The translations under genes were made by a program, and so were the position numbers. The notes under the pieces are model-generated. The model saw only the letters and a list, made by a program, of their open reading frames with translations, made no database searches and had not been told where the DNA came from. From the NCBI GenBank assembly GCA_029961745.1, contig CP124680.1, forward strand, positions 5,518,001-5,582,000: a stretch of 64,000 nucleotides of DNA, in the 5' to 3' direction. This document shows, piece by piece, positions 1 through 64,000 of this stretch. This DNA is from Nocardioides sp. L-11A. Its GTDB lineage: Bacteria > Actinomycetota > Actinomycetes > Propionibacteriales > Nocardioidaceae. Position 1 is the stretch's first letter. Every line of letters starts with the position of its first letter.

Positions 1-405
1 GAACGGCCCGTGCTCGTCGCCGTCGGCGGTCCGTAGGGTGTGGGTCGCGGAGGCCTCGTCCCAGCGGACCTCCTCCACCTTCGTGTTCAGCCGGACGCGT
101 GGGGTCACGCCCCACTTCGCGGCGGTGTCCTCCAGATAGCGCTGGAGCTCCTGCCACCCGGCGTGGGTGCGGGTCCAGTCGCTGCGCTCGAAGGAGAACG
201 AGTAGACGTGCGACTCCAGGTCGACCTCGGCCCCGGGGTACCGGTTCTTCCACCAGGTGCCGCCGATGCCCTCGGCCGACTCGAAGACGACGTAGTCGAT
301 GCCGCGCCGGCTCAGCGCGACGGCAGCGGCGATGCCGCTGAAGCCGGCCCCGATGATCGCGACCCGGTGTCCCGGTGCCCGGTGCGCGGGTGCTGCTGAG
401 TTCAC
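1..405 (-). CDS. Baeyer-Villiger-type flavin monooxygenase, N-terminal part (runs off window)
   Basis: FAD-dependent monooxygenase of the BVMO/cyclohexanone monooxygenase class, which inserts oxygen next to a ketone to make an ester or lactone. Only the first 135 codons are inside the window. Visible are a Rossmann GAGFSG nucleotide-binding motif near residue 20 and GGTWWKNRYPGAEVD, which closely matches the GGTWYWNRYPG signature of BVMOs; the FxGxxxHxxxW fingerprint would lie outside. A GTG start at 405 is preferred because GGAGGA lies 6 bases upstream; an in-frame ATG at 420 includes that ribosome site in the coding region and is the alternative. A promoter and AGGTCT-like boxes lie upstream. 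A lactone-opening esterase (1268-2209) nearby supports the role. The substrate is unknown. Confidence 0.85.
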   Translation of the reverse strand, partial: MNSAAPAHRAPGHRVAIIGAGFSGIAAAVALSRRGIDYVVFESAEGIGGTWWKNRYPGAEVDLESHVYSFSFERSDWTRTHAGWQELQRYLEDTAAKWGVTPRVRLNTKVEEVRWDEASATHTLRTADGDEHGPF

Positions 406-449
406 CGCTGTCTCCTCCATCACGAGCCTGGTCAAAGGCTTATTGGTCT

Positions 450-478
450 ATTGTTTGGGTCTTTTGTGAGGGTGTCAA
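450..478 (-). promoter_or_regulatory. Predicted promoter of the monooxygenase gene with GntR-type boxes
   Basis: On the minus strand a perfect TTGACA (478-473) is followed after 17 bases by AACAAT (455-450, 4 of 6 matches to TATAAT). TGGGTCTTTTG (456-466, plus strand) lies in the spacer and TTGGTCTATTG (443-453) overlaps the -10. They resemble the boxes at 8871-8895 and 12131-12220, so repression by the GntR regulator at 9028 is inferred. Confidence 0.5.
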
Positions 479-513
479 GGTGTGCCGGACGCCGCGCGGG
501 CGACGTCCGTCAC

Positions 514-532
514 GCCGGCCGGACCGGCCGGC
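514..532 (-). terminator. GC-rich hairpin just after the SDR operon stop codon
   Basis: A perfect 19-base palindrome (GCCGGCCGG-A-CCGGCCGGC on the plus strand) starts 2 bases past the stop codon at 534-536. There is no T-run, as is common for actinobacterial hairpin terminators. It would separate the long operon from the monooxygenase gene. Confidence 0.45.
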
Positions 533-533
533 G

Positions 534-1268
534 CTACTTGATCTGGGCCGTCCAGCCGCCGTCCACGACCAGATCGGTCGCGGTCACGAAGGCGGCGTCG
601 TCGGAGAGCAGGAAGGCCACGGCGCCGGCGATGTCGTCCGGCAGGCCGAGGCGGCGCAGGGGCGTCCGACTCTCCATGTCGAGGCGGCGCTCGGGCGAGC
701 GCTCGTACAGGAAGTCGATCATCGGCGTGAGCACGGCGCCCGGGCACACCGTGTTGCAGCGGATGCCCTCGGGCCCCAGCTGGAGCGCCAGCGAGCGCGA
801 GAGCGAGACCACCGCGGCCTTGCTCACCTGGTAGGCGTCGAGCGGAGAGTCCATGCCACGGACGCCGGCGGTGCTGGCCACGTGCACGATGCTGCGCCCA
901 CGGCCGTTGCGCACCAGGGGGACCGCCGCGGCGGTCAGCCGGCGCAGGGCATGGAGATTGACGCCCATCGTCGTCTCCCAGACCTCCTCGGAGGTCTCCA
1001 GGAACGAGCCGTCGTCGTCGAAGAGGGCGACCCCGGCCGCGTTCACGAGATGGTCCAGGCTGTCCCAGCCGGCGAGCAGGTCGCGGGGATCCCCGGACAG
1101 CAGGTCGAAGGGGACGTACTCCGCCCCCTCCGGCAGGGCCACCTCAGCGACGGGACGGACATCGGTCGCGCGCACCCGCATCCCGTCGGCGACCAGGCGG
1201 CGCACGATCGCCGCCCCGATCCCGCCGCCCGCCCCGGTGACGAGCGCGGTGCGGCCGGCGGCGGTCAT
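534..1268 (-). CDS. Short-chain dehydrogenase/reductase (SDR), last gene of operon
   Basis: NAD(P)-dependent classical SDR of 244 residues, the usual length. The cofactor motif TGAGGGIG is at residues 11-18, followed by NAAG in the middle and the catalytic YQVSK pair near residue 150; the C-terminus ends VDGGW as in FabG-like enzymes. The ATG overlaps the esterase stop by one base (TGATG), so translation is coupled. It probably oxidises an alcohol or reduces a keto intermediate in the catabolic pathway encoded by 534-8812. The substrate cannot be read from the sequence. A hairpin follows the stop codon. Confidence 0.9.
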   Translation of the reverse strand: MTAAGRTALVTGAGGGIGAAIVRRLVADGMRVRATDVRPVAEVALPEGAEYVPFDLLSGDPRDLLAGWDSLDHLVNAAGVALFDDDGSFLETSEEVWETTMGVNLHALRRLTAAAVPLVRNGRGRSIVHVASTAGVRGMDSPLDAYQVSKAAVVSLSRSLALQLGPEGIRCNTVCPGAVLTPMIDFLYERSPERRLDMESRTPLRRLGLPDDIAGAVAFLLSDDAAFVTATDLVVDGGWTAQIK

Positions 1269-2209
1269 CAGGAGCCGTCCCGCGAGAACGCCGCCGCGAG
1301 CCGCTCGCCGGCGAAGCGCATCGAGTCGACCGCGGTCGGGAACAGTTCCTCCAGGCCGAAGAAGCCGTGGATCATGCCCGGCGTCTCGCACACCTCGACC
1401 GGGACGCCCGCGTCGGCCAGCGCCTTCGCGAAGAGTGCGCCCTGCGGGCGGATCGGGTCGCACTCGGCCAGGACCACCGTCGCCTCGGGAAGGCCGGCCA
1501 GGTCGGCGTCGAGTACGGCGACCCGCGGGTCGGTCGCGTCGGCGGGCGAGGCCAGGTAGTTGTCCTGGTGCCACTGCAGCTCGTCGCGGTAGAGCATGAT
1601 GCCCTCGTAGTCGGCGTCGAAGCCGATGCTCAGGTCGCAGGTCGTGACCGGGTAGACCAGCAGCTGGTGACGCAGGGCGACAGCACCCGACGCGCGCAGC
1701 GCGAGGGCCGTGGCCGCGGCGAGGTTGCCGCCGGCGCTGTCGCCGGCGACGGCGATCCGGGTCACGTCGACCCCGGGCAGGTGACCGGGCTCGGCCGCCC
1801 AGACGACCGCGTCGTACGCGTCCTCGGCGGCGGTCGGGAAGCGGGACTCCGGCCCGCGCCGGTAGCCCACGCTGAGGACCGCGGCACCCGAGGCCAGCGC
1901 CAGGAGCCGGGTCGTCGTCTCGTGCGACTCGATGCTGCCCAGCAGCCACCCGCCACCGTGGAAGTAGACGGTCAGCGGCAGGTCGCCCGCGCCGTCCGGG
2001 AGGAACAGGCGTCCCGGCAGCTCCGCGCCGTCCCGGGTCGGGACGACGACGTCGACCACCCGGGCGACCGGGGGCTTGGCGAGGCCGCCGAGGTCGCCGT
2101 CGAAGTTGGCCCGGGCCTCCGCCACCGGCAGCAGGTGCGCGTTCGGGCGCGGCGAGGCGTGGGCGTCGTCGATGAGCTTCTGGGCGAGGGGGTGCAGCGG
2201 CTGGGGCAT
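1268..2209 (-). CDS. Alpha/beta hydrolase, hormone-sensitive-lipase family esterase
   Basis: Esterase of the HSL (bacterial family IV) group, 313 residues. The oxyanion-hole motif FHGGGW is followed by the nucleophile elbow GDSAGGN; the acid and His are expected in the C-terminal third (GMIHGF). The start is the ATG at 2209, preceded by GGAG; a longer frame from 2323 would overlap the upstream synthetase gene and is rejected. It lies 67 bases after the synthetase stop and overlaps the next SDR by one base. Together with the Baeyer-Villiger monooxygenase it could open a lactone or cleave an ester, which is inference. Confidence 0.88.
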   Translation of the reverse strand: MPQPLHPLAQKLIDDAHASPRPNAHLLPVAEARANFDGDLGGLAKPPVARVVDVVVPTRDGAELPGRLFLPDGAGDLPLTVYFHGGGWLLGSIESHETTTRLLALASGAAVLSVGYRRGPESRFPTAAEDAYDAVVWAAEPGHLPGVDVTRIAVAGDSAGGNLAAATALALRASGAVALRHQLLVYPVTTCDLSIGFDADYEGIMLYRDELQWHQDNYLASPADATDPRVAVLDADLAGLPEATVVLAECDPIRPQGALFAKALADAGVPVEVCETPGMIHGFFGLEELFPTAVDSMRFAGERLAAAFSRDGS

Positions 2210-2276
2210 GACGGCTCCGATCGTCGGTGTCGTGGCGTGCGTGTGGTGTCGTGCGGTCGGTTCGGACGGGCGCGGC

Positions 2277-3659
2277 TCAGACGCGCTCGTAGTAGCGCTT
2301 GACCTCCCAGTCGGTGACGGCACCGGACTCGAAGGAGGCGAGCTCGGCCGCGGCCGACGCGTGCAGGTGCTCGAACACCTCGTCGCCGAAGGCGGACCGG
2401 GCGAGCTTCGAGTGCGAGAACCGCTCGACCGAGTCGTGCAGGGACGAGGTCATCACCTCGACCGACCGGTTGCCCCAGGCGTTGCCGGCGAACACCGGCG
2501 GCGTCGGATCGCCGGCCTCGATCCCGGCCAGGCCGGCGGCGATGGTGGCACTGAAGGCGTAGTAGGGGTTGACGTCGGCGCCCGGGATCCGGTTCTCCAC
2601 CCGGTACGACGCGCCGCGCCCGACCAGTCGGAAGGCGCACGAGCGGTTGTCGTGGCCGACCGCGATCGCGGTGCCCGCGAACTGGTCGGGCAGGTAGCGC
2701 TTGTAGGAGTTGACCGTCGGCGCGAACAGCAGACCGAGCTCGACGGCGTGGGCCAGCTGCCCGGCGACGAAGGAGCCGAACCGCGGCGACATGCCGCCGG
2801 TCTCCTCCGACCAGCACAGCGGTGAGCCGTCCTCGGCGTCCCACATGCTCACATGCAGGTGACACGACGAGCCGACCTCGTCGATCTTGGGCTTGGCCAT
2901 GAAGGTGACGGTCAGGTCCGCGCGGTGGGCCAGCTCCTTGATGCCGTGCTTGAAGAGCACGTGCCGGTCGGCCATCTCGAGGGCCTCGCAGTAGTCGAGG
3001 GTGATCTCCTGCTGGCCCAGGCCCCACTCCGGCTTGGAAGACTCGACGGGTACCCCGAACTTCGGCATGTCCTGGCGGATCTGGTGCACGAACCACTCGT
3101 CCCGCCCGCCCTGGACGACCTGGTAGTCCGACCGATAGTCCGAGAGCATCCGCAGATTGCGGTACTCGGCCTGCCAGGCCTCGGCCGGCGAGACGGCCGC
3201 GACGAAGAACTCCAGCTCCGAGGCGAACTGGAAGGCCAGCCCGTGCTCCCGGGCACGGGCGAGCTGGTGCTTGAGGATCGTGCGCGGCGCCACCGGGAGC
3301 AGGACGTCGGCGTCCCCCTGGTAGGCGTCGCAGATGACCATGAGCGCATGCGGCTCCCACGGCACCCGCCGCAGCGTCGCCAGGTCCGGCACCAGCCGGA
3401 TGTCCACCCAGCCGTTGTCGGCATTCGACACCGGCAGGTCCAGCGGGTTCATCTCCAGGTCGACGGCGAAGACGAAGCTGCTCGCGTTCACACCCTGCCC
3501 CTCAAGGCACAGGGTGCGGAAGGCGTCGATCGTCAGCCGCTTGCCGACCAGGCGACCGTACGGGTCGGGCGCGGCGCAGATGACGGTGTCGACCTCGCCG
3601 CGACGGGCGAGGTCCTCGAAGGTGTCGAGGTCCACGATCGGGCCAGCGGGATGGTTCAC
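2277..3659 (-). CDS. Glutamine synthetase-like gamma-glutamyl-amine ligase, copy A
   Basis: 460-residue member of the GS superfamily (GlnA3/PuuA/IpuC-like), expected to join glutamate to an amine using ATP. Active-site elements are present: ELEFF (metal Glu), the PEWGLGQQEI Glu pair, MAKP, GSSCHLHVS (catalytic His), VNSYKR, DNRSCAFR and the RVENRIPGADVNPY metal/substrate segment. The usual DGSS ammonium-side Asp segment reads NASS, consistent with an amine other than ammonia as acceptor. The GTG start overlaps the stop of copy B (GTGA). It lies in an operon with SDRs and an esterase, with a PuuD-like hydrolase at 13264. True ammonium-using GlnA is unlikely in this context. Confidence 0.88.
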   Translation of the reverse strand: MNHPAGPIVDLDTFEDLARRGEVDTVICAAPDPYGRLVGKRLTIDAFRTLCLEGQGVNASSFVFAVDLEMNPLDLPVSNADNGWVDIRLVPDLATLRRVPWEPHALMVICDAYQGDADVLLPVAPRTILKHQLARAREHGLAFQFASELEFFVAAVSPAEAWQAEYRNLRMLSDYRSDYQVVQGGRDEWFVHQIRQDMPKFGVPVESSKPEWGLGQQEITLDYCEALEMADRHVLFKHGIKELAHRADLTVTFMAKPKIDEVGSSCHLHVSMWDAEDGSPLCWSEETGGMSPRFGSFVAGQLAHAVELGLLFAPTVNSYKRYLPDQFAGTAIAVGHDNRSCAFRLVGRGASYRVENRIPGADVNPYYAFSATIAAGLAGIEAGDPTPPVFAGNAWGNRSVEVMTSSLHDSVERFSHSKLARSAFGDEVFEHLHASAAAELASFESGAVTDWEVKRYYERV

Positions 3660-4921
3660 AGGTGCTCTCCGTAGCGTCGAAGTTCCCAGTCGGTGATGGT
3701 GGTGCGCAGCCAGTGCTCGTAGCGGTCGGCCTCGTTGCGGCGGGTCGCGGCGTAGCCCGCGACGAAGTCCTCGCCCAGCACGGCCTTCGCGTGGTACGAC
3801 GCCTCGAGCCGGTCGGCGGCGGACCGCAGGTCGGCCGGCAGCGGCTCGGCGTCGGCGCGCGGTCCGGCCGGCGGCAGCGCGAGACCCTCGTCGATCCCGG
3901 CCAGGCCGCCGCCGAGCAGGGCCGCGGCGACCAGATAGGGACTGGCGTCCGCGCCCGGGCGGCGGTGCTCGACCCGCGCGCCCGGGACCGAGTCGACCAG
4001 GACCCGCAGCGCGGTGCTCCGGTCGTCGAGGCCCCAGGTGGCCGACTCGGCGACGAACATCTCCTTGTCGAGCCGCTTGTAGGAGTTCACGAACGGGAGA
4101 ACCAGCGCGGTCAGGTCGCCCATCGTCGCCAGCATCCCCGCCAGGTAGCCCTGCGCGAGCGGCGAGACCTCCCCGGGGCGCTCGGCGAAGACGTTGCGGC
4201 CGTCCCGGGCCAGGCTCGAGTGGACGTGCCCGCCGGCGCCCGAGCGGTCGCCGTACGGCTTGGCCATGAAGGTGGCCCGCAGGCCGCGCTCCGCGCACAG
4301 GTCGCGGAAGTACTGGCGGGCGCGGGCGGCGCCGTCGGCGGCCCGCAGCGCGGGCTGCGGCTTGAGCGCGAACTCGAAGAAGCCCGGGCCGAGCTCGGCG
4401 TGGAACGCCTCGACGGGCGCCCCGATCTGCTCCATCCGGTCGACGAAGTCGGCCGCGACCGCCTCGGTCTCCCGCAGCCGGGTCAGGCTGTAGGCGTTCT
4501 CGGTGCGGCCGAGCGGGGCGCGGGTCGCGGCGTCCTCGATCCACAGCTCGTACTCGAAGCCGAGCACCGGCTCCAGCCCGAGCTCGGCGTACCGGCCGAC
4601 CAGGCGGCCGAGCAGGCCGCGCGCCGATGCCGGGATCGGTACGCCGTCCGCGTCGACCAGGTCGCCGATGGCGGCGGTCACGGTGCCGGTGCGCCAGGGC
4701 AGCTCGACCACGGTGTCGGGGTCGACTCGGACCCGGGCGTCGGGATAGCCGTTGGCGGCGCTGCTGGTCGGGGTGTCCGTGACCTCGTCTGTGAGCGAGA
4801 GGCCGTGCACGATCGTGCAGAACGTGAGCCCGTCGCCGTCCAGCTTCTCGGTGCGCACCAGCTTGCCGCGGAGCCCGAGGTCGTAGTCGGGCACCTCCAA
4901 CTGGGTCAGCGCGACGCTCAT
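3656..4921 (-). CDS. Glutamine synthetase-like gamma-glutamyl-amine ligase, copy B
   Basis: A second, divergent GS-superfamily protein of 421 residues directly before copy A. It keeps EYELW (metal Glu), the ELGPGFFEF Glu pair, MAKP, GAGGHVHSS, VNSYKR, DDRSTALR and RVEHRRPGADASPYL, so it looks catalytically complete. It is shorter than housekeeping GlnA (about 470 residues). Copies A and B differ too much to be a recent duplication, so they may act on different amines or form a mixed ring. ATGA overlaps link it to both neighbours. It is not a degraded copy. The substrate is unknown. Confidence 0.85.
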   Translation of the reverse strand: MSVALTQLEVPDYDLGLRGKLVRTEKLDGDGLTFCTIVHGLSLTDEVTDTPTSSAANGYPDARVRVDPDTVVELPWRTGTVTAAIGDLVDADGVPIPASARGLLGRLVGRYAELGLEPVLGFEYELWIEDAATRAPLGRTENAYSLTRLRETEAVAADFVDRMEQIGAPVEAFHAELGPGFFEFALKPQPALRAADGAARARQYFRDLCAERGLRATFMAKPYGDRSGAGGHVHSSLARDGRNVFAERPGEVSPLAQGYLAGMLATMGDLTALVLPFVNSYKRLDKEMFVAESATWGLDDRSTALRVLVDSVPGARVEHRRPGADASPYLVAAALLGGGLAGIDEGLALPPAGPRADAEPLPADLRSAADRLEASYHAKAVLGEDFVAGYAATRRNEADRYEHWLRTTITDWELRRYGEHL

Positions 4922-6012
4922 CGCGTCCCTCCTTCCGCGCTCGGGCGGCGTCGGGGACTGCGGCCGACCCGCTCATAGACAGCGTCCGGCACCAGCGCGG
5001 GATCGCGATAGATCCACCAGGTGCAGGACGGGTTCTCCTCGGTGGCCGGCCAGGTCGGCGCGTCGATGACCCGGGTCGGGTAGCCGAGCCGGTCGATCGG
5101 CATCACCTCGTTGAGCTGGCAGCAGTGGACGCAGTAGGAGCAGACGCCCACCTTGTTCCATGCCCAGTCGTGCGGTTGCGTCGTCACAGCGAAGCCGTAC
5201 GGCGCCGCCGCCCGCGGGCTGCCGCCGGTGATGCCCGCGGCCAGCGAGCGACCGCCGGAGCCGCAGGGGGCGAAGCGGAAGCCGATCCGGTCCGGCTCCT
5301 CGATCACCTCGACCGCGCCGCTGCGGTCGGGGCCGGTCAGGTGGGCGTGGAAGCCGTCGAAGACAGCGACGGCGAGCTGCCGCGCCGACTCGGTCCAGGG
5401 TTGGCTCGCCAGCGCGTAGCGGCGCTCGTGGACGTCGTACCAGTCGGCCATCAGGTGGTCCCACAACTCGCCGAGGGCGTCCTCGCCGACCAGCCGGACG
5501 GCCACGTCGATCATGCCGGACACGAGGTCGACGGCGTCGTCGTGGATGCCCTGCCAGCAGACGCGGGCCGCCTCCACCGCGGCGTCGGCGTCGGCGATGC
5601 CGCCGGTGCGGCACAGCGTCGCCGCGTGCTCGGCGCTCGCGACGTAGTCGCCCCAGCGTGCGGCGATGCCGTCCTCGGGACCCTGGCCCAGGAGCCGGCG
5701 CAGCCGCGCCTCCTCGGCCGCGAGCACCGCCGGGTCGATACCGCGCTCGCGCACCCAGGCCACCGTCGTGCCCGGCCAGCTGCCGTAGACGTCACGCAGC
5801 TCGTCGGCCTCCAGGAGCGACACCTCGACCAGCCGCGCGGCGTCCTCGGACCGCCCTTCGGCCAGCGCGCGGCGCGCGGCGGCGAAGGTGCCCTCGCCGA
5901 GCTCGGCCCACGAGCCGGTCCGGGTGACCCGCCCGAGCGAGATCTCGTCGGCCACGGCGCCGGGCCCGGCGACCAGCGGGAGGGACGGGATCCCCGTCGG
6001 TCCGGTGCTCAT
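4918..6012 (-). CDS. Unknown protein with a Cys-rich C-terminal motif
   Basis: 364 residues; family not recognised. The N-terminal two thirds are predicted mainly helical and charged (ARRALAEGR, AAEEARLRRLL). The C-terminal third carries FAPCGSGGR, then WAWNKVGVCSYCVHCCQLN, then PSCTWW; this cluster of six Cys and one His looks like a metal or cluster site. No signal peptide or membrane segment. The gene overlaps both neighbours by 4 bases (ATGA) inside the ligase/SDR operon, so its product is made with them. It could be a cofactor-dependent enzyme or a scaffold for the pathway; no function is assigned. Confidence 0.7.
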   Translation of the reverse strand: MSTGPTGIPSLPLVAGPGAVADEISLGRVTRTGSWAELGEGTFAAARRALAEGRSEDAARLVEVSLLEADELRDVYGSWPGTTVAWVRERGIDPAVLAAEEARLRRLLGQGPEDGIAARWGDYVASAEHAATLCRTGGIADADAAVEAARVCWQGIHDDAVDLVSGMIDVAVRLVGEDALGELWDHLMADWYDVHERRYALASQPWTESARQLAVAVFDGFHAHLTGPDRSGAVEVIEEPDRIGFRFAPCGSGGRSLAAGITGGSPRAAAPYGFAVTTQPHDWAWNKVGVCSYCVHCCQLNEVMPIDRLGYPTRVIDAPTWPATEENPSCTWWIYRDPALVPDAVYERVGRSPRRRPSAEGGTR

Positions 6013-6788
6013 GTCAGCTCGAACCCGCCGTCGATGCGCAGGTCCGCCCCCGTCACGTACGACGCCTGGTCGGCCAGCAGGAAGGCGATCGCCGCGGCGA
6101 CCTCGTCGGCGCGGGCGAACCGGCCGAGCGGCACCCGGGCGGCCAGCGCCGGCGGCAGCTGCGCGGCGGTGCCGTGCGCCGCGGCCATCGCGGTCGCGAC
6201 GAAGCCCGGCGAGACCGTGTTGACCCGTACCCCCCGGGCCGCGAGCGCCCGGCCCGCCGTGCGGGTGAGCATCGCGAGCCCGGCCTTGGAGGCCGCATAG
6301 GCGGGGTTGGGGTCGGGGTTGCTGAGCGCGATCACCCGGTGCGCCTCGATCGACCCGACGTTGACCACCGCGCCGCCCGCCGCGGCGAACCGCGGCCCGG
6401 CCGCGTCGAGCACCCGGTAGGCGCCCACGAGGTTGACGTCCAGCGTGCGCAGCCAGCTCTCGGAGCCGGCGCCGGCGAACCCGGTCTCGTCGAGGATCCC
6501 GGCGCAGTTGACGACGTACGAGAGCGGGAGACCGGCACGCAGTCGGTCGAGCGTGGCGCCGAGGCCGTTGGCGTCCGTCACGTCGACCGCCGCGCAGCGC
6601 CGCCGTCCGTCGTATCCGCCGTTGCCGTCGGGGACCACCCGGTCCAGGCAGAGCACGGTGAGCCCGGCGTCGAGCAGCAGCGTCGCGGTGGCCGCGCCGA
6701 TCCCACCCGCCGCGCCGGTCACGACCGCGACCTCGCCGGCGTAGGTCAGGCTGGTCCCGCGTGCGTTCTCGTGCATCGCCTCGTGCAT
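6009..6788 (-). CDS. Short-chain dehydrogenase/reductase (SDR)
   Basis: Classical SDR of 259 residues with TGAAGGIG near residues 24-31, NCAG, the active-site pair YAASK and a C-terminal IDGGF. The ATG at 6788 lies 3 bases after the stop of the DUF1116 gene; a second in-frame ATG at 6776 (fifth residue) would remove the unusual MHEA stretch and is also possible. The stop overlaps the next start (ATGA). It is one of three SDRs in the operon and likely handles a different oxidation step from the others. Substrate unknown. Confidence 0.88.
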   Translation of the reverse strand: MHEAMHENARGTSLTYAGEVAVVTGAAGGIGAATATLLLDAGLTVLCLDRVVPDGNGGYDGRRRCAAVDVTDANGLGATLDRLRAGLPLSYVVNCAGILDETGFAGAGSESWLRTLDVNLVGAYRVLDAAGPRFAAAGGAVVNVGSIEAHRVIALSNPDPNPAYAASKAGLAMLTRTAGRALAARGVRVNTVSPGFVATAMAAAHGTAAQLPPALAARVPLGRFARADEVAAAIAFLLADQASYVTGADLRIDGGFELT

Positions 6789-6791
6789 GGC

Positions 6792-8087
6792 TCAGTCTCG
6801 GTCATAACGGTCGGCGTGCGCCGCCTGGGCCGCCTCGAAGCAGGCCCGCGGCGCGCGGATCACGCCGGCGCCGATCTGACCGCCGTCGCGACCGGCCAGG
6901 CCGACGTCCATCACGGGCAGGATGTCGGTCGCGAGGACCTTGCGCACGTCGACCGCGGTCGGAGTCCCCCGGAACGAGAAGAGCGGGATCCGGTAGTCCG
7001 GGTTCTCCCCGTGGGTGATCTCGTACATCTCCTTGTTGCGCTCGATCATCACCTCGGGCGAGCCGCCCTGGTAGTCCTGCAGCGACAGCGCGCAGGCCTG
7101 GGCGAATCCGCCGAGACCGACCGTCTCCGTGATCGGGGACTCCCCGCCCATCCAGGTGATCTCGTCCTCGGTGTGCCCGGCGAAGAGCTTGCCCTGGTGG
7201 ATCGGCGGCGGGCCCTCGAACCACCGGTCGCCGAGCCCGGCGACCTTGATCGCGAAGCCGCGGCAGCTGAACGCCATGGCCGAGACCAGGGTGGACCCGG
7301 CGACGTCCTTCATCGCGTCCGCGCTGGCCTTGGACGCCGCCATCGACAGGCGCAGGAAGAAGTAGTCGTTCTCGGCGAGGTGCAGCATCGTCTCCCGGAC
7401 GTGCGGCACCCCCTCCTGGATCATGTCGAGGACCGCGGGCAGGATCTCGCGGTTGAACAGCACCGAGGCGGCCGCGTTGCGGCTGTGCACCTCGTCGCCC
7501 ATCCGCAGCGCGCGGGCGATGAGCGGCTTGAGGGCGATGCCGCCCTGCCGCCGGATCGCCTCGCCGACGACCGGCGCCAGCACCTCGTTGACGTGCAGGA
7601 GCCGCTCGTGGACGCCCTCGTCGTAGCAGCCGTAGTTGAGCCGACGCGGCTCCTTGCCCTCGTAGAAGTTGCAGAACCCGACGTTGCCGTGGGTCCGGTT
7701 CTCCACCACGAAGACCGGCATCGAGGCGGTGTAGATGCCCGCCAACGAGCCGACCGCGCCGTAGTCGTGGCAGGCACCGACCCGGATCGCGCCGCTCTCG
7801 AAGCCGGCGATCGCCTCTTCGCGGGTGGCGGCCAGGCCCTCGAAGAGAGCGCCGCCGATCAGTGCCTCGCGCTGGCCGCCGACGTACTCCGACCAGGGCA
7901 TGGGCGCCCCGGACGTGAGCACGAGGTCGTCGGTGTAGCCGGGGATCACCTCGCGGGCCGGCCGGACGTCGACGACCCACGGGTCCGCGGCGGTGAGCCG
8001 GGCGAAGGCCTCGGCGTTGGCCGCGTCGACGTCGAGGCCGGTGGCGTCGGCCGCCGGCCCGGTCTCGAGTCCGCTCGCCGTCACCAT
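6792..8087 (-). CDS. DUF1116 (YlbE/AllG-like) protein
   Basis: 431-residue protein of the DUF1116 family. In E. coli the member YlbE (AllG) is one subunit of oxamate carbamoyltransferase with FdrA (AllF) and YlbF (AllH). The family look is seen in GACHDYGAVGSLAG, CYDEGVHER, DEVHSRNAAAS and GLGDRWFEGPPP. No FdrA or YlbF gene is in the window, so its role here is open; it may have another partner or act alone. ATG at 8087 overlaps the preceding SDR by 7 bases; GTG at 8084 is an alternative giving a GTGA overlap. The setting with amine ligases suggests nitrogen or acyl-group transfer, as inference. Confidence 0.8.
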   Translation of the reverse strand: MVTASGLETGPAADATGLDVDAANAEAFARLTAADPWVVDVRPAREVIPGYTDDLVLTSGAPMPWSEYVGGQREALIGGALFEGLAATREEAIAGFESGAIRVGACHDYGAVGSLAGIYTASMPVFVVENRTHGNVGFCNFYEGKEPRRLNYGCYDEGVHERLLHVNEVLAPVVGEAIRRQGGIALKPLIARALRMGDEVHSRNAAASVLFNREILPAVLDMIQEGVPHVRETMLHLAENDYFFLRLSMAASKASADAMKDVAGSTLVSAMAFSCRGFAIKVAGLGDRWFEGPPPIHQGKLFAGHTEDEITWMGGESPITETVGLGGFAQACALSLQDYQGGSPEVMIERNKEMYEITHGENPDYRIPLFSFRGTPTAVDVRKVLATDILPVMDVGLAGRDGGQIGAGVIRAPRACFEAAQAAHADRYDRD

Positions 8088-8812
8088 GCGACGACCCCGC
8101 CGTCGACGAGCAGCGTCTGCGCCGTGATGAAGGACGCCCGGTCGGAGAGCAGGAACTCCACGGCCTCCGCGACCTCGTGCGGCTCGCCGATCCGCTTGAG
8201 CATCGCGTACGACGCGGAGACCTCCTCGCCGCCGGAGACGCGGGCCATCGACGGGCTCATCGGCGCCCGGATCACGCCCGGGGCGACGTTGTTGACCCGG
8301 ATGCCGCGCGCGGCGAGCTCCTCGGCGGTGTAGCGGGTGTACGCCGCGATGCCGGCCTTCGTGGCGCCGTACACCGAGGCGCCGCGGAAGCGGCCGAAGT
8401 GGCCGGTGAGGCTGCCGACGTTGACGATGGCGCTGCCCTCGGTGAGCAGCGGCGCGCAGACGTCGGTGACCCGCGCCATACCCGCGATGTTCACCTGGAA
8501 CATCAGGTCCAGCTTGGCCTCGTCGAGCTCGCCGAGGAACGAGTCGCGCAGGATCCCGGCGCAGTTGACGACGCCGCGCAGCGTCTCGCCCGAGGCGACG
8601 GCGGCGGCCACGGCCTGCTCGACGCTCGCCCGGTCGGTCACGTCCATCACCACGGAGGTCGCGCCGGCCAGCGCCGGGTCGGTGAGGTCCAGGGCGTCGA
8701 CGGCGTCCTTCAGGTCGGCCGCGACCGGGGCGAAGCCGCCCTCGACGAGACGACAGCAGATGGCCTGGCCGATGACTCCGGCGCCGCCGGTGACGATGAC
8801 TTTGCGACTCAC
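8081..8812 (-). CDS. Short-chain dehydrogenase/reductase (SDR), first gene of operon
   Basis: Classical SDR of 243 residues: TGGAGVIG near the N-terminus, NCAG, the YGATK catalytic pair, VDGG at the end. The GTG at 8812 is preceded by GGAAGGGA. It opens an eight-gene chain (8812 down to 534) in which almost every junction overlaps or is under 70 bases, so one transcript is likely. The 215-base region between it and the divergent GntR gene holds AGGTC boxes at 8872-8895. Its substrate is unknown. Confidence 0.9.
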   Translation of the reverse strand: MSRKVIVTGGAGVIGQAICCRLVEGGFAPVAADLKDAVDALDLTDPALAGATSVVMDVTDRASVEQAVAAAVASGETLRGVVNCAGILRDSFLGELDEAKLDLMFQVNIAGMARVTDVCAPLLTEGSAIVNVGSLTGHFGRFRGASVYGATKAGIAAYTRYTAEELAARGIRVNNVAPGVIRAPMSPSMARVSGGEEVSASYAMLKRIGEPHEVAEAVEFLLSDRASFITAQTLLVDGGVVAW

Positions 8813-8870
8813 GAACGGGTCCCTTCCCGACGGATGAACAAGATGGGTCCAGTTTGTGGGCCATTCGATC

Positions 8871-8895
8871 TAAAGGTCAAGTCTTTAGGTCTTTT
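8871..8895. promoter_or_regulatory. GntR-type operator boxes between SDR operon and regulator
   Basis: TAAAGGTCAAGTCTTTAGGTCTTTT contains a TAAAG...CTTTA inverted repeat (8871-8887) and two AGGTC half-sites 13 bases apart (8874-8878, 8887-8891). The same AGGTCT element recurs at 12133-12159 and 12201-12206. A TTGACC -35-like element for the operon falls inside it on the minus strand, which would suit repression. Confidence 0.5.
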
Positions 8896-9027
8896 ATTTC
8901 GCGGACACGGTCGCGGCACCCCAGGACCGATTGGCCCAGACATTCGGACTTTCCGGTCGTCCGGTCCGCTAGCCTGTGCGGTCTCGGAGTGCTGTCATCG
9001 CGGGCTCCAGGAAGGAGGACGGCAGCC

Positions 9028-9762
9028 ATGGACCCGGTCACGCTCGGCCTGACCCCCGTGCGGCAGATCGCCGCGCACGAACTGGTCCTCGACCAGATGC
9101 GCCGCTCGATGGAGAGCGGCCAGTTCCGCCCCGGTGACCGACTGCCCTCGGAGCGCGACCTCGCCGAGATGCTCGACGTCTCCCGCACTGTCGTCCGCGC
9201 CGCCGTCGCCGTGCTCGAGCGCGAGGGGCTGATCGTCGTCCGGCGTGGCCGGGGCGGCGGGTTCATCGTCCAGGCGCCGACCTACGACGCCGCGGAGACG
9301 CGGCGCATGATGAAGGCCAACAAGGCCGCCGTCCGCGACGCCTTCGACTTCCGCGTGATCGTCGAGGGCGCCGCCTCGCGGCTGGCCGCCGAGCGGCGCC
9401 GTGCCAAGGAGCTGGCCGACCTCCGCTCCCTGCTCACCCAGATGGACGCCGCGCTCACGGCGTCCCTGGAGGACCAGACCCCGCACAAGGTGATCGAGTT
9501 CCAGACCCTCGACACGGCCTTCCACATGGGCATCGCCCGGGTGGCGCGCAATCCCGCCCTCTACGACTCCGTGGCCGACGCCCGGCGCCGGATGTGGGCA
9601 CCGGTGGGCGCGATCTTCGGTCGGCTGGAGGAGAACGCCAACGACCGCCACGAGGACATCCTCGACGCGATCGCCGACGGCGACGGCGACCTGGCCGCGA
9701 GCACCATGGCCGCGCACATCGACGACACCCGCCACACCCTCGAGGCCTGGCTCAAGCGCTGA
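9028..9762 (+). CDS. FadR/FCD-type GntR transcriptional regulator
   Basis: 244 residues. The N-terminal winged helix-turn-helix (about 15-80) contains RPGDRLPSERDLAEML and SRTVVRAAVAVLEREGLI, typical of GntR. The C-terminal FCD all-helical effector domain shows LDTAFHMGIARVARN and H-D-I-L..AI..GD..AA...M..HID, where the Asp and His residues usually bind a metal next to the ligand. Start ATG at 9028 follows GGAAGGAGG; a longer frame from 8854 reads through the operator and is rejected. It is divergent from the eight-gene operon and is the likely regulator of 405-13995. Ligand unknown, probably a carboxylic acid. Its 3' end overlaps the convergent SDR by 11 bases. Confidence 0.93.
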   Translation: MDPVTLGLTPVRQIAAHELVLDQMRRSMESGQFRPGDRLPSERDLAEMLDVSRTVVRAAVAVLEREGLIVVRRGRGGGFIVQAPTYDAAETRRMMKANKAAVRDAFDFRVIVEGAASRLAAERRRAKELADLRSLLTQMDAALTASLEDQTPHKVIEFQTLDTAFHMGIARVARNPALYDSVADARRRMWAPVGAIFGRLEENANDRHEDILDAIADGDGDLAASTMAAHIDDTRHTLEAWLKR

Positions 9763-10525
9763 CCGCGTCCGGGTGCTCCGGGAGCACCTGCCCCCCGTCG
9801 ACCACGAGCTCCTGGCCCGTGACGAACGCGGCCCCGGCGCTCGCCAGGTACACCGCGGCGGCGCCGATGTCGTCGGGCTCCCCGAGGCGACCCGCCGGGA
9901 TCACCCGGATCATCGCCTCGATGGCGTCGGCGCCGAGCCCGGCCAGTCCCTCCGTGCGAACGGCGCCGGGACTGACCGCGTTCACCGTGATCCCGTGCGG
10001 CGCCAGCTCCAGCGCCGCCGTCCGGACGAAGCCGAGCTGGGCCGCCTTGCTCGCGGCGTAGACGGCCAGGCCCGGATAGCCCGTGCTGGGCCCGGTGATC
10101 GAGGTCGTCACGACCACCCGGCCGCGACCCGACGCGGCCAGGAGCGGCACCGCCGCCTGGACGGCGAAGATCGTGCCCTTGAGGTTGGTGCCGAGCACCT
10201 CGTCCACCGACTCCTCGGTCAGGTCCTCGATCCGCCGCTCCGGATAGACGCCCGCATTGGCGCAGAGCACGTCGAGCCCGCCCAGCAGGTCGGCGGCCTC
10301 GGCCACCATCCGGTGACAGCCCGCGCGGTGCGCCACGTCGGCGACCAGGACGTCGACCGCCACGCCCTCGCGAGCGAGGCGCTCCCGCGCCGCCGCCAGG
10401 CGCTCGGGGCTCCGGCCGGTCACCACCACCCGGGCCCCGGTCGCGGCGAACGAGCGGGCGATGCCCACGCCGATGCCCTGACTGCCGCCCGTCACCAGGA
10501 CGCGCTGGCTCTCGGTCTCCGGCAC
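9752..10525 (-). CDS. Short-chain dehydrogenase/reductase (SDR)
   Basis: Classical SDR, 257 residues: TGGSQGIG near residue 12, CANAG, catalytic YAASK, C-terminal VDGGQ. The start is GTG at 10525 with a GGAGGAGAAG ribosome site directly upstream; the longer open frame reads backwards through the permease and is spurious. It lies 35 bases after the permease gene, so it is probably co-transcribed with it from the promoter near 12120-12146. Fourth SDR of the island. Substrate unknown. Confidence 0.9.
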   Translation of the reverse strand: MPETESQRVLVTGGSQGIGVGIARSFAATGARVVVTGRSPERLAAARERLAREGVAVDVLVADVAHRAGCHRMVAEAADLLGGLDVLCANAGVYPERRIEDLTEESVDEVLGTNLKGTIFAVQAAVPLLAASGRGRVVVTTSITGPSTGYPGLAVYAASKAAQLGFVRTAALELAPHGITVNAVSPGAVRTEGLAGLGADAIEAMIRVIPAGRLGEPDDIGAAAVYLASAGAAFVTGQELVVDGGQVLPEHPDAVSA

Positions 10526-10560
10526 CTTCTCCTCCTTCGCTCGCGACCGGCGGACCGGGC

Positions 10561-12087
10561 TCACACGACGGTGTCGTGGACCTCGTCGAAGACAGTGCTG
10601 CCGATCCGGCCGTAGAGCTGCGGCCGGTTCGAGCGCAGGTACGCCGCGACGGCCATCGAGCCCACCAGGAGCCCCACCACGATCCAGGGGATCAGCTTGA
10701 AGAACAACGTGTCCGAGGCGGCACCCGCCGCGGCCTTCATGTTCGACAGCATCAGGTAGGTCACGAACAGCATGCCCAGCCCGCCGATGATCGGGGCGGT
10801 CAGCGTCCGCCACCAGTGCGCGGTCTCCGGGTGCTCCTTCTTCACGTGGAAGTAGACGACCGTGGAGACCGAGCAGAGCGTCTGCACGATGAGCAGGCAG
10901 ATCGTCGCCAGGATCGCGACCAGCACGAAGAGCGTCGCGTACGGGTCGGCGTCCGTCGCCCAGCAGACCGCCAGCAGGACGACCGCGAAGCCGGTCTGCA
11001 CGAGCGAGGCGACCCACGGGGAGGCGTGCCGCGGGTGGGCCTCGCCCATCCGGTGCCACAGCAGCCGGTCCCGGCCGAAGGCGAACAGGTAGCGCGCCGC
11101 CGAGTTGTGGATCGCGAGGGCGCAGGCGAAGGAGCCGAACACGACCAGCCACTCGAAGGCGGTCACCGCCCAGCTGCCGACGTACTCGCGGGTGGGTGCG
11201 TAGAGGAGGTCGAACGGGGCGGGGCCCGAGGCCAGCTCCACCGAGCGCTGGGCACCGTTGGCGCTGACCGTCATCCAGGAGATGAAGGTGTAGAAGACGC
11301 CGATGCCGATCACGGCGATCAGGGTGGCGCGCGGGACGATCCGCTTGGGATCCTTCGACTCCTCGCCGTAGATCGCCGTCGACTCGAAGCCGACCCACGA
11401 CCAGAACGCCATGAGCAGGCCGAGCCCGACGACACCGCCGGCGACGTCGTTGGTGCTCAGCGCGCTGAGCGGGTTGACCGAGTCCCAGATGATGCCGTCC
11501 GGGCCGCCGCCCTTGAACAGCACCGTGAAGGCGGTGCCGGCGAGGACCGCGATCTCCAGGACCAGCACCAGACCGAGCACCTTGGCCGCGACCGAGATGT
11601 CGAAGTGCGACAGGACGGCGATCGCGACGGCAGCCACGACGGCGTACGGCTGCCAGCCGAGGTCGATGCCGAGCTGGACCGAGAACGCCTGGTCGGCGAA
11701 CACGGAGAAGATGCCGATCAGGCCGGCCTCCATCGTCATGTAGGTGAACATCGACATGACGCCGGCCGCGAGGCCGGGGATGCGGGACCAGCCCCGCGAG
11801 ACGAACGTGTAGAAGGCGCCCGCCGCCGTGATGTGGCGGGCCAGGGCCACGAAGCCGACGCTGAAGATCGTCAGCACGACCGTGGCGATCATGAACCCGG
11901 CGGGCGCTCCGACGCCGTTGCCGAAGCCGACCGCGACCGGCAGGTTGCCGGTCATCGCCGTCGTCGGCGCCGAGAACGCGACGACCATGAAGACGACGCC
12001 CACCAGGCCGATCGCTCCGGGCTTGAGCCGGGCCTGCTGGGGTGTGGACTCGTCGACTCCCGACGGTGAAACAGGGTTTGCAGACAT
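10561..12087 (-). CDS. APC superfamily amino acid/amine permease
   Basis: 508 residues, about 12 membrane segments, of the amino acid-polyamine-organocation family. Near the N-terminus GLVGVVFMVVAFSAP is the broken first helix seen in APC carriers; ESTAIYGEESKDPKR is the conserved loop after TM6 found in PuuP/GABA-permease-like members. ATG at 12087 with AGGTGG upstream; in-frame codons back to 12174 lie in the promoter. Its place next to amine-ligase genes and a PuuD-like hydrolase suggests it imports the amine or amino acid that the ligases act on. Three AGGTCT boxes sit in its promoter. Confidence 0.9.
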   Translation of the reverse strand: MSANPVSPSGVDESTPQQARLKPGAIGLVGVVFMVVAFSAPTTAMTGNLPVAVGFGNGVGAPAGFMIATVVLTIFSVGFVALARHITAAGAFYTFVSRGWSRIPGLAAGVMSMFTYMTMEAGLIGIFSVFADQAFSVQLGIDLGWQPYAVVAAVAIAVLSHFDISVAAKVLGLVLVLEIAVLAGTAFTVLFKGGGPDGIIWDSVNPLSALSTNDVAGGVVGLGLLMAFWSWVGFESTAIYGEESKDPKRIVPRATLIAVIGIGVFYTFISWMTVSANGAQRSVELASGPAPFDLLYAPTREYVGSWAVTAFEWLVVFGSFACALAIHNSAARYLFAFGRDRLLWHRMGEAHPRHASPWVASLVQTGFAVVLLAVCWATDADPYATLFVLVAILATICLLIVQTLCSVSTVVYFHVKKEHPETAHWWRTLTAPIIGGLGMLFVTYLMLSNMKAAAGAASDTLFFKLIPWIVVGLLVGSMAVAAYLRSNRPQLYGRIGSTVFDEVHDTVV

Positions 12088-12116
12088 GCGCTGCCACCTT
12101 TCGATCAGATGCCGGG

Positions 12117-12160
12117 AGACTAGGCCGAATAAAGGTCTAAAGACAAGACCTACAGACCTA
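12117..12160 (-). promoter_or_regulatory. Permease promoter with triple AGGTCT boxes
   Basis: On the minus strand TTGTCT (12146-12141), an 18-base spacer and TAGTCT (12122-12117) make a plausible promoter. On the plus strand AGGTCT (12133-12138), AGACCT (12146-12151) and AGACCT (12154-12159) form one inverted pair with a 7-base spacer and one direct repeat of 8-base period, overlapping the -35 and spacer. Confidence 0.5.
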
Positions 12161-12199
12161 TTAGTCGAGAACATTTACGCGGCCGAAACCCTGGGCCAA

Positions 12200-12236
12200 A
12201 AGGTCTATTGACTAGTCCTTAAAGCTCCCCTACGCT
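12200..12236 (+). promoter_or_regulatory. Glutaminase promoter overlapped by operator
   Basis: TTGACT (12208-12213), 17-base spacer, TACGCT (12231-12236): a good sigma-70-type promoter 34 bases before the GTG. An inverted repeat AAGGTCTA-TTGAC-TAGTCCTT (12200-12220, 7 of 8 arm matches) covers the -35, so a bound regulator would block it. Confidence 0.55.
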
Positions 12237-12269
12237 CGGCGCGGGCGGAGGACGAGGAGGACGAGGAAC

Positions 12270-13217
12270 GTGAGCACCTGCGGTGTGACGGAGGGCCGGA
12301 GCGCAGTAGGACGGCCCGCGGACGCGCTGGTGGAGCACGCCCACGCAGCCGCCGAGCACGGCCGGGCCGCCGCGACGACCGGCGAGGTCTCGGCACAGAT
12401 CCCGGAGCTCAGCCGGGTCGACCCCGACCGGTTCGGCCTCGCCGTGGCACTCCTCGACGGGACCGAGATCCAGGTCGGCGATGCCGACCGGCCGTTCTCG
12501 CTGCAGAGCGTCACCAAGCTCTTCGCCCTGTGCGCCCTGCTCCGCGACGAGCCGACCGCCTGGGAGCACGTCGGCTGGGACGCCTCGGGCGCCGGCTACG
12601 GCTCGGTCTCCGAGCTCGAGACCCATGCCGGGCGCCCGCGCAACCCGTTCGTCAACGCCGGGGCGCTCGTGGTCACCGACCGGCTGCTCCATCACACGGG
12701 AGATGCTGCCGGAGCCGTCACCGACCTGCTCCGCGACCTCGGCGGCGAGCACGTCCAGCGCGACCGCCGGGTCGCGCTCTCCGAGGCGGCCCACGACCAC
12801 CGCAACCGGGCGATCGCCCACGTGCTGGCCGAGCACGGCCGCCTGCTGCACGGAGTCGACGCCGTGCTCGCGCAGTACTTCGAGCAGTGCTCGATCACCG
12901 CGTCCGCGCTCGCCGTGGCCCGCGCGGCGCTCCTCCTCGCCGACCGCACGGGTGCGCGCGGGCCGCTCGATGCCGCCGCCGTACGACGGGTCAACGCCGT
13001 GCTCCTCACCGCCGGGATGTACGGCGCGGCCGGCGACATCGCCTACCGCGTCGGACTGCCGGCCAAGAGCGGCATCGGCGGTGGCGTCGTGGCGGTCCTC
13101 CCCGGAGTGGGCTCGATCTGCGTGTGGAGTCCGCGGCTGGACCGGGCGGGCAACTCCACCGGCGCCGTGGCCGCCATCGAGGAGTTCGCGCGCCTGGCCG
13201 GCTGGTCCGTGTTCTGA
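12270..13217 (+). CDS. glsA: Glutaminase (serine-type, GlsA family)
   Basis: 315 residues, the usual size for GlsA, which hydrolyses L-glutamine to glutamate and ammonia in the cytoplasm. Family marks: the catalytic Ser-x-x-Lys in FSLQSVTKLFAL, NPFVNAGAL, the Tyr-containing YFEQCSI segment and the C-terminal PAKSGIGGGVVAV and NSTGA. GTG at 12270 is preceded by a GAGGA site. It is 46 bases before the PuuD-like gene, so the pair is likely an operon. Beside amine ligases it may supply glutamate as co-substrate, or hydrolyse a gamma-glutamyl amide; this is inference. Confidence 0.92.
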   Translation: MSTCGVTEGRSAVGRPADALVEHAHAAAEHGRAAATTGEVSAQIPELSRVDPDRFGLAVALLDGTEIQVGDADRPFSLQSVTKLFALCALLRDEPTAWEHVGWDASGAGYGSVSELETHAGRPRNPFVNAGALVVTDRLLHHTGDAAGAVTDLLRDLGGEHVQRDRRVALSEAAHDHRNRAIAHVLAEHGRLLHGVDAVLAQYFEQCSITASALAVARAALLLADRTGARGPLDAAAVRRVNAVLLTAGMYGAAGDIAYRVGLPAKSGIGGGVVAVLPGVGSICVWSPRLDRAGNSTGAVAAIEEFARLAGWSVF

Positions 13218-13263
13218 GCGCCCGGACTCCCCGCCCCCGAACGAACCCTGGACTGGAGATCGC

Positions 13264-13995
13264 GTGACCACCCTCCCCCTCGACCGGCCGCTCGTCGGCA
13301 TCACCTACAGCTCCGCGGAGCTCGCGGAGTTCTTGCTGTGGCGCAGCATGTTCCGCGGCGTGGTCGCCGCCGGCGGCGTACCGCTGGCGATCGACTGTCG
13401 CGACCCGCAGCCCGACATCGCCGACCTGGTCGGCCGACTCGACGGCCTCGTCATCAGCGGCGGCGGCGACGTCGACGCCCGCCGGTACGGCGCCTCGCCG
13501 GACGACCCGCTGCTGCGCGGGGTCAACCCGCACCGGGACGAGGCCGAGCTCGCCGCCCTCGACGCGGCCGTGGCCCACGGCCTCCCCGTGCTGGCGATCT
13601 GCCGCGGCGCCCAGCTGGTCAACGTCGCCCGCGGCGGCACCCTCTACGTGGACCTGGGGCGTGACCTGCCCTCCGAGCTACGCCACCGGGAGAGCGAGGA
13701 GGCGCTCGGCGAGCCGCTGCACGACGTCGAGGTGGTCGGCGGGACGACGCTGGCCGCGTGGACCGGAGGCGGCACGATCGGCGTCAACAGCCAGCACCAC
13801 CAGGGCATCCGCACGCTGGCCGACGGGCTCGTGCCGAGCGCCCACGCCCCGGACGGCCTGGTCGAGGCGTTCGAGGACCCGCGGGCCCGGCTCGTCGCGA
13901 TCCAGTGGCATCCCGAGGTGCTCTGGCCCGCGATGGACCACGCGCTCGGGCTGCTGAGCGGGTTCGTCGGGGAGTGCGGCGGGCCTCGTGTCTAG
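13264..13995 (+). CDS. Gamma-glutamyl-GABA hydrolase-like class I amidotransferase (PuuD family)
   Basis: 243 residues, close to PuuD (254). The nucleophile Cys is in LAICRGAQLVN, the His-Glu pair in IQWHPE, and SGGGDVDARRYG near residue 60 is typical of peptidase C26. Such enzymes release glutamate from gamma-glutamyl amines or gamma-glutamyl-GABA, the step that undoes the GS-like ligase reaction. GTG at 13264 with GGAG upstream. Follows the glutaminase in a probable two-gene operon. The last bases overlap the convergent histidine kinase gene by 4. Confidence 0.9.
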   Translation: MTTLPLDRPLVGITYSSAELAEFLLWRSMFRGVVAAGGVPLAIDCRDPQPDIADLVGRLDGLVISGGGDVDARRYGASPDDPLLRGVNPHRDEAELAALDAAVAHGLPVLAICRGAQLVNVARGGTLYVDLGRDLPSELRHRESEEALGEPLHDVEVVGGTTLAAWTGGGTIGVNSQHHQGIRTLADGLVPSAHAPDGLVEAFEDPRARLVAIQWHPEVLWPAMDHALGLLSGFVGECGGPRV

Positions 13996-16613
13996 TGCCG
14001 CGCGTCCGCGCAGCCGGACAGCGCATCACCCGGCACCGCGCCGGTGTCGTCGAGCGCGTCGGCCGCCCGGGCGCGGCCCAGGTTCCACTCCAGCCAGTCG
14101 TCGGCAGCGGCGGTGCGGCCGGCCAGTGCGCACGCCCGCTCGCCCCCGGTGCGCTCGGCGAGGGCCGGGACGGCGTCGTCGGAGAGGTCGCGCAGGTAGG
14201 TCCAGTCGACGCGCCCGGTGTCGTCGTACCGCGCCAGGTTGTGCCGGGCGATCCACGCGTCCGGGTTGACGAGCGCGAGGCCGAGCAGGGCCGTGGCGCC
14301 GCTGAGCAGGGCGAAGCGCGGGAGCCAGGAGCCGCGCAGACGGATCCCGCTGACGACGACGGCCAGGACCAGGAGGCCCAGCCAGCCCTCGAAGACGTCG
14401 ACCAGCAGCCGGAGCCGGGTGAAGCCGTAGGCGTCCTGGTAGACGTCCATCCGGTAGAGCGCGGACGCGACGACGACGAGGGTCTCCGCGCACAGCGCGC
14501 CGAGCGCGATCCGGAGCCAGAGCCGGTCCGCCGGCGTCGTCCGCGGGGCCTTGCGCGCGGCGACGGCGATCACGAGGAGGGTGAGGCCGGTCGCGACGGT
14601 GAGCTGGGCGAAGCCCTGGTGGACGTACTCCGCATAGGTCAGCCCGGTGGTGCGCCGCAGGTAGGCGTGCCCGCCGAAGACCACGGTCGCCTGGGCGGCG
14701 AGGAAGACCGCGAACATGGCGACGACGACGAGCACGGGGGCGAGCCATTCGTAGCGGCGCGTCACACTCCGAGGCGCCGGGGTGTCGCGGTCGACCCGCG
14801 GTGGGTTGAGGGCGAGGTACGCCGCGGCGAGCACGGTGCCGCCGACGGCCACCGTGACGAACCCGCGCAGCACGAAGGTGTCGATGGTCAGGTCGGGCAG
14901 CAGCGCGTCGACCCACTCGGCGACCAGCGCGTCGGCCGACACGAACAGCGCACCGAAGACGACCAGGCCGAGCGCCGACCAGAGCGCCGTCCGCAGCGCG
15001 GCGGCACCGTGCCCGATCACCGGCAGCGCCGCGATGGTGCGGCCCAGCCACGGCATCCCGCGCAGTCCCGAGACCGGCCACATCAGCCCGGAGAGCACGA
15101 ACCCGCCGAGGCTGCGACCGCCGGTGACCCCGCAGACGCAGAGGACGGCGCCCGCGAGCAGGCAGAGCACCACGACCCACTCGGCGTCGCGGAGGACGGC
15201 GGTCGCGGCCAGCAGCACGCAGAGCCCCGCACAGCTGAGCGTGAACGGGTCGCGGCGGTCACGGCTGGCGGCGAGCACAACGGCCCCGGCGGCGAGCAGG
15301 ACCAGGAAGGTGCCGATGCCGAGGGCCCGCTCGGGCAGCACCAGCCCGCCGAGCAGGCCGGCGCCGAGGGCGCCCAGCAGCAGGCCGGTGCGGGTCGGAA
15401 CGCCGTGCTCGGGCCAGAAGCCGCCGAGCAGGTCGTCGGTGATCGACGCCGGCGGAGCGGACTCCGATGCCGCGGCGGATACTGCGGCGGATGCTGCGGG
15501 GGGTGCTGCGGCGGGGCGCGGGGAGGGGGGAGCGGACACGGGTGCCTCCAGGTCGGGTACGGCGGCCGGCCGGGCCGCGGGGTCGAGCGGCAGGTCGACC
15601 CGGACCCGGGCGCCGACGGCTCCCGAGGGGGGATCGAGGAAGCCGATGGTGCCGCCGTGCAGATCGGTGACCCATCGGGCGATGGCGAGGCCGAGGCCGG
15701 TGCCCCCGGTGTCGGGACCAGTGGCACCGGGGCCGCCGATCCCACGCAGCGTGCCGAACGCCTCGAACACCCGCTCGCGCGCGTCGGCCGGGAGGCCGGG
15801 GCCGTCGTCGCGGACCTCGAGGAGGTACCGGTCGTTCTGCCGCGCGGCGGTCACCACCACGGTGCCGCCGGCCGGGCTGTGCCGGGAGGCGTTGTCGAGC
15901 AGGTTCGCGACCAGCTGGTGCAGCCGCGCCGGGTCCGCGGTCACGACCAGGTCGGCCGGCGCGACGCGGACGTCGTACTCCACGTCACGACCGAGCACGG
16001 CGACCTCGGCCACACACCGGTCGAGCAGGTCGGCGACCCGGACGGGTCGGGGCGAGAGCGGTGCCCGCCCCGCGTCGACGCGGGCGAGGTCGAGCAGGTC
16101 CTCGACCAGCCCACTCATCCGCTCCGCCTGGGCGAGCGCGGTGCCCAGCACGGCCGGGTCGTCGGGCACGACGCCGTCGACGACATTCTCCAGGACGGCC
16201 CGCAGGCCGGCGAGCGGCGTGCGCAGCTCGTGGCTGACGTTGGCGACCAGCTCGCGCCGCTGCCGGTCGACGCCGGCGAGCTCGTGGGCCATCGTGTTGA
16301 ACGCCCGGGCCAGCTCGCCCACCTCGTCGCGCGCGGTGTCGGGCACCCGGACGGCGTAGTCGCCGGTGGCCATCCGCCGCGCCGCGGCGGTCATCTGCCG
16401 CAGCGGCGAGGTCATCCCGACGGCGAGCAGCTGGGTCAGCGCGAGCGCGAGCCCGATGGTCACCGGGATGGTCAGCCAGGCGGGGACGCCGCCGGTCCGG
16501 CCGAGGGTGGCGACCAGCGCGGCGAGGGTCGCGCTGGCCGCCACCAGCAGGCCGAGCTTGACCTTGATCGAGCGGATCCCGACCAGCGGCTGCGGTGTGG
16601 ACGGCCCGGTCAC
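13992..16613 (-). CDS. Sensor histidine kinase fused to a DUF4173 membrane domain
   Basis: 873 residues. Order: two close membrane helices (about 18-38 and 48-68) with almost no external loop, HAMP (LRQMTAAARRMATGDYAV), His-phosphorylation box SHELRTPL, N-box NLLDNASRHS, ATP-lid boxes DDGPGLP and GGTGLGLAIARW, an Ala/Pro-rich linker, then about 400 residues with around ten membrane helices ending in the DUF4173 signature (NPDAWIARHNLARYD, WTYLRDLSDDAVP). The GTG start overlaps the response-regulator stop (GTGA). Since the usual sensor loop is missing, the C-terminal membrane domain may sense or be an output. Signal unknown. Confidence 0.9.
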   Translation of the reverse strand: MTGPSTPQPLVGIRSIKVKLGLLVAASATLAALVATLGRTGGVPAWLTIPVTIGLALALTQLLAVGMTSPLRQMTAAARRMATGDYAVRVPDTARDEVGELARAFNTMAHELAGVDRQRRELVANVSHELRTPLAGLRAVLENVVDGVVPDDPAVLGTALAQAERMSGLVEDLLDLARVDAGRAPLSPRPVRVADLLDRCVAEVAVLGRDVEYDVRVAPADLVVTADPARLHQLVANLLDNASRHSPAGGTVVVTAARQNDRYLLEVRDDGPGLPADARERVFEAFGTLRGIGGPGATGPDTGGTGLGLAIARWVTDLHGGTIGFLDPPSGAVGARVRVDLPLDPAARPAAVPDLEAPVSAPPSPRPAAAPPAASAAVSAAASESAPPASITDDLLGGFWPEHGVPTRTGLLLGALGAGLLGGLVLPERALGIGTFLVLLAAGAVVLAASRDRRDPFTLSCAGLCVLLAATAVLRDAEWVVVLCLLAGAVLCVCGVTGGRSLGGFVLSGLMWPVSGLRGMPWLGRTIAALPVIGHGAAALRTALWSALGLVVFGALFVSADALVAEWVDALLPDLTIDTFVLRGFVTVAVGGTVLAAAYLALNPPRVDRDTPAPRSVTRRYEWLAPVLVVVAMFAVFLAAQATVVFGGHAYLRRTTGLTYAEYVHQGFAQLTVATGLTLLVIAVAARKAPRTTPADRLWLRIALGALCAETLVVVASALYRMDVYQDAYGFTRLRLLVDVFEGWLGLLVLAVVVSGIRLRGSWLPRFALLSGATALLGLALVNPDAWIARHNLARYDDTGRVDWTYLRDLSDDAVPALAERTGGERACALAGRTAAADDWLEWNLGRARAADALDDTGAVPGDALSGCADARH

Positions 16614-17305
16614 GGGGCCGGCACCTCGAGCGCGTAGCCCACGCCGTGGGCGGTGCGGACCAGATCGGCGCCCACCTTCGCCCGCAGGCCCTTGACGTGG
16701 CTGTCGACGGTCCGGGTGCCGGTGGCGCCGTCCCAGCCCCACACCTCGGCGAGCAGCTTCTCGCGGGTGACGACCGCGCCCGGCGTGGCGGCGAGGCACA
16801 GCAGCAGGTCGAACTCCGTCGGGGTCAGCCGCACCTCCTCCTCGCCGCGCCACACCCGGCGCGCCGGTCCGTCGACCCGCAGGTCGCCGAGCTCCAGCGC
16901 GCGCCGCCCGGCGAGTTCCGCGGCCCGCTCCACCCGGCGCAGCAGCGCGGACACCCGCGCCACCAGCTCCCGCATCCGGAACGGCTTGGTGAGGTAGTCG
17001 TCGGCCCCGACCCCGAGGCCGACCAGGACGTCGGCCTCGTCGGTGCGAGCGGTGAGCATGAGCACCGGCACCGGGCGCTCGGCCTGGATCCGCCGGCACA
17101 CCTCGTGGCCGTCGTACCCCGGCAGCATGACGTCGAGCAGCACCAGGTCCGGCGCGTGCTCGGCGTGCGCCGCGACCGCTCCCGGTCCGTCGAACGCCCG
17201 CACGACGTCGTACCCCTCGGCCTGGAGACGGTCGGCGACCGCCTGGTTGATGACCGGGTCGTCCTCCACGACGAGGACCCGGCGGTGCACGCGCTGCGCT
17301 GGCAT
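16610..17305 (-). CDS. OmpR-type response regulator
   Basis: 231 residues: receiver domain with acidic EDD (14-16), phosphoacceptor Asp58 in LLDVMLPG, and Lys in TKPF, then a winged-helix DNA-binding domain (LTPTEFDLL, VDSHVKGLRAKVG). ATG at 17305. It is directly upstream of and overlaps the kinase fusion, so the two form a two-component system. The target is unknown; the nested hairpin at 17381-17424 lies just upstream of the gene. Confidence 0.95.
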   Translation of the reverse strand: MPAQRVHRRVLVVEDDPVINQAVADRLQAEGYDVVRAFDGPGAVAAHAEHAPDLVLLDVMLPGYDGHEVCRRIQAERPVPVLMLTARTDEADVLVGLGVGADDYLTKPFRMRELVARVSALLRRVERAAELAGRRALELGDLRVDGPARRVWRGEEEVRLTPTEFDLLLCLAATPGAVVTREKLLAEVWGWDGATGTRTVDSHVKGLRAKVGADLVRTAHGVGYALEVPAP

Positions 17306-17380
17306 GTCTCCGAGGCTACGAGCGGGAGGCGCCGAAAACCGGGGACGACGTGTGCAGGTTCTGTGCAGATCCCCGGCGTG

Positions 17381-17424
17381 ACGTCATTCGCCCTGTGGGC
17401 GAGAGCCCACAGAACGTATGACGT
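17381..17424. repeat. Nested inverted repeat between MFS gene and response regulator
   Basis: Outer arms ACGTCAT (17381-17387) and ATGACGT (17418-17424) enclose 5-base internal segments and a perfect inner hairpin CTGTGGGC-GAGA-GCCCACAG (17393-17412). It lies after the MFS stop and before the response regulator start, both on the minus strand. It could be a terminator without a T-run, an mRNA leader structure or a DNA-binding site. Confidence 0.5.
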
Positions 17425-17439
17425 TGCGGCGCCAACCCG

Positions 17440-18672
17440 TCAGGAGCGGGCGGCCAGCTCGTCCTCGATGGACCGGTCCCGGGTGGCGTAGAGACCGCAC
17501 AGGTAGAGCGGCACGCACAGGGCGAGGAGCACCAGGATGGACGCCGTCCAGGTGCCGGTCGCGGCGTGCAGGACGCCGACGCCGAACGGCCCGGCGGCGG
17601 CGATGAGGTAGCCCGTCGACTGGGTGAAGCCCGAGAGGGCCGCGGTGCCCTCGGGGGTGCGGCTGCGCAGGCCGATCAGGGTCAGCACGAGCGGGAAGGT
17701 GCTGCAGCCGATGCCGATGGCGAGCGCCCACAGCCAGCCGAGCGGGCGCGGGGCGGCGAGGAAGCCGAGGTACCCGATCGGGTAGCACGCGATGAGGGCG
17801 GTGAGCAGCCAGCGCTGGTCGCGGAATCGGCCGGCGACGATCGGGATCAGCAGCGACAGCGGGATGCTCGCCCCGGTCACGACGCCGAGCAGGACGCCGG
17901 CGCTCTCGGCGGAGTACCCCGCGTCGCGGCACATCTGCGCGAACCAGCCGAAGACGGCGTACGCCTGCAGCGACTGGAGGCCGAACGCGCCGGCCATCGC
18001 CCAGCCGAGCCGGGTCCGGGCGATGGCGGTGATGCCGAGCGTGGTGGACCGGCGGCCCTCGTGCAGGTCGTGCCGGATCAGCCCGATCCACGGCAGCACC
18101 GCGATGGCCGCGGTCGCCGCCCAGGCACCGAGCCCCCGCGCGTAGTCGACGCCGCCGTCGGCGATCGGCACGGTGAGGGCCGAGGACGTGGTGAGCCCGA
18201 TCGCCATCGACGTCGAGTAGACGGCCGTGAGCAGGCCCACCTGTCCGGGGAAGTGCAGCTTCACCAACGACGGCATCAACACGTTCGCCGTCGCCGCGCC
18301 GGAGAGGGCGGCGAAGGACAGCACGAGGAACAGCCAGCCCTGGTGCACCTCGCTGCGCCACCACAGACAGCCGGCGAGCAGGACCAGCCCCAGCAGCGCC
18401 ACCCGGTGCAGTCCCAGCCAGGACGCGAGCCGCGGCGCCGCGCCGCCGACGAGCGCGAAGCACAGCACCGGCAGGGTCGTGAGCAGACCGGCCTCGAAGT
18501 CCCCCAGCGGTACGCCGGCGCGGATCTCCTCCAGCAGCGGCCCGACGCTCGTGGCCGCCGGCCGCAGGTTGAACGCCAGCACCACGATGCCGAGGACGAC
18601 CAGGAGACGCTGGAGGTGGGTGTCCCGGACGGCGTCGGTGGTGGCGGGGGCGGTCACGAGGTCATGTAACAC
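17440..18672 (-). CDS. MFS transporter, CynX/NimT-like
   Basis: About 410 residues, 12 predicted membrane helices, without long loops. The opening VVLAFNLRPAATSVGPLL is characteristic of the CynX/NimT (cyanate/nitroimidazole) branch. Possible starts are GTG at 18672 (overlaps the upstream stop by 11 bases and includes a TTA codon) and GTG at 18657, 4 bases after that stop; neither has a strong ribosome site. Likely an exporter or anion carrier; the substrate is not readable from sequence. Confidence 0.88.
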   Translation of the reverse strand: MLHDLVTAPATTDAVRDTHLQRLLVVLGIVVLAFNLRPAATSVGPLLEEIRAGVPLGDFEAGLLTTLPVLCFALVGGAAPRLASWLGLHRVALLGLVLLAGCLWWRSEVHQGWLFLVLSFAALSGAATANVLMPSLVKLHFPGQVGLLTAVYSTSMAIGLTTSSALTVPIADGGVDYARGLGAWAATAAIAVLPWIGLIRHDLHEGRRSTTLGITAIARTRLGWAMAGAFGLQSLQAYAVFGWFAQMCRDAGYSAESAGVLLGVVTGASIPLSLLIPIVAGRFRDQRWLLTALIACYPIGYLGFLAAPRPLGWLWALAIGIGCSTFPLVLTLIGLRSRTPEGTAALSGFTQSTGYLIAAAGPFGVGVLHAATGTWTASILVLLALCVPLYLCGLYATRDRSIEDELAARS

Positions 18673-19882
18673 GGCCCGGCCGCTGGGGATTCCGGCGGGC
18701 CGGGTCGGGGGCGGCTCGGCGGTAGGTGACCCGCCGGACCAGCACCTCGAACGGGCCGCGCCGACCGCGCCGGGCCAGCAGGTCCGCCAGCACGACCGAG
18801 GCGACCCAGGTGGCGATCGCGAGCAGCGCGGTGGCGGTGACGGTCAGGGTGCCCGCGAGGCCGAGCAGGTAGGGGGTGAACACCACGGCCCACACCACCG
18901 ACTGCAGCAGGTAGCAGGTCATCGAGCGCTGGCCGGTCGCGGCGAGCGCGTCGATCACCCGGCCCCGGCGGCCCTCGACCAGGCCCTCCAGCGGACGCGC
19001 GACCAGGGTGATCAGCGCGGCGTACCCGAGTCCGCCGAGGACGCCCGTCGCGTCGTGCAGCGGCCCGATCAGCTCGAGCGTGTCCGGGGAGGGGACCGAC
19101 GTGACGCCCGCCAGCATCAGGGCGACCGGCTGGGCGCCGAGCACCGCGACGGTGACGCCGACGACCGCGACGGCGACGAGCAGGCCGCGGTAGCGCTCGG
19201 GCTGCTCCAGCACCCGGCGCCGCCCGGCCCACAGGCCGAGCAGGTAGGGACAGGCGAACCCCAGCGGACCGAGCAACGCGATGAAGGCCACCGCGGCCGG
19301 CCGCTCGGCCAACTGGGTCGCGAGGTCGGGCGGCAGCATCGCCACGTCGGGCGGGTCGGTGCTGACGGACGAGGAGTTCGCCGCCGGGAGCGCGTTGAGG
19401 GCGAAGAGGAGCCCCGCCACGACCAGCAGCCACCGGTCCGACCAGCGCACGGCGAAGGCGCCGACCAGCAGCAGTACGCCGTACATCGCGAGGATGTCGC
19501 CGACGTAGAACAGCAGTCCGTCGACCACGCCCACCCCGATCAGTACGGCGCCGCGCCGCCACAGCAGGCGGCGCACCGCCCGGGGAGCGACCCCCGCCGC
19601 CTGCTGCCGCCGCACGATGTGCGCGACGCCGTACCCGAACAGGAAGCCGAACATCGGGAACGCCCGGCCGTCGACGACGGTCGCGATCACCCAGGTCACC
19701 GCGGAGTCGAGGGTCGAGCCGTCCAGCGGGAACCCGCCGCGGATCGACGCGCCGGCCGACGTACCGGTGAGGAAGTAGTGGGTGTTGGCGAGCGCGATGA
19801 ACAGCAGCATGCAGCCCCGCGCGAGGTCCGGCCCGAGCGCCCGCGCCGAGAGCGCGACGGGACCTTCGCTGGTGATGCTCAC
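18662..19882 (-). CDS. DUF418 family membrane protein
   Basis: About 406 residues with roughly ten membrane helices. N-terminal RALGPDLARGCMLLFIALAN and FPMFGFLFGYGVAH, then RRLLWRRGAVLIGVG, and the C-terminal GPFEVLVRRVTYR match DUF418 proteins (YeiB-like), whose function is not established. The GTG at 19882 is chosen; GTG at 19915 is an alternative with eleven more residues. Directly upstream of the MFS gene with overlapping ends, so the two may be co-transcribed. Confidence 0.82.
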   Translation of the reverse strand: MSITSEGPVALSARALGPDLARGCMLLFIALANTHYFLTGTSAGASIRGGFPLDGSTLDSAVTWVIATVVDGRAFPMFGFLFGYGVAHIVRRQQAAGVAPRAVRRLLWRRGAVLIGVGVVDGLLFYVGDILAMYGVLLLVGAFAVRWSDRWLLVVAGLLFALNALPAANSSSVSTDPPDVAMLPPDLATQLAERPAAVAFIALLGPLGFACPYLLGLWAGRRRVLEQPERYRGLLVAVAVVGVTVAVLGAQPVALMLAGVTSVPSPDTLELIGPLHDATGVLGGLGYAALITLVARPLEGLVEGRRGRVIDALAATGQRSMTCYLLQSVVWAVVFTPYLLGLAGTLTVTATALLAIATWVASVVLADLLARRGRRGPFEVLVRRVTYRRAAPDPARRNPQRPGRVT

Positions 19883-19972
19883 CGGGCCAGTCAAGCCGGG
19901 GCCCGAGGCCCGCACATCGGACCGCGGTCGTCGGCGCCCCCTACTTCGGTCGGAGTCCGACGGGCCCGCAGC

Positions 19973-20593
19973 TCAGACGATCAGGCCGGGGGTCCGGCTG
20001 CGGGCGGCCTCGAAGCGGCGCTGCACGTCGGCCCAGTTGACGACGTTCCACCACTGCTGGACGAAGGTGGCCTTGTCGTTGCGGTACTGCAGGTAGTAGG
20101 TGTGCTCCCACATGTCGAGCATGAGCAGCGGGACCATGCAGATCGGCACATTCCCCTGGTGGTCGAAGTGCTGGATGATGTAGGGCCGCTGGGCGAGCGT
20201 GTCCCAGGTCAGCACCGACCAGCCGGAGCCCTGGACCCCGAGGGCGTTGGCCTGGAAGTGCGCACGGAACCTGTCGAAGCCGCCGAAGTACTCCTCGATC
20301 GCCTGGGCCAGCTCCCCGGTGGGCTGGTCGCCGCCGTCGGGCGACATATTGGGCCAGAACACGGAGTGGTTGACGTGGCCGCCGAGGTGGAAGGCGAGGT
20401 TCTTCTCCAGCGTCGAGAGGCTCCCGAAGCTGTCCTTCTCGCGCGCCTCGGCGAGCTGCTCGACGGCGGTGTTGATGCCGGCGACGTAGGCGTTGTGGTG
20501 CTTGCCGTGGTGCAGCTCCATGATCTCGCCCGAGATGTAGGGCTCGAGGGCGGCGTAGTCGTAGGGAAGGTCGGGCAGTGCGTACTCAGCCAT
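19973..20593 (-). CDS. sodA: Superoxide dismutase [Fe/Mn]
   Basis: 206 residues, typical for the Fe/Mn SOD family that converts superoxide to hydrogen peroxide and oxygen. Metal ligands are in MELHHGKHH, the [12 protein letters not shown] segment and [11 protein letters not shown]. No signal peptide, so cytoplasmic. ATG at 20593. A sequence matching the nickel-responsive Nur operator lies 19-35 bases upstream, which in Streptomyces marks the Fe-type SodF repressed by Nur-nickel; that suggests iron as the metal here. A nickel SOD would be expected elsewhere in the genome. Confidence 0.95.
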
Positions 20594-20611
20594 GTCGCAA
20601 GTCTTTCGCTA

Positions 20612-20628
20612 TTGCATGTTACTTGCAA
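20612..20628. promoter_or_regulatory. Nur-box-like operator upstream of superoxide dismutase
   Basis: TTGCAT-GTTAC-TTGCAA fits the published Streptomyces Nur box (tTGCaa-N5-ttGCAA) at 11 of 12 defined positions. It is 19-35 bases before the SOD start, overlapping the probable promoter, where Nur-nickel would repress. Confidence 0.7.
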
Positions 20629-20719
20629 CAATGGGCCCGGGCGCTCGACCGCCCGGTGCGGGCCGCCCGCCAAGGTCCGATGGGTACGGGCGGAGGGGCG
20701 GCCCGCACCGACACCCCGA

Positions 20720-22279
20720 TCACCGGGCGCCGGGCTCCTCGGCGACCGGCAGCTCGCGGAGCATCCGGCGCATGATCTTGCCGCTCGACGTCTGCGGCAG
20801 CGCCGGGACGAAGACCACCGACCGGGGCGTCTTGTACGCCGCCAGCTCGGCCCGGGCGCAGGCGATCAGCTCCTCCTCCGTGGCCCGGTGCCCGTCCCGG
20901 AGCACGACATAGGCCCGGGCGACCTCGCCCTTCACCTCGTCCGGGACCGGTCCGACGGCGACCAGCGCGACCGCCGGGTGGCCGGACAGCACCCGCTCGA
21001 TCTCGGCCGGATAGACGTTGTAGCCACCCGAGATGATCAGGTCGCGACAGCGGTCCACCACCCACAGGTCGCCCTCGGCGTCGCGGCGGACCAGGTCGCC
21101 GGTGCGCAGCCAGCCGCCGGCGAGCACCTCCGCGGTGGCGTCGGGGCGGCCGAAGTACTCGGTCATCACCAATGGTCCGCGCATCCAGAGCTCGCCGGGC
21201 CGGTCGACGGCGGCCTCGACCTCCGGACGGTCGAGGTCGGCGACCCGGGCCTCCATGCCCGGCAGCGGCCGGCCGATCGAGCCGTGCACCCGCTCGGTCC
21301 CGACCGGGTGCGTGGTGCCCAGGCCGGAGAGCTCGGTCATCCCCCACAGCTCGATCAGCGGCGCGCCGCTGGCCTGCTCCCAGGCGGTCATCGTGGAGAC
21401 CGCCATGGTCTGCCCACCCACGGTGCAGCGGGTCAGGGTGGCGAGGTCGGCCGGGTCCAGGCCGGGGTCGGCGAGCATCATCGCGTACATCGCGGGCACG
21501 CCCTCGAAGAGCGTCGCGCGGTACTCGGCGACGAGGTCCATCGCGGCGCGCGCGCCGAACCTGCTCATCAGCACCACCGTCCCGCCGGTCCCGAACGTGC
21601 CGTTGAGGACCACGCTGCCGTAGACGTGCGGCGCGGGGAGTGCCGTGACCACTACGTCCGCGGCGGTCTTGCCGTGCGCCTCGGCGCTGAGCCGCCAGTT
21701 GAGCAGGACCGCCCCCTGCGACTGCACCGCGCCCTTGGGATGCCCGGTGGTGCCCGAGGTGTAGCCGATCACCGCAGGGTCCTCGGGACCGAGCGCGACC
21801 GGCGACGCCGCGCGGCCGACCGCCACCACGTCCTCGAGCCCCACCACCTCGACCCCCTCGGCCCGCAGGTCCGACGGCAGCTCGTCCAGGACCACGACCG
21901 CCCACAGCCGGCTCAGCACCGCGCCGTCGAGCGCGGCGAGCACCGCCGCCGTGGTGCACAGGACCCGCGCACCGCAGTCGTCGAGGACATAGGCCAGCTC
22001 GCTGGTCGTGAGCATGGCGTTGACCGGGTTGACGACCGCGCCGCTGCGCAGGATGCCGTGGTAGGCCTGCACCCACGCGGCGCTGTTGGGTGCGTAGACG
22101 GTGACCCGGTCCCCAGGACGCACGCCGTGCGCCTGCAGCCAGCCCGCCACCCGGTCGGCGCGCTCGGCCAGGTCGGCGTACGTGAACGAGCGGCCGTCGT
22201 GGACGAGCGCCACCGCCGTCGGCCGAGCCCGGGCGGTCGTGGCGAGCAGGTCGCCCGGCAGGACGGGCGCCGCACTCAT
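20720..22279 (-). CDS. Acyl-CoA synthetase/AMP-dependent ligase
   Basis: 519 residues, ANL superfamily. Core motifs: YTSGTTGHPKGA (phosphate loop), ELWGMTE, GDLVRRDAEGD...DRCRDLIISGGYNVYP, and the C-terminal catalytic Lys in SSGKIMRR. It would activate a carboxylic acid as its CoA thioester via an adenylate. The ATG overlaps the stop of the dehydrogenase-like gene (ATGA). Last gene of the operon from 33708. The acid is likely the end product of the imported compound; its identity is unknown. Confidence 0.92.
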   Translation of the reverse strand: MSAAPVLPGDLLATTARARPTAVALVHDGRSFTYADLAERADRVAGWLQAHGVRPGDRVTVYAPNSAAWVQAYHGILRSGAVVNPVNAMLTTSELAYVLDDCGARVLCTTAAVLAALDGAVLSRLWAVVVLDELPSDLRAEGVEVVGLEDVVAVGRAASPVALGPEDPAVIGYTSGTTGHPKGAVQSQGAVLLNWRLSAEAHGKTAADVVVTALPAPHVYGSVVLNGTFGTGGTVVLMSRFGARAAMDLVAEYRATLFEGVPAMYAMMLADPGLDPADLATLTRCTVGGQTMAVSTMTAWEQASGAPLIELWGMTELSGLGTTHPVGTERVHGSIGRPLPGMEARVADLDRPEVEAAVDRPGELWMRGPLVMTEYFGRPDATAEVLAGGWLRTGDLVRRDAEGDLWVVDRCRDLIISGGYNVYPAEIERVLSGHPAVALVAVGPVPDEVKGEVARAYVVLRDGHRATEEELIACARAELAAYKTPRSVVFVPALPQTSSGKIMRRMLRELPVAEEPGAR

Positions 22280-23514
22280 CGCGGGGTCCGCTCCTCGAGG
22301 CCCCAGGGCGAGTCGTAGGCGTCCGGCGCGGCCAGCAGCTCGAGGAAGGGCACCGGGTCGAACGCCTCAGGGCCCAGGACGCCGGTGCCCTTCCAGGCAC
22401 CCGTCGCCAGCAGCTCGAGCGCCACCACGGGGTTGACCGCGGTCTGCCACACCACGCACTGCGTGCCGTACCGGTCCATGCTCCAGGCGTTGTCGACGAC
22501 GTGATGGAGGTAGACCTCCCGCGGGTTGCCGTCGACGCCCGTCCCGGTGACCCACAGGCCCGCGCAGGTGGCCCCGCTCATCGCGGAGCCGAGCCGGGCC
22601 GGGTCGGGCAGGCAGGCGGCGACGACGTCGCGCGGCGAGACCTCGACGTCGCCGACCCGGACCTTGTCGGTGCGGTCGAGGCCGAGCTTGTGCAGGACCC
22701 GCAGTACCTCGATGAACTCCTCGCCCAGGCCGTACTTGAACGTCACCCGCTCGGCGTCGACCCACCGTGGCATGAGGACGACCTCCTCGTGCTCGACGTT
22801 GACGCACTCGACCGGCCCGATCCCACCGGGGAAGTCGAAGACCTCCGGCTCGGAGAACGGCTCGGTGGTGAACCAGCCGCGCTCGCGCTCCCACACCAGC
22901 GGTGGGTTGAGGCACTCCTCGATCGTCGTCCAGACCGAGAACGACGGGGCGAAGCCGTGGCCCGCGACCTGCAGGTTCGAGCCGTCCCGGGTGCCGAGCT
23001 CGTCGATCGAGGAGAACAGGTGGTCGGCGGCGTAGCGCGCGAAGACGTCGGACAGGCCGGGCTCGACGCCGATGCCGACCAGCGCGAGGCGGCCGGCCTC
23101 CTCCCACTCCCCCGCCCGGGCGAACTGGTGGTCACCGAGCATCACGCCGCACCGCTCGTACGGACGCTCGGGGTGCGGCGCCGACAGGCTCATCGCCATG
23201 TCGAGGTAGTCGGCTCCGGCCTCGAAGGCGGCGTCGAAGATCGCCTCGACGAAGCGCGGGTCGACCGCGTTGAGCACGTGGGTGATCCGGTGCTCCCGGA
23301 TCGCGGCGACCAGGCCGGCCCGGTCGGAGGCGTCGAGCCGGATCGCCCGGAGCCGGGAGTCGGGCTCCGCGCCGGGCCGGCAGTTCGCCACGGTCGCGCG
23401 GGCGCGGGACTCGTCATGGTCGGCGACGACGAGGGCCTCGAAGAAGTCGCGGGTCGTGGCGATGCGCACGAAGGCGTCGCCGACACCGCCGGCGCCGATC
23501 AGGAGGACGCGCAT
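22276..23514 (-). CDS. Saccharopine dehydrogenase-like oxidoreductase
   Basis: 412 residues. An N-terminal Rossmann fold (LLIGAGGVGDAFV) followed by the family's NAVDPRFVEAIFDAAFEAGADYLDMA segment and a long C-terminal domain place it with saccharopine/lysine-6-dehydrogenase-like proteins, which make or break secondary amines with NAD(P)H. It is not a housekeeping lysine gene in this setting: it sits between an ABC importer and a CoA ligase with overlaps on both sides (16 and 4 bases). Likely cleaves or oxidises an imino/opine-like intermediate, as inference. Confidence 0.82.
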   Translation of the reverse strand: MRVLLIGAGGVGDAFVRIATTRDFFEALVVADHDESRARATVANCRPGAEPDSRLRAIRLDASDRAGLVAAIREHRITHVLNAVDPRFVEAIFDAAFEAGADYLDMAMSLSAPHPERPYERCGVMLGDHQFARAGEWEEAGRLALVGIGVEPGLSDVFARYAADHLFSSIDELGTRDGSNLQVAGHGFAPSFSVWTTIEECLNPPLVWERERGWFTTEPFSEPEVFDFPGGIGPVECVNVEHEEVVLMPRWVDAERVTFKYGLGEEFIEVLRVLHKLGLDRTDKVRVGDVEVSPRDVVAACLPDPARLGSAMSGATCAGLWVTGTGVDGNPREVYLHHVVDNAWSMDRYGTQCVVWQTAVNPVVALELLATGAWKGTGVLGPEAFDPVPFLELLAAPDAYDSPWGLEERTPR

Positions 23515-24332
23515 GGAGGGGTGTTCCTTTCAACCTGGTGGGGGACGGTGCCCGGACGGGCACCGTCGGACCGGGGCGGCACGGCCGCCCGCAGTCGCTG
23601 GGTGTAGGGCGCCGAGGGCCGGTCCAGGACCTGTGCCACCGGCCCCTGCTCGACGACGTCGCCGGCCCTCATCACCAGCACCCGGTCGGCGACCTGGCGC
23701 ACGACGGCGAGGTCGTGGGTGATGAACAGGTAGGCCGTGTCGGTGGCCGCCCGGACGTCGGCGAGCAGGTTGACCACCTGGGCCTGGATCGAGACGTCCA
23801 GCGCGGAGACGGCCTCGTCGAGGACGAGCACCGGGGGCCGCGGCGCCAGCGCACGGGCGATGGCGACCCGCTGACGCTGGCCGCCGGAGAGCTCGCCGGG
23901 CCGGCTCTCCAGCTGCCGGGCGCTCAGCCCGACCGCCTCGCCCAGCTCGCGCACCCGCGCCGCCCGCTCCGCACGGTCGCGTACGCCGTGCAGCGCGAGC
24001 ACCTCGGCCAGCGCGTCGCCGGGCGACTGCCGCGGGTCGAGCGAGGCGTAGGGATCCTGGAAGACCATCTGCAGCAGCCGGGCCCGGCGCAGCCGTTCCC
24101 TGCGGCGCCGGGCCGGACGGCTGACGTCGTGGCCGTCGAGGATCACCCGTCCCGCCGTCGGCGCGAGCAGGCCGGCGATCATCCGCGCGGTCGTCGACTT
24201 GCCCGACCCGGACTCGCCGACGATCGCCAGGCACTCGCCGCGCTCCAGGTGCAGGTCGAGACCGGTCACCGCGACCGTCGTCGCGCCGCGGGGGCCGGGG
24301 AACTCCTTGCGGAGCGCGGTCACGGTCAGCAC
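23499..24332 (-). CDS. Oligopeptide-type ABC transporter ATPase (DppF-like)
   Basis: 277-residue nucleotide-binding subunit: Walker A GESGSGKS, Q-loop MVFQDPYASLDPRQ, signature LSGGQRQRV, Walker B LVLDEAVSALD, H-loop THD. In the family the Walker B is usually followed by a DEP triplet; here it is DEA. GTG at 24332 overlaps the stop of the partner ATPase; an in-frame GTG at 24323 is an alternative. Part of a complete importer with 24326-28726. Confidence 0.92.
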   Translation of the reverse strand: MLTVTALRKEFPGPRGATTVAVTGLDLHLERGECLAIVGESGSGKSTTARMIAGLLAPTAGRVILDGHDVSRPARRRRERLRRARLLQMVFQDPYASLDPRQSPGDALAEVLALHGVRDRAERAARVRELGEAVGLSARQLESRPGELSGGQRQRVAIARALAPRPPVLVLDEAVSALDVSIQAQVVNLLADVRAATDTAYLFITHDLAVVRQVADRVLVMRAGDVVEQGPVAQVLDRPSAPYTQRLRAAVPPRSDGARPGTVPHQVERNTPPCASS

Positions 24333-25270
24333 GGGGTCCTCCCCTCGCGCACGCACCGGACGGCGTGCTGGGTGCCGGTCAGCGGCGGGACCGCCGTACG
24401 GCAGGCATCGACGGCCCGGTCGCAGCGCGGGGCGAACGCGCAGCCTGCCCCGGCCTCGTACGCCGCGACCGGGTGCCCGGCGATGGCCGGCAGCCGAGGC
24501 AGCCGGTGATCGATGTCCGGCCGGGCCGCGAACAGGGCGCGGGTGTAGGGATGGCGCGGGTCGGCGGCCAGCGCGCCGGCCGCGGCGACCTCCTGGACGG
24601 TCCCGGCGTACAGCACCGCGATCCGGTCGCACAGCTGGGCGGCGAGGTCGAGGTCGTGGCTGATGAAGACCAGGCCCGTGCCCCGCTCGCGCCGCAGCTC
24701 GTCGAGGATCGCCACGACCTCCGCCTGGGTGGTGACGTCGAGGGCCGTGGTCGGCTCGTCCGCGAGCACCAGCGCCGGGTCGGCGAGGACCACGGAGGCG
24801 ATCATGATCCGCTGGAGCATCCCTCCCGACAGCTGGTCGGGATGGCGATCCAACAGCCGGCGGGGCTCGGCGAGACCGACCCGGTCGAGCAGCGCCAGCA
24901 CCTCGGGCAGCCGCGCGGACCGGGCCCGGCGGGCGGTCGTCTCCAGCAGGAAGTCGCCGATCCGCTGGCGCGGGTCCAGGTGGGCGCGGGCGTCCTGGAA
25001 GACCATCCCGAGCCGCCGGCGCGCCACGTCGTGGCCGGTGCGGCTGCGCGCGAGCGGGGCCCCGTCGAACCGGATCGTGCCCGACCGGACGGCGCCGGCA
25101 GGGAGCAGGCCGGCCACCGCGCGGGCCAGCATGGACTTGCCGGCCCCGGACTCCCCGACCAGGCCCAGCGCCTCGCCGGGGGCCATGGCCAGGGTGATGT
25201 CGCGCAGCACGGTGCCGCGTCCGGGCAGCTCGACGACCACCTCGTCGACCTCCAGCAGCGGGCTGGTCAT
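24326..25270 (-). CDS. Oligopeptide-type ABC transporter ATPase (DppD-like)
   Basis: 314 residues: Walker A GESGAGKS, MVFQDARAHLDPRQ, signature LSGGMLQRI, Walker B LVLADEPTTALD, then the C-terminal oligopeptide/dipeptide-transporter extension with the cysteines of CAFAPRCDRAVDAC. ATG at 25270 overlaps the permease stop (ATGA). Pairs with the DppF-like subunit to energise uptake. Confidence 0.93.
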   Translation of the reverse strand: MTSPLLEVDEVVVELPGRGTVLRDITLAMAPGEALGLVGESGAGKSMLARAVAGLLPAGAVRSGTIRFDGAPLARSRTGHDVARRRLGMVFQDARAHLDPRQRIGDFLLETTARRARSARLPEVLALLDRVGLAEPRRLLDRHPDQLSGGMLQRIMIASVVLADPALVLADEPTTALDVTTQAEVVAILDELRRERGTGLVFISHDLDLAAQLCDRIAVLYAGTVQEVAAAGALAADPRHPYTRALFAARPDIDHRLPRLPAIAGHPVAAYEAGAGCAFAPRCDRAVDACRTAVPPLTGTQHAVRCVREGRTPC

Positions 25271-26142
25271 CGCTTCTCCTTGCGGGCACGGGCGAGCGGG
25301 CGTCCCTCGGTGAGCCGGTCGCCGAGGAAGGTCAGGGCGACCACGGTGGTCACGATCGCCAGCCCGGCGTACACGGCCTGCTCGGGGTGTCCCTGGAGCA
25401 GCGCGGACGTGTCGCTGACGAGGACGCCCCAGTCCGCGGCAGGCGCCTGGACCGCGAGCCCCAGGAAGGACAGCGAGGCGAGGTCGACGAGGGCGAGCGC
25501 GAACGCGACCGGCACCTGGGCGAGGACGACGCCGAGGATGTTCGGCAGGATGTGCCGCACGCAGATCCGCAGCCCGCCCATGCCCTGCAGCTCGAGGGCC
25601 TCCACATAGGGCAGGTGCCGCTGCGCGCGGGCCGCGGCCCGCGCCGTGCGGGCGACATAGGGCAGGTAGGCGACCGCCAGGGCGATCACGGCCGGGGTGA
25701 GCCCCGGCTCGAAGACGGCCACCGCCAGGACGGCGACCAGGATGCCCGGGACGGCGAAGATCACGTCGAGCACCCGCGCCAGGGTGGCGTCGAGCAGGCC
25801 GCCGCGCCAGGCGGCGCTCAGGCCGATCGGCAGTCCCACGGTGAGGCTCAGCGCGACCACCAGGGCCGGCCCGCCGAGGCTGGTCCGGGCACCCCACAGC
25901 AGCCGGGACCAGATGTCCCGGCCGGTCGCGTCGGTGCCCAGCCAGTGCTCGGCGCTCGGTCCGGCGTACGGATGCAGGAGGTCCTGCTGGTCGACGGGAT
26001 AGGGCGCGACCCAGGGCGCGAGGGCGGCCAGCAGGATCAGCGCGGCCACGACCGACAGGGCGATCCAGCCGACCGGACCGAGGACGCCGCGCGCGCGGCG
26101 CGGGCGCGGCCGGCCGGCGGGGAGGGTGAGTGCCAGCGTCAT
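25267..26142 (-). CDS. ABC transporter permease (DppC-like)
   Basis: 291 residues, six predicted membrane helices. N-terminal cytoplasmic tail rich in Arg/Pro, then HWLGTDATGRDIWSRLLWGARTSL, which is the DppC/OppC signature, and EALELQGMGGLRICVRHILPN as the EAA coupling loop. ATG at 26142 overlaps the previous permease stop. It forms the channel with 26139-27068. Confidence 0.93.
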   Translation of the reverse strand: MTLALTLPAGRPRPRRARGVLGPVGWIALSVVAALILLAALAPWVAPYPVDQQDLLHPYAGPSAEHWLGTDATGRDIWSRLLWGARTSLGGPALVVALSLTVGLPIGLSAAWRGGLLDATLARVLDVIFAVPGILVAVLAVAVFEPGLTPAVIALAVAYLPYVARTARAAARAQRHLPYVEALELQGMGGLRICVRHILPNILGVVLAQVPVAFALALVDLASLSFLGLAVQAPAADWGVLVSDTSALLQGHPEQAVYAGLAIVTTVVALTFLGDRLTEGRPLARARKEKR

Positions 26143-27068
26143 GCTGCCCTCCTGCGCTGGCGCGGGTCGAGGCCGCGGGCGGCCAGGTCGACGAGGGTGT
26201 TGGTGACCACGAAGACCACGACGAGCAGCAGGCTGATCGCCTGCACGGTCGGGAAGTCCTGGCGGTTGACGGAGCTGACCAGCAGCGAGCCCAGACCGGC
26301 GATGCCGAAGGCGTTCTCGACCACGATCGCGCCCGCGAACAGCGCCGCCACCAGCAGCCCGCCCGCGGTGATCACCGGGCCGGCGGCGTTCGGGAGGATG
26401 TGCCGCGCGACGACCACCCGCGCGGGCAGGCCGCGGGCCCGAGCCGTGGTGACGTACTCGCGACCGCTCTCGGCGCGGACGCTGGCGCGAGTGACCCGGG
26501 CCAGCATGGCCGAGGAGACCAGGGCCAGCGAGAGGGCGGGGAGCACCAGGCCGCGCAGCCCGTCGGCGCCGTACGCCGGGAACCAACCCAGGCCCACGGC
26601 GAAGACCGCGATCAGCAGGGTCGCCGAGACGAAGGTCGGGATCCCGGCGACGACGGCGACGACGGTCGTCAGCACGGTGTCGAGCCGGCCGGGACGCAGG
26701 CCCATCGGCACCCCGACGGCGATGCCGATCATGACGAGCAGCAGGCCGGCCAGGCCCACCAGCGCGAGCGTGGTGGGAGCGGTGGCGCCAAGTCGGGTCG
26801 CGACCGACTGGCCGCCGACGAAGGAGGTGCCGAAGTCGCCGTGCGCGACCGAGCCGAGCCAGTGCAGGTAGCGGATCAGGAAGGGATCGTCGAGGCGGTA
26901 CTGCTCCCGGACCGCCGCGCGCACCTCGTCGGTCGGGGTGGTGGAGCCGAAGAGCACCGACTCCGCGTCGCCCGGCGCCGCGTAGAGACTCGCGAACACG
27001 ACGAAGCTGGCCGCGAGGATGCTGACGCACATCGCCCCCACGGTGCGCAGCAGCTCCCGGACGGTCAC
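26139..27068 (-). CDS. ABC transporter permease (DppB-like)
   Basis: 309 residues, six membrane helices: an N-terminal helix near residues 10-30, a periplasmic segment with LDDPFLIRYLHWLGSVAHGDFGTSF (a DppB hallmark), and the EAA loop TTARARGLPARVVVARHILPN. GTG at 27068 overlaps the binding-protein stop (GTGA). The order binding protein-B-C-D-F is the classic dipeptide importer layout. Confidence 0.93.
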   Translation of the reverse strand: MTVRELLRTVGAMCVSILAASFVVFASLYAAPGDAESVLFGSTTPTDEVRAAVREQYRLDDPFLIRYLHWLGSVAHGDFGTSFVGGQSVATRLGATAPTTLALVGLAGLLLVMIGIAVGVPMGLRPGRLDTVLTTVVAVVAGIPTFVSATLLIAVFAVGLGWFPAYGADGLRGLVLPALSLALVSSAMLARVTRASVRAESGREYVTTARARGLPARVVVARHILPNAAGPVITAGGLLVAALFAGAIVVENAFGIAGLGSLLVSSVNRQDFPTVQAISLLLVVVFVVTNTLVDLAARGLDPRQRRRAA

Positions 27069-28726
27069 GGTGCGCCGACCGAGGCCGTCCACGCGGTGCC
27101 CATGTACGCGAAGGTCAGCGGGACGCCGGTGATGCCCTCGTCGAGATAGACCGCGGCCCGCGGCGCCACGAGCGGGATCCAGGGCAGCTCCTCGGCCAGG
27201 ATCGCCTGCGCGGCGATCACCAGGTCGGCCCGGGCGTCGTCGTCCGGCTCGCCGAACGCCTCGCGGAGCAGCCGGTCGACCTCCGGGTTGTCGTAGCCGC
27301 CGTAGTTCTGGCTGCCGTCCTTGTTGCCGATGAAGCCGTACATGAACGCGGGCTCCTGCACCTGCGTGTAGTTCATGGTGAGGAAGGCGTCGTAGTCGGC
27401 ACGCACCGACGCGTCGGAGAAGAGCGAGTAGTACTGGGCCAGCGGCAGCGCGACGATCTCCATGTCGAGCCCCAGCTCCTTGGCGGCCTGCTGCACGACG
27501 GTCGCGGTGGTCCGGTACATCTCGATGCCGCCGGGATAGGCCAGGGTGAGCCGCTCGCCGCTCAGCCCGGCCTGCTCGACGGCTGCCCGGCCGTCCCCGG
27601 AGGCGTCCTTGCTCGCCCGCTCGATCTCCTCGTACGCCGCCCGGTAGCGCTCCTGCGCGTAGCCCCACAGTCCGGGACCGGCGACGGTGTACAGCGGGTC
27701 GGCCGCGCCCGCGAACGCGGTCCGCACCAGTGCCTCCCGGTCGACCGCGCCGGACAGCGCCCGGCGTACCGCAGGGTCGGCCAGGGGCCCCTCAGCCAGA
27801 TCGCTGACGATGATGTCGAGGTTCTGGGGCGTGCTGCCCTCGGCGCCGAGCCACAGTTCGCCGCTGCCCGTCTCGCGCAGGCTCGGGATCACCTCGGCCG
27901 GGATGTTGAACCCGCCGTCGACGGCGCCGGTGCGGATCGCGTTGGCCAGCGCCTTCGCCTCGGCCGGGAACTCGAAGCGCACCTGCTCGGCCAGCGGCTT
28001 CCGCTCGCTGTTCCAGTAGTCCGGGCTGCGCTTCAGCGTCAGCGGGCCGACGCCGTCCCAGGAGTCGAGCACGTACGGGCCGGTGCAGAGCACGCCCGTC
28101 CCGGGAGTGCCGAGGTCGTCGGGGTGCGCCTCGGCGAACGCCTTGCTGATGATCGCGCCGCCGAGGGTGTTCATGCCCTTGAGGAAGACGGCGTTCGGCT
28201 CGGTGAAGGTCACCTCGACCTGGTCCGTGCCGGACGGCTCGATCGCCGCGACCCCCTGGTAGAGGATCGAGTACGACGACGCGAGAGCCGGGTCGAGGTT
28301 GCGCCGGAGGCTGAACAGCACGTCCTCGCGGGTCATCGGCGTGCCGTCCGAGAACGTCACGTCGTCGCGCAGGGTGAACCGGACCGTGCGCGGGTCGACC
28401 TGCTCCCAGGCCGACGCCAGACCGGGGCGCGGCTCGTAGCCGGGGCCGGTGTCGAGCAGACTCTCGCACAGGTTGGGGATGACGGTGAGCTCGGGATAGT
28501 CGGCCACCTTGATCGGGTCGAGGGTGGCGGGGCTGCGGTAGTCGCCGTACCAGGTGAAGGAGTCGACGGGGCCGGTCGCGGCCGGCGTGGTGGTCGTGTC
28601 GGTGTCGAAGGTCGCCTCGGGCCCCGAGCTGTCGGAGTCGTCGGAGCTGCAGGCGCTGAGCCCGAGCGCGAGGACGGCGACGAGGGCCAGGGCCGGTCGG
28701 AGCTCGGTACGGCGGAGTGTGGGCAT
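27065..28726 (-). CDS. ABC transporter substrate-binding lipoprotein (family 5)
   Basis: 553 residues. The signal peptide ends in the lipobox LSAC (cleavage before Cys about 26), followed by an acidic Ser/Asp/Thr-rich linker, so it is an anchored lipoprotein facing outside. SBP_bac_5 features: FTLRDDVTFSDGTPMTREDVLFSL and TGPYVLDSW. These proteins bind peptides, nickel, opines or glycosides; the specificity is not clear here. ATG at 28726. It is 29 bases after the CocE-type hydrolase gene. Confidence 0.92.
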   Translation of the reverse strand: MPTLRRTELRPALALVAVLALGLSACSSDDSDSSGPEATFDTDTTTTPAATGPVDSFTWYGDYRSPATLDPIKVADYPELTVIPNLCESLLDTGPGYEPRPGLASAWEQVDPRTVRFTLRDDVTFSDGTPMTREDVLFSLRRNLDPALASSYSILYQGVAAIEPSGTDQVEVTFTEPNAVFLKGMNTLGGAIISKAFAEAHPDDLGTPGTGVLCTGPYVLDSWDGVGPLTLKRSPDYWNSERKPLAEQVRFEFPAEAKALANAIRTGAVDGGFNIPAEVIPSLRETGSGELWLGAEGSTPQNLDIIVSDLAEGPLADPAVRRALSGAVDREALVRTAFAGAADPLYTVAGPGLWGYAQERYRAAYEEIERASKDASGDGRAAVEQAGLSGERLTLAYPGGIEMYRTTATVVQQAAKELGLDMEIVALPLAQYYSLFSDASVRADYDAFLTMNYTQVQEPAFMYGFIGNKDGSQNYGGYDNPEVDRLLREAFGEPDDDARADLVIAAQAILAEELPWIPLVAPRAAVYLDEGITGVPLTFAYMGTAWTASVGAP

Positions 28727-28755
28727 GACGGTCCCTCTCGGTGGGTGAGGACGGC

Positions 28756-30405
28756 TCAGAGCGCCGTGACGACGCTGAGCTGGAGGTGGGTGTGGCCGGC
28801 GCCGAGTCGCAGGCGGTGACGGGTGGACTGGGTGGACACGGCGTCCCAGGGGCTCTCGCCGGTGCCGGGATGCGGTGCGTAGAGCGGGAAGTCGCTGGCG
28901 CTGACCTGGAGCCGCAGCCGGTGTCCGGGCCGGAACCGGTAGCCGGTCTCGCCGAGGTCGACGACGCCGCCGGCGGTCCCCTCGACCCGGCGCTGGCCGC
29001 GCAGCACCAGCCGGGTGGTGCCGTCCGGAGCGACGTCGTGCAGCTTGACGAAGACGTCGGTGCTCGGGCCGGCGACGTCCAGGTCGACGACCGCGTGCAC
29101 CGGCCCGGCGAGATCCAGCGGCTCGGACAGGGGGGCGCCGGTGAAGGTGAGCACGTCCGGCCGGTCGTGGACGACGCTCTCGTCGGGGTACTCGATGAGG
29201 AAGGTGAAGGAGTCGACGACGGTCGACGGCACCGGGTCGGCCGGGTCGTGCACCCACTCCGCGTGCTCGGCCGCCCCCGGGGCGGCCTCGAGCGCACCGC
29301 CGTCGGCGGACGCGGTCGCCGCGGCGCCGTCGGCCGGGTAGAGCCGCAGCGTCGAGGCCGTGGCCGGCGGCCACGCGTCGGCGGTGCGGATGCCGAGGTG
29401 CCCCTGCCACCAGGTGGCGCGGTCGATCCCGCCCTCGCGGCCCCGGACGTGCACGTCGAAGAAGTCCAGGGTGCGGCCCAGGTAGCGCGGCAGCATCGCC
29501 TGTAGGACCGCCAGGTCCAGGCCGTGATTGCGCTCGAGCGGGACCGGCGCGTCGTCGAGGTGGAAGGAGTAGTGGTCGCAGGCGTCGGCGTCGAGGTAGG
29601 CGTGCTCGCGCCAGGCGGGCTGAGCCAGCTGCTCGCGGTAGTCCTGCATGGACAGGTCGAGCAGGTTGTCGAACCAGCCGACCCGGTGCAGCACCGGGAC
29701 GGGCCGGGCGGCGAAGGGCGGCCGGGCGGCCAGCTCGGGCGTCGCCGGGCCGCCGGAGAGCACCCGGTCGAGGATCTGCGAGCGGGCGCCGATCGCCGAG
29801 AAGGCGGACTCGAAGAGGTCGCGCAGCGGACGCACGGTCCAGTCGACCTCGTAGTCGTAGGCGGCGTTGTCCACCCAGTGGTGCGCGAAGTAGTTGGCCT
29901 GGTAGAGGCTGGTCGCCCGCTGCTGGGGTGCGCCACCGCCCCACGATCCGATGGCCATCCCGGTCACCCGCGGCGCGATCGCCCGCAGGGCGGGGTGCCC
30001 GCCGGCGACGCCGGCCCACTGCGTGTAGCCGTGGTAGGAGTCGCCGACCATGCCGACCGTGCCGTCCGACCAGGCCTGGGCCGTGACCCACGCGAGGGTG
30101 TCGTAGGTGTCCGCGACCTCGTTGCGGAACGGGTAGGTCTCGCCCTCGGAACGGAACTTGCCCCGCACGTCCTGGACGACGAGGACGTAGCCGCGGTCGA
30201 GGTAGTGGGGCGCGATCTGCTCGATGGCCATCCACGCGCTGTTCTTGTCGTACGGCAGCCGGCAGAGCACGGCGGGATGGCGGCCGGGCCGGTCGGGCAG
30301 GTAGACGTCGGTGGCCAGCCGGATGCCGTCGCGGGTACGCACGAGGTGCTGCTCGGCGACGTCGCTGAGGGGGGCCGGTTCGATCCGGGTGAAGGGCAGG
30401 GACAT
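28756..30405 (-). CDS. CocE/NonD-type serine hydrolase
   Basis: 549 residues: an alpha/beta-hydrolase catalytic part (RDGIRLATDVYLP, LPYDKNS, QDVRGKFRSEG, nucleophile Ser in GDSYHGYTQW) followed by a C-terminal jelly-roll domain (LDLAGPVHAVVDLDV, GTTRLVLRGQ), as in cocaine esterase and X-Pro dipeptidyl peptidases. It cleaves esters or acyl/peptidyl amides. ATG at 30405 is used; frames starting further upstream lie over the next gene. No signal peptide, so it probably acts inside after import. 29 bases separate it from the binding protein gene. Confidence 0.9.
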   Translation of the reverse strand: MSLPFTRIEPAPLSDVAEQHLVRTRDGIRLATDVYLPDRPGRHPAVLCRLPYDKNSAWMAIEQIAPHYLDRGYVLVVQDVRGKFRSEGETYPFRNEVADTYDTLAWVTAQAWSDGTVGMVGDSYHGYTQWAGVAGGHPALRAIAPRVTGMAIGSWGGGAPQQRATSLYQANYFAHHWVDNAAYDYEVDWTVRPLRDLFESAFSAIGARSQILDRVLSGGPATPELAARPPFAARPVPVLHRVGWFDNLLDLSMQDYREQLAQPAWREHAYLDADACDHYSFHLDDAPVPLERNHGLDLAVLQAMLPRYLGRTLDFFDVHVRGREGGIDRATWWQGHLGIRTADAWPPATASTLRLYPADGAAATASADGGALEAAPGAAEHAEWVHDPADPVPSTVVDSFTFLIEYPDESVVHDRPDVLTFTGAPLSEPLDLAGPVHAVVDLDVAGPSTDVFVKLHDVAPDGTTRLVLRGQRRVEGTAGGVVDLGETGYRFRPGHRLRLQVSASDFPLYAPHPGTGESPWDAVSTQSTRHRLRLGAGHTHLQLSVVTAL

Positions 30406-30425
30406 GCGAAGTGCTCCGGTTCTGG

Positions 30426-31055
30426 TCAGAGGTTGCGCTGATAGTCGTCGGCGAGGTCGTCCTCGAGGAGGGCGGCGGTGATGCCCTCCATCCCGATGTG
30501 GGCGGCGGCGATGACGCCGCCGCTGGGCAGGAGCGCGGCCAGCTCCTGGCGTTCGCTCTCCCACAGGCCGCCACGGAGGTTGGCCTTGCCGCAGTGCAGG
30601 TAGGCCTGCTCGACCTCGATCACCGTGGCCAGGGACGGGACCCGGCCGCGGGCCTCGAGCATCGGCATCAGCTGCGGGTCGTCGCTCGGGTAGGCGCGGC
30701 CGTTGACGCGGAGCGTCTCGGCGTACCCGGGGACGAGGAAGAGCATGCCGATGGCCGGGTCGTGGCAGATGTTGGTGAAGGACTCGGCGAGCTGGTTGCC
30801 GGGGCGGTCCGGCAGGACCAGGGTCCGCTCGTCGAGGACCCGCACGAAACCGGGGTCGTCACCGCGCGGCGAGCAGTCGGCCAGGCCGTCGGGACCGACG
30901 GTCGCCAGGACGCAGTACGGCGAGTGCGCGACGAAGAGCTGGCAGTAGGGATCGAGATGGTCGAGCACCTTGGCCTCGATGGCCGGGTCCGGGTGGCCGA
31001 CCAGCTCGCGGACCCGGGCGAGGTCGACGCGGCGGGGGCGGGTACGCACGGTCAT
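30426..31055 (-). CDS. PPOX-type FMN-binding flavoprotein
   Basis: 209 residues of the pyridoxamine-5-phosphate-oxidase-like FMN family (DR2398/MSMEG_1061-like). Marks: FVAHSPYCVLATVGPDGLADCSPRGDDPGF, where Arg/Gly residues hold FMN, and HCGKANLRGGLW at the C-terminal end. TGATG links it to the reductase gene before it. Family members are poorly defined; some act as small reductases or flavin-dependent oxidases. With the neighbouring Fe-S flavin reductase it could form an electron-transfer pair. Confidence 0.87.
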   Translation of the reverse strand: MTVRTRPRRVDLARVRELVGHPDPAIEAKVLDHLDPYCQLFVAHSPYCVLATVGPDGLADCSPRGDDPGFVRVLDERTLVLPDRPGNQLAESFTNICHDPAIGMLFLVPGYAETLRVNGRAYPSDDPQLMPMLEARGRVPSLATVIEVEQAYLHCGKANLRGGLWESERQELAALLPSGGVIAAAHIGMEGITAALLEDDLADDYQRNL

Positions 31056-32038
31056 CAGAGCTCCAGCTCCAGGTGTGGGGTGAGGGCGCGGGAGACGCAG
31101 GCCGCCATCACCCGCGGCGCCGTCCGGTCGGCCAGGCCGACGTGGTCGCGGTGGTCCGGCTCGCCCGCGCGCACCACGACCTCGCAGGTGCCGCAGAGTC
31201 CCTCGCGACAGGACCCGGCGACGGGGAGGCCGGCGGCGGCGAGCACGTCGAGGAGCGAGCGGTCGGCGTCGACGTGCAGGTCCAGGCCGCTGCGCACGCA
31301 CCGGACGTCGAAGGGCTGTCCCGGCGGGGCCTCCGTGCCCGGGGCCCGGAACCGCTCGCCGTGGAAGGCGAGCCCGGCCCGCTCGGCGCAGAACTCCTCG
31401 AGCGCGTCCATCATCGACGTCGGTCCGCACGCGTAGACCCGGGCCTCCCCATACCGGCGCAGGTGGGCGTCGAGGTGGCCGGACAGGTCGAAGCGCCCGT
31501 CCGCGCCGGACGCCCACACCGTGCTGCGCACCGTGCTCGGCCCGACGGTGGGCTCGGGCGCGTCCAGCCGGGTCACCCGGTCGACGAACGCCATCGTGGC
31601 GCGCTCGCGGCCCACGTAGGCGAGGGTCCACGCGATGCCGTCGGCCTCGGCGCGACGCACCATCGGGAGGATCGGCGTGATCCCGATCCCGCCGGCGACG
31701 AAGGCGTAGGAGGCCGCCGGCAGCAGGTCGAAGTGGTTGCGCGGCGCGGAGATCCGGACCCGCTGGCCGGGCCGGAGGAAGCGGTGCACGTAGTCCGAGC
31801 CGCCCCGGCCGCGCGGGCAGTGCCGGACCGCGATCCGGTAGCGGACGTCGACCGGGTCGCCGCACAGCGAGTACTGGCGCTCCAGGCCGGGCAGCAGCCG
31901 GATCGTGACGTGGGCGCCCGGGGTCCAGGCGGGCAGCGGCGGCCCGTCCGGCAGCGGTGCCAGCGCGACCGCGACCACGCCGTCGGCCTCCCAGCTCAGC
32001 TCGGCGACGACGACCTCCAGCTCCTCGGGCGTGCTCAT
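31055..32038 (-). CDS. Phthalate-dioxygenase-reductase-like flavin/[2Fe-2S] protein
   Basis: 327 residues: FMN-binding domain (RQYSLCGDP), NAD-binding domain (FVAGGIGITPILPM; ACGP) and a C-terminal plant-type ferredoxin with Cys in GSCREGLCGTCE and a last Cys in AACVSRAL. Such proteins pass electrons from NAD(P)H to a Rieske oxygenase, demethylase or P450. No oxygenase alpha subunit is in this operon, so the acceptor is unknown; the PPOX protein or a P450 are candidates. ATG at 32038 overlaps the amidohydrolase stop (ATGA). Confidence 0.9.
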   Translation of the reverse strand: MSTPEELEVVVAELSWEADGVVAVALAPLPDGPPLPAWTPGAHVTIRLLPGLERQYSLCGDPVDVRYRIAVRHCPRGRGGSDYVHRFLRPGQRVRISAPRNHFDLLPAASYAFVAGGIGITPILPMVRRAEADGIAWTLAYVGRERATMAFVDRVTRLDAPEPTVGPSTVRSTVWASGADGRFDLSGHLDAHLRRYGEARVYACGPTSMMDALEEFCAERAGLAFHGERFRAPGTEAPPGQPFDVRCVRSGLDLHVDADRSLLDVLAAAGLPVAGSCREGLCGTCEVVVRAGEPDHRDHVGLADRTAPRVMAACVSRALTPHLELEL

Positions 32039-33708
32039 GCATACTCCCGCGCGTGCACCCGGCGGCCCGCGACGAAGGTCTCGTCGACGGCGGCCAGCGC
32101 GATCTCGTCGTGCCCGCCCTGGAAGGGATCGCGGTCGAGGACCACCAGGTCGGCGTCCCGGCCCGGCGCGATGCTGCCGAGCGTGTCCTCCAGGTGGTTG
32201 ATCCAGCTGGAGCCCGCCGTGTAGGCGGCGAGCGCGTCGACCAGGGTGAGCCGCTGATGCGGCGTGAGTGGCGCGCCGTCGGAGCCGCCGGGCGCCATCC
32301 GGTTGACGGCGACGTGGATGCCGAGCATCGGGTCGGCCGACGAGACCGGCCAGTCGCTGCCGGCGACCAGCATCGCTCCGGCGGCGCGCAGCTGCTGGAA
32401 CGGGTACTGGCGCTCGGTCCGCTCGGGGCCGAGGAAGGGCGCGGTGAGGTCGGACATCTGCGGGTCGAGGTGCGCCCACAGCGGCTGCATGTTCGCGGCG
32501 GCCCGCAGCGAGCGGAAACGCGGGATGTCGTCGGGGTGGATCACCTGGATGTGGGCCAGGTGGTGCCGGTTGTCGCCCCGGTGACCTCCGGGGACCGAGG
32601 CCGGGCGGGTCGCCCGAGCCCGCTCCACCGCGTCCAGCGCCTCCCGGACGGCGCGGTCGCCGATGGTGTGGAAGTGCGCCTGGAAACCGAGGTGGTCCAC
32701 CGCGCCGACCCCGGCGGCGAGCTCCCGGGGATCCAGGTAGCTCAGCCCGCTGCCGGGCGAGGCGCCGTCGCCCGTCCCGAGATAGGGCGCGAGCATCGCC
32801 GCGGTGAAGTTCTCGCACACGCCGTCCTGCATGAACTTCACACTGGTGGCGCGGAACCGTCCCGAGCCGGTGCCCGCACGGCGCTCGAGGAGCTCCTCGA
32901 CCTGGTCGACGCCCCGGGTCGGGTCCCACCACTGGGCCCCGACGACCCGGGCGACCAGGGTCCCCGCGGCCTCTGCGCGGCGGTAGATGTCGTAGGTGTC
33001 GGGATAGTGCAGGTAGGCGCCGACCAGGGCGTCCTGCCAGGAGGTGATGCCGAGCTCAAGCATCCGGCGCTGCCCGAGCTCCAGGGCCCGGTCGTGGTCG
33101 GCGGCCGTCGGCGCCGGGGTGTGCCGCGCGACCAGGTCGGCGGCCGCCTCGTGCAGTGAGCCGGAGGGGGTGCCGTCGGGCTCGCGCTCGATCCGGCCGC
33201 GCGGCGGGTCCGGGGTCGTCGCGGTGACACCGGCCCGGCGCAGTGCCTCGGTGTTGACCCACGCGCCGTGCCGGTCGCGGTTGATGAGGAACACGGGCCG
33301 CTCGGCGCAGACCCGGTCCAGCTGTTGGCGGGTCGGCGTCCCGTCGGCGAAGTGGTCCATCGACCAACCGCCGCCGACGATCCACTCCTGCTCGGGATGC
33401 GCGACGGCGTACCCGGCGATCCGGTCGAGGCACTGCGCGGCGTCCTCGGCGCCGGCGAGGTCGCACTGCTGCAGCTCCAGGCCCGCGAAGACCGGGTGCG
33501 CGTGGGCGTCCACGAAGCCCGGCACCAGCAGCCGGCCGCGCAGGTCGACGACCTCGGTCCGCGGACCGGCGAGCTCCCGCGCCGCCTGATCCCCCACGGC
33601 CAGCACCCGCCCGCCGGCGACGGCGACCCCGTCGCTGAAGGAGCGCGCCGCGTCGGCGGTGAAGACCGGACCGCCGACGAAGACGGTGTCGGCGTGGAGC
33701 TGGGGCAT
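32035..33708 (-). CDS. YtcJ-type metal-dependent amidohydrolase
   Basis: 557 residues, amidohydrolase superfamily (amidohydro_3). Metal and catalytic elements: PGFVDAHAHPVF, INRDRHGAWVN, SVKFMQDGV, HFHTIGDRAV, GSDWPV. Members hydrolyse amides, ureas or formamides of small compounds. ATG at 33708 has AGGAGG 8 bases upstream and is preceded by a promoter (33740-33769). First gene of the operon down to 20720; divergent from a TetR gene, whose operator covers its -35. Substrate unknown. Confidence 0.93.
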   Translation of the reverse strand: MPQLHADTVFVGGPVFTADAARSFSDGVAVAGGRVLAVGDQAARELAGPRTEVVDLRGRLLVPGFVDAHAHPVFAGLELQQCDLAGAEDAAQCLDRIAGYAVAHPEQEWIVGGGWSMDHFADGTPTRQQLDRVCAERPVFLINRDRHGAWVNTEALRRAGVTATTPDPPRGRIEREPDGTPSGSLHEAAADLVARHTPAPTAADHDRALELGQRRMLELGITSWQDALVGAYLHYPDTYDIYRRAEAAGTLVARVVGAQWWDPTRGVDQVEELLERRAGTGSGRFRATSVKFMQDGVCENFTAAMLAPYLGTGDGASPGSGLSYLDPRELAAGVGAVDHLGFQAHFHTIGDRAVREALDAVERARATRPASVPGGHRGDNRHHLAHIQVIHPDDIPRFRSLRAAANMQPLWAHLDPQMSDLTAPFLGPERTERQYPFQQLRAAGAMLVAGSDWPVSSADPMLGIHVAVNRMAPGGSDGAPLTPHQRLTLVDALAAYTAGSSWINHLEDTLGSIAPGRDADLVVLDRDPFQGGHDEIALAAVDETFVAGRRVHAREYA

Positions 33709-33739
33709 CGGGAGGTCCTCCTGGGTGGTGGTGGAGAGG

Positions 33740-33780
33740 AGTACAGCGCGTCGCGGGACGCTAAGTCAATACCTTTGACT
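33740..33780 (-). promoter_or_regulatory. Amidohydrolase operon promoter and TetR operator
   Basis: Minus strand TTGACT (33769-33764), 18-base spacer, TGTACT (33745-33740). The palindrome AGTCAA-TACCT-TTGACT (33764-33780, perfect 6-base arms, 7 of 8 if extended) covers the -35 and suits the divergent TetR repressor. Another TTGACT at 33787-33792 may serve the tetR side. Confidence 0.6.
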
Positions 33781-33833
33781 AAGAGATTGACTGAACCGCC
33801 GGCCTGCGCGCCGGACGCGCGGCGGCGGGTGGC

Positions 33834-34559
33834 ATGATGCGGCCCGTGAGCACACCGAAGGCCTCCGGCGAGGCCCGGCGACGCCGGCTGCCCCGCGGCG
33901 CGCTGACCCCGGAGCGGATCGTGACCGCGAGCCTCGCCCTCCTCGACGAGCAGGGCCTCGCCGCGTTCACGATGCCGCGTCTCGGGCGCACCCTCGGCGC
34001 CGACCAGACCGCGGTGTACCGGCACTTCGCCAGCAAGGACGACCTGGTGCTCGCCGTCGCCGATCGGCTGCTCACCGAGGCGTTCGAGGACTTCGAGCCC
34101 GCCGTCGACGACTGGCGGGGCACCCTCGTCGACGTGTGCCAGCGGGTCCGCACGACCTACGTCAGCCATCCCGCCGCCGCCGTCCTCAGCGGTCCGCGGA
34201 TCACCACCGGGTCCTCGGAGATGAAGGCTGCGGACGCCGTCGTCGGCGCCCTGCGCGCGGCCGGGATCCCCGACCCCGAGGTCGCGCTGTACTACCGCGT
34301 GATCGCCGACTTCGCGCTGCTGTGGTCCGGCGGACTGGCCGGCTTCCGGATCCTCGACGAGAGCATCCAAGAGGCCGAGCGCACCACCTGGGCCACCGCC
34401 TACGCCACGGCGCCCGACCAGTTCGGCAACCTGCACTCCATCAGCGGCGATCTCGACCGGATCGAGAGCGAGCAGGTCTTCGACACCGCCCTGGAGCTCC
34501 TGCTCGACTCCATCGCCGCGCGGGCCGCCCGCGCCCGGACCGGGCGCGGCACCGCCTGA
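33834..34559 (+). CDS. TetR family regulator
   Basis: About 241 residues. The N-terminal helix-turn-helix region contains RIVTASLALLDEQGLAAFTMPRLGRTLGADQTAVYRHFASKDDL split over helices 1-4 in the normal TetR pattern; the rest is the all-helical ligand domain. Starts at 33834, 33837 (ATG) or GTG at 33846 are all in frame. Divergent from the 11-gene operon and most likely its repressor. Inducer unknown, probably the imported compound. Confidence 0.9.
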   Translation: MMRPVSTPKASGEARRRRLPRGALTPERIVTASLALLDEQGLAAFTMPRLGRTLGADQTAVYRHFASKDDLVLAVADRLLTEAFEDFEPAVDDWRGTLVDVCQRVRTTYVSHPAAAVLSGPRITTGSSEMKAADAVVGALRAAGIPDPEVALYYRVIADFALLWSGGLAGFRILDESIQEAERTTWATAYATAPDQFGNLHSISGDLDRIESEQVFDTALELLLDSIAARAARARTGRGTA

Positions 34560-34599
34560 GTCTCCGGGAGGCCCGCGTGCTAGCGTCCGCCTCGCCAGT

Positions 34600-34826
34600 C
34601 GTACTCACGAAAGTCGTGGGTCAGGGAACCCGGTGAGAGTCCGGGACTGACGCGCAGCGGTGAGGGTGACGGGCGGGGCAACACGCCACTGGCGATGGAC
34701 GGCAGACACTCGGCCGACCGGACCTGGGAAGGCGCTCCGTCCGGTCGATCCCGAGTCCGAAGACCTGCTGGCCGTGGACCCTCCCGGGTCCGCGTCACCC
34801 ACCCATCAGGCTTCGCGCACGAGCCT
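34600..34826 (+). promoter_or_regulatory. Adenosylcobalamin riboswitch
   Basis: Conserved parts in order: GGGAACCCGGTGAGAGTCC (34624-34642), GACGCGCAGCGGTGAG, GCCACTGG (34685-34692), GGGAAGGCG (34726-34734) and the B12 box AGTCCGAAGACCTGC (34754-34768). A hairpin (AGGCT...AGCCT, 34808-34826) follows about 20 bases before the gene start and is a candidate expression platform that could block ribosome access. It precedes a cobalamin importer, so B12 should switch uptake off. Confidence 0.93.
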
Positions 34827-34847
34827 CGGACCGAAAGAGTGACCCCG

Positions 34848-35849
34848 ATGATCAGGCCGTCCCGTCGTACCCGGATTCGCCCCACCCTGCTCGCCGTCCC
34901 GCTGACCCTCTCGATCGCGCTCGCCGGCTGTGCCGGTGCTCCCGAGCCGGAGCGCAAGGAGGCGACCGACGACGCCTTCCCCGTCCGGGTCTCCAGCTGC
35001 GGCTTCGACGCCACCGTCCCCGCGCCGCCGGAGCGCGCGGTGTCGATGAACCAGGGCGCGACCGAGGTGATGCTGGCGCTCGACCTCGCCGACCGCATGG
35101 CCGGCAGCGCATACCTCGACGACGCCATCCCCGAGAAGTGGCAGGACGCGTACGACGAGGTCGAGGTGCTCTCCGCGGAGTACCCCGACAACGAGACCCT
35201 GCTCGCCGCCGAGCCCGACTTCGTCTACGCCTCCTATCTCAGCGCCTTCGACGCGGACGCCGCCGGCCCGCGCGAGGAGCTGGCCGAGCTCGGCATCGCG
35301 TCCTACAACTCGCCGTTCGGCTGCGGCAAGGGCCACGACCGCGTGGAGATCGCCTTCGACTCCGTCTGGGACGAGATCGCGACCGTGGCCGCGGCGTTCG
35401 GCGTACCCGAGCGCGCGGCGGCGATCCAGGAGGAGCAGCAGGCCGCGCTCGACGACCTCGCCGACCGGCGACCGGGGGCGGACCGCACCGTGTTCTGGTA
35501 CGACTCCGGCGAGAAGACCGCGTTCGCCGGCGCCGGCCAGGGCGGTCCGCAGCTGATCCTCGACGCGGTCGGCGCGACCAATGTGTTCGCCGACCTGGAG
35601 GGCAGCTGGGCCGACGTGAGCTGGGAGCAGGTCGTCGCGGCCGACCCCGACGTGATCGTGGTCGCCGACGCGAGCTGGTCGACCTCCGACGACAAGATCG
35701 CGATGCTGGAGAAGGACCCGGCGCTCAGGGACCTGCGCGCCGTCAAGGCGAAGGCGTACGTCGTGCTGCCGTTCTCCGAGTCCACGCCCGGCGTCCGGCT
35801 GGCCGACGGCGCGGTGTCCGTCGGCGAGCAGCTGAGCACGCTGGGCTGA
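34848..35849 (+). CDS. btuF: Cobalamin-type ABC transporter substrate-binding lipoprotein
   Basis: 333 residues. Lipobox LAGC near residue 27 makes it a surface lipoprotein; the rest is the class III binding fold used by BtuF/FhuD (PERAVSMNQGATEVMLALDL, AAEPDFVYASY, DPDVIVVAD). ATG at 34848 with GAAAGAG upstream; GTG at 34839 is an alternative. The riboswitch upstream points to cobalamin or a corrinoid rather than a siderophore. Operon: overlaps the permease gene by one base. Confidence 0.92.
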   Translation: MIRPSRRTRIRPTLLAVPLTLSIALAGCAGAPEPERKEATDDAFPVRVSSCGFDATVPAPPERAVSMNQGATEVMLALDLADRMAGSAYLDDAIPEKWQDAYDEVEVLSAEYPDNETLLAAEPDFVYASYLSAFDADAAGPREELAELGIASYNSPFGCGKGHDRVEIAFDSVWDEIATVAAAFGVPERAAAIQEEQQAALDDLADRRPGADRTVFWYDSGEKTAFAGAGQGGPQLILDAVGATNVFADLEGSWADVSWEQVVAADPDVIVVADASWSTSDDKIAMLEKDPALRDLRAVKAKAYVVLPFSESTPGVRLADGAVSVGEQLSTLG

Positions 35850-36919
35850 TGCTGCAGCCCAGCCGGTCGACCCGGCCGGCGCGGAGCCGGCCGGGCACCG
35901 GGCTCCTGGTCGGCGCGGCGCTGGTCGTCGCCCTGGCCGTGAGCCTCGTCGTCGCGGTGGGGATCGGGTCCGTTCACGTCCCCGCGGGCGACGTGCTCGA
36001 CGTGGTGCTGCGTCGGCTCGGAGTCCCTGTCGACAGCGTCAGCGTCATCGACGACAAGATCGTGTGGCAGCTGCGGATGCCCCGGATCCTCGGCGCCGCG
36101 GCCACCGGCGCGGGACTGGCGCTGGCCGGCGCGGTGCTGCAGTCGCTGACCCGCAACGACCTCGCCGACCCCTATCTGCTGGGCATCTCCGGCGGCGCGA
36201 CCGTCGGCGCGGTGAGCGTGATCGTGCTCGGCGTGAGCGTGGGCGGGCTGGTCGGCGGCGCCGCCCTCGGGACGGCAGCCTTCGTCGGCGCCCTGGTCGC
36301 GCTGGCGCTCGTCCTGACCCTGGCCACCGGCCGCACCGGGGACCTGCCGCCGGCCCGCACCGTGCTGGCAGGCGTGGCGATCGGGCAGATCTGCGCGGCG
36401 TACACCTCCTTCGCGGTGATGATGAGCGGCGACCACGATGCCGCGCGCCGGGTGCTCGCCTGGACGATGGGCTCCCTCGCCGGCGTGCGCTGGCACAGCG
36501 CGACGGTGCTGCTCGTCGTCGCGCTCGTCGCCCTGGTCGGGATCGTCGCGTGCGCGGCGGACCTGGACGCGTTCGCCTTCGGCGACGCGTCGGCCGCCTC
36601 GCTCGGCGTCTCGATCCGGCGTACCCGCTGGCTCCTGCTCGTCGGTACGGCGCTGCTGACCGCGTGCCTGGTCGCCTACACCGGGGCGATCGGCTTCGTC
36701 GGGCTCGTGGTGCCGCATGTCGTCCGGCTGATCTGCGGACCGTTGCACCGGCGGCTGCTGCCCCTGAGCGCGCTGGCCGGCGCGGTGCTGATGATCTGGG
36801 CCGACACCGCGGCCCGATCGCTGGTCGAGGGGCAGGAGATCCCCATCGGCGTGGTGACCGCCGTCCTCGGTGCTCCGCTGTTCGCCTACCTGCTGCGGCG
36901 CGAGTCGAGGGCGCGATGA
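35849..36919 (+). CDS. btuC: Cobalamin/Fe-type ABC permease
   Basis: 356 residues, about ten membrane helices, FecCD family (BtuC/FhuB type): RMPRILGAAATGAGLALAGAVLQSLTRN split as expected, DPYLLGISGGATVGA, and VGLVVPHVVRL with the GPLHRRLLPLSALAGA coupling loop. ATG at 35849 overlaps the binding protein stop (TGATG); its own stop overlaps the ATPase (ATGA). Works with 34848 and 36916. Confidence 0.94.
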   Translation: MLQPSRSTRPARSRPGTGLLVGAALVVALAVSLVVAVGIGSVHVPAGDVLDVVLRRLGVPVDSVSVIDDKIVWQLRMPRILGAAATGAGLALAGAVLQSLTRNDLADPYLLGISGGATVGAVSVIVLGVSVGGLVGGAALGTAAFVGALVALALVLTLATGRTGDLPPARTVLAGVAIGQICAAYTSFAVMMSGDHDAARRVLAWTMGSLAGVRWHSATVLLVVALVALVGIVACAADLDAFAFGDASAASLGVSIRRTRWLLLVGTALLTACLVAYTGAIGFVGLVVPHVVRLICGPLHRRLLPLSALAGAVLMIWADTAARSLVEGQEIPIGVVTAVLGAPLFAYLLRRESRAR

Positions 36920-37692
36920 GGCTCGCGGCCGAGGGGCTCTCGTGGGGTGTCCGGGCCCGCACGATCCTGCACGACGTGTCGGTCTCGTGCGCGCCGGGCA
37001 CCGTCACCGGCCTGCTCGGGCCCAATGGGTCGGGGAAGACGACCCTGCTGCACGCGATGGCCGGGCTGCGGCGTCCCACCGCGGGCACCGTGCTCCTCGG
37101 CGACGACGACGTGCACCGCCTCCCGGCCCGGGCCCGCGCCCAGCGGATCGCGGTCCTGGAGCAGCATTCCGCGACCGGGTTGCCGCTGACCGCGCGACAG
37201 GTCGTCGAGCTGGGCCGGATCCCGCACCGCGGGCGCTGGCCGGCGGCGCGCGAGGAGGGCGCGGTCGAGGTGGCCGAGGCGATGCGGCAGTGCGGGGTGA
37301 CCCATCTCGCCGACCGTGACTGGCAGACCCTGTCCGGCGGCGAGCGGCAGCGGGTCCAGCTCGCCCGCGCCCTCACCCAGCAGCCGGCGGTCCTCATGCT
37401 CGACGAGCCGACCAACCATCTCGACCTGTCCCACCAGATCGACCTGCTGGCCACGGTCCGGGCCCTCGGCCGGACCACGCTCGCGGCCCTGCACGACCTC
37501 GACCTGGCCGCTGCCTTCTGCGACCGGCTCGTCGTCCTCCAGGCCGGCCGGGTGGTCGCCGCCGGCCCCCCGGAGGAGGTGCTCACCGCGGAGCTGGTCG
37601 ACCGGGTCTACGGCGTCGAGGCCACGGTCGGGCGTCACGACCACTCCGGGCGGCTGCACGTCGTGTGGCACGACGCGAGGGCGGCCCGGTGA
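36916..37692 (+). CDS. btuD: Cobalamin/Fe-type ABC ATPase
   Basis: 258 residues: Walker A GPNGSGKT, signature LSGGERQRV, Walker B LMLDEPTNHLD, switch His in LHDLDLA. ATG at 36916 overlaps the permease stop. Powers corrinoid uptake with the two upstream subunits. The stop overlaps the start of the CbiX/ferredoxin-like gene (GTGA), tying that protein to the system. Confidence 0.94.
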   Translation: MRLAAEGLSWGVRARTILHDVSVSCAPGTVTGLLGPNGSGKTTLLHAMAGLRRPTAGTVLLGDDDVHRLPARARAQRIAVLEQHSATGLPLTARQVVELGRIPHRGRWPAAREEGAVEVAEAMRQCGVTHLADRDWQTLSGGERQRVQLARALTQQPAVLMLDEPTNHLDLSHQIDLLATVRALGRTTLAALHDLDLAAAFCDRLVVLQAGRVVAAGPPEEVLTAELVDRVYGVEATVGRHDHSGRLHVVWHDARAAR

Positions 37693-38321
37693 GCCGGGCG
37701 GTCGTCCTCGTCCCCCTGGGCGTCGACGCCGCGCGTCACGCCGAGGAGCTGCGCGACGTGGCCGCCGCGACCGGCTCGTCGCTCGCCTTCCTCCAGGCCG
37801 GTACGCCGAGCCTGGCCGACGAGCTCGACCGGCTGGCCGCCGCGGGAGCGCGCCGGATCGAGCTGGTGGGCCTCGGGCTCGGTGCGCCGACGGCACGCTC
37901 CTGGCTGCGCCGGGTCGCCGGGGACTGGCGTCGGGCGAACGACGACGTCGAGCTCGTCCTCACCGGCCGCGCGGTCACCGGCGGCGAGGCGCCGCTCACC
38001 TCGCCGGCCTGGGAGGACGTGCCCGGCCACGCCCGGCAGGTCCTGGTCTGCCGGGGGCCCCGGTGCTCGGCCCGCGGCTCCGCGGCCACCGCGACCGCGC
38101 TCGACGCCGAGCTGCGCCGGCGCGGCCTGGGCGACGACGACGTGCTCGTCACCCAGACCGGCTGCCTGTTCCCCTGCAACCAGGCGCCGGTGCTGGTCGT
38201 CCACCCCGACGACGTCTGGTACGGCGGCGTCCGGCCCGGCGTCGTACCGGACCTCGTCGACGAGCACCTCGTGGGCGGTCGGCCGCTCACCGAACGGAGG
38301 CTGCCACGGGCGGGGGCCTGA
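37689..38321 (+). CDS. Degenerate CbiX-like domain fused to a thioredoxin-like [2Fe-2S] ferredoxin
   Basis: 210 residues. The N-terminal about 95 residues follow the CbiX/SirB chelatase pattern (VVLVPLG, HAEELRDVAAA, LQAGTPSLADELDRLAAAGARRIELVGLGL) but the metal-site GHGSR is PLGVD and the second His is also absent. The C-terminal part is a thioredoxin-fold [2Fe-2S] domain with CRGPRC and TGCLFPC. GTG at 37689 overlaps the ATPase stop. Catalysis as a chelatase is doubtful; corrinoid reduction, cobalt binding or electron transfer are possible roles in B12 handling. Confidence 0.72.
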   Translation: MSRAVVLVPLGVDAARHAEELRDVAAATGSSLAFLQAGTPSLADELDRLAAAGARRIELVGLGLGAPTARSWLRRVAGDWRRANDDVELVLTGRAVTGGEAPLTSPAWEDVPGHARQVLVCRGPRCSARGSAATATALDAELRRRGLGDDDVLVTQTGCLFPCNQAPVLVVHPDDVWYGGVRPGVVPDLVDEHLVGGRPLTERRLPRAGA

Positions 38322-38345
38322 CCGGACGGCCCCGGACGCTCGGGC

Positions 38346-38975
38346 TCAGCGCACGCCCGGCTCCTGCTCGGCGCGCTGCAGCAGCCGCACGACCTCGCGC
38401 GGCTCGTCGACCCAGAACCCGACCCGGTCGACGACCCGCTCGCCGTCGTGGGTGGCGAGCGCGGTCGGCCCGGCGAGGGTCAGCTCGACATTGGTGCGGT
38501 TGCCCGGCCCGACGAGCAGGAGTCCGTCCTCCTCGTGGACCGAGCGGATCATGCCCTCGAACTCGTGCTCGACGCCGCGGATCCGCGTGATCGCCGCCCG
38601 CGGCACGTCGACCCGGAACCGTGGGCCGTTGCGGATCGTGATCCGGTCGGGGAGCAGCAGGTGGCGACGGACGTAGAACGAGCCGGCCATGCCCAGCATC
38701 CACAGCGCTCCCCAGAGCCCGACCACCAGCAGCGGGATCCGGATCACGTGCGCCCAGGGGGCGTCGACGGTGCGCAGCACCAGCTCCAGCGCGACCACCT
38801 CGACGAGGGAGCCGAAGATCCACAGCCACATGACCGGCGCGGTCAGTCGGCCGTAGCCGATCTGCACCGCCCCCGCGGGCGCGTCGGGGCGCCGGGCGAT
38901 CCAGCGCCCGAGGCTGCGCCAGATCGCCAGCTCGACCAGGACGAGGTCCGTGAGGAGACGCCAGCTGCGGTTCAT
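38346..38975 (-). CDS. Membrane protein of unknown function
   Basis: 209 residues with two predicted membrane helices (about 46-68 and 76-98) after a basic N-terminal segment, then a soluble beta-rich part (DRITIRNGPRFRVDVPRAAITRI, GNRTNVELTL, VDEPREVVRLLQ) reminiscent of PH-like membrane-anchored domains. The ATG at 38975 overlaps the MarR stop (ATGA), so it is translated with the regulator and may be its target. Not assigned to a family with confidence. Confidence 0.7.
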   Translation of the reverse strand: MNRSWRLLTDLVLVELAIWRSLGRWIARRPDAPAGAVQIGYGRLTAPVMWLWIFGSLVEVVALELVLRTVDAPWAHVIRIPLLVVGLWGALWMLGMAGSFYVRRHLLLPDRITIRNGPRFRVDVPRAAITRIRGVEHEFEGMIRSVHEEDGLLLVGPGNRTNVELTLAGPTALATHDGERVVDRVGFWVDEPREVVRLLQRAEQEPGVR

Positions 38976-39421
38976 GACTCGATCTCCTCCATCAGGGCGG
39001 TGAAGCGGGCGATCGTGACGTCGAGGACGGCGGCGAAGTCAGCCAGGCGCGCGGCGGGCAGGTCGTCGAAGAGCTGCCGGGCCAGGTCGTCGTAGCTGTC
39101 CTGGTTCTCCTTGATGACGGCGTGCCCGGCGGCCGTCGGGGTCACCAGGGTCGCCCGCCGGTCGGTCGGGTGCGGCTCGCGGGTGACGTGCCCGGAGGCG
39201 ACCAGGCCGTCGACGAGGCCGGTGACGTTGCGCGGGGTGACGTCCATCGCCGCCGCGAGCCGCTGCTGCGTCGTCGGACCGCCGAGCCCGAGCTGCCACA
39301 GGAGGTGGATCCGCGGCGCGGTGAGCCCGGACTCCTTCTCGTAGCGGCCCAGGTCGCTCGAGATCAGCAGCGAGAGCTGCATCAGCCGGTCGATCGCCCC
39401 GCGGGGGGTGGCCTTCTCCAT
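38972..39421 (-). CDS. MarR family regulator
   Basis: 149 residues: winged helix with APRIHLLWQLGLGGPTTQQRLAAAMDVTPRNVTGLVDGL and the wing ReP..DRRATLV, ATG at 39421. It is first of a two-gene unit with the membrane protein. An inverted repeat in its promoter (39425-39455) suggests autoregulation. Confidence 0.92.
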   Translation of the reverse strand: MEKATPRGAIDRLMQLSLLISSDLGRYEKESGLTAPRIHLLWQLGLGGPTTQQRLAAAMDVTPRNVTGLVDGLVASGHVTREPHPTDRRATLVTPTAAGHAVIKENQDSYDDLARQLFDDLPAARLADFAAVLDVTIARFTALMEEIES

Positions 39422-39424
39422 ATC

Positions 39425-39455
39425 GTGAAGTTACTACATCATTACGTCACTTCAC
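39425..39455. promoter_or_regulatory. Inverted repeat in MarR promoter
   Basis: GTGAAGT (39425-39431) and ACTTCAC (39449-39455) are perfect 7-base arms 17 bases apart, starting 4 bases before the MarR start. The AT-rich middle (TACTACATCATTA) stands out from the GC-rich surroundings. Candidate MarR operator. Confidence 0.5.
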
Positions 39456-39493
39456 AAACTGCGCGAGCAGGCGACCTGCTCGGCCCGATCGCG

Positions 39494-40915
39494 TCACTGC
39501 CGCAGCGCCGCCACCCGGACCCGGCCGCCGCGCCCGGGGATCATCGTCACGTTGCGGTGGATCGGCCGCTCCGGTGCCGCGGCGTCGACGACCAGGTCGG
39601 CCCGCCGGGCGATCTCGGCGACGACGATGCGCAGCTCCTCCATCGCCAGCGCGGCACCCAGGCAGCGGCGGGTGCCGCCACCGAACGGCAGCCACTCGTG
39701 GGCACCCGGCCGTCGGCCCAGGAAGCGCTCGGGCGCGAACCGGAACGGGTCCGGGTAGAGGTCCGCGCGGTGGTGGAGCAGCAGGATGCCGACCAGCAGC
39801 CGGCTGTCGGGAGGGACGACGACGTCGCCGAGGCGCCACGGCACCCGCACCCGGCGCCCGATGAGCGGGACGACCGGACGCACCCGCATCGACTCGGTGA
39901 TGACGGCCTCGAGGTAGCCCTCCGGGTCCGCGCCGGAGCGCACCACGTCGCGCAGCCGGTCGTACGTCGCGGGCGTGCGCAGCAGCCGCTCGAAGGTCCA
40001 GGCGATGGTGTTGGCGGTCGTCTCGTGCCCGGCGAGCACCAGGGTGAGCAGCTCGTTGCGCAGCTCCCGATCGGTCAGCGGCGCACCGTCCTCGTCACGG
40101 ACGTCGAGCAGCAGGCCGAGGATGTCGTGCCGGGTGCCGGGCTCGTGCTCCGCACGACGCGCCGCGATGACGTCGTACATCGCGCGGTCGAGGCGGCGCA
40201 CCACCCACTTCTGCGGACCGACCGACTCCTCGCGGTCGAGGTTGAGCAGCTCGGCGAACTGGGCGAGCGGTCCCACGGACAGGCGCAGGGTCTGCCGGAC
40301 GACGTGACGCAGCCGGGCCTCGGCCGGCGCGGCCGCGTGGTCGATGCCGAAGACGCCGCTCATGATCACGTCGAGGGTGATCGCCTGGGTCGTCGCCGCG
40401 AGGGGGAATGCGGTGCCGGGCTCCCATCGGTCGAGATGGCGGCCGGTCGCGGCGACGATCTCGTCGCGGTAGCGGGTGATCGCCTCGCCGTGGAAGGAGG
40501 GCATCATCAGCTTGCGCCGGCGCCGGTGCTGCTGGCCGACGGCGGTGAGCACCGAGAGCCCGACGATCGGGCGGACCGGGGACTCCCCCGCCAGCGACGG
40601 CGCGACGTCCGGGTCGGCCGCGAACAGCGAGCGCACGTGCTCGGGGTGCCGGGTCACCACGACCGGCTGTCGGTCGAGCAGGCTGACGAAGGAGAACGAC
40701 TCGCCCCGCTCGGCGCCGGCGAAGAACTCGCCGCCCAGGTCGGCGGTGATCCGCAGGCTCTGCCGCAGTCGGTTGGGGTGGCCGACCGGAGGCGCGGCCG
40801 CACCCGTCGCCCCGGCGGGGAGCGGGCCCGCCGGCGACGGGTCGGGGACGAGCGGGTCGAGCCCACCGCCGACGGCCGGCCGCGCGTACCAGGGATCCGG
40901 GCGGCCGCGGCGCAT
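39494..40915 (-). CDS. Cytochrome P450
   Basis: 473 residues, soluble bacterial P450. I-helix AGHETT, ExxR in ESMRVRP, heme-binding FGGGTRRCLGA with the Cys ligand. The layout (long N-terminus, HRRRRKLMMPSFHG) is close to CYP102/CYP110-like carriers of fatty acid or alkane hydroxylation; exact family not assigned. ATG at 40915 overlaps the GNAT stop by one base. Last gene of the manganese-riboswitch-led operon. Needs a ferredoxin and reductase from elsewhere (31055-32038 has a reductase). Confidence 0.94.
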   Translation of the reverse strand: MRRGRPDPWYARPAVGGGLDPLVPDPSPAGPLPAGATGAAAPPVGHPNRLRQSLRITADLGGEFFAGAERGESFSFVSLLDRQPVVVTRHPEHVRSLFAADPDVAPSLAGESPVRPIVGLSVLTAVGQQHRRRRKLMMPSFHGEAITRYRDEIVAATGRHLDRWEPGTAFPLAATTQAITLDVIMSGVFGIDHAAAPAEARLRHVVRQTLRLSVGPLAQFAELLNLDREESVGPQKWVVRRLDRAMYDVIAARRAEHEPGTRHDILGLLLDVRDEDGAPLTDRELRNELLTLVLAGHETTANTIAWTFERLLRTPATYDRLRDVVRSGADPEGYLEAVITESMRVRPVVPLIGRRVRVPWRLGDVVVPPDSRLLVGILLLHHRADLYPDPFRFAPERFLGRRPGAHEWLPFGGGTRRCLGAALAMEELRIVVAEIARRADLVVDAAAPERPIHRNVTMIPGRGGRVRVAALRQ

Positions 40916-41406
40916 CAGGCGTCCCGGTCCGCGCGCAGGATGCTGTAGGAATAGCAGTCGTGGAAGGCGCCGTCGCGCCACTGCGCACCCCGCACCGTGC
41001 CCTCGCGGGTGAAGCCGGCCTTCTCCAGCGCCCGCTGCTCGGCGAGGTTCTCGACGTCGGTCGTGGCCTCCACCCGGTTGACGGTCGTGTGCCGGAAGAA
41101 CAGCTCCACCAGCGCCCGCTGGGCCGCCGTGCCCGCGCCGCGCCCGCGCGCCTCGGGGCGCAGCCAGATGCCGATCATCGGGTTGCGCGACTCCGGCATC
41201 GGGCCCCACTGCTGCCAGATCCAGCTGACGCTGCCGAGCAGCAGGCCGTCGGCGGCGTCGCACACCGCCATCCCGCCGAACTCGCGCAGCACGGGCGAGT
41301 ACGGCTCGGTGCGGGGCGGGCGCGGACCGAAGTCGTCGTACGGCGCGTCGCCGCCGGCCAGCAGCGGCAGGTCCTCGGCCACGACGGGGCGCAGCACGAT
41401 CTCCAT
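40915..41406 (-). CDS. GNAT family N-acetyltransferase
   Basis: 163 residues of the RimJ/RimL-like GNAT group: acetyl-CoA site RPEARGRGAGTAAQRAL, NRVEATTDVENLAEQRALEKAGF. ATG at 41406 has AAGGGG 10 bases upstream; the ATG at 41415 overlaps the MFS stop by 4 bases. Acts on an unknown amine, possibly a ribosomal N-terminus or a drug. In an operon with MFS and P450. Confidence 0.87.
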   Translation of the reverse strand: MEIVLRPVVAEDLPLLAGGDAPYDDFGPRPPRTEPYSPVLREFGGMAVCDAADGLLLGSVSWIWQQWGPMPESRNPMIGIWLRPEARGRGAGTAAQRALVELFFRHTTVNRVEATTDVENLAEQRALEKAGFTREGTVRGAQWRDGAFHDCYSYSILRADRDA

Positions 41407-41411
41407 GTCCC

Positions 41412-42662
41412 TCATCCCCTTCGGGTGGTCCTCCACAGCAGCACGGCCGCGGCCAGCTGCAGCGCACCGATCACGACCGCGAGGAGCCTGACGTGCCCGT
41501 CGACCAGCGCACCGGCGAGGACCCCGCCGGCCAGCGCGCCGATGCCCTGCACGGCCGCGAAGACACCGTACGCCGTGGCCCGGCGTCCGGCGGGGACGAG
41601 ATCGGCGACGTACGCCTTGACCGTGGAGTCCTGGACGCCGACAGCAGCGCCCCAGACGACCACGCCGGCCAGGACCGGGCCCAGCCGATCGGTGAACACG
41701 CACAACGGCACCGTCGCGACGAGGACCGGGACGACGAGCAGTACCCGACCGCCCCAGCGGTCGAACAGCCCCCCGGTCGCCAGCGCGGCCACCGCCTCGA
41801 CCGCCATCGCCAGGGCGTAGACGAGCGGGACGGCGGCCGCGGCGACCAGGCCGGCCTCGACGAAGCGGTAGGACATCACGCCGAAGGTCATCAGGCCCGC
41901 GGTGGTGAGCGCGGCGGCCAGCGAGAACAGGTGGAACGCGCGCGGGAGGTCCGCGCCGACCGCGGCGGCGCGGACCTCGGCCCACGCGCTGCGGACCGGC
42001 CGGTCGCCGGGCTCGTCCTGCTCGGGCTCGGCCCGGGTGGCGATCGGGGCGCGGCGGCGCAGCTGGGCGAGCAGCAGCATCGCCAGGGCGCCGGGGATCG
42101 CGAGCACGGCGAAGCCCGGCCAGAGCAGGCCGGTGAGGGCCGCGATGCCGGCGAGCAGCAGCGGTCCGGAGAAGGCCCCGACCTGGTCGAGCGCCTTGTG
42201 GACCGCGAACCCCTTGCCCCGGCCGGTCGAGGTCGCCATCCCGGCCAGCAGCGCGGACTTCGCCGGGCTGCGCACCGCCTTGCCGGTGCGCTCCAGCACG
42301 ATCAGCGTCGCCGCGACCGCCAGCCCGGCGCTGCCGAGGAAGGGGGTCACGGCCAGCAGCGGCACGCACACCGCCGTCATGGCGTACCCGACGACAGTGA
42401 GCCGCCAGTGTCGTCGGCCGCGGTCCGCCCACGGCCCGGTGACCAGGCGCAGCACCAGGGCCACGGCCTCGCCGGCGCCGGTCACGATGCCGACGGTCAG
42501 CGCCGACGCCCCGAGACTCCCGAGGAAGGGGCCGGCCATCGCCCGCATGCCCTCGTAGACCATGTCCGCGGCCAGGCTGACCAGCCCGAACGCGAAGACC
42601 GTGCGCCACGGCGTCCACGCCGGGCGGGGTACGCCGGCCCGCGCCGACGACGGTGAGGTCAC
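41412..42662 (-). CDS. MFS transporter
   Basis: 416 residues, about 12 membrane helices with a hydrophilic loop in the middle. SLAADMVYEGMRAMAGPFLGSLG and LVTGPWADR resemble the YfcJ/permease branch of drug-type MFS. GTG at 42662 lies 2 bases after the exporter stop, with GGATCTGAGG upstream. Substrate unknown; probably an exporter. Confidence 0.88.
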   Translation of the reverse strand: MTSPSSARAGVPRPAWTPWRTVFAFGLVSLAADMVYEGMRAMAGPFLGSLGASALTVGIVTGAGEAVALVLRLVTGPWADRGRRHWRLTVVGYAMTAVCVPLLAVTPFLGSAGLAVAATLIVLERTGKAVRSPAKSALLAGMATSTGRGKGFAVHKALDQVGAFSGPLLLAGIAALTGLLWPGFAVLAIPGALAMLLLAQLRRRAPIATRAEPEQDEPGDRPVRSAWAEVRAAAVGADLPRAFHLFSLAAALTTAGLMTFGVMSYRFVEAGLVAAAAVPLVYALAMAVEAVAALATGGLFDRWGGRVLLVVPVLVATVPLCVFTDRLGPVLAGVVVWGAAVGVQDSTVKAYVADLVPAGRRATAYGVFAAVQGIGALAGGVLAGALVDGHVRLLAVVIGALQLAAAVLLWRTTRRG

Positions 42663-42664
42663 CC

Positions 42665-43243
42665 TCAGATCCAACCAGCCCCACTGACGATGAGCAGCAG
42701 GCCGAACAGCGCGAAGAGCGCGGCGGCGCCGTACTTGATGACACGCTCGGGCAGCTTCCGCCCGAGCACCGCGCCGACGCCGATCGCGAGGGCGTCGGCG
42801 GCGACCATGCCGACGGTGGAGCCGAGCCAGGTGCCGAACCAGCCCTCCTGGGTGGCCAGGGTGATGGTGGCGAGCATCGTCTTGTCGCCCAGCTCGGCGA
42901 GGAAGAAGAAGACGCCGACGACCAGGATCGCGCGGCCGGTCGCGTTGGCCGCCTTGCGCTCGTCGGCCTCGGTCAGCTCGTCGCCGCGCAGCGTCCACAG
43001 CGCGAAGCCGAGGAACGCGATGCCCGCGCACACCTCGATCGTGCCCTGGTAGTCACCGAAGGCATCGCCGATGGCGTACCCGATCCCGACCGACGCGAGG
43101 TGCACGATCGCGGTCGCGGCGGTCAGGCCGATGAGTACGTCGCGGGCGCGGTAGCGGGTGGCGAAGGTCATCGCCATCAGCTGGCTCTTGTCGCCGAGCT
43201 CGGCCACGAAGATGACCGCGGTGCTCAACAAGAAGGCGTACAT
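42665..43243 (-). CDS. GDT1/TMEM165-type manganese exporter (UPF0016)
   Basis: 192 residues with two copies of the family signature: VAELGDKSQ and LAELGDKTM, separated by about 100 residues, in a 6-helix membrane protein. The family exports Mn2+ (MntX, MneA). ATG at 43243 with GAGAGGAACC upstream, but that ribosome site lies within a strong hairpin. A yybP-ykoY manganese riboswitch precedes it, agreeing with the role in relieving manganese excess. First of a four-gene operon to 39494. Confidence 0.95.
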   Translation of the reverse strand: MYAFLLSTAVIFVAELGDKSQLMAMTFATRYRARDVLIGLTAATAIVHLASVGIGYAIGDAFGDYQGTIEVCAGIAFLGFALWTLRGDELTEADERKAANATGRAILVVGVFFFLAELGDKTMLATITLATQEGWFGTWLGSTVGMVAADALAIGVGAVLGRKLPERVIKYGAAALFALFGLLLIVSGAGWI

Positions 43244-43245
43244 CT

Positions 43246-43439
43246 GGTTCCTCTCCGGCGCCCGGCCGGAGGAACCCGTCGCGATCGACGTGCCTTCGAC
43301 CAGGCACGTCCATTCGTCAACGGGTCGCGCAACTGGTCGAAAGTCTCGTCCGCCACCGCTGCCGGTGGCCCGCTGCGCCGGGCCCGCGGACTGCACGGGC
43401 CAGTGTGTCGACACAACTGTTGAGGACTACTCCCCTTCG
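43246..43439 (-). promoter_or_regulatory. yybP-ykoY manganese riboswitch with ribosome-site hairpin
   Basis: Aptamer on the minus strand from 43439 to 43338: CGAAGGGGAGTAG at the 5' side and GACGAGACTTTCG at the 3' side, which pair at the base and carry the conserved GGGGAGUAG and GAGAC loops. After it, a stem GACGTGCC/GGCACGTC (43287-43310) and a 12-base-pair hairpin (43246-43276, GGTTCCTCCGGC with GCCGGAGAGGAACC) that holds the Shine-Dalgarno. Manganese binding should open the latter and let translation start. Confidence 0.85.
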
Positions 43440-43492
43440 TTGCCCGCCATCCTACGACGCCCCCCGCCCGCGCGCCCCATCGGGAGGCGTCC

Positions 43493-43852
43493 TCAACCTC
43501 CGGCGGGAGCGAGGGCCGCCGCCAGGGAGCGCAGGACGTCGGGCGCGACCCGGTAGTAGGCCCACCGGCCGCGCTGCTCCCGGCTCGCGAGCCCGGCCTC
43601 GACGAGCAGCCGCATGTGGTGCGAGACCGTGGGCTGGCTGAGCCCGACCGGCGCGGTCAGGTCGCAGACGCACGCCTCGCCGTCGGGCGAGGCGGCGATC
43701 AGGGAGAGCAGCTTGACCCGGGTGGGGTCGCCGAGCGCCTTGAACATCCGCGCCAGCAGCTCGGCGGTCTCGTCGGCGACCACCCCGCCGGTGACGGGCG
43801 AGCAGCAGGCGACCAGGTCGGCGGGTTGGATCACCGGCAGCGAGGAGGCCAT
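43493..43852 (-). CDS. arsR: ArsR-type metalloid-sensing repressor
   Basis: 119 residues, winged helix of the ArsR/SmtB family (KALGDPTRVKLLSLI, SQPTVSHHMRLLVEAGL). Cys pairs ACC near residue 14 and CVC in EACVCDL are the As(III)-sensing type. ATG at 43852; MRQDGA at 43870 is an alternative start. Divergent from a flavoprotein and carrier; two operator-like palindromes lie in the 101-base gap. Confidence 0.92.
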   Translation of the reverse strand: MASSLPVIQPADLVACCSPVTGGVVADETAELLARMFKALGDPTRVKLLSLIAASPDGEACVCDLTAPVGLSQPTVSHHMRLLVEAGLASREQRGRWAYYRVAPDVLRSLAAALAPAGG

Positions 43853-43871
43853 GGCGCCATCCTGCCTCATC

Positions 43872-43925
43872 CATTGACATTTGTCGATGGATTCGTCAGG
43901 CTGACGCATCGAAGAACATCGATGC
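43872..43925. promoter_or_regulatory. Two palindromes between arsR and the flavoprotein gene
   Basis: CATTGACA-TT-TGTCGATG (43872-43889, 7 of 8 arm matches) and GCATCGA-AGAACA-TCGATGC (43906-43925, perfect 7-base arms). Position and symmetry suit ArsR binding that would block both divergent genes until arsenite is present. Confidence 0.6.
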
Positions 43926-43953
43926 ATTAGCATCCCTGAGTGGAGGAGCAGTG

Positions 43954-45276
43954 ATGAGTGACCTTCCCGTGGTGGTGATCGGCGCCGGCCCGCAGGGGCT
44001 CGCCGCGGCCGCCCATCTGCTGGAGCGCGGCGTGGAGCCGCTGGTCCTAGAGGCCGGCGACGGCCCCGCGTCCGCGGTGGCGGAATGGGCGCACGTACGG
44101 CTGTTCTCGGCGTGGCCGGAGCTGGTCGACGCCGCGGCCGCGCGGCTCCTCGGGACCATCGGCTGGTCGGCACCTCCGACGGGCTACCCGACCGGGGCCC
44201 AGTGGATCTCCGGCTACCTCGCCCCGCTCGCCGAGGCACTCGGCGACCGGGTCCGGTACGGCGCGCGGGTGAGCGGAGTCTCCCGCCGGGGCCGCGATCG
44301 GCTGGTCGACGCCGATCGGGCGGCGCAGCCGTTCACGATCCACGTCGTGGACCCGGCGGGCACCGAGTCGCGCATCGAGGCCCGCGCCGTGATCGACGCC
44401 TCCGGCACCTGGCGTCGCCCGAACCCGGCCGGCGCCGACGGACTTCCCGCCCTCGGGGAGCGTGCCGCCGCCGACCTCCTCGCCCACCAGGTCCCCGACC
44501 GCTCGCAGCCCGAGCGGTACGCCGGGCGCCACACCGTGGTGCTGGGCGCGGGCGACTCCGCCTTCAACGCGATCCACGAGCTGGTCCGGATCGCCGAGGC
44601 GGCTCCGGGCACCCGGATCACCTGGGCCATCCGCCGGGTCGTGAGCGCAGGCACCTTCGGTGGCGGCGCGGCCGACGAGCTCCCCGAGCGCGGCGCTCTC
44701 GGCCAGCGGGCACGGAAGGCGGTCGAGTCCGGCGTGGTCGAGCTCGTGACCGGCTTCCGCACGGCGGCGATCCGCCCGGAGGACGGGCGCGCGGTGCTGG
44801 TCGACGAGGACGGCCGGGAGCTCCCCGCCGCCGACACGGTCGTGGTGCTGACCGGTTTCCGCCCCGACCTGTCGTTCCTGTCCGAGCTGCGCCTCGATCT
44901 CGACCCGACCCTCGAGGCCCCCCGTCGGATCGCGGCCGAGATCGACCCGAACCTCCATTCCTGTGGCTCCGTGCGCGCGACAGGTGCCGCGGATCTGGCC
45001 CAGCCGGAACCGGACCTCTACCTCGTCGGCATGAAGTCCTACGGCCGGGCACCGACCTTTCTCGCCCTCACGGGCTACGAGCAGGTCCGCAGCGTCGTGG
45101 CCGCGATCGCCGGCGATCACGAGGCCGCCGCGCGGATCGAGCTGGTGCTGCCCGACACGGGGGTGTGCGGCGGCGCGGGTGTGTTCGACGACCCGGACGG
45201 GGCGGGGGGCGGATGCTGCGCCCCGGCGGCGCTCCCGGAGGTGCTCGAGATCGGACGGGCTCCTGTCGACGTCTGA
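43954..45276 (+). CDS. FAD-dependent NAD(P)-binding flavoprotein of arsenic cluster (ArsO-like)
   Basis: 440 residues. N-terminal GAGPQGLAAAAHLLERG binds FAD and a second Rossmann motif GAGDSAFNAIHEL binds NAD(P), the layout of flavin monooxygenases. The Cys residues at the C-terminus (VCGGAGVF, GGCC) resemble a metalloid site. Such flavoproteins sit next to arsR in many actinobacteria; the reaction is uncertain. ATG at 43954 after a strong GGAGGA; GTG at 43951 is the other option. Divergent from arsR. Confidence 0.85.
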   Translation: MSDLPVVVIGAGPQGLAAAAHLLERGVEPLVLEAGDGPASAVAEWAHVRLFSAWPELVDAAAARLLGTIGWSAPPTGYPTGAQWISGYLAPLAEALGDRVRYGARVSGVSRRGRDRLVDADRAAQPFTIHVVDPAGTESRIEARAVIDASGTWRRPNPAGADGLPALGERAAADLLAHQVPDRSQPERYAGRHTVVLGAGDSAFNAIHELVRIAEAAPGTRITWAIRRVVSAGTFGGGAADELPERGALGQRARKAVESGVVELVTGFRTAAIRPEDGRAVLVDEDGRELPAADTVVVLTGFRPDLSFLSELRLDLDPTLEAPRRIAAEIDPNLHSCGSVRATGAADLAQPEPDLYLVGMKSYGRAPTFLALTGYEQVRSVVAAIAGDHEAAARIELVLPDTGVCGGAGVFDDPDGAGGGCCAPAALPEVLEIGRAPVDV

Positions 45277-46513
45277 CGCCCCTTCCCACCCCCGCGGAGT
45301 CCTGGCCACGCTGTGCGTCACGGTCACCGTCGCGTACGGCGTGCTCTACTACGCCTTCGCCGTCCTCGCCACCGGGATCGCCGCCGACACCGGGTGGTCG
45401 GAGACCGCGGTGACGGCGTCGTTCTCCGCCGGAAGCCTGTTCGGTGCCGTGGCCGGCATCGCGGCGGGCCGCACGCTCCAGCACCGCGGCCCGCGCGTGG
45501 TGATGGCGACGGGCAGCGTCGTGGGAGCAGCAGGCGTCGCGGTGGTCGCCGGCGCGCCGTCCCTGCCGGTCTTCGCCGCCGGCTGGCTGGTGGCCGGCGC
45601 CGGTAGCGCCGGCACCTTCTATCCGCCGGCCTTCGCGGCCCTCACCCACTGGTACGGCGCGCGACGGGTGCAGGCGATCACGACCCTCACCCTCGTGGCC
45701 GGGTTCTCGTCGACCGTCTTCGCGCCGTTGACGGCCGCTCTCCAGGACCTCGCCGGGTGGCGGGTCACCTATGTCGCCCTCGGCGTCGTCCTGGCGGCCA
45801 CCGCCCCCGCCCATGCCGTGGCCCTGCGCCTGCCCTGGCATCCCGGCGCTCCGGACCCGGCGGCGACGACCGCCCCGCCGGAGTCGGAGCGGTCGGCGTC
45901 GGACCGGGGCGTCCTGACCAGCCGCACCTTCGTGGTGCTGACCGCGTCCGGTGCCCTGATGTCACTGGTCATGTACGCCTCGCTGATCCATCTCGTCCCG
46001 CTGCTGCAGGACCGTGGCGCGGGCGTCCAGCTCGCCGCCTGGGCGGTCGGCCTCAGCGGCGCCGGGCAGGTCGCCGGCCGTCTGCTCTACCCGGCCCTGG
46101 ACCGCTGGATGGCACCCAACCCCCGGGCCGCGACGATCATCCTGGTCCTGGCCGTCGCGGTGCTCGCCCTCGCCGCCGTCCCCGGACCGGTGTCGGTGGT
46201 GATCGCGATCGCCGTCGTCGCCGGCGCCGCCCGTGGGCTCTTCACCTTGATCAGCGCCACGGTCGTCAGTGAGCACTGGGGTCCCGAGCGGTACGCCGCG
46301 CTGAACGGGGTCTACAACGCCCCGCTCGGCGTGGCCGCCGCCCTGGCTCCGGCGGCCGGCGCGGCGATCGCGACGTGGACCGGCAGCACCACCGGCCTGT
46401 TCGTCACGCTCGGCTGCCTCGGCGTGGTGGCCGCGGCGCTGAGCGCCGTGGCCGGCGGCGCACCTCCGGTCGGCCGCGCGTGGAGCCGGCGCGGTCGCTC
46501 CGCGCACAGCTAG
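45179..46513 (+). CDS. MFS transporter of arsenic cluster
   Basis: About 400-444 residues with 12 membrane helices; motifs AGSAGTFYPPAFAALTHWYGARRVQAITTL. In-frame starts are unusual: GTG at 45179 overlaps the flavoprotein gene by 98 bases, and no ATG/GTG/TTG lies between the flavoprotein stop and the first helix, so the true start is either that GTG or a rare codon such as the CTG near 45261. Co-transcription with the flavoprotein suggests export of an arsenic species, as inference. Confidence 0.8.
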   Translation: MCSTTRTGRGADAAPRRRSRRCSRSDGLLSTSDAPSHPRGVLATLCVTVTVAYGVLYYAFAVLATGIAADTGWSETAVTASFSAGSLFGAVAGIAAGRTLQHRGPRVVMATGSVVGAAGVAVVAGAPSLPVFAAGWLVAGAGSAGTFYPPAFAALTHWYGARRVQAITTLTLVAGFSSTVFAPLTAALQDLAGWRVTYVALGVVLAATAPAHAVALRLPWHPGAPDPAATTAPPESERSASDRGVLTSRTFVVLTASGALMSLVMYASLIHLVPLLQDRGAGVQLAAWAVGLSGAGQVAGRLLYPALDRWMAPNPRAATIILVLAVAVLALAAVPGPVSVVIAIAVVAGAARGLFTLISATVVSEHWGPERYAALNGVYNAPLGVAAALAPAAGAAIATWTGSTTGLFVTLGCLGVVAAALSAVAGGAPPVGRAWSRRGRSAHS

Positions 46514-46528
46514 CCTCGGGACCCGGAT

Positions 46529-47221
46529 TCAGCCGGATCCGGGATCACGCAGGAGCGGCGCGAAGCGGCGGATCCGGGTCGCGAGGTCGTCGTGCGCGCG
46601 TTCGAAGGCGGCACTCGTCCCGACGGCGACCGGGTCGGGGACCGACCAGTGCACCGGAGCCGAGCCGCCGACCTCCTCGTGAGCCCGGTCGCAGACGGTG
46701 ACGACCAGGTCGTCCGCCACCAGCGCGGGGATGATCTCGTCGAGACGCCGCGGGGCGACGTCGGGCAGCTCCAGGTCGTGCCGCCGGGCGACGGCCAGGG
46801 CGCCGCGCGCGACCCGCTCGGCCGGATGGGTCCCGGCCGACGTGGCCGGGATCGGGCTGGCCCGGCGCCACAGCGCGACCGCCAGGTGGGAGCGGGCGGT
46901 GTTGGCGGTGCACACGAAGACGACCCGGCCCGGTGTCGCGAGCGCCGGCACGCCGGGGGCGACGTCCGGCTCGGCGGCCAGGCGCCAGTAGCTGCGGCGC
47001 CCGTCTCCCTCGGAGGGCCGGCGCGCGATGACGCCCGCGCCCTCGAGGATCTTGAGGTGGTGGGCGAGCAGGTTGGACGGGGTGCCCAGCCGCGCCGACA
47101 GCTCGGACGACGCGGCGTCGCCGATCGCGAGCAGGTCGACCACCTGCAGGCGGGTCGGGTCGGCGAGCGCGGCATGGACCGCGACCCGACGCGCCAACTC
47201 GGCATTTGACTCAGTGTTCAT
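46529..47221 (-). CDS. ArsR-ArsC fusion (repressor joined to LMW-phosphatase-type arsenate reductase)
   Basis: 230 residues. The first about 90 are an ArsR winged helix (LADPTRLQVVDLL, TPSNLLAHHLKILEGAGVI); the rest is a low-molecular-weight phosphatase fold with P-loop CTANTARSH (Cys-x5-Arg) and an Asp-Pro pair (VPDPVAVG). Both domains look intact, so one protein senses arsenic and may reduce arsenate. ATG at 47221, divergent from an aquaglyceroporin-like gene, with a repeat-rich gap. Confidence 0.9.
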   Translation of the reverse strand: MNTESNAELARRVAVHAALADPTRLQVVDLLAIGDAASSELSARLGTPSNLLAHHLKILEGAGVIARRPSEGDGRRSYWRLAAEPDVAPGVPALATPGRVVFVCTANTARSHLAVALWRRASPIPATSAGTHPAERVARGALAVARRHDLELPDVAPRRLDEIIPALVADDLVVTVCDRAHEEVGGSAPVHWSVPDPVAVGTSAAFERAHDDLATRIRRFAPLLRDPGSG

Positions 47222-47240
47222 TGCCTCAATATTGACTGAG
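47211..47240. promoter_or_regulatory. ArsR operator candidate between the fusion gene and the channel gene
   Basis: CTCAGT (47211-47216) and ACTGAG (47235-47240) enclose a 10-base palindrome TCAATATTGA (47226-47235). It overlaps the start of the fusion gene and lies 20 bases before the divergent start, so ArsR could shut both. Confidence 0.5.
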
Positions 47241-47259
47241 CGATCTCGGGCCGGTCAAG

Positions 47260-47988
47260 ATGTGCGACGTGAGCCCGCCCCCACTGTCGCGCCGCCTGGC
47301 GGCCGAGTTCCTCGGCACCGCCCTCCTCGTGGCCGTCGTGGCCGGCTCCGGCATCGCCGCGGAGACGCTCTCTCCCCACGACGTCGGCCTGCAGCTGCTG
47401 GAGAACTCCACCGCGACCGCGCTCGGGCTGACCGTGCTGATCTTGTGGTTCGGGCCGGTCTCGGGCGCGCACTTCAACCCCGTCGTCTCCCTCGCCGACT
47501 GGTTCCTCGGCCGCCGGAGCGGCGCGGGCCTGTCCCTCGCCGAGGTCGTGGCGTACGCCGCGGCCCAGGTCGCCGGCGGGATCGCCGGTGCGGTGCTGGC
47601 CAACGTGATGTTCGAGGTCGACCAGGGCCTCTCGGACAAGGACCGGCTCGGCAGCGGCCCTCTGGTGGCGGAGGTCGTGGCGACCGCGGGGCTCGTGGCG
47701 CTGGTCTTCGCGCTCGCCCGCACCGGCCGCGGAGCCCTGGCCGCGCCCACCGTCGGCGCCTACATCGGGGCGGCGTACTGGTTCACCAGCTCGACGTCGT
47801 TCGCCAATCCCGCCGTCACGATCGGCCGGGTGTTCACCGACACCTTCGCCGGCATCGCGCCGGGCTCGGCGCCGACCTTCGTCGGCATGCAGCTCGTCGG
47901 TCTGCTGGTCGGGATCGCCGCCACGCTCGCGCTCTATCCCGACGCCGGCGACCGGGCCGACGACGTCGTCGTTCCGCACCGAGACTGA
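47260..47988 (+). CDS. MIP family channel (aquaglyceroporin, AqpS-like)
   Basis: 242 residues, six membrane helices. Both asparagine-proline boxes are present as HFNPVVS (NPV instead of NPA) and FANPAVT. In arsenic operons such channels let arsenite flow out. ATG at 47260 or GTG at 47269 are both possible. Followed 13 bases later by an arsenate reductase, so they form a cascade: reduce arsenate, release arsenite. Confidence 0.9.
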   Translation: MCDVSPPPLSRRLAAEFLGTALLVAVVAGSGIAAETLSPHDVGLQLLENSTATALGLTVLILWFGPVSGAHFNPVVSLADWFLGRRSGAGLSLAEVVAYAAAQVAGGIAGAVLANVMFEVDQGLSDKDRLGSGPLVAEVVATAGLVALVFALARTGRGALAAPTVGAYIGAAYWFTSSTSFANPAVTIGRVFTDTFAGIAPGSAPTFVGMQLVGLLVGIAATLALYPDAGDRADDVVVPHRD

Positions 47989-48001
47989 TCCAGGAGATCC
48001 C

Positions 48002-48409
48002 ATGACCACCTCAGAACCGCGCCCGACCGTGCTGTTCGTCTGTGTCCACAACGCCGGCCGCTCGCAGATGGCTGCGGGCTGGCTCCAGCACCTCGCCCGC
48101 GACCGGGTCGAGGTGCTCTCGGCCGGCTCACAGCCCGCCGACCTGATCAACCCGGTGGCCGTCGCCGCGATGGCCGAGGTCGGCATCGACATCGCGACGG
48201 AGCAGCCGAAGGTGCTCACCGAGTCGGCCGTGCGGGAGGCCGACGTGGTCGTCACCATGGGCTGCGGCGACGCATGCCCGTTCTTCCCCGGCAAGCGCTA
48301 CGAGGACTGGGCCCTCGACGACCCGGCGGGCCAGGACCTCACCGCGGTCCGGCCGATCCGCGACGAGATCCGACGCCGCGTCGAGGCCCTGCTCGCCGAG
48401 CTCACCTAG
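48002..48409 (+). CDS. arsC: Arsenate reductase (LMW-phosphatase-type ArsC)
   Basis: 135 residues. P-loop Cys in CVHNAGRSQM, further Cys in GCGDACPFFPG and the EDWALDDPAGQ segment match thioredoxin/mycothiol-coupled ArsC. ATG at 48002 with GGAG upstream. Reduces arsenate to arsenite in the cytoplasm. The stop overlaps the stop of the convergent hydrolase gene. Confidence 0.94.
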   Translation: MTTSEPRPTVLFVCVHNAGRSQMAAGWLQHLARDRVEVLSAGSQPADLINPVAVAAMAEVGIDIATEQPKVLTESAVREADVVVTMGCGDACPFFPGKRYEDWALDDPAGQDLTAVRPIRDEIRRRVEALLAELT

Positions 48410-49410
48410 CTCGGGACCGGAGTACTCCACCGCGGCGCGTGGTCCTTGTCGACCAGTACCGCCCGCACCCCCTCGACGAAGTCGTCGCTGGCGATCATCT
48501 CCCGGGCGGTCTCCAGCTCGGCCCGCAGGCACGCGTCGAGCGAGCGGCCGCGCCCCTCGACGAGCAGCCGGTCGGTCACCGCGAGGCTGTACGGCGACGC
48601 CGCGTCCAGGGCCGCGCGGGTCTCGTCGGCCCAGGCACCCACGGCACCCGGCGACCCGGTGAGCCGGTCCAGGCGGGTCCGGATCCCAGCCAGGTCGGGG
48701 GCGCTGAACACCCACTCCAGCTCGGGGCGCACGGGGGCCAGCCGGCCGGCGTCCCCCGGCTCGTCGGGGGCGAGCTCGCGCAGCAGCTGCTCCAGGGGAC
48801 CGTCGTAGGCGACGATCAGCTCGGGCAGCCGGGCCAGGTCGGTGGCCGAGCAGGCGTGGGTGGCGAGGCCGAGCGCGAGTGCGTCGGCGGCGCCGATCCG
48901 GGCGCCGGTGAGGCCGAGGTAGCGGCCGGTGTGGCCGGGCAGCCGGGGCAGGAAGTGCGAGCCGCCGACGTCGGGGAAGAAGCCGATCCTGGTCTCCGGC
49001 ATCGCGAACGACGCCTCCGGGGAGACCACGACGAAGGTGCCGTGGACGCTGAGGCCCATCCCGCCGCCCAGGCAGATCCCGCCGACCAGGGCCACGACCG
49101 GCACCGGGTAGCTGCCGAGCAGCGCGTTGACGGCGTACTCGGTCTCGAAGAAACGCAGGCTCTCGTCATGCCGGCCGACCAGGGAGTTCTCCCGGACCCG
49201 GCGGATGTCGCCGCCGGCGGAGAACGCCCGCTCCGAGGCGCTCTCCACGATCACCGCGCGGAGACCGGCGTCGCGCCATTCCTCGAGCGCAGCGCCGATC
49301 CGCTCGACCATGCCGAGGGTGATCGCGTTGAGGGCGCGGGGACGGTCGAGCACGATCCGGCCCACCGGCCCGAGCCGTTCGATGCGTACGTCGTCGCCCG
49401 GGTCCACCAC
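48406..49410 (-). CDS. Enoyl-CoA hydratase/isomerase family, 3-hydroxyisobutyryl-CoA hydrolase-like
   Basis: 334 residues, crotonase fold: oxyanion-hole motifs RAFSAGGDIRRVRE and GICLGGGMGLSVHG, and the catalytic-Glu segment MPETRIGFFPDVGGSHFLPRLPG typical of the HIBCH branch of valine breakdown. GTG at 49410 with GGGAGA upstream; the open frame extending to 49599 is not used because it runs into the next gene. Standalone gene, so exact substrate is open. Confidence 0.88.
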   Translation of the reverse strand: MVDPGDDVRIERLGPVGRIVLDRPRALNAITLGMVERIGAALEEWRDAGLRAVIVESASERAFSAGGDIRRVRENSLVGRHDESLRFFETEYAVNALLGSYPVPVVALVGGICLGGGMGLSVHGTFVVVSPEASFAMPETRIGFFPDVGGSHFLPRLPGHTGRYLGLTGARIGAADALALGLATHACSATDLARLPELIVAYDGPLEQLLRELAPDEPGDAGRLAPVRPELEWVFSAPDLAGIRTRLDRLTGSPGAVGAWADETRAALDAASPYSLAVTDRLLVEGRGRSLDACLRAELETAREMIASDDFVEGVRAVLVDKDHAPRWSTPVPS

Positions 49411-49503
49411 GGACCGCAGTCTCCCAGAGGCGTCCCGGACCACCCGTCCGAGGGCGGCTGGGTACCGTTCACGACGACGTACCGACCAGCCCGAGGAGCC
49501 CCC

Positions 49504-49722
49504 GTGGACGACCTGTTCGAGATCGACCAGACCCAGCGCCTGCGCCGCGAGGAGGCCGCCGCCCGGCTCCGGGCGCTGGCGGACTCGCTGGAGCGGCACA
49601 ACAGCGTGACCTTCGAGCGCGAGGGCCGCCGGATCACCGTCGACGTCCCCGACGAGGTCGAGCTCACGGTGGAGGTCGAGATCGGCGAGGAGAACGAGCT
49701 GGAGGTCGAGCTCCGCTGGTGA
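49504..49722 (+). CDS. Amphi-Trp domain small protein
   Basis: 72 residues: MDDLFEIDQTQRLRREEAA at the start and VEIGEENELEVELRW at the end, with the characteristic alternating hydrophobic/charged pattern and the final Trp. Function of the family is unknown. GTG at 49504 follows GAGGAG. Confidence 0.85.
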   Translation: MDDLFEIDQTQRLRREEAAARLRALADSLERHNSVTFEREGRRITVDVPDEVELTVEVEIGEENELEVELRW

Positions 49723-49740
49723 CCCGGCGGCCGGCGCCGC

Positions 49741-49977
49741 TCAGTCCTCGGGCAGCTCGGCGTAGGCCGCCTTCATGGCGTTGTACCAGCCGAGGGACTT
49801 CTTGGGGTGCAGCCAGCGGTACTTCATCTCCTGTCGTGCCTGCTGGTGCGCCTCGTCCCCGGCCTTGACGACCTCCTTGAGGTGCTTGTCCTGGGCGACG
49901 ATCACCTCGTCCGCGTCCTTGCCCTGGTGCGCGAGGTCGCAGGGGCCGCCGAGCTGCCGGCAGGTCATGGTCTTCAT
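49741..49977 (-). CDS. DUF1059 small protein
   Basis: 78 residues starting MKTMTCRQLGGPCDLAHQGKD, with the Cys pair of DUF1059 and a C-terminal Lys/Trp-rich helix (PKKSLGWYNAMKAAYAELPED). Function unknown. ATG at 49977; Met4 is an alternative. Convergent with the amphi-Trp gene. Confidence 0.8.
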   Translation of the reverse strand: MKTMTCRQLGGPCDLAHQGKDADEVIVAQDKHLKEVVKAGDEAHQQARQEMKYRWLHPKKSLGWYNAMKAAYAELPED

Positions 49978-50081
49978 CCGGATTCCTTCCTGTGGTCCTT
50001 GTCCTCATGACGTACGCCGGGCCGCGCGTGTGACCGGTCGGCGCGATCCTCTTCGCATCGATGCCGGGATCGGCTCCCGGG

Positions 50082-50915
50082 TCAGCGCCGGCGCGGCCCG
50101 TCGCGGCGGACCACCCGGGCGAGCACAGCGGGCTCGGCCCGGAAGTCGATCCGGCGCACGAGGCCGTCGGCGACCGTGAAGTCGAAGACGACCCTCGCCA
50201 CGCCCCGGTCGAACCAGGCCGAGCCGGGCCGCGAGCCCAGGTAGACCGCCAGCGCCGCGTGGGCCGCACCGTCGAAGAAGGTGGCGATCTCCCGGCCGCC
50301 CGCGATGCGCCGCGGCGTACCGATCACCACCGCGGCGTCGTCGCCGGCCACCACCGCGTCCGGTGCGAGCAGCTGGACCAGGCGGGCGAAGTCGCCCTCG
50401 CGCGCCGCGGCCATGAAGGCGTCCACGACCTCCCAGTCGGCCAACGCGTCCTCGGATCGGGGCTGCGCCACCTTGCTCCGGGCGCGCGAGGCCAGCTTGC
50501 GGGCGGCGACCGGAGTGACGTCCAGCAGCGTGGCGATGGTCGGGAAGTCGAAGCCGAAGCTGTCGTGCAGGACGAACGCCACCCGCTCGCCCGGGCTGAG
50601 CCGGTCGAGCACCACCTGCAGGGCGATCCCGACGGTGTCGGCGAGTGCGACGTCGTCGGCCGGGTCGGGCTCGACCTCGACGAGCTCCACCTCGGCGACG
50701 GGCACCGGCGTACGGGCCCGCAGCCGGTCCAGGCACAGCCGGGTGGTGACCGTCGTCAGCCACGCCGGCAGGCTCTCGATGGCGGCGGCGGTGCCGTGCA
50801 GCCGCAACCACGCCTGCTGGACGACGTCCTCGGCCTCGCCGGCGTCACCCAGGACGTGGGTCGCCAGTCCCACCAGACGTGGCCGCTCCGCCTCGAAGCC
50901 CTCGGTCCGGTCCAT
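50082..50915 (-). CDS. ECF sigma factor, SigJ-type with SnoaL-like C-terminus
   Basis: 277 residues. Sigma region 2 (FEAERPRLVGLATHVLG, AEDVVQQAWLRLHG) and region 4 (LSPGERVAFVLHDSFGFDFPTIATLL) are followed by a SnoaL/NTF2-like domain (about 160-277) that modulates activity in this group. No anti-sigma gene is adjacent. ATG at 50915. Typical signal is oxidative or envelope stress in relatives. Confidence 0.9.
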   Translation of the reverse strand: MDRTEGFEAERPRLVGLATHVLGDAGEAEDVVQQAWLRLHGTAAAIESLPAWLTTVTTRLCLDRLRARTPVPVAEVELVEVEPDPADDVALADTVGIALQVVLDRLSPGERVAFVLHDSFGFDFPTIATLLDVTPVAARKLASRARSKVAQPRSEDALADWEVVDAFMAAAREGDFARLVQLLAPDAVVAGDDAAVVIGTPRRIAGGREIATFFDGAAHAALAVYLGSRPGSAWFDRGVARVVFDFTVADGLVRRIDFRAEPAVLARVVRRDGPRRR

Positions 50916-50959
50916 GGCCGCCAGCCTTCCACGTCGGGCCACGTGCGAGGCTGACCCCC

Positions 50960-51580
50960 GTGAACGGGCAGCAGCTGGCGCAGTGGCTCGAGGACCTCGC
51001 CCTGGCCGACCACCTCGGCGCGGCCGGGCTGCCGACCTTCGAGCGCGACCTCGGCGGCCTCGCCCGCTGGCGCGATCCCGGCACCGGCGCACCGCTGACC
51101 GACGAGCAGCTCGCCGACCTGGACCGGCTGCTCCACCAGGACGGCGACGACCCGGCGCACGCGGTCCCGCTCGCGCTGGTGCAGCTGCGCCGCCGGGCCC
51201 AGGTCCGCGCCGGGCTCCTGGCCTCGCCGACCCACACCTATGCGAGCCTCGCCGAGGTGCGCGGGGTGTCGGAGAACGCCGCCCGGTTCGCCGTTCACAA
51301 GGCGGCCGAGCGCGGCGCGCTGCTCGTGGTCCCGCACGACGGCGGCGTACTCGTCCCGTCCTTCCAGCTCGGCGACGACGGCCAGGTGCGGCCCGAGCTG
51401 ACGGCCGTCCTCGAGCCGCTCCTCGCCTCGACGATGGATCCGTGGCAGGTGTGGACCTGGCTCACCCAGCCGGCCGGGCTGCTCGGCGGACTGGTCCCCC
51501 ACGAGGCCGCGCGCGACGCCGACGAGGCACCGATCGTGCGCCATGCCGCGGTCCGGCTGGCGGAGCGCGCGCACAGCTGA
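50960..51580 (+). CDS. Unknown DNA-binding-like protein
   Basis: 206 residues. THTYASLAEVRGVSENAARFAVHKAAERGALLVV is a predicted helix-turn-helix in the middle; the last 60 residues (LLASTMDPWQVWTWLTQPAG, GGLVPHEAARD) look like the C-terminal part of Xre/MbcA-type antitoxins. No toxin gene adjoins. Start GTG 50960. Convergent with the SulP gene. Confidence 0.68.
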   Translation: MNGQQLAQWLEDLALADHLGAAGLPTFERDLGGLARWRDPGTGAPLTDEQLADLDRLLHQDGDDPAHAVPLALVQLRRRAQVRAGLLASPTHTYASLAEVRGVSENAARFAVHKAAERGALLVVPHDGGVLVPSFQLGDDGQVRPELTAVLEPLLASTMDPWQVWTWLTQPAGLLGGLVPHEAARDADEAPIVRHAAVRLAERAHS

Positions 51581-51583
51581 TCG

Positions 51584-53071
51584 TCAGTGGCTGGGCAGTT
51601 CTCCGCTCAGTCGGCGGTGCCGCGCGGCGCTGGAGTCGTTCAGGCCGGTGATGGTGACACTCTTGTCCTTGCGTTCGTACGTGGTGGTGATGGCATCGAG
51701 TGCCGCGACGGTCGACGCGTCCCAGATGTGGGAGTCGGACAGGTCGATCACCACCCGGTCGGGGTCCTCCGCATACTCGAACTGGGTGTAGAGGTCGTTG
51801 CTGGAGGCGAAGAACAGCTCACCGGTGACCCGATAGACCGCCATGACCCCGCGCTCGTCCTCGACCAGCTCACGATGGGTCTCGGTGAGGTGGGCGACCC
51901 GTCGGGCGAAGAGGGTCATCGCGACGAGGACACCGACGAGGACACCGATGGCCAGGTTGTGGGTGAGTACGGTGACCAGCACGGTGGAGACCATCACCGT
52001 CGTCTCGGACCGCGGCATCCTGCGCAGCGTGGCGGGCCGGATCGAGTGCCAGTCGAAGGTGCCCACCGAGACCATCACCATGACCGCGACCAGTGCCGCC
52101 ATCGGGATCAGCGCGACGACGTCGCCGAAGCCGACGACGAGGACCAGCAGGAAGGTTCCGGCGAGGAAGGTCGACAGTCGCGTCCGGGCGCCGGAGACCT
52201 TCACGTTGATCATGGTCTGGCCGATCATCGCGCAGCCGCCCATACCGCCGAAGAACCCGGTGATCACGTTCGCTGCGCCCTGGCCCATCGCCTCTCGGGT
52301 CTTGTCGGAAGGCGTGTCGGTGATGTCGTCGACGAGCTTCGCGGTCAGCAGGGACTCGAGGATCCCGACGAGTGCCATCGCCAGGGCGTAGGGAGCGATG
52401 ACCTCCAGGGTGTGCCAGGCGAACGGGACGTCGGGGAGGAACAACTCCGGGAGGCTGTCGGGGAGGTCACCCTCGTCGCCCACGTCGGGGACGTCGATCG
52501 CGGCCACGATCGTGAACGCGGTCAGGGCGACGATCGCGACGAGCGGTGCGGGAATGACGTTGGTGACGCGGGGGAGGCCGACGATGACGGCGATGCCGGC
52601 GGCGATCATCGGATAGACCGCCCACGGTACGTCGACCAGGTGGTCGAGCTGCGCCTCGAAGATCAAGATCGCGAGCGCGTTGACGAAGCCGACCATGACC
52701 GAGCGGGGGATGAACCGCATCAGCTTCGCGACTCCCGCGACCGCGAGGGCGATCTGGATCAGACCGCCCAGGAGCACGGTCGCGATCAGGTGGTCGTAGC
52801 CGTGGTCGCGCATGACCGGCGCGACCACCAGCGCGACCGCGCCCGTGGCTGCCGAGATCATGGCCGGCCGGCCGCCGAGGAAGGAGATGGCGACCGCCAT
52901 CGTGAAGGAGGCGAACAGGCCGACCCGCGGGTCGACGCCGGCGATGATCGAGAAGGAGATGGCCTCGGGGATCAGCGCCAGCGCGACGACGAGGCCGGCG
53001 AGAACCTCGGTGCGCAGCAGGCGCGGCGACCGGAGCGCGGCGCGGACGGTCGGCGAGTCGGTCACGGTCAA
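51584..53071 (-). CDS. SulP family anion transporter with STAS domain
   Basis: 495 residues: about 11-12 membrane helices (SISFSII-like N-terminus [46 protein letters not shown]) and a C-terminal STAS domain ([18 protein letters not shown]). Transports bicarbonate, sulfate or a related anion. TTG at 53071 or GTG at 53065 as start. Divergent from a MerR gene with a palindrome in between. Confidence 0.93.
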
Positions 53072-53082
53072 GGGACCCTACC

Positions 53083-53097
53083 CTCACGTTACGTGAG
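53083..53097. promoter_or_regulatory. Palindrome between SulP and MerR genes
   Basis: CTCACGT-T-ACGTGAG, perfect 7-base arms, 12 bases before the SulP start and 37 before merR. MerR-family proteins bind such symmetric sites, so it is the likely operator. Confidence 0.6.
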
Positions 53098-53133
53098 AGT
53101 TGGTATCGCGACGCCGTGCGAGAGGATCGGCGC

Positions 53134-53505
53134 ATGATGCAGATCGGCGAGGTCGCCGCCCGGACCGAGCTGTCCCTGCGCAGCCTGCGGCACTGGGACG
53201 AGGTCGGCCTGCTGCGGCCCTCCGGCCGCTCCGAGGGCGGCTTCCGGCTCTACACCGAGGACGACGTCGAGAAGATCCTGGTCATCCGGCGGATGAAGCC
53301 GCTCGGCTTCACCCTCGACGAGATGAGCGCCGCCATGCGGGACCTGGAGGCGCTCCGGGACCCGGCGGCCGCCGACCGCCACCCCGCCGCGCGGTCCCGG
53401 CTGGACGCGGTGCTCGGCGACGCCACCGAGCGCCGGGCCCGCCTGGTCAGGCAGCTGGCGATGGCCGACGAGTTCCTCGACCAGCTCGCCCGACAGCTCG
53501 CCTGA
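53134..53505 (+). CDS. MerR family regulator
   Basis: 123 residues with the MerR winged helix (QIGEVAARTELSLRSLRHWDEVGLLRP, GGFRLYTEDDVEKILVIRRMK) and a C-terminal coiled helix. ATG at 53134 with GAGGA upstream (M at 53137 second). Divergent from the SulP gene. Effector unknown; no metal-binding Cys cluster seen. Confidence 0.93.
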   Translation: MMQIGEVAARTELSLRSLRHWDEVGLLRPSGRSEGGFRLYTEDDVEKILVIRRMKPLGFTLDEMSAAMRDLEALRDPAAADRHPAARSRLDAVLGDATERRARLVRQLAMADEFLDQLARQLA

Positions 53506-53531
53506 CCCGGCGCGGCCATGGGTCGGACCGG

Positions 53532-53972
53532 TCAGGCCGGCGCACCCTCCGGCTGGAGGTGGGTGGTGACACCCGCCATGTTCCAGGTGTTGATGGTGCC
53601 GACAGCCACGATCAGATCGGCCCGACGCTCCTCGCCGAGCAGGCGGCCGGCCTCGTCCCACAGGTCGTCGCCGACCACGCCGATGCCCCCGGTCAGCGCC
53701 TCGGTGAAGGCGAGAGCCACCCGCTCGGTCTCGTCGAAGAACGGGCTCTCCTGCCAGGCCGCGACGCCGTGCAGCTTGCGGCTCGGCGTACCGCGCCGCT
53801 CCAGGTCGGTGGCGTGCATGTCGACGCAGTAGGCGCAGCCGTTGAGCTGCGAGGCGCGCAGCTTGACCAGGTCGTAGAGCACCGGGCCGAGCGCCTTCTT
53901 CATCCGGGCGTCGAGCGCGAGTAGCGCCTGGAAGGTCTCCGGGGACGCGTCGCGGATCGGGGTGCGGGTCAT
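53532..53972 (-). CDS. AhpD-like carboxymuconolactone decarboxylase family protein
   Basis: 146 residues with the CxxC pair in GCAYCVDMHATD, the peroxidase-like site of AhpD proteins, and FFDETERVALAFTEAL. Probably a small thiol antioxidant rather than a decarboxylase. ATG at 53972; the upstream operator 53991-54007 matches the one at the Rrf2 gene. Confidence 0.9.
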   Translation of the reverse strand: MTRTPIRDASPETFQALLALDARMKKALGPVLYDLVKLRASQLNGCAYCVDMHATDLERRGTPSRKLHGVAAWQESPFFDETERVALAFTEALTGGIGVVGDDLWDEAGRLLGEERRADLIVAVGTINTWNMAGVTTHLQPEGAPA

Positions 53973-53990
53973 GGCGGTTCCTCTCAGTAG

Positions 53991-54007
53991 TGGACATTTG
54001 ATATCCA
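53991..54007. promoter_or_regulatory. Rrf2-type operator upstream of AhpD-like gene
   Basis: TGGACATTTGATATCCA, 17-base palindromic element, near the same as that at 54556-54572; 19 bases before the start codon. Confidence 0.6.
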
Positions 54008-54049
54008 GTTTTAGGGTGAACGGTGGACCCGGTGGGACCCGGCCGTCGG

Positions 54050-54535
54050 TCAGGCGCGGGCGAAGTGTCGTCGTACGTCCGCGGCGATCCGCCGCGGAGT
54101 GGCCTCGGCGAGGTCGAGGATGGAGGTCGCCGCGAGCTCCCGGCGCCAGGCGAGCTCCGCCCCGCGCATGGCATGGGCGATGCCGCAGGGCTGGGCGAAC
54201 TCCCGGGCGGGCCGGCCCTCGCTCAGTCCGCGCCGCCGGATCTCGGTGCAGGCGAACGCGTCGTCGGGGCCCTCGATCGCCGCGACGACGTCCATCAGGG
54301 TGATCCGATCGGCCGGCCGGGCCAGCCGTACGCCGCCGCGCTTGCCGGGCACGGACTCGGTGATGCCGGCGCGGGTGAGGGCCTGGACCTGCTTGACGAG
54401 GTAGGGGGCCGGGAGGTCGTAGACCTCCGCCAGCCGGGCCACGGGGACGGGGACCGGCTCGGCCTGCTCCTCCTCGAGCCAGTGCAGCAGCACGCAGACA
54501 TGGGCGGCCCACTCGACGCCCTCGTTCATCCGCAT
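54050..54535 (-). CDS. Rrf2 family regulator
   Basis: 161 residues: winged helix (VARLAEVYDLPAPYLVKQVQALTRAGITESVPGKRGGVRLARP) and Cys in FACTEI and QPCGIA, which could bind a cluster or sense oxidation. ATG at 54535 or 54529. Operator at 54556-54572 in its promoter and a matching one at 53991-54007 suggest it controls itself and the AhpD-like gene. Confidence 0.92.
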   Translation of the reverse strand: MRMNEGVEWAAHVCVLLHWLEEEQAEPVPVPVARLAEVYDLPAPYLVKQVQALTRAGITESVPGKRGGVRLARPADRITLMDVVAAIEGPDDAFACTEIRRRGLSEGRPAREFAQPCGIAHAMRGAELAWRRELAATSILDLAEATPRRIAADVRRHFARA

Positions 54536-54555
54536 GGTCCCCGCCTCCCTTTATC

Positions 54556-54572
54556 TGGACATAGAGTATCCA
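54556..54572. promoter_or_regulatory. Rrf2-type operator in its own promoter
   Basis: TGGACATAGAGTATCCA: same TGGACAT-N5-ATCCA core as 53991-54007, 20 bases before the Rrf2 start. Confidence 0.6.
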
Positions 54573-54645
54573 TGTATCGCGGGGCCGCGCAACGGCGGAC
54601 CGGGCGGAGGTACGGTGCGGGGAGTCGAGCAGGACGGAGCAGGCG

Positions 54646-55251
54646 GTGGCGTACGTCAGGGCAGCGGACCGGCAGGCGCAGGTCGTCACCGCGGCGATCC
54701 GGGTGCTGGAGTCCGTCGGGGTCGCCGGTACGACGATGCGCGCGGTCGCCGCCGAGGCCGGGGTCCCGCTCGGCACCCTGCACTACGCCTTCCCCTCGCG
54801 CGACGAGCTGCTCCGGGCCGTGATCGTGCGCGTCGTCGACGACATGTCGGGCGCGCTGCGCGAGGCACTCGACCTCGAGCGGGGCGTCGAGCACGCGCTG
54901 CGCGACGGCATCCGCTCCTTCTGGGCGATGCTGCTCGACGGGGGCGGCGGGGTGCAGATCCTGCAGTACGAGCTGGCGATGTACTCGGCGCGCAGCGATG
55001 CCGCCGGCGGGCTGGCCCGGCTCGAGTTCGCGCGCTACACCGATCTGCTCACCGAGCTGTGCGCGGAGGCCGCGGCCAACGCCCGCGAGCGCTGCGCCGT
55101 CGCGCCCGACGTCCTGGGCCGACTGGTGCTCGCGGTCGTCGACGGCCTGGTCCTCCAGCACCTCGCCAACCCCGACCCGGAGCGCTCGGAGCGCGATCTC
55201 GGGCACGCGCTCGACATGCTGGTGGCGCTCGCCGCGCCGACCCCGCGCTGA
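54646..55251 (+). CDS. TetR family regulator
   Basis: 201 residues with the TetR helix-turn-helix (GTTMRAVAAEAGVPLGTLHYAFPSRDELL) and helical ligand domain. GTG at 54646. Followed by the amine-oxidase gene, whose promoter has a strong palindrome (55319-55338) and is its likely target. Confidence 0.92.
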   Translation: MAYVRAADRQAQVVTAAIRVLESVGVAGTTMRAVAAEAGVPLGTLHYAFPSRDELLRAVIVRVVDDMSGALREALDLERGVEHALRDGIRSFWAMLLDGGGGVQILQYELAMYSARSDAAGGLARLEFARYTDLLTELCAEAAANARERCAVAPDVLGRLVLAVVDGLVLQHLANPDPERSERDLGHALDMLVALAAPTPR

Positions 55252-55318
55252 GTCCCGCGCCGCCTCCGGGCGCCGCCGCCTCTTGCGTCCGGTCGCGGGG
55301 ACGCCTACCTTGGCCAAT

Positions 55319-55338
55319 AGTCGGACGGACGTCCGACT
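55319..55338. promoter_or_regulatory. TetR operator candidate upstream of amine oxidase
   Basis: AGTCGGAC-GGAC-GTCCGACT, perfect 8-base arms with a 4-base centre; the start codon is 17 bases further. TetR proteins bind sites of this form. Confidence 0.7.
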
Positions 55339-55354
55339 TTAGCGAGGAGGCGTC

Positions 55355-56644
55355 ATGGAGCCGATCGTCATCGTGGGAGCCGGCCTGTCCGGCCTGGTCG
55401 CGGCGCGCGAGCTGGTGCGCAGCGAGCAGGACGTCGTCGTCCTCGAGGCCGCCGACCGGCCCGGCGGCCGGGTGCTGGCGGAGACCTCCGCGCTCGGCTC
55501 CCGGCTCGATCTCGGCGGCACCTGGATCGGTCACGACCACCACCGGGTCGCCGCCCTGGCCGACGAGCTCGGGCCCACCCGCTTCGCGATGCACACCGGC
55601 ACCCTTCCGCTGCTCACCGACGGGGACCGACAGCTCTCCCCCGTGGCCCCGGCCCTCCTGCCCGCGCTCGTCGCCCTCGCCGCCCTCGCGGTCGCCGGCC
55701 GGGCCCGGCCCGGCGGCCCGACCGCGAGGACCGGGGCCGACGCGCTGGGGCGCGTGCCGGGCCGCCGGGCGCGGCGGCTGTTGGAGGTGCTCGTCCAGGT
55801 CTCCTGGACCACCGACCCGGAGCGACTCTCACTCACCGCGATGACCGAGCTGGTCCACCGCCAGGGCGGGCTCCGCACCATGCTCGCCACCCGCGGCGGC
55901 GCCCAGGACACCCTGCTCGTCGACGGCATCGGCTCGCTGGTCGAGACCCTCGCCGCGGAGCTCGGCGACCGGGTGCGGCTCGGCTGCCGGGTCACCCGGA
56001 TCGCCCGCGGCCCCGACGGGATCGCCCTCGACACCCCCGCCGGGCGACAGCGCGCGCGGGCGGTCGTCGTCACCGCGCCGCCGCCGACGGCCGCTCGGAT
56101 CACCCACGATCCCCCGCTCCCGGCCGAGCGGTCCGCCCTCGAGGCGGGCACCGAGATGGGCGTGGTCCACAAGGCCGTCGCGGTCTACGAACGGCCCTTC
56201 TGGCGCGCGCGGCGCGGCGGGGAGCTGATCCTGCTCGGTCACCCGGGTGGCGCCGTGTTCGACACCTCGCCCCCGGACGGCCCCGGCCACCTGACCTTCC
56301 TCGCCGGAGGCTCCGCCGCCCGCGCCCTCGACGCCCTCGGCCCGGACCGCCGCCGGTCGGCGATCCTCGACGCGCTCGCGCCCCACCTCGGCGACGAGGT
56401 ACGCCGGCCGGCCGGGTGGCATGAGAAGTCCTGGCACCTCGACGAGCACGCCGGGGGCGGGTACGTCGCCCTTCCGCGAGCCGACAGCACGCTCGCCTGG
56501 CCGATGACCACCGCCCCGATCGACGGCGTGCACTGGGCCGGCTCGGAATCGGCCACCGAGCACCCCGGCTACCTGGACGGGGCGATCGAGTCCGGGCTCC
56601 GGGCGGCCGGCGAGGTGCTCAGCTCGATCGCGGCGCGTACATGA
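55355..56644 (+). CDS. Flavin-dependent amine oxidase
   Basis: 429 residues, NAD(P)/FAD-binding ([35 protein letters not shown]) with the MAO-like end [26 protein letters not shown]. Oxidises amines or polyamines to aldehydes. ATG at 55355 with GAGGAGG upstream. Its 3' end overlaps the convergent YnfA-like gene by 26 bases. Substrate unknown. Confidence 0.9.
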
Positions 56645-56954
56645 TGATCGCCACGCCCACGAGGCAGACCAGCGCGCCCGCGACGTCGTACCGGTCCGGA
56701 CGGAAGCCGTCGAGCACCATCCCCCACACCAGCGACCCCGCCACGAACACGCCGCCGTACGCCGCGAGGATCCGGCCGAAGTGCGCATCGGGCTGGAGGG
56801 TCGCCACGAAGCCGTAGAGCCCGAGCGCGATCACCCCGGCCCCGATCCACAGCCAGCCGCGGTGCTCCCGCACGCCCTGCCAGACCAGCCACGCGCCGCC
56901 GATCTCGGCGACCGCGGCCAGCACGAACAGCGGGATCGAGCGCACCAGGTCCAT
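56619..56954 (-). CDS. YnfA/UPF0060 family membrane protein
   Basis: 111 residues, four predicted helices ([39 protein letters not shown]) matching the YnfA family, small multidrug-resistance-like proteins. ATG at 56954. Function in transport is inferred. Confidence 0.9.
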
Positions 56955-56986
56955 GGCCCGATCCTCCCAGGGACGAGCCGAGGAAC

Positions 56987-57253
56987 TCAGAAGTAGCCGC
57001 GGGGGCGCTCGGCGGTGTCGCCGGGGCGGTGGCCGTCCTGCCACTCGGTGATCGTGCTGCGCGCGTCGAGGTCGACGTCCGGGTTGGCCCGGATGAACTC
57101 GTGGACGACCCGCTCGGGGTCGACCCGCTCGCGGTTGACGATCAGCCGGCCGTACGCGACGAGCTCACGCACGGTGAAGGTCCGGAACCCGTCGCGGTCC
57201 TGTGCCTGGGTCGCCGATCCGAACTGCGCTCCGTAGCCCTGTGCCCGAGTCAT
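56987..57253 (-). CDS. Hypothetical small protein
   Basis: 88 residues, no recognised family: [41 protein letters not shown] in two short stretches, rich in Arg/Asp, no membrane segment. ATG at 57253. Frame and codon use look like a real gene. Confidence 0.6.
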
Positions 57254-57342
57254 GGGGTCACGGTACCCGTGCTCTCCGGCCGGCCCGCACCCGAGCGCGG
57301 TGCGACGGCTCACCAGAACCTCGGCCGGCGCCGGGCTTGACC

Positions 57343-57357
57343 TTGACGCAGCGTCAA
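57343..57357. promoter_or_regulatory. MerR-type palindrome upstream of ABC exporter
   Basis: TTGACGC-A-GCGTCAA, perfect 7-base arms. It follows TTGACC (57337-57342) directly, so it would lie in the long spacer that MerR activators bend. The -10 (about 57362) is weak, as for MerR-controlled promoters. Confidence 0.65.
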
Positions 57358-57415
57358 CCCCGCACCCTCGTGGTGAGGCCACGCGGGCCTCGCTGGGACG
57401 AAGGGAAGCACCGTC

Positions 57416-58180
57416 ATGACACCACCGGCAGCGGCCGCCATCCGGGTCGCCGGAGTCGAGAAGTCGTTCGGCGCGCTCCCGGTGCTGCGCGGGGTCGACC
57501 TCGAGGTCGCCGCGGGCAGCATCGTCGCCCTGCTCGGCTCCAACGGCGCCGGCAAGACGACCCTGATCCGGATCCTCACGACCCTGACCAGGGCGGACGC
57601 CGGGACGGCCTGCGTGCAGGGCTTCGACGTCGCCACCCAGCCGGCCGAGGTCCGGGAGTCGTTCAGCCTGACCGGCCAGCTCACCGCGGTCGACGAGATC
57701 CTGACCGGCCGCGAGAACCTGGTCCTGGTCGCGCGGCTGCGCCACCTGTCGGATCCCGGCAGGGTGGCCGACGACCTGCTCGCCCGGTTCTCCCTGACCG
57801 ACGCGGCCGGGCGGCGGACGGCGACGTACTCCGGGGGCATGCGCCGGCGCCTGGACATCGCGATGAGCCTGATCGGCGATCCTCCGGTGATCTTCCTGGA
57901 CGAGCCGACGACCGGCCTCGACCCGCAGGGCCGGATCGAGGTGTGGCAGGCCGTCCGGGAGCTCGCCGCCGGCGGCACCACGGTGCTGCTCACCACCCAG
58001 TACCTCGACGAGGCCGAGGAACTGGCCGACCGGATCGCGATCCTCCACGAGGGCCGGATCATCGTCGACGGGACGCTCGCCGAGCTCAAGGCGCTGCTCC
58101 CTCCCGCCCGGGTCGAGTACGTCGAGAAGCAGCCGACGCTCGAGGAGATCTTCCTCGCGCTCGTCGGCGCCGAGCACTGA
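57416..58180 (+). CDS. ABC exporter ATPase, DrrA-type
   Basis: 254 residues: Walker A GSNGAGKT, signature YSGGMRRRLDIAMSL, Walker B IFLDEPTTGLD, and the DrrA-like end QPTLEEIFLALVG. ATG at 57416. Paired with the permease 10 bases after; probable drug export driven by the MerR gene next to it. Confidence 0.94.
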   Translation: MTPPAAAAIRVAGVEKSFGALPVLRGVDLEVAAGSIVALLGSNGAGKTTLIRILTTLTRADAGTACVQGFDVATQPAEVRESFSLTGQLTAVDEILTGRENLVLVARLRHLSDPGRVADDLLARFSLTDAAGRRTATYSGGMRRRLDIAMSLIGDPPVIFLDEPTTGLDPQGRIEVWQAVRELAAGGTTVLLTTQYLDEAEELADRIAILHEGRIIVDGTLAELKALLPPARVEYVEKQPTLEEIFLALVGAEH

Positions 58181-58190
58181 GGAGACCGCC

Positions 58191-58952
58191 ATGAGCACCC
58201 ACGTCGTGAGCGACACCCGGACCCTGCTGGGCCGGTCGCTGCGTCACATCCTGCGCAGCCCCGACACCATCATCACCACGGCGATCACGCCGATCGCCAT
58301 GATGCTGCTGTTCGTCTACGTCTTCGGCGCCGCGATCGACGCCGGCGACGGCGAGTACGTCGACTACCTGCTGCCCGGCATCCTGCTGATGACCATCGCC
58401 TCGGGCATCGCCTACACCTCCTACCGGCTCTTCCTGGACCTGAAGGGCGGGATCTTCGAGCGGTTCCTGTCGATGCCGATCGCGCGGTCCGCGGCGCTGT
58501 GGGGCCACGTGCTGACCTCACTCGTGGCGAACCTGATCTCGGTCGTGCTGGTCGTGCTCGTCGCCCTGCTGATGGGCTTCCGCTCCGGCGCCGGCGTGCT
58601 GGCCTGGCTCGCTGTCGCCGGCATCCTGGTCCTGTTCACGCTCGCCCTGACCTGGCTGGCCGTGATCGCCGGGCTGGCCGCCAAGTCGCCCGACGGCGCG
58701 GGCGGCTTCGCCTACCCGATCATCTTCCTGCCCTTCGTCAGCTCGGCGTTCGTGCCGACCGCGGGGATGCCCGGTCCGGTGCGGTGGTTCGCGGAGAACC
58801 AGCCGGTCACCTCCATCGTCAACACGCTGCGCGGCCTCCTCGCCGAGCAGCCGGTCCGCGACGACGCCTGGATCGCGCTGGCCTGGTGCACCGGGCTCCT
58901 GGTGCTCGCGTACGCGATCGCGAACCGCGTCTACCGTCGCCGGTTCGCGTGA
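58191..58952 (+). CDS. ABC-2 type exporter permease, DrrB-like
   Basis: 253 residues, six membrane helices; the ABC-2 pattern is seen in LPGILLMTIASGIAYTSYRLFLDLKGGIFERFLSMPIARS and FLPFVSSAFVPTAGMPGPVRWFAENQPVT. ATG at 58191. Same operon as the ATPase and the MerR gene (26 bases on). Confidence 0.93.
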   Translation: MSTHVVSDTRTLLGRSLRHILRSPDTIITTAITPIAMMLLFVYVFGAAIDAGDGEYVDYLLPGILLMTIASGIAYTSYRLFLDLKGGIFERFLSMPIARSAALWGHVLTSLVANLISVVLVVLVALLMGFRSGAGVLAWLAVAGILVLFTLALTWLAVIAGLAAKSPDGAGGFAYPIIFLPFVSSAFVPTAGMPGPVRWFAENQPVTSIVNTLRGLLAEQPVRDDAWIALAWCTGLLVLAYAIANRVYRRRFA

Positions 58953-58978
58953 GGACGGATTCAGGGCAGGCTGGATCC

Positions 58979-59752
58979 GTGCTCACGATCGGACAGTTGG
59001 CGGCGTACGCCGGGGTGACCATCCGGACGGTGCGGCACTACCACCAGGTGGGACTGCTCCCGGAGCCGGAGCGCGACCGCTCCGGGTACCGGTCCTACGA
59101 CGCGGCGGCCGTGGTGCGGCTGATCCGGATCCGGACCCTGGCTGAGGCCGGGGTACCGCTGGCCCGGGTGCAGGAGCTGCTCGACGCCGACCCGGCGACC
59201 TTCAGCGCGGCGATCGGCGAGATCGACCGGCGGCTGCGCGCGGAGGTGCGCGAGCTGCAGGAGCACCGCCGCCGGATCGCGCAGCTGGGATCGGGCGACA
59301 CGCTCGCCGTGCCGGCGGAGGTCGCCGACTACCTCGACCGGGTGCGGAGCATCGGCGCGCCCGACGAGCTGATCGAGGGCGAGCGCGACGCCTGGATCCT
59401 GATCGCGGGCCGCTACCCCGACCGGATCCCCGCACTGATGGCCGACAAGCGCGCCCAGTTGGAGGACGAGCGGACCGTCCGCTTCTACCGGCTCATCGGC
59501 GACCTGGTCCGCGGCGAGCGCGACGACCACGAGCGGATCGTGCGGGAGATGGCGGACCTGCTGGTCGAGCTCTTCGAGGAGGCGGCCGCCGCCGGACAGC
59601 TCGACCAGCAGGACGAGTTCATGGACGACTCCGCCTTCGTGCGGCTGTTGGACTCGATGGCCGACGAGAACCCGCCCGTCCGGCGGCTGCGCGAGCTGCT
59701 CGCCGAGCGCGGCTGGGCGGGCTGGACCCGCATCGAGCGCGCCGAGGGCTGA
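58979..59752 (+). CDS. MerR family regulator (TipA-like)
   Basis: 257 residues: MerR winged helix (TIGQLAAYAGVTIRTVRHYHQVGLLPEPERDRSGYRSYD) followed by a long helical effector domain, so it may bind a drug. GTG at 58979. Last of the three-gene operon; it likely acts on the palindrome at 57343-57357. Confidence 0.93.
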   Translation: MLTIGQLAAYAGVTIRTVRHYHQVGLLPEPERDRSGYRSYDAAAVVRLIRIRTLAEAGVPLARVQELLDADPATFSAAIGEIDRRLRAEVRELQEHRRRIAQLGSGDTLAVPAEVADYLDRVRSIGAPDELIEGERDAWILIAGRYPDRIPALMADKRAQLEDERTVRFYRLIGDLVRGERDDHERIVREMADLLVELFEEAAAAGQLDQQDEFMDDSAFVRLLDSMADENPPVRRLRELLAERGWAGWTRIERAEG

Positions 59753-59776
59753 CGGGAGCCGACGAGTGGGCCCGCG

Positions 59777-60169
59777 ATGAATCCGCTGCGTCGTACCGGT
59801 CGATCCTGCATGGCGGTGCTCGACGACGTCCGTTCGCTCGGCGACGAGCTGGAGCGGTCCTACCCGGTCTACGTGCGCGGTCGGCTCAGGTTCCGGGTCG
59901 GTCAGCTCGTGTACGTCGGGTTCTCCCGCGACGAGACCGTGATGGGGTTCGCGTTCCCGAAGGAGGAGCGCGCCGCCCTGGTGGCGGGCGCGCCGGAGCG
60001 GTTCCGGCTGCCCGACGCCTCCGACCTCCGGTTCAACTGGGTGCACGCGGTGCTGGCCGCGCTGGAGCCGGCCGAGGCGCGCGAGCTGGTCGTCGACGCA
60101 TGGCGGATGGTCGTCCCGCGGAAGGTCTCCCGCGCCTGGGACCTCACCCACCCCGACGGGCCGGGCTGA
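59777..60169 (+). CDS. MmcQ/YjbR family protein
   Basis: 130 residues; the core FSRDETVMGFAFPKEERAALVAGAPERF and VDAWRMVVPRK matches MmcQ/YjbR. The role is uncertain (called DNA-binding). ATG at 59777; ATG at 59810 is a shorter alternative. 3' end 43 bases from the convergent exporter gene. Confidence 0.75.
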   Translation: MNPLRRTGRSCMAVLDDVRSLGDELERSYPVYVRGRLRFRVGQLVYVGFSRDETVMGFAFPKEERAALVAGAPERFRLPDASDLRFNWVHAVLAALEPAEARELVVDAWRMVVPRKVSRAWDLTHPDGPG

Positions 60170-60211
60170 GCCGCCGTGCCGCCCCCGTCCGGCCGGTCCG
60201 ACCGGCCCGGC

Positions 60212-61816
60212 TCAGTGGAGGACGACCGGGGCGCCCGGTCCCGCCTCGTCCTGGTCGTCGAGGAGATGGGACTCCTCGCGCCGGCGCGGGAGGAAGGCGA
60301 CCGGGATGAGCGTCAGCACCAGCGCCACGGTCGCGACCCCGTACGCCGCCGAGAACGAGTCGGCGAGGTCGCCGAGCGCGAGGCCCTGGACGGCGTCGCC
60401 GATGCGCTGCACGGTCTCCGTGGCCCAGGCGGGCGGCTGGATGCCCAGCCGCTCGGCGTCGGCCAGCGCCCGGACCGCCTTGAGCGGCTCGGAGGCGTTC
60501 TGCTGGTTGGTCAGCACCACCGACATCACGGCGACTCCGACCGACGCCGCGACCTGCTGGATGACGTTGATCAGGGTGGTGCCGCGGGCGACGTGGTGGG
60601 ACTTCAGCGTCTTCAGGGCGGAGGTGAAGACGGGCATCATCGTCCCGCCCATGCCGAGGCCCATGATGAACAGGAACGTGATCAGCTGCCAGTACGGCGT
60701 GTCCGGGTCGGTGCTGAACGCGAGACCGGCGACGCCGACGATGATGCCGACGAAGCCGAACGGCACCACCCGGCCGACCGGGTACTTGTCGGCGAGCATG
60801 CCCGCCAACGGCATGGTGAGCATCGCGCCCAGGCCCTGGGGAGCGACCAGCAGTCCGGCGTGCAGGACGTCCTCGCCGCGGACCTGCTGGAAGTAGGTCG
60901 GCACCAGCAGCATCGCGCCGAAGAAGGACCCGGCGAAGAAGAACATCACCAGGGTGGCCACCGTCAGATTGCGGTCGCGGAACAGCCGCAGGTCGAGCAG
61001 CGGGTGCTCGGGCCGGAACGACCAGGCCACGAAGCCGATGATCAGGGCCAGCCCGATCAGTCCCGGGACGAGGACCTTGGTGGCCGCGACAGTCCCCTCC
61101 TCGGGGATGGTGGAGACGCCGTACAGGAAGAGGGCCAGGCCGGGCGACATGAGCGCCATCCCCACGAAGTCGAAGCGCTCGCCGGGCTGCGGAGCGTCCT
61201 TGGGCAGCGCGTAGAGCGAGTAGGCGATCGCTGCCACGCCGAGCGGCAGGTTGATCATGAAGATCCAGTGCCACGAGACGCTGTCGATGATCCAGCCGCC
61301 GAGGATCGGGCCGAGGATCGGGCCGAGCAGCATCGGGATGCCGAGGATGGCCATCAGCCGGCCGAGGCGGTGCGGGCCCGCGATCCGGGTCAGGATCATC
61401 ATGCCCAGCGGCATCAGCATGCCGCCGCCCAGGCCCTGCACGACCCGGAACGCGATGAGCGCCTCGATGTTCCAGGCGAGACCGCACAGGACCGAGCCGA
61501 GGGTGAACAGGACCAGCGCCATCAGGTAGAGCCGCTTGGTGCCGAACCGGTCGGCCGCCCAGCCGGTCACCGGGATGATGGCGGCCAGCGCGAGGGTGTA
61601 GCCGGTGATCGTCCAGGCCACGGTCGAGTAGGCGTCGACCTCGAACTCGGTGAGGAACGTCGGCAGCGCGACGTTGACCACGGTGGTGTCCAAGATGGCC
61701 ATGATCGACCCGAGGACGACGACGGCCGCGACCTTGAGGATGTCGGGCGTGATCCGGTCGTCCTCGTCGCCGAGGCCGGTGGCCGGGCCTCGGGGCGCGC
61801 TGGCGGTACTACTCAT
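60212..61816 (-). CDS. MFS multidrug exporter, DHA2 (EmrB/QacA) family
   Basis: 534 residues, 14 predicted helices: AILDTTVVNVALP, GWAADRFGTKRLYL, GLGGGMLMPLGMMIL, PMLLGPILGPILGGWII and, near the end, a long cytoplasmic segment. Drug/proton antiporter. ATG at 61816. The MarR gene at 61856 precedes it (39 bases) and likely represses it. Confidence 0.95.
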   Translation of the reverse strand: MSSTASAPRGPATGLGDEDDRITPDILKVAAVVVLGSIMAILDTTVVNVALPTFLTEFEVDAYSTVAWTITGYTLALAAIIPVTGWAADRFGTKRLYLMALVLFTLGSVLCGLAWNIEALIAFRVVQGLGGGMLMPLGMMILTRIAGPHRLGRLMAILGIPMLLGPILGPILGGWIIDSVSWHWIFMINLPLGVAAIAYSLYALPKDAPQPGERFDFVGMALMSPGLALFLYGVSTIPEEGTVAATKVLVPGLIGLALIIGFVAWSFRPEHPLLDLRLFRDRNLTVATLVMFFFAGSFFGAMLLVPTYFQQVRGEDVLHAGLLVAPQGLGAMLTMPLAGMLADKYPVGRVVPFGFVGIIVGVAGLAFSTDPDTPYWQLITFLFIMGLGMGGTMMPVFTSALKTLKSHHVARGTTLINVIQQVAASVGVAVMSVVLTNQQNASEPLKAVRALADAERLGIQPPAWATETVQRIGDAVQGLALGDLADSFSAAYGVATVALVLTLIPVAFLPRRREESHLLDDQDEAGPGAPVVLH

Positions 61817-61855
61817 CGAGTCTCCTCTGGTGCTTCCGGGTCCGGTACGGCGACG

Positions 61856-62374
61856 TCAGCGCGCGGTGGCACCGGCGGGGTCGGTGGCGCGGTCGGTCGC
61901 GGTCGGCTTGGCGGGGTTGGTGGGCGCGAGCAGGTCGGCGCTGGCGAGCAGCCGGTGCAGCGCGGTGTTGAACGCCCCGACCTCCTCGTCGGGCAGCCGG
62001 CCGATGAGCATCCGCAGCGCGGCCCGGCGCGGCTCCTGGTGCCGGTCGACCAGCTCGCGGCCCTGGGCGGTGATGGAGACGAGGCGGACCCGTCGGTCCT
62101 CACGGCTCTCCCGCCGCTCCAGCAGGCCGAGCCGGACCAGCCGGTGGATATTGCGGCAGGCGGCGGGCGCGGACAGCTCCATCCGCTCGGCGATCCGGTT
62201 CACCGGCAGCGGCGCGTCGGCCATGGTCAGCATCAGCAGGGTGCGGATCTGGGTCAGCGAGAGATCGCGATCGGCGAGGTAGGTGAGGCCCTCCCGCTCC
62301 GCGAGGGTCCACAAGGACTGCAGGAACTGCTCCAGCCCCTCGAACAACTCGTCGCGCTCAGCCACGCCCGGCAC
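61856..62374 (-). CDS. MarR family regulator
   Basis: About 172 residues: winged helix with LTQIRTLLMLTMADAPLPVNRIAERMELSAPAACRNIHRLVRLGLLERR and DRRVRLVSIT. GTG at 62374 or 62365. Autoregulated operator at 62385-62404, and probably represses the exporter. The far upstream frame is discarded because it lies in the operator. Confidence 0.88.
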   Translation of the reverse strand: MPGVAERDELFEGLEQFLQSLWTLAEREGLTYLADRDLSLTQIRTLLMLTMADAPLPVNRIAERMELSAPAACRNIHRLVRLGLLERRESREDRRVRLVSITAQGRELVDRHQEPRRAALRMLIGRLPDEEVGAFNTALHRLLASADLLAPTNPAKPTATDRATDPAGATAR

Positions 62375-62384
62375 GCTACCCAAT

Positions 62385-62404
62385 TGATTGCATGTTCGCA
62401 ATCA
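62385..62404. promoter_or_regulatory. MarR operator with extra half-site
   Basis: TGATTGC-ATGTTC-GCAATCA (perfect 7-base arms), and a further TGATTGC at 62419-62425. It lies between the MarR and PAP2 genes, so both divergent promoters may be covered. Confidence 0.65.
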
Positions 62405-62451
62405 TTCCTGTAGGACAGTGATTGCGTGAAGGACAGGAGGACGCACGGCCG

Positions 62452-63303
62452 ATGAGATTCCGTGACCTGGCGACGGGAGGCGTGGGCGAGCCCGAGGCCA
62501 CCCCCACCGCCGCAGCGACCCGCTCCCCGGCGTCCGGGCGCTGGACCGTCACCCTCGTCGAGGCCGGTGCGCTGCTGGTGCTCGCCGTGGCCTACACCCT
62601 CATCCGCGCGGCCCAGGGCGAGGACGTCGCCGGCGCCCTGGCCCACTCCCGCGCGATCGCGGAGGTCGAGCACTGGCTGATCCAGCACCTCGAGCGCCCG
62701 GCCAACAGTTGGCTCGCCTCGATCCCCGCACTCGCCGTCCCCGCCTGCTACTTCTACGCCGTCTTCCACTACGCCGCCACGCCGCTGGTGCTCTACCGCT
62801 CCTGGCGGATCGGCGGCTGGGTCCACCGGCGCGGCTACTGGACCCTGATCCTCGCCTCGGCCATCGCGCTGGTGATCTACGCCCGCTTCCCCGTCGCCCC
62901 GCCGCGTCTGCTGCCCGACCTCGGCATGATCGACGTGATGCGCGCGTACGCCGACTACGGCTGGTGGGGCGACGCCGCGTCCGCACCCCGCGGCATCGGC
63001 GACGCCACCAACCAGTACGCCGCCATGCCGTCCCTCCACTTCGGCTGGTCGCTGTGGTGCGCGATCCAGATGTGGAGCTTCCCGGGGTCCTGGTGGCGGG
63101 TCGCGGCCGTGCTCTACCCGAGCGTGCAGGTGCTGGTCGTGATCGCCACCGCCAACCACTACCTGCTCGACGTACTCGCCGGCGGACTGTGCGTGCTCGT
63201 CGCGCTGGGCGTCGTGGTCGGGTTGCGGTGGCTGCGGGGCCGACACTCGGCCGAACCGGTCACCGCGACGACGGCTGAGGTCGGCGGACCGAAGACCCGC
63301 TGA
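62452..63303 (+). CDS. PAP2 superfamily membrane phosphatase/transferase
   Basis: 283 residues with about six helices. PAP2_3 (inositolphosphotransferase-like) motifs: YARFPVAPPRLLP, MPSLHFGWSLW (His), ATANHYLLDVLAGG (His and Asp). Substrate likely a lipid phosphate. ATG at 62452; AGGAGG at 62436-62441. Confidence 0.88.
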   Translation: MRFRDLATGGVGEPEATPTAAATRSPASGRWTVTLVEAGALLVLAVAYTLIRAAQGEDVAGALAHSRAIAEVEHWLIQHLERPANSWLASIPALAVPACYFYAVFHYAATPLVLYRSWRIGGWVHRRGYWTLILASAIALVIYARFPVAPPRLLPDLGMIDVMRAYADYGWWGDAASAPRGIGDATNQYAAMPSLHFGWSLWCAIQMWSFPGSWWRVAAVLYPSVQVLVVIATANHYLLDVLAGGLCVLVALGVVVGLRWLRGRHSAEPVTATTAEVGGPKTR

Positions 63304-63309
63304 TCAGCG

Positions 63310-64000
63310 TCAGGTCGGCAGCGTCCGCACGAAGGCCAGGATGCACTGCGCGAGTTGTTCGGGCTGGTCGAACGGCAGACCGTGGCCGGCGTCGTCGACC
63401 TGCTCGAGACGCAGGCGGGGGCTGAGCTCACACAGCTCGGTCGCCAGGTCCCGGCTGACGACGGGCCGGTCACCGATGACGAGCAGCGTGGGTACGTCGA
63501 GCGCGCGGACCACGTCGCGGTACGGCGGGTTGGGCGGCCGCAGCACGTCGAACGCCGCGAGGCTGGTGTTCAGCCGCGCCTCGACCTGCAGCTCGACGAG
63601 CGCCGGCGGGCGACGCGCCGGCCGGGCGAGCGCGTCCCGCAGCAGCGCCGAGCGCCCTCGGCGGACGGCCTGGTGGTGCTGCTCGGCGACGTCGCTCTCG
63701 AAGACCTCACGCTGTCGTTCGCCGCTCAGGAAGGTGGGGTCCACGAGGACGAGGCCGCGGAGCAGGTGCCCGATCCGGGTCGCCACCAGCGCCGCCGTCA
63801 TCCCGCCCATCGAATGGCCGACGAGGACCGGTCGGGTGAGGCCGAGCTGCTGGATCAGGCCGATCACGTCGTCCGCGAGATCCGCGTAGCGGTAGCCGGA
63901 GTCCGGCGCGGTGGAGCGACCGTGCCCGCGGGCGTCGGGAAGGATCACGTCCAGGTCCGCCTCGAGCAGCCGGGCCACCGGCGCCCAGCCCGCGCCGCTG
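63310..64000 (-). CDS. Alpha/beta hydrolase, C-terminal part (runs off window)
   Basis: About 230 codons up to the window edge. Nucleophile GHSMGG, catalytic His in DAGHGLPF, acid near LLVIGDRPV. Typical small-molecule ester, haloalkane or lactone hydrolase; the N-terminus with the HG oxyanion motif lies outside. The frame stays open to 64000. Convergent with the PAP2 gene, 6 bases apart. Confidence 0.85.
   Translation of the reverse strand, partial: SGAGWAPVARLLEADLDVILPDARGHGRSTAPDSGYRYADLADDVIGLIQQLGLTRPVLVGHSMGGMTAALVATRIGHLLRGLVLVDPTFLSGERQREVFESDVAEQHHQAVRRGRSALLRDALARPARRPPALVELQVEARLNTSLAAFDVLRPPNPPYRDVVRALDVPTLLVIGDRPVVSRDLATELCELSPRLRLEQVDDAGHGLPFDQPEQLAQCILAFVRTLPT

Follow-up and report, generated by a model that had tools for sequence, protein, structure and literature searches.

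An island in Nocardioides sp. L-11A that looks like a glutamylation-dependent amine degradation pathway, with a ligase-linked AllG/DUF1116 protein and a protein of no known family

The window analysed here, a stretch of 64,000 nucleotides (64 kb) from Nocardioides sp. L-11A, contains a block of about 14 genes whose order is largely kept in several other soil bacteria. At positions 1-13995 Pfam identifies two Gln-synt_C proteins, four short-chain dehydrogenases (SDRs; adh_short_C2), Abhydrolase_3, AA_permease_2, Glutaminase and Peptidase_C26 proteins, further a GntR plus FCD protein and, at 1-420, the first part of an FAD oxidoreductase. All enzyme classes named in an earlier sequence-only reading were confirmed by Pfam and by frames, starts, stops and motifs, but that reading had missed an AllG protein and a protein without Pfam family (UNK), and the GntR regulator was not on its list. 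The island continues outside the window, with the remainder of a monooxygenase gene, to G000:C1:5516930.

This gene enters the window with its 5' end only (1-420, minus strand) and encodes a type I Baeyer-Villiger monooxygenase (BVMO), of which the genome holds the full frame of 501 aa, or 496 aa from the ATG (L006 8930-10435). Its stretch FEGDLCHTSTWP fits FxGxxxHxxxWP, which we take to be the type I BVMO fingerprint, and its best PDB match is a cyclohexanone monooxygenase. The dehydrogenases SDR1 (534-1268), SDR2 (6009-6788), SDR3 (8081-8812, the operon's first gene) and SDR4 (9752-10525) are all encoded on the minus strand and were assigned by Pfam, for SDR1, SDR2 and SDR4 together with motifs; YxxxK is present in all four. 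HSL (1268-2209, minus strand), an esterase/amidase-like hydrolase of the Abhydrolase_3 family with the motifs HGGG and GDSAG, matches the NCBIfam models for LipP1 and chloramphenicol hydrolase below their cut-offs. The idea that monooxygenase and esterase together open a ketone ring found no support; the data give no sign of a cyclic substrate.

Pfam further assigned an APC-type permease (10561-12087, minus strand; the start at 12087 is preferred, the frame being open to 12174) and, on the plus strand, the glutaminase GLS (12270-13217) and a PuuD-like Peptidase_C26 hydrolase (13264-13995). The latter contains CRG and WHPE, presumably with the catalytic Cys and His, and with domain and residues in place it is predicted to be a PuuD-type gamma-glutamyl hydrolase. 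SDRs, BVMOs and hydrolases are common tailoring enzymes too, as would be expected if the cluster made a small metabolite instead of breaking one down. We give this explanation a very slim chance, as glutaminase, Peptidase_C26 hydrolase and an uptake-type permease are present, a typical biosynthetic core enzyme is absent from the 14 genes according to Pfam, and acs follows the island in Rhodococcus.

The two glutamine-synthetase-like ligases GSb (2277-3659) and GSa (3656-4921), both on the minus strand, were characterized by Pfam, alignment and PDB matches. The Gln-synt_C domain scores 274 and 248 bits in them, compared to a cut-off of 24; GSa, with 421 aa, is shortened N-terminally. Among 14 aligned ligase rows (seven GSb and seven GSa) none has Asp at the ammonium-site position equivalent to Asp50. 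The GSb rows have Asn (6/7) or His (1/7) at that position, and the seven GSa rows Thr, Arg, Thr, Ala, Ala, Asn and Ser. The equivalent of the flap residue Glu327 is Phe in 13 rows and Tyr in one, while the ammonium-pocket Tyr is retained in both ligases. Residues which we assume to be the glutamate and ATP ligands are kept as well, so the intact active sites claimed earlier are intact with respect to these ligands, but changed at the ammonium-site Asp and at the flap Glu. To the housekeeping GlnA model TIGR00653 the ligases score 187 and 155 bits (cut-off 429), the ammonium-site Asp being missing too; further GS genes exist in the genome, and two carry the housekeeping motif. Both the Gln-synt_C domain and the loss of Asp50 and Glu327 would place GSa and GSb in the class of GoaS, GlnA4 and NpaA1. 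These losses are as published for ligases of organic amines and support the proposed use of such amines by the pair.

A close comparison is offered by the ethanolamine cluster of Streptomyces glnA4, which according to the available part of its description (PMC6529630) encodes a likewise D50- and E327-deficient ligase with Phe at the flap, an SDR, a GntR regulator, a permease and a class I glutamine amidotransferase, all with counterparts here, as well as an aldehyde dehydrogenase. Peptidase_C26 and Gln-synt_C domains occur in puu as well, and the island could thus be a known route for the use of polyamines (PuuA-PuuD) or ethanolamine (GlnA4) with some extra genes. We consider this improbable. 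With the NCBIfam model for gamma-glutamylputrescine synthetase (NF045547) the two ligases reach 176.4 and 167.6 bits, far below the cut-off of 650, and no Aldedh domain could be identified by Pfam among the 14 island genes. Compared to the glnA4 cluster the island has two ligases and four SDRs, and further AllG, UNK, BVMO, HSL and the glutaminase; the polyamine and ethanolamine routes make no use of AllG, UNK, BVMO and HSL. The ammonium-pocket Tyr is not kept in GlnA4, as far as the accessible text of PMC6529630 goes. In the aromatic-amine ligases NpaA1/AtdA1, named GoaS, a flap Glu and the catalytic Asp50' are missing too, and these enzymes start off an oxidative pathway, as proposed here (PMC11335346, partial text); the PDB matches of GSb include the NpaA1-type structure 8wwu. 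The next enzyme in those pathways is, however, a dioxygenase system (same partial source), of which none was found among the 14 island genes; SDRs and BVMO are present instead. The isopropylamine (ipu) and polyamine (puu) routes start with a GS-like ligase too, as cited in the available portion of PMC11335346; the sequence comparison with these routes covered the PuuA model. AllG and UNK, both centrally placed in the operon, distinguish the island from the puu, ipu and atd routes.

The AllG/DUF1116 protein (6792-8087, minus strand) was assigned by Pfam (PF06545, 255 bits, cut-off 27), a match to 3clq, a tree and alignment columns. This family is shared with the oxamic transcarbamylase AllFGH of E. 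coli, and the available text on that enzyme (PMC11326118) reports that gene pairs retain some activity in the absence of the third gene, 7% for allFG and 16% for allGH. Since related mycobacterial clusters also carry permeases of PF02133, a family that includes allantoin carriers, one might think of a scavenging of nitrogen from ureides or amides; AllG would then act as in oxamate carbamoyltransferase and yield carbamoyl phosphate. Such a function is highly unlikely. Neither AllF nor AllH nor a carbamate kinase could be found among the 14 island genes by Pfam, and the genome has a single AllH, which is located at C1:1537279 near a second AllG copy. Two further genomes (G033, G035) contain the island AllG yet no AllH, and 16 of the 18 mycobacterial genomes with island-type AllG lack AllH as well as a strong AllF match. 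In the tree the island AllG is separated from the AllH-linked AllG clade by a branch with 100/100 support, to which a long-branch warning applies. Members of the island subfamily adjoin GS-like ligases in other clusters as well; one otherwise similar island (L030) is without AllG. In searches of the open literature no paper could be recognised, from the entries listed, as tying DUF1116/AllG to GS-like ligases.

UNK (4918-6012, minus strand) has 364 aa, matched no Pfam family and was not assigned to any known family by NCBIfam and further searches either. Its C-terminal part contains invariant Cys and His residues, and a GS-like gene lies within 3 kb of UNK in 30/30 loci.

Among 30 related loci, from Nocardioides, mycobacteria, Rhodococcus and Gordonia, 19 show all nine genes in the unbroken order SDR3-AllG-SDR2-UNK-GSa-GSb-HSL-SDR1-BVMO. 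When two island arrangements were compared, permease, GSb and UNK were 33-41% alike and AllG 86-87%; permease, GSb and UNK thus look like the substrate-specific parts.

The operon is preceded by a divergently encoded GntR-family regulator with an FCD domain (9028-9762, plus strand; Pfam). Five copies of the motif GGTCTWWW were found in the 64 kb, all within the island's three promoter regions and on the plus strand: two in front of BVMO (445-452 and 458-465), one between SDR3 and the GntR gene (8888-8895) and two in the permease/glutaminase region, at 12134-12141 within AGGTCTAAAGAC and at 12202-12209 within AGGTCTATTGAC. Only 0.61 matches are expected in the window, but this count is not an independent test because the motif was chosen after the promoter regions had been inspected. 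In relatives the motif, with up to two mismatches, is present in 20/21, 20/22 and 19/22 promoter regions (138 sites compared to 12.5 in shuffles); when a single mismatch is allowed, sites are missing from all 21 SDR3/GntR regions. A scan of 11 relatives for GGTCTWWW gave no copy in two of them and, in one, a sole copy elsewhere; two Rhodococcus plasmids each contain one copy within a gene. The GntR protein is the putative regulator and may bind the motif, which is distinctive enough to permit a direct search for the inducer. Gene order conserved across genera and a common promoter motif argue against chance, and from the intact order and the motif at three promoter regions, recurring in most relatives, the island genes look like one regulon. 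The sequence-only reading had named unlinked and separately regulated genes in relatives as evidence against itself; the neighbourhood check revealed the opposite, linked and seemingly co-regulated genes. Gene order and motif also link the oxidative enzymes with the ligases and speak against mere detoxification, in which the ligases would only make a toxic amine harmless and the oxidative enzymes would have another purpose. Glutamylation of amines is discussed as detoxification in the available part of PMC11841054, but Peptidase_C26 hydrolase and glutaminase suit recycling, not storage, and we regard this explanation as most unlikely.

Amines are often made degradable by glutamylation, and to our knowledge few such pathways have been worked out. 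The block looks like a jointly controlled pathway of this kind, in which an amine is tagged with glutamate and then degraded. We put the probability that it is a patchily distributed, GntR-linked regulon for glutamylation-dependent amine catabolism at roughly 0.65, and regard it as a so far uncharacterised form of the gamma-glutamylation route, retained across several genera of soil actinomycetes. The APC permease would import the amine, and at least one ligase, most likely GSb close to UNK, would join it to glutamate at the expense of ATP. The SDRs, which may act on the glutamylated form, would convert hydroxyl groups to carbonyls, BVMO would turn a ketone into an ester to be split by HSL, and Peptidase_C26 hydrolase and glutaminase would recover glutamate and ammonia. 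AllG could perform a further step on the conjugate or its product without AllF and AllH. An amine with a CH(OH)CH3 group may serve as a coherent example of the substrate; BVMO and esterase would then split off acetate. Substrate, reaction order and the parts of UNK and AllG are what we infer here, and it is doubtful that the full order of steps is correct.

More tentatively, at slightly less than even odds, the AllG subfamily may have left the AllFGH carbamoyltransferase to become a stand-alone enzyme of gamma-glutamyl-amines, and UNK may represent an undescribed, probably metal-binding Cys/His-rich family that constantly neighbours GS-like ligases. Together with two ligases and the Baeyer-Villiger/esterase pair they would form an amine degradation with at least two unknown reactions. 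If so, the second arrangement, in which permease, ligase and UNK diverged and AllG stayed nearly the same, would point to interchangeable substrate-activating modules leading to one common intermediate. The island itself places two protein families without known function, UNK and the GS-linked AllG subfamily, in a defined biochemical setting. Literature searches on clusters combining GS with BVMO, on cyclic amines, on isopropylamine and on aminopropanol listed no matching pathway; the available text of a molinate study (PMC9477822) mentions glutamine synthetase solely as overexpressed.

We also asked whether acs belongs to the regulon in general. It lies downstream of the island in three Rhodococcus loci, and an acs-like gene (39%) is present in a fourth, in all four without the motif upstream. 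A fifth Rhodococcus locus with a different layout (L032) has no acs, nor was acs found at the loci of other genera. As it occurs beside the island in Rhodococcus only and no motif precedes it, acs was dropped. The Rhodococcus islands include plasmid-borne copies, among them that of Rhodococcus opacus 1CP, and one of these plasmids is from a strain enriched on chlorophenols.

The island is a conserved and probably co-regulated catabolic unit. The source genome consists of one contig of 5,684,321 bases, of which the window covers G000:C1:5518001-5582000. All 14 island genes were verified for frame, start, stop and motifs and were searched against Pfam, ten of them also against NCBIfam. The sequence-only reading had named the enzyme classes correctly but omitted AllG (6792-8087) and a protein of 364 amino acids, UNK (4918-6012), from its gene list. 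The genes on the minus strand run in the order SDR3-AllG-SDR2-UNK-GSa-GSb-HSL-SDR1, which includes short-chain dehydrogenases (SDR), two glutamine-synthetase (GS)-like ligases (GSa, 3656-4921; GSb, 2277-3659) and an Abhydrolase_3 hydrolase (HSL). According to the coordinates, overlaps of 1 to 7 bases occur at SDR3/AllG, SDR2/UNK, UNK/GSa, GSa/GSb and HSL/SDR1; AllG and SDR2 are 3 bases apart and GSb and HSL 67 bases. A Baeyer-Villiger monooxygenase (BVMO) gene, which is completed outside the window (stretch L006), follows 113 bases after SDR1. On the opposite strand left of the window, adjoining the island (L006 1003-8805, contig G000:C1), lies a second BVMO-like gene (5352-7016, FVGRVLHSAQWP); judged by eye, its neighbours resemble components of an ABC transporter, an amidohydrolase, an alpha/beta hydrolase and a DapA-like protein.

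One scan of genome contigs with UNK yielded 30 loci, which were evaluated with a matrix of tblastn matches to the window proteins and with a gene-order count. The nine-gene order SDR3-AllG-SDR2-UNK-GSa-GSb-HSL-SDR1-BVMO is intact in 19 of them. Among the others, L014, L019 and L025 run off the end of their contig, the GSa of L021 is broken in two, L030 is without AllG, and in L035 no SDR2 was detected and a gene resembling acyl-CoA ligases lies between GSa and GSb. SDR4 is located between AllG and SDR2 in L034, L037 and L038, whose downstream end lacks a BVMO wherever it was within reach, and the genes of L032 and L040 are arranged differently. A GS-like gene is found within 3 kb of UNK in all 30 loci, and AllG is present in 26 (77-87% identical in 24 loci, the near relatives L011 and L012 excepted). 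The distribution of the island is patchy: among 215 genomes of the genus UNK turned up in 7 (one match is marginal, at E 8.9e-4), and among 394 drawn from the class in 2, the source genome counted. The island also occurs on plasmids of Rhodococcus (R. pyridinivorans SB3094, R. opacus 1CP and JS3073); on that of SB3094, IS21 and IS1380 genes lie within 12 kb of it.

Some loci carry additional genes. A third GS-like gene, 37% identical to GSb, adjoins the island in L013 (1930-6483) and at the left ends of L034, L037 and L038, where it is accompanied by a BVMO-like gene (31-32%) and by a gene related to one that was annotated by eye as iron alcohol dehydrogenase. The contig of L034 is labelled as a Bifidobacterium breve MAG and shares its arrangement with two Actinomycetota MAGs (L037, L038); the label is probably a binning or labelling error. 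Rhodococcus wratislaviensis (L032 7005-11023) encodes UNK (58%), no more than a distant relative of GSb (40%), and a reductase (67%) which is also found in a second arrangement in Nocardioides.

G033, G035 and G457, three genomes of the genus, have this second arrangement, in which the components are split up. Glutaminase, Peptidase_C26, BVMO, SDR3, AllG and GSa are 48-87% identical to those of the island (AllG 86-87%), where SDR3, AllG and GSa refer to G033 and G035, as the stretch retrieved from G457 does not include these three. The permease (33-34%), GSb (40-41%) and UNK (36-38%) are less similar, and a substrate-specific front module may have been swapped ahead of a common lower module.

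The window contains five copies of the motif GGTCTWWW where 0.61 are expected (standard deviation 0.83, largest 4; five were reached in none of 100 shuffles), and every copy lies in one of the island's three promoter regions; since the motif was picked after inspecting those regions, relatives provide the better test. From the window together with 21 of the 30 loci, 65 regions were taken (21 SDR3/GntR, 22 permease, 22 BVMO); in the other nine loci regions are missing or the arrangement is different. With up to two mismatches GGTCTWWWGAC was found in 20/21 SDR3/GntR, 20/22 permease and 19/22 BVMO regions, altogether at 138 sites, where shuffles gave 12.5 on average and 22 at most. When one mismatch was allowed, there were 37 sites against 1.05 (maximum 6), in 11/22 permease, 11/22 BVMO and 0/21 SDR3/GntR regions, and the SDR3/GntR site is therefore a weaker version. 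These totals overstate independence because the loci share ancestry, L011 and L012 being near relatives; the finding of a common motif at three distinct promoters within a single genome does not depend on them. Eleven relatives were scanned for GGTCTWWW, with no copy in L013 and L037 and one within the HSL gene in L035. The second arrangement contains six copies in four stretches, all intergenic, and two Rhodococcus plasmids have one copy each inside a gene. The exact 12-mer AGGTCTWWWGAC occurs twice in the source genome, both times between permease and glutaminase; one mismatch gives six matches in all against 12 for a reversed control pattern, so that the exact matches alone are meaningful. 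The GntR protein may bind the GGTCTWWW motif.

The source genome encodes five GS-domain genes, and two outside the island carry the housekeeping motif FDGSS or FDGSA. Residues were read from an automatic alignment with seven GSb and seven GSa rows of the island type. The position of Asp50 in housekeeping GS is occupied by Asn (6/7) or His (1/7) in GSb and by Thr, Arg, Thr, Ala, Ala, Asn and Ser in GSa, and that of the flap Glu327 by Phe in 13 and Tyr in one of the 14 rows. GlnA4 is described in the excerpted text of PMC6529630 as likewise lacking D50 and E327 and having the flap Phe, but its Tyr179 is replaced, whereas both window ligases retain Tyr. Such losses could explain why ligases of this kind do not use ammonium (PMC11335346, excerpt). 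Use of amines by GSa and GSb is thus supported, not proven. A pathway can be proposed in which the permease would, judged by its family, import the substrate, GSb or GSa would glutamylate it, as residues and context support, and the SDRs would oxidize it. BVMO and HSL, again by family, may insert oxygen and cleave the ester, and Peptidase_C26 and glutaminase may recover glutamate. The only hint at acetate as a possible product is an acs gene downstream of the island in L024, L084 and L133, and an acs-like gene in L134. The island would work like known gamma-glutamylation routes, yet it matches none of those tested; membership tests against PuuA, GlnA, the AllFGH partners and the glnA4 cluster were all negative.

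The main interest of the island lies in its two proteins without assigned role. AllG (minus strand) matches DUF1116 (PF06545, 255 bits, cut-off 27) and has a solved relative, 3clq. In a tree of 39 rows (12 island, 15 of a second mycobacterial clade, 12 other copies from Nocardioides genomes), which carries a long-branch warning, most of all for L109, the first two groups fall together and a 100/100 branch separates the third. All 12 members of the latter have AllH within about 3 kb by positions. Of the 42 group-distinguishing columns (at least 90% agreement within group), island and second clade are alike against the AllH-linked group in 33. A GS-like gene is present in 11 of the 15 second-clade loci of about 4 kb, and lies a few kb away for L102 and L103 in longer stretches (L125, L126); L110 showed permease and regulator only, and L109 no GS-like gene even in 20 kb (L127). 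Further neighbours include Peptidase_C26, glutaminase, APC-like or PF02133 permeases and a LacI regulator. No GS-like gene was found in the short loci of the 12 AllH-linked copies, nor in 20 kb around that of the source genome (L128, G000:C1:1526001-1545900), which has AllH nearby; both AllG types therefore coexist in this genome. In one mycobacterial genus 18 of 198 genomes encode AllG of the island/second-clade type (E <= 1e-100). AllH was detected in two of the 198, G636 and G644, both among the 18, and AllF above cut-off in 14. Among the AllG holders AllF is above cut-off in G644, just below in G636 (428 bits vs 433), and weak or absent in the other 16. G033 and G035 also have the island AllG and no AllH. 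This subfamily thus mostly occurs apart from its known partners. For AllFGH of E. coli the excerpted text of PMC11326118 gives 0, 0 and 1.2 mM oxamate in single mutants vs 17.7, and 7% and 16% for two-gene complements. In the mycobacterial clusters L120 (7790-13926) and L122-L126, AllG is accompanied by a GS-like ligase, by Peptidase_C26 or glutaminase, and by a permease of PF02133 and a LacI regulator; they are a second setting of GS-linked AllG, one that looks unrelated.

UNK (minus strand) matches nothing in Pfam or NCBIfam at E <= 0.001, and when 18 homologs were scanned with E as high as 10, no family came up in two of them. Homologs are numerous (of 7992 candidates that were scored, 408 reach E <= 0.001); within the best 120 all source-named ones are called hypothetical, and the nearest source-named among the matches listed are from Nocardioides. 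The C-terminal part has eight Cys or His positions (C250, H281, C291, C294, H296, C297, C298, C330) that are invariant in the 18 homologs and again in 31 C-terminal rows and that could form a metal site. A short relative of 255 amino acids, which keeps six of the eight, is encoded on plasmid pRHL3 of Rhodococcus jostii RHA1 (L085 11848-12615), in an operon with 2-oxoacid-dehydrogenase-type subunits; the gene of an IS3 transposase adjoins it. For this short relative NCBIfam gave no match and Pfam none better than E 0.1. It belongs to a family with hundreds of nameless members: of 1253 candidates, 684 are relatives at E <= 0.001.
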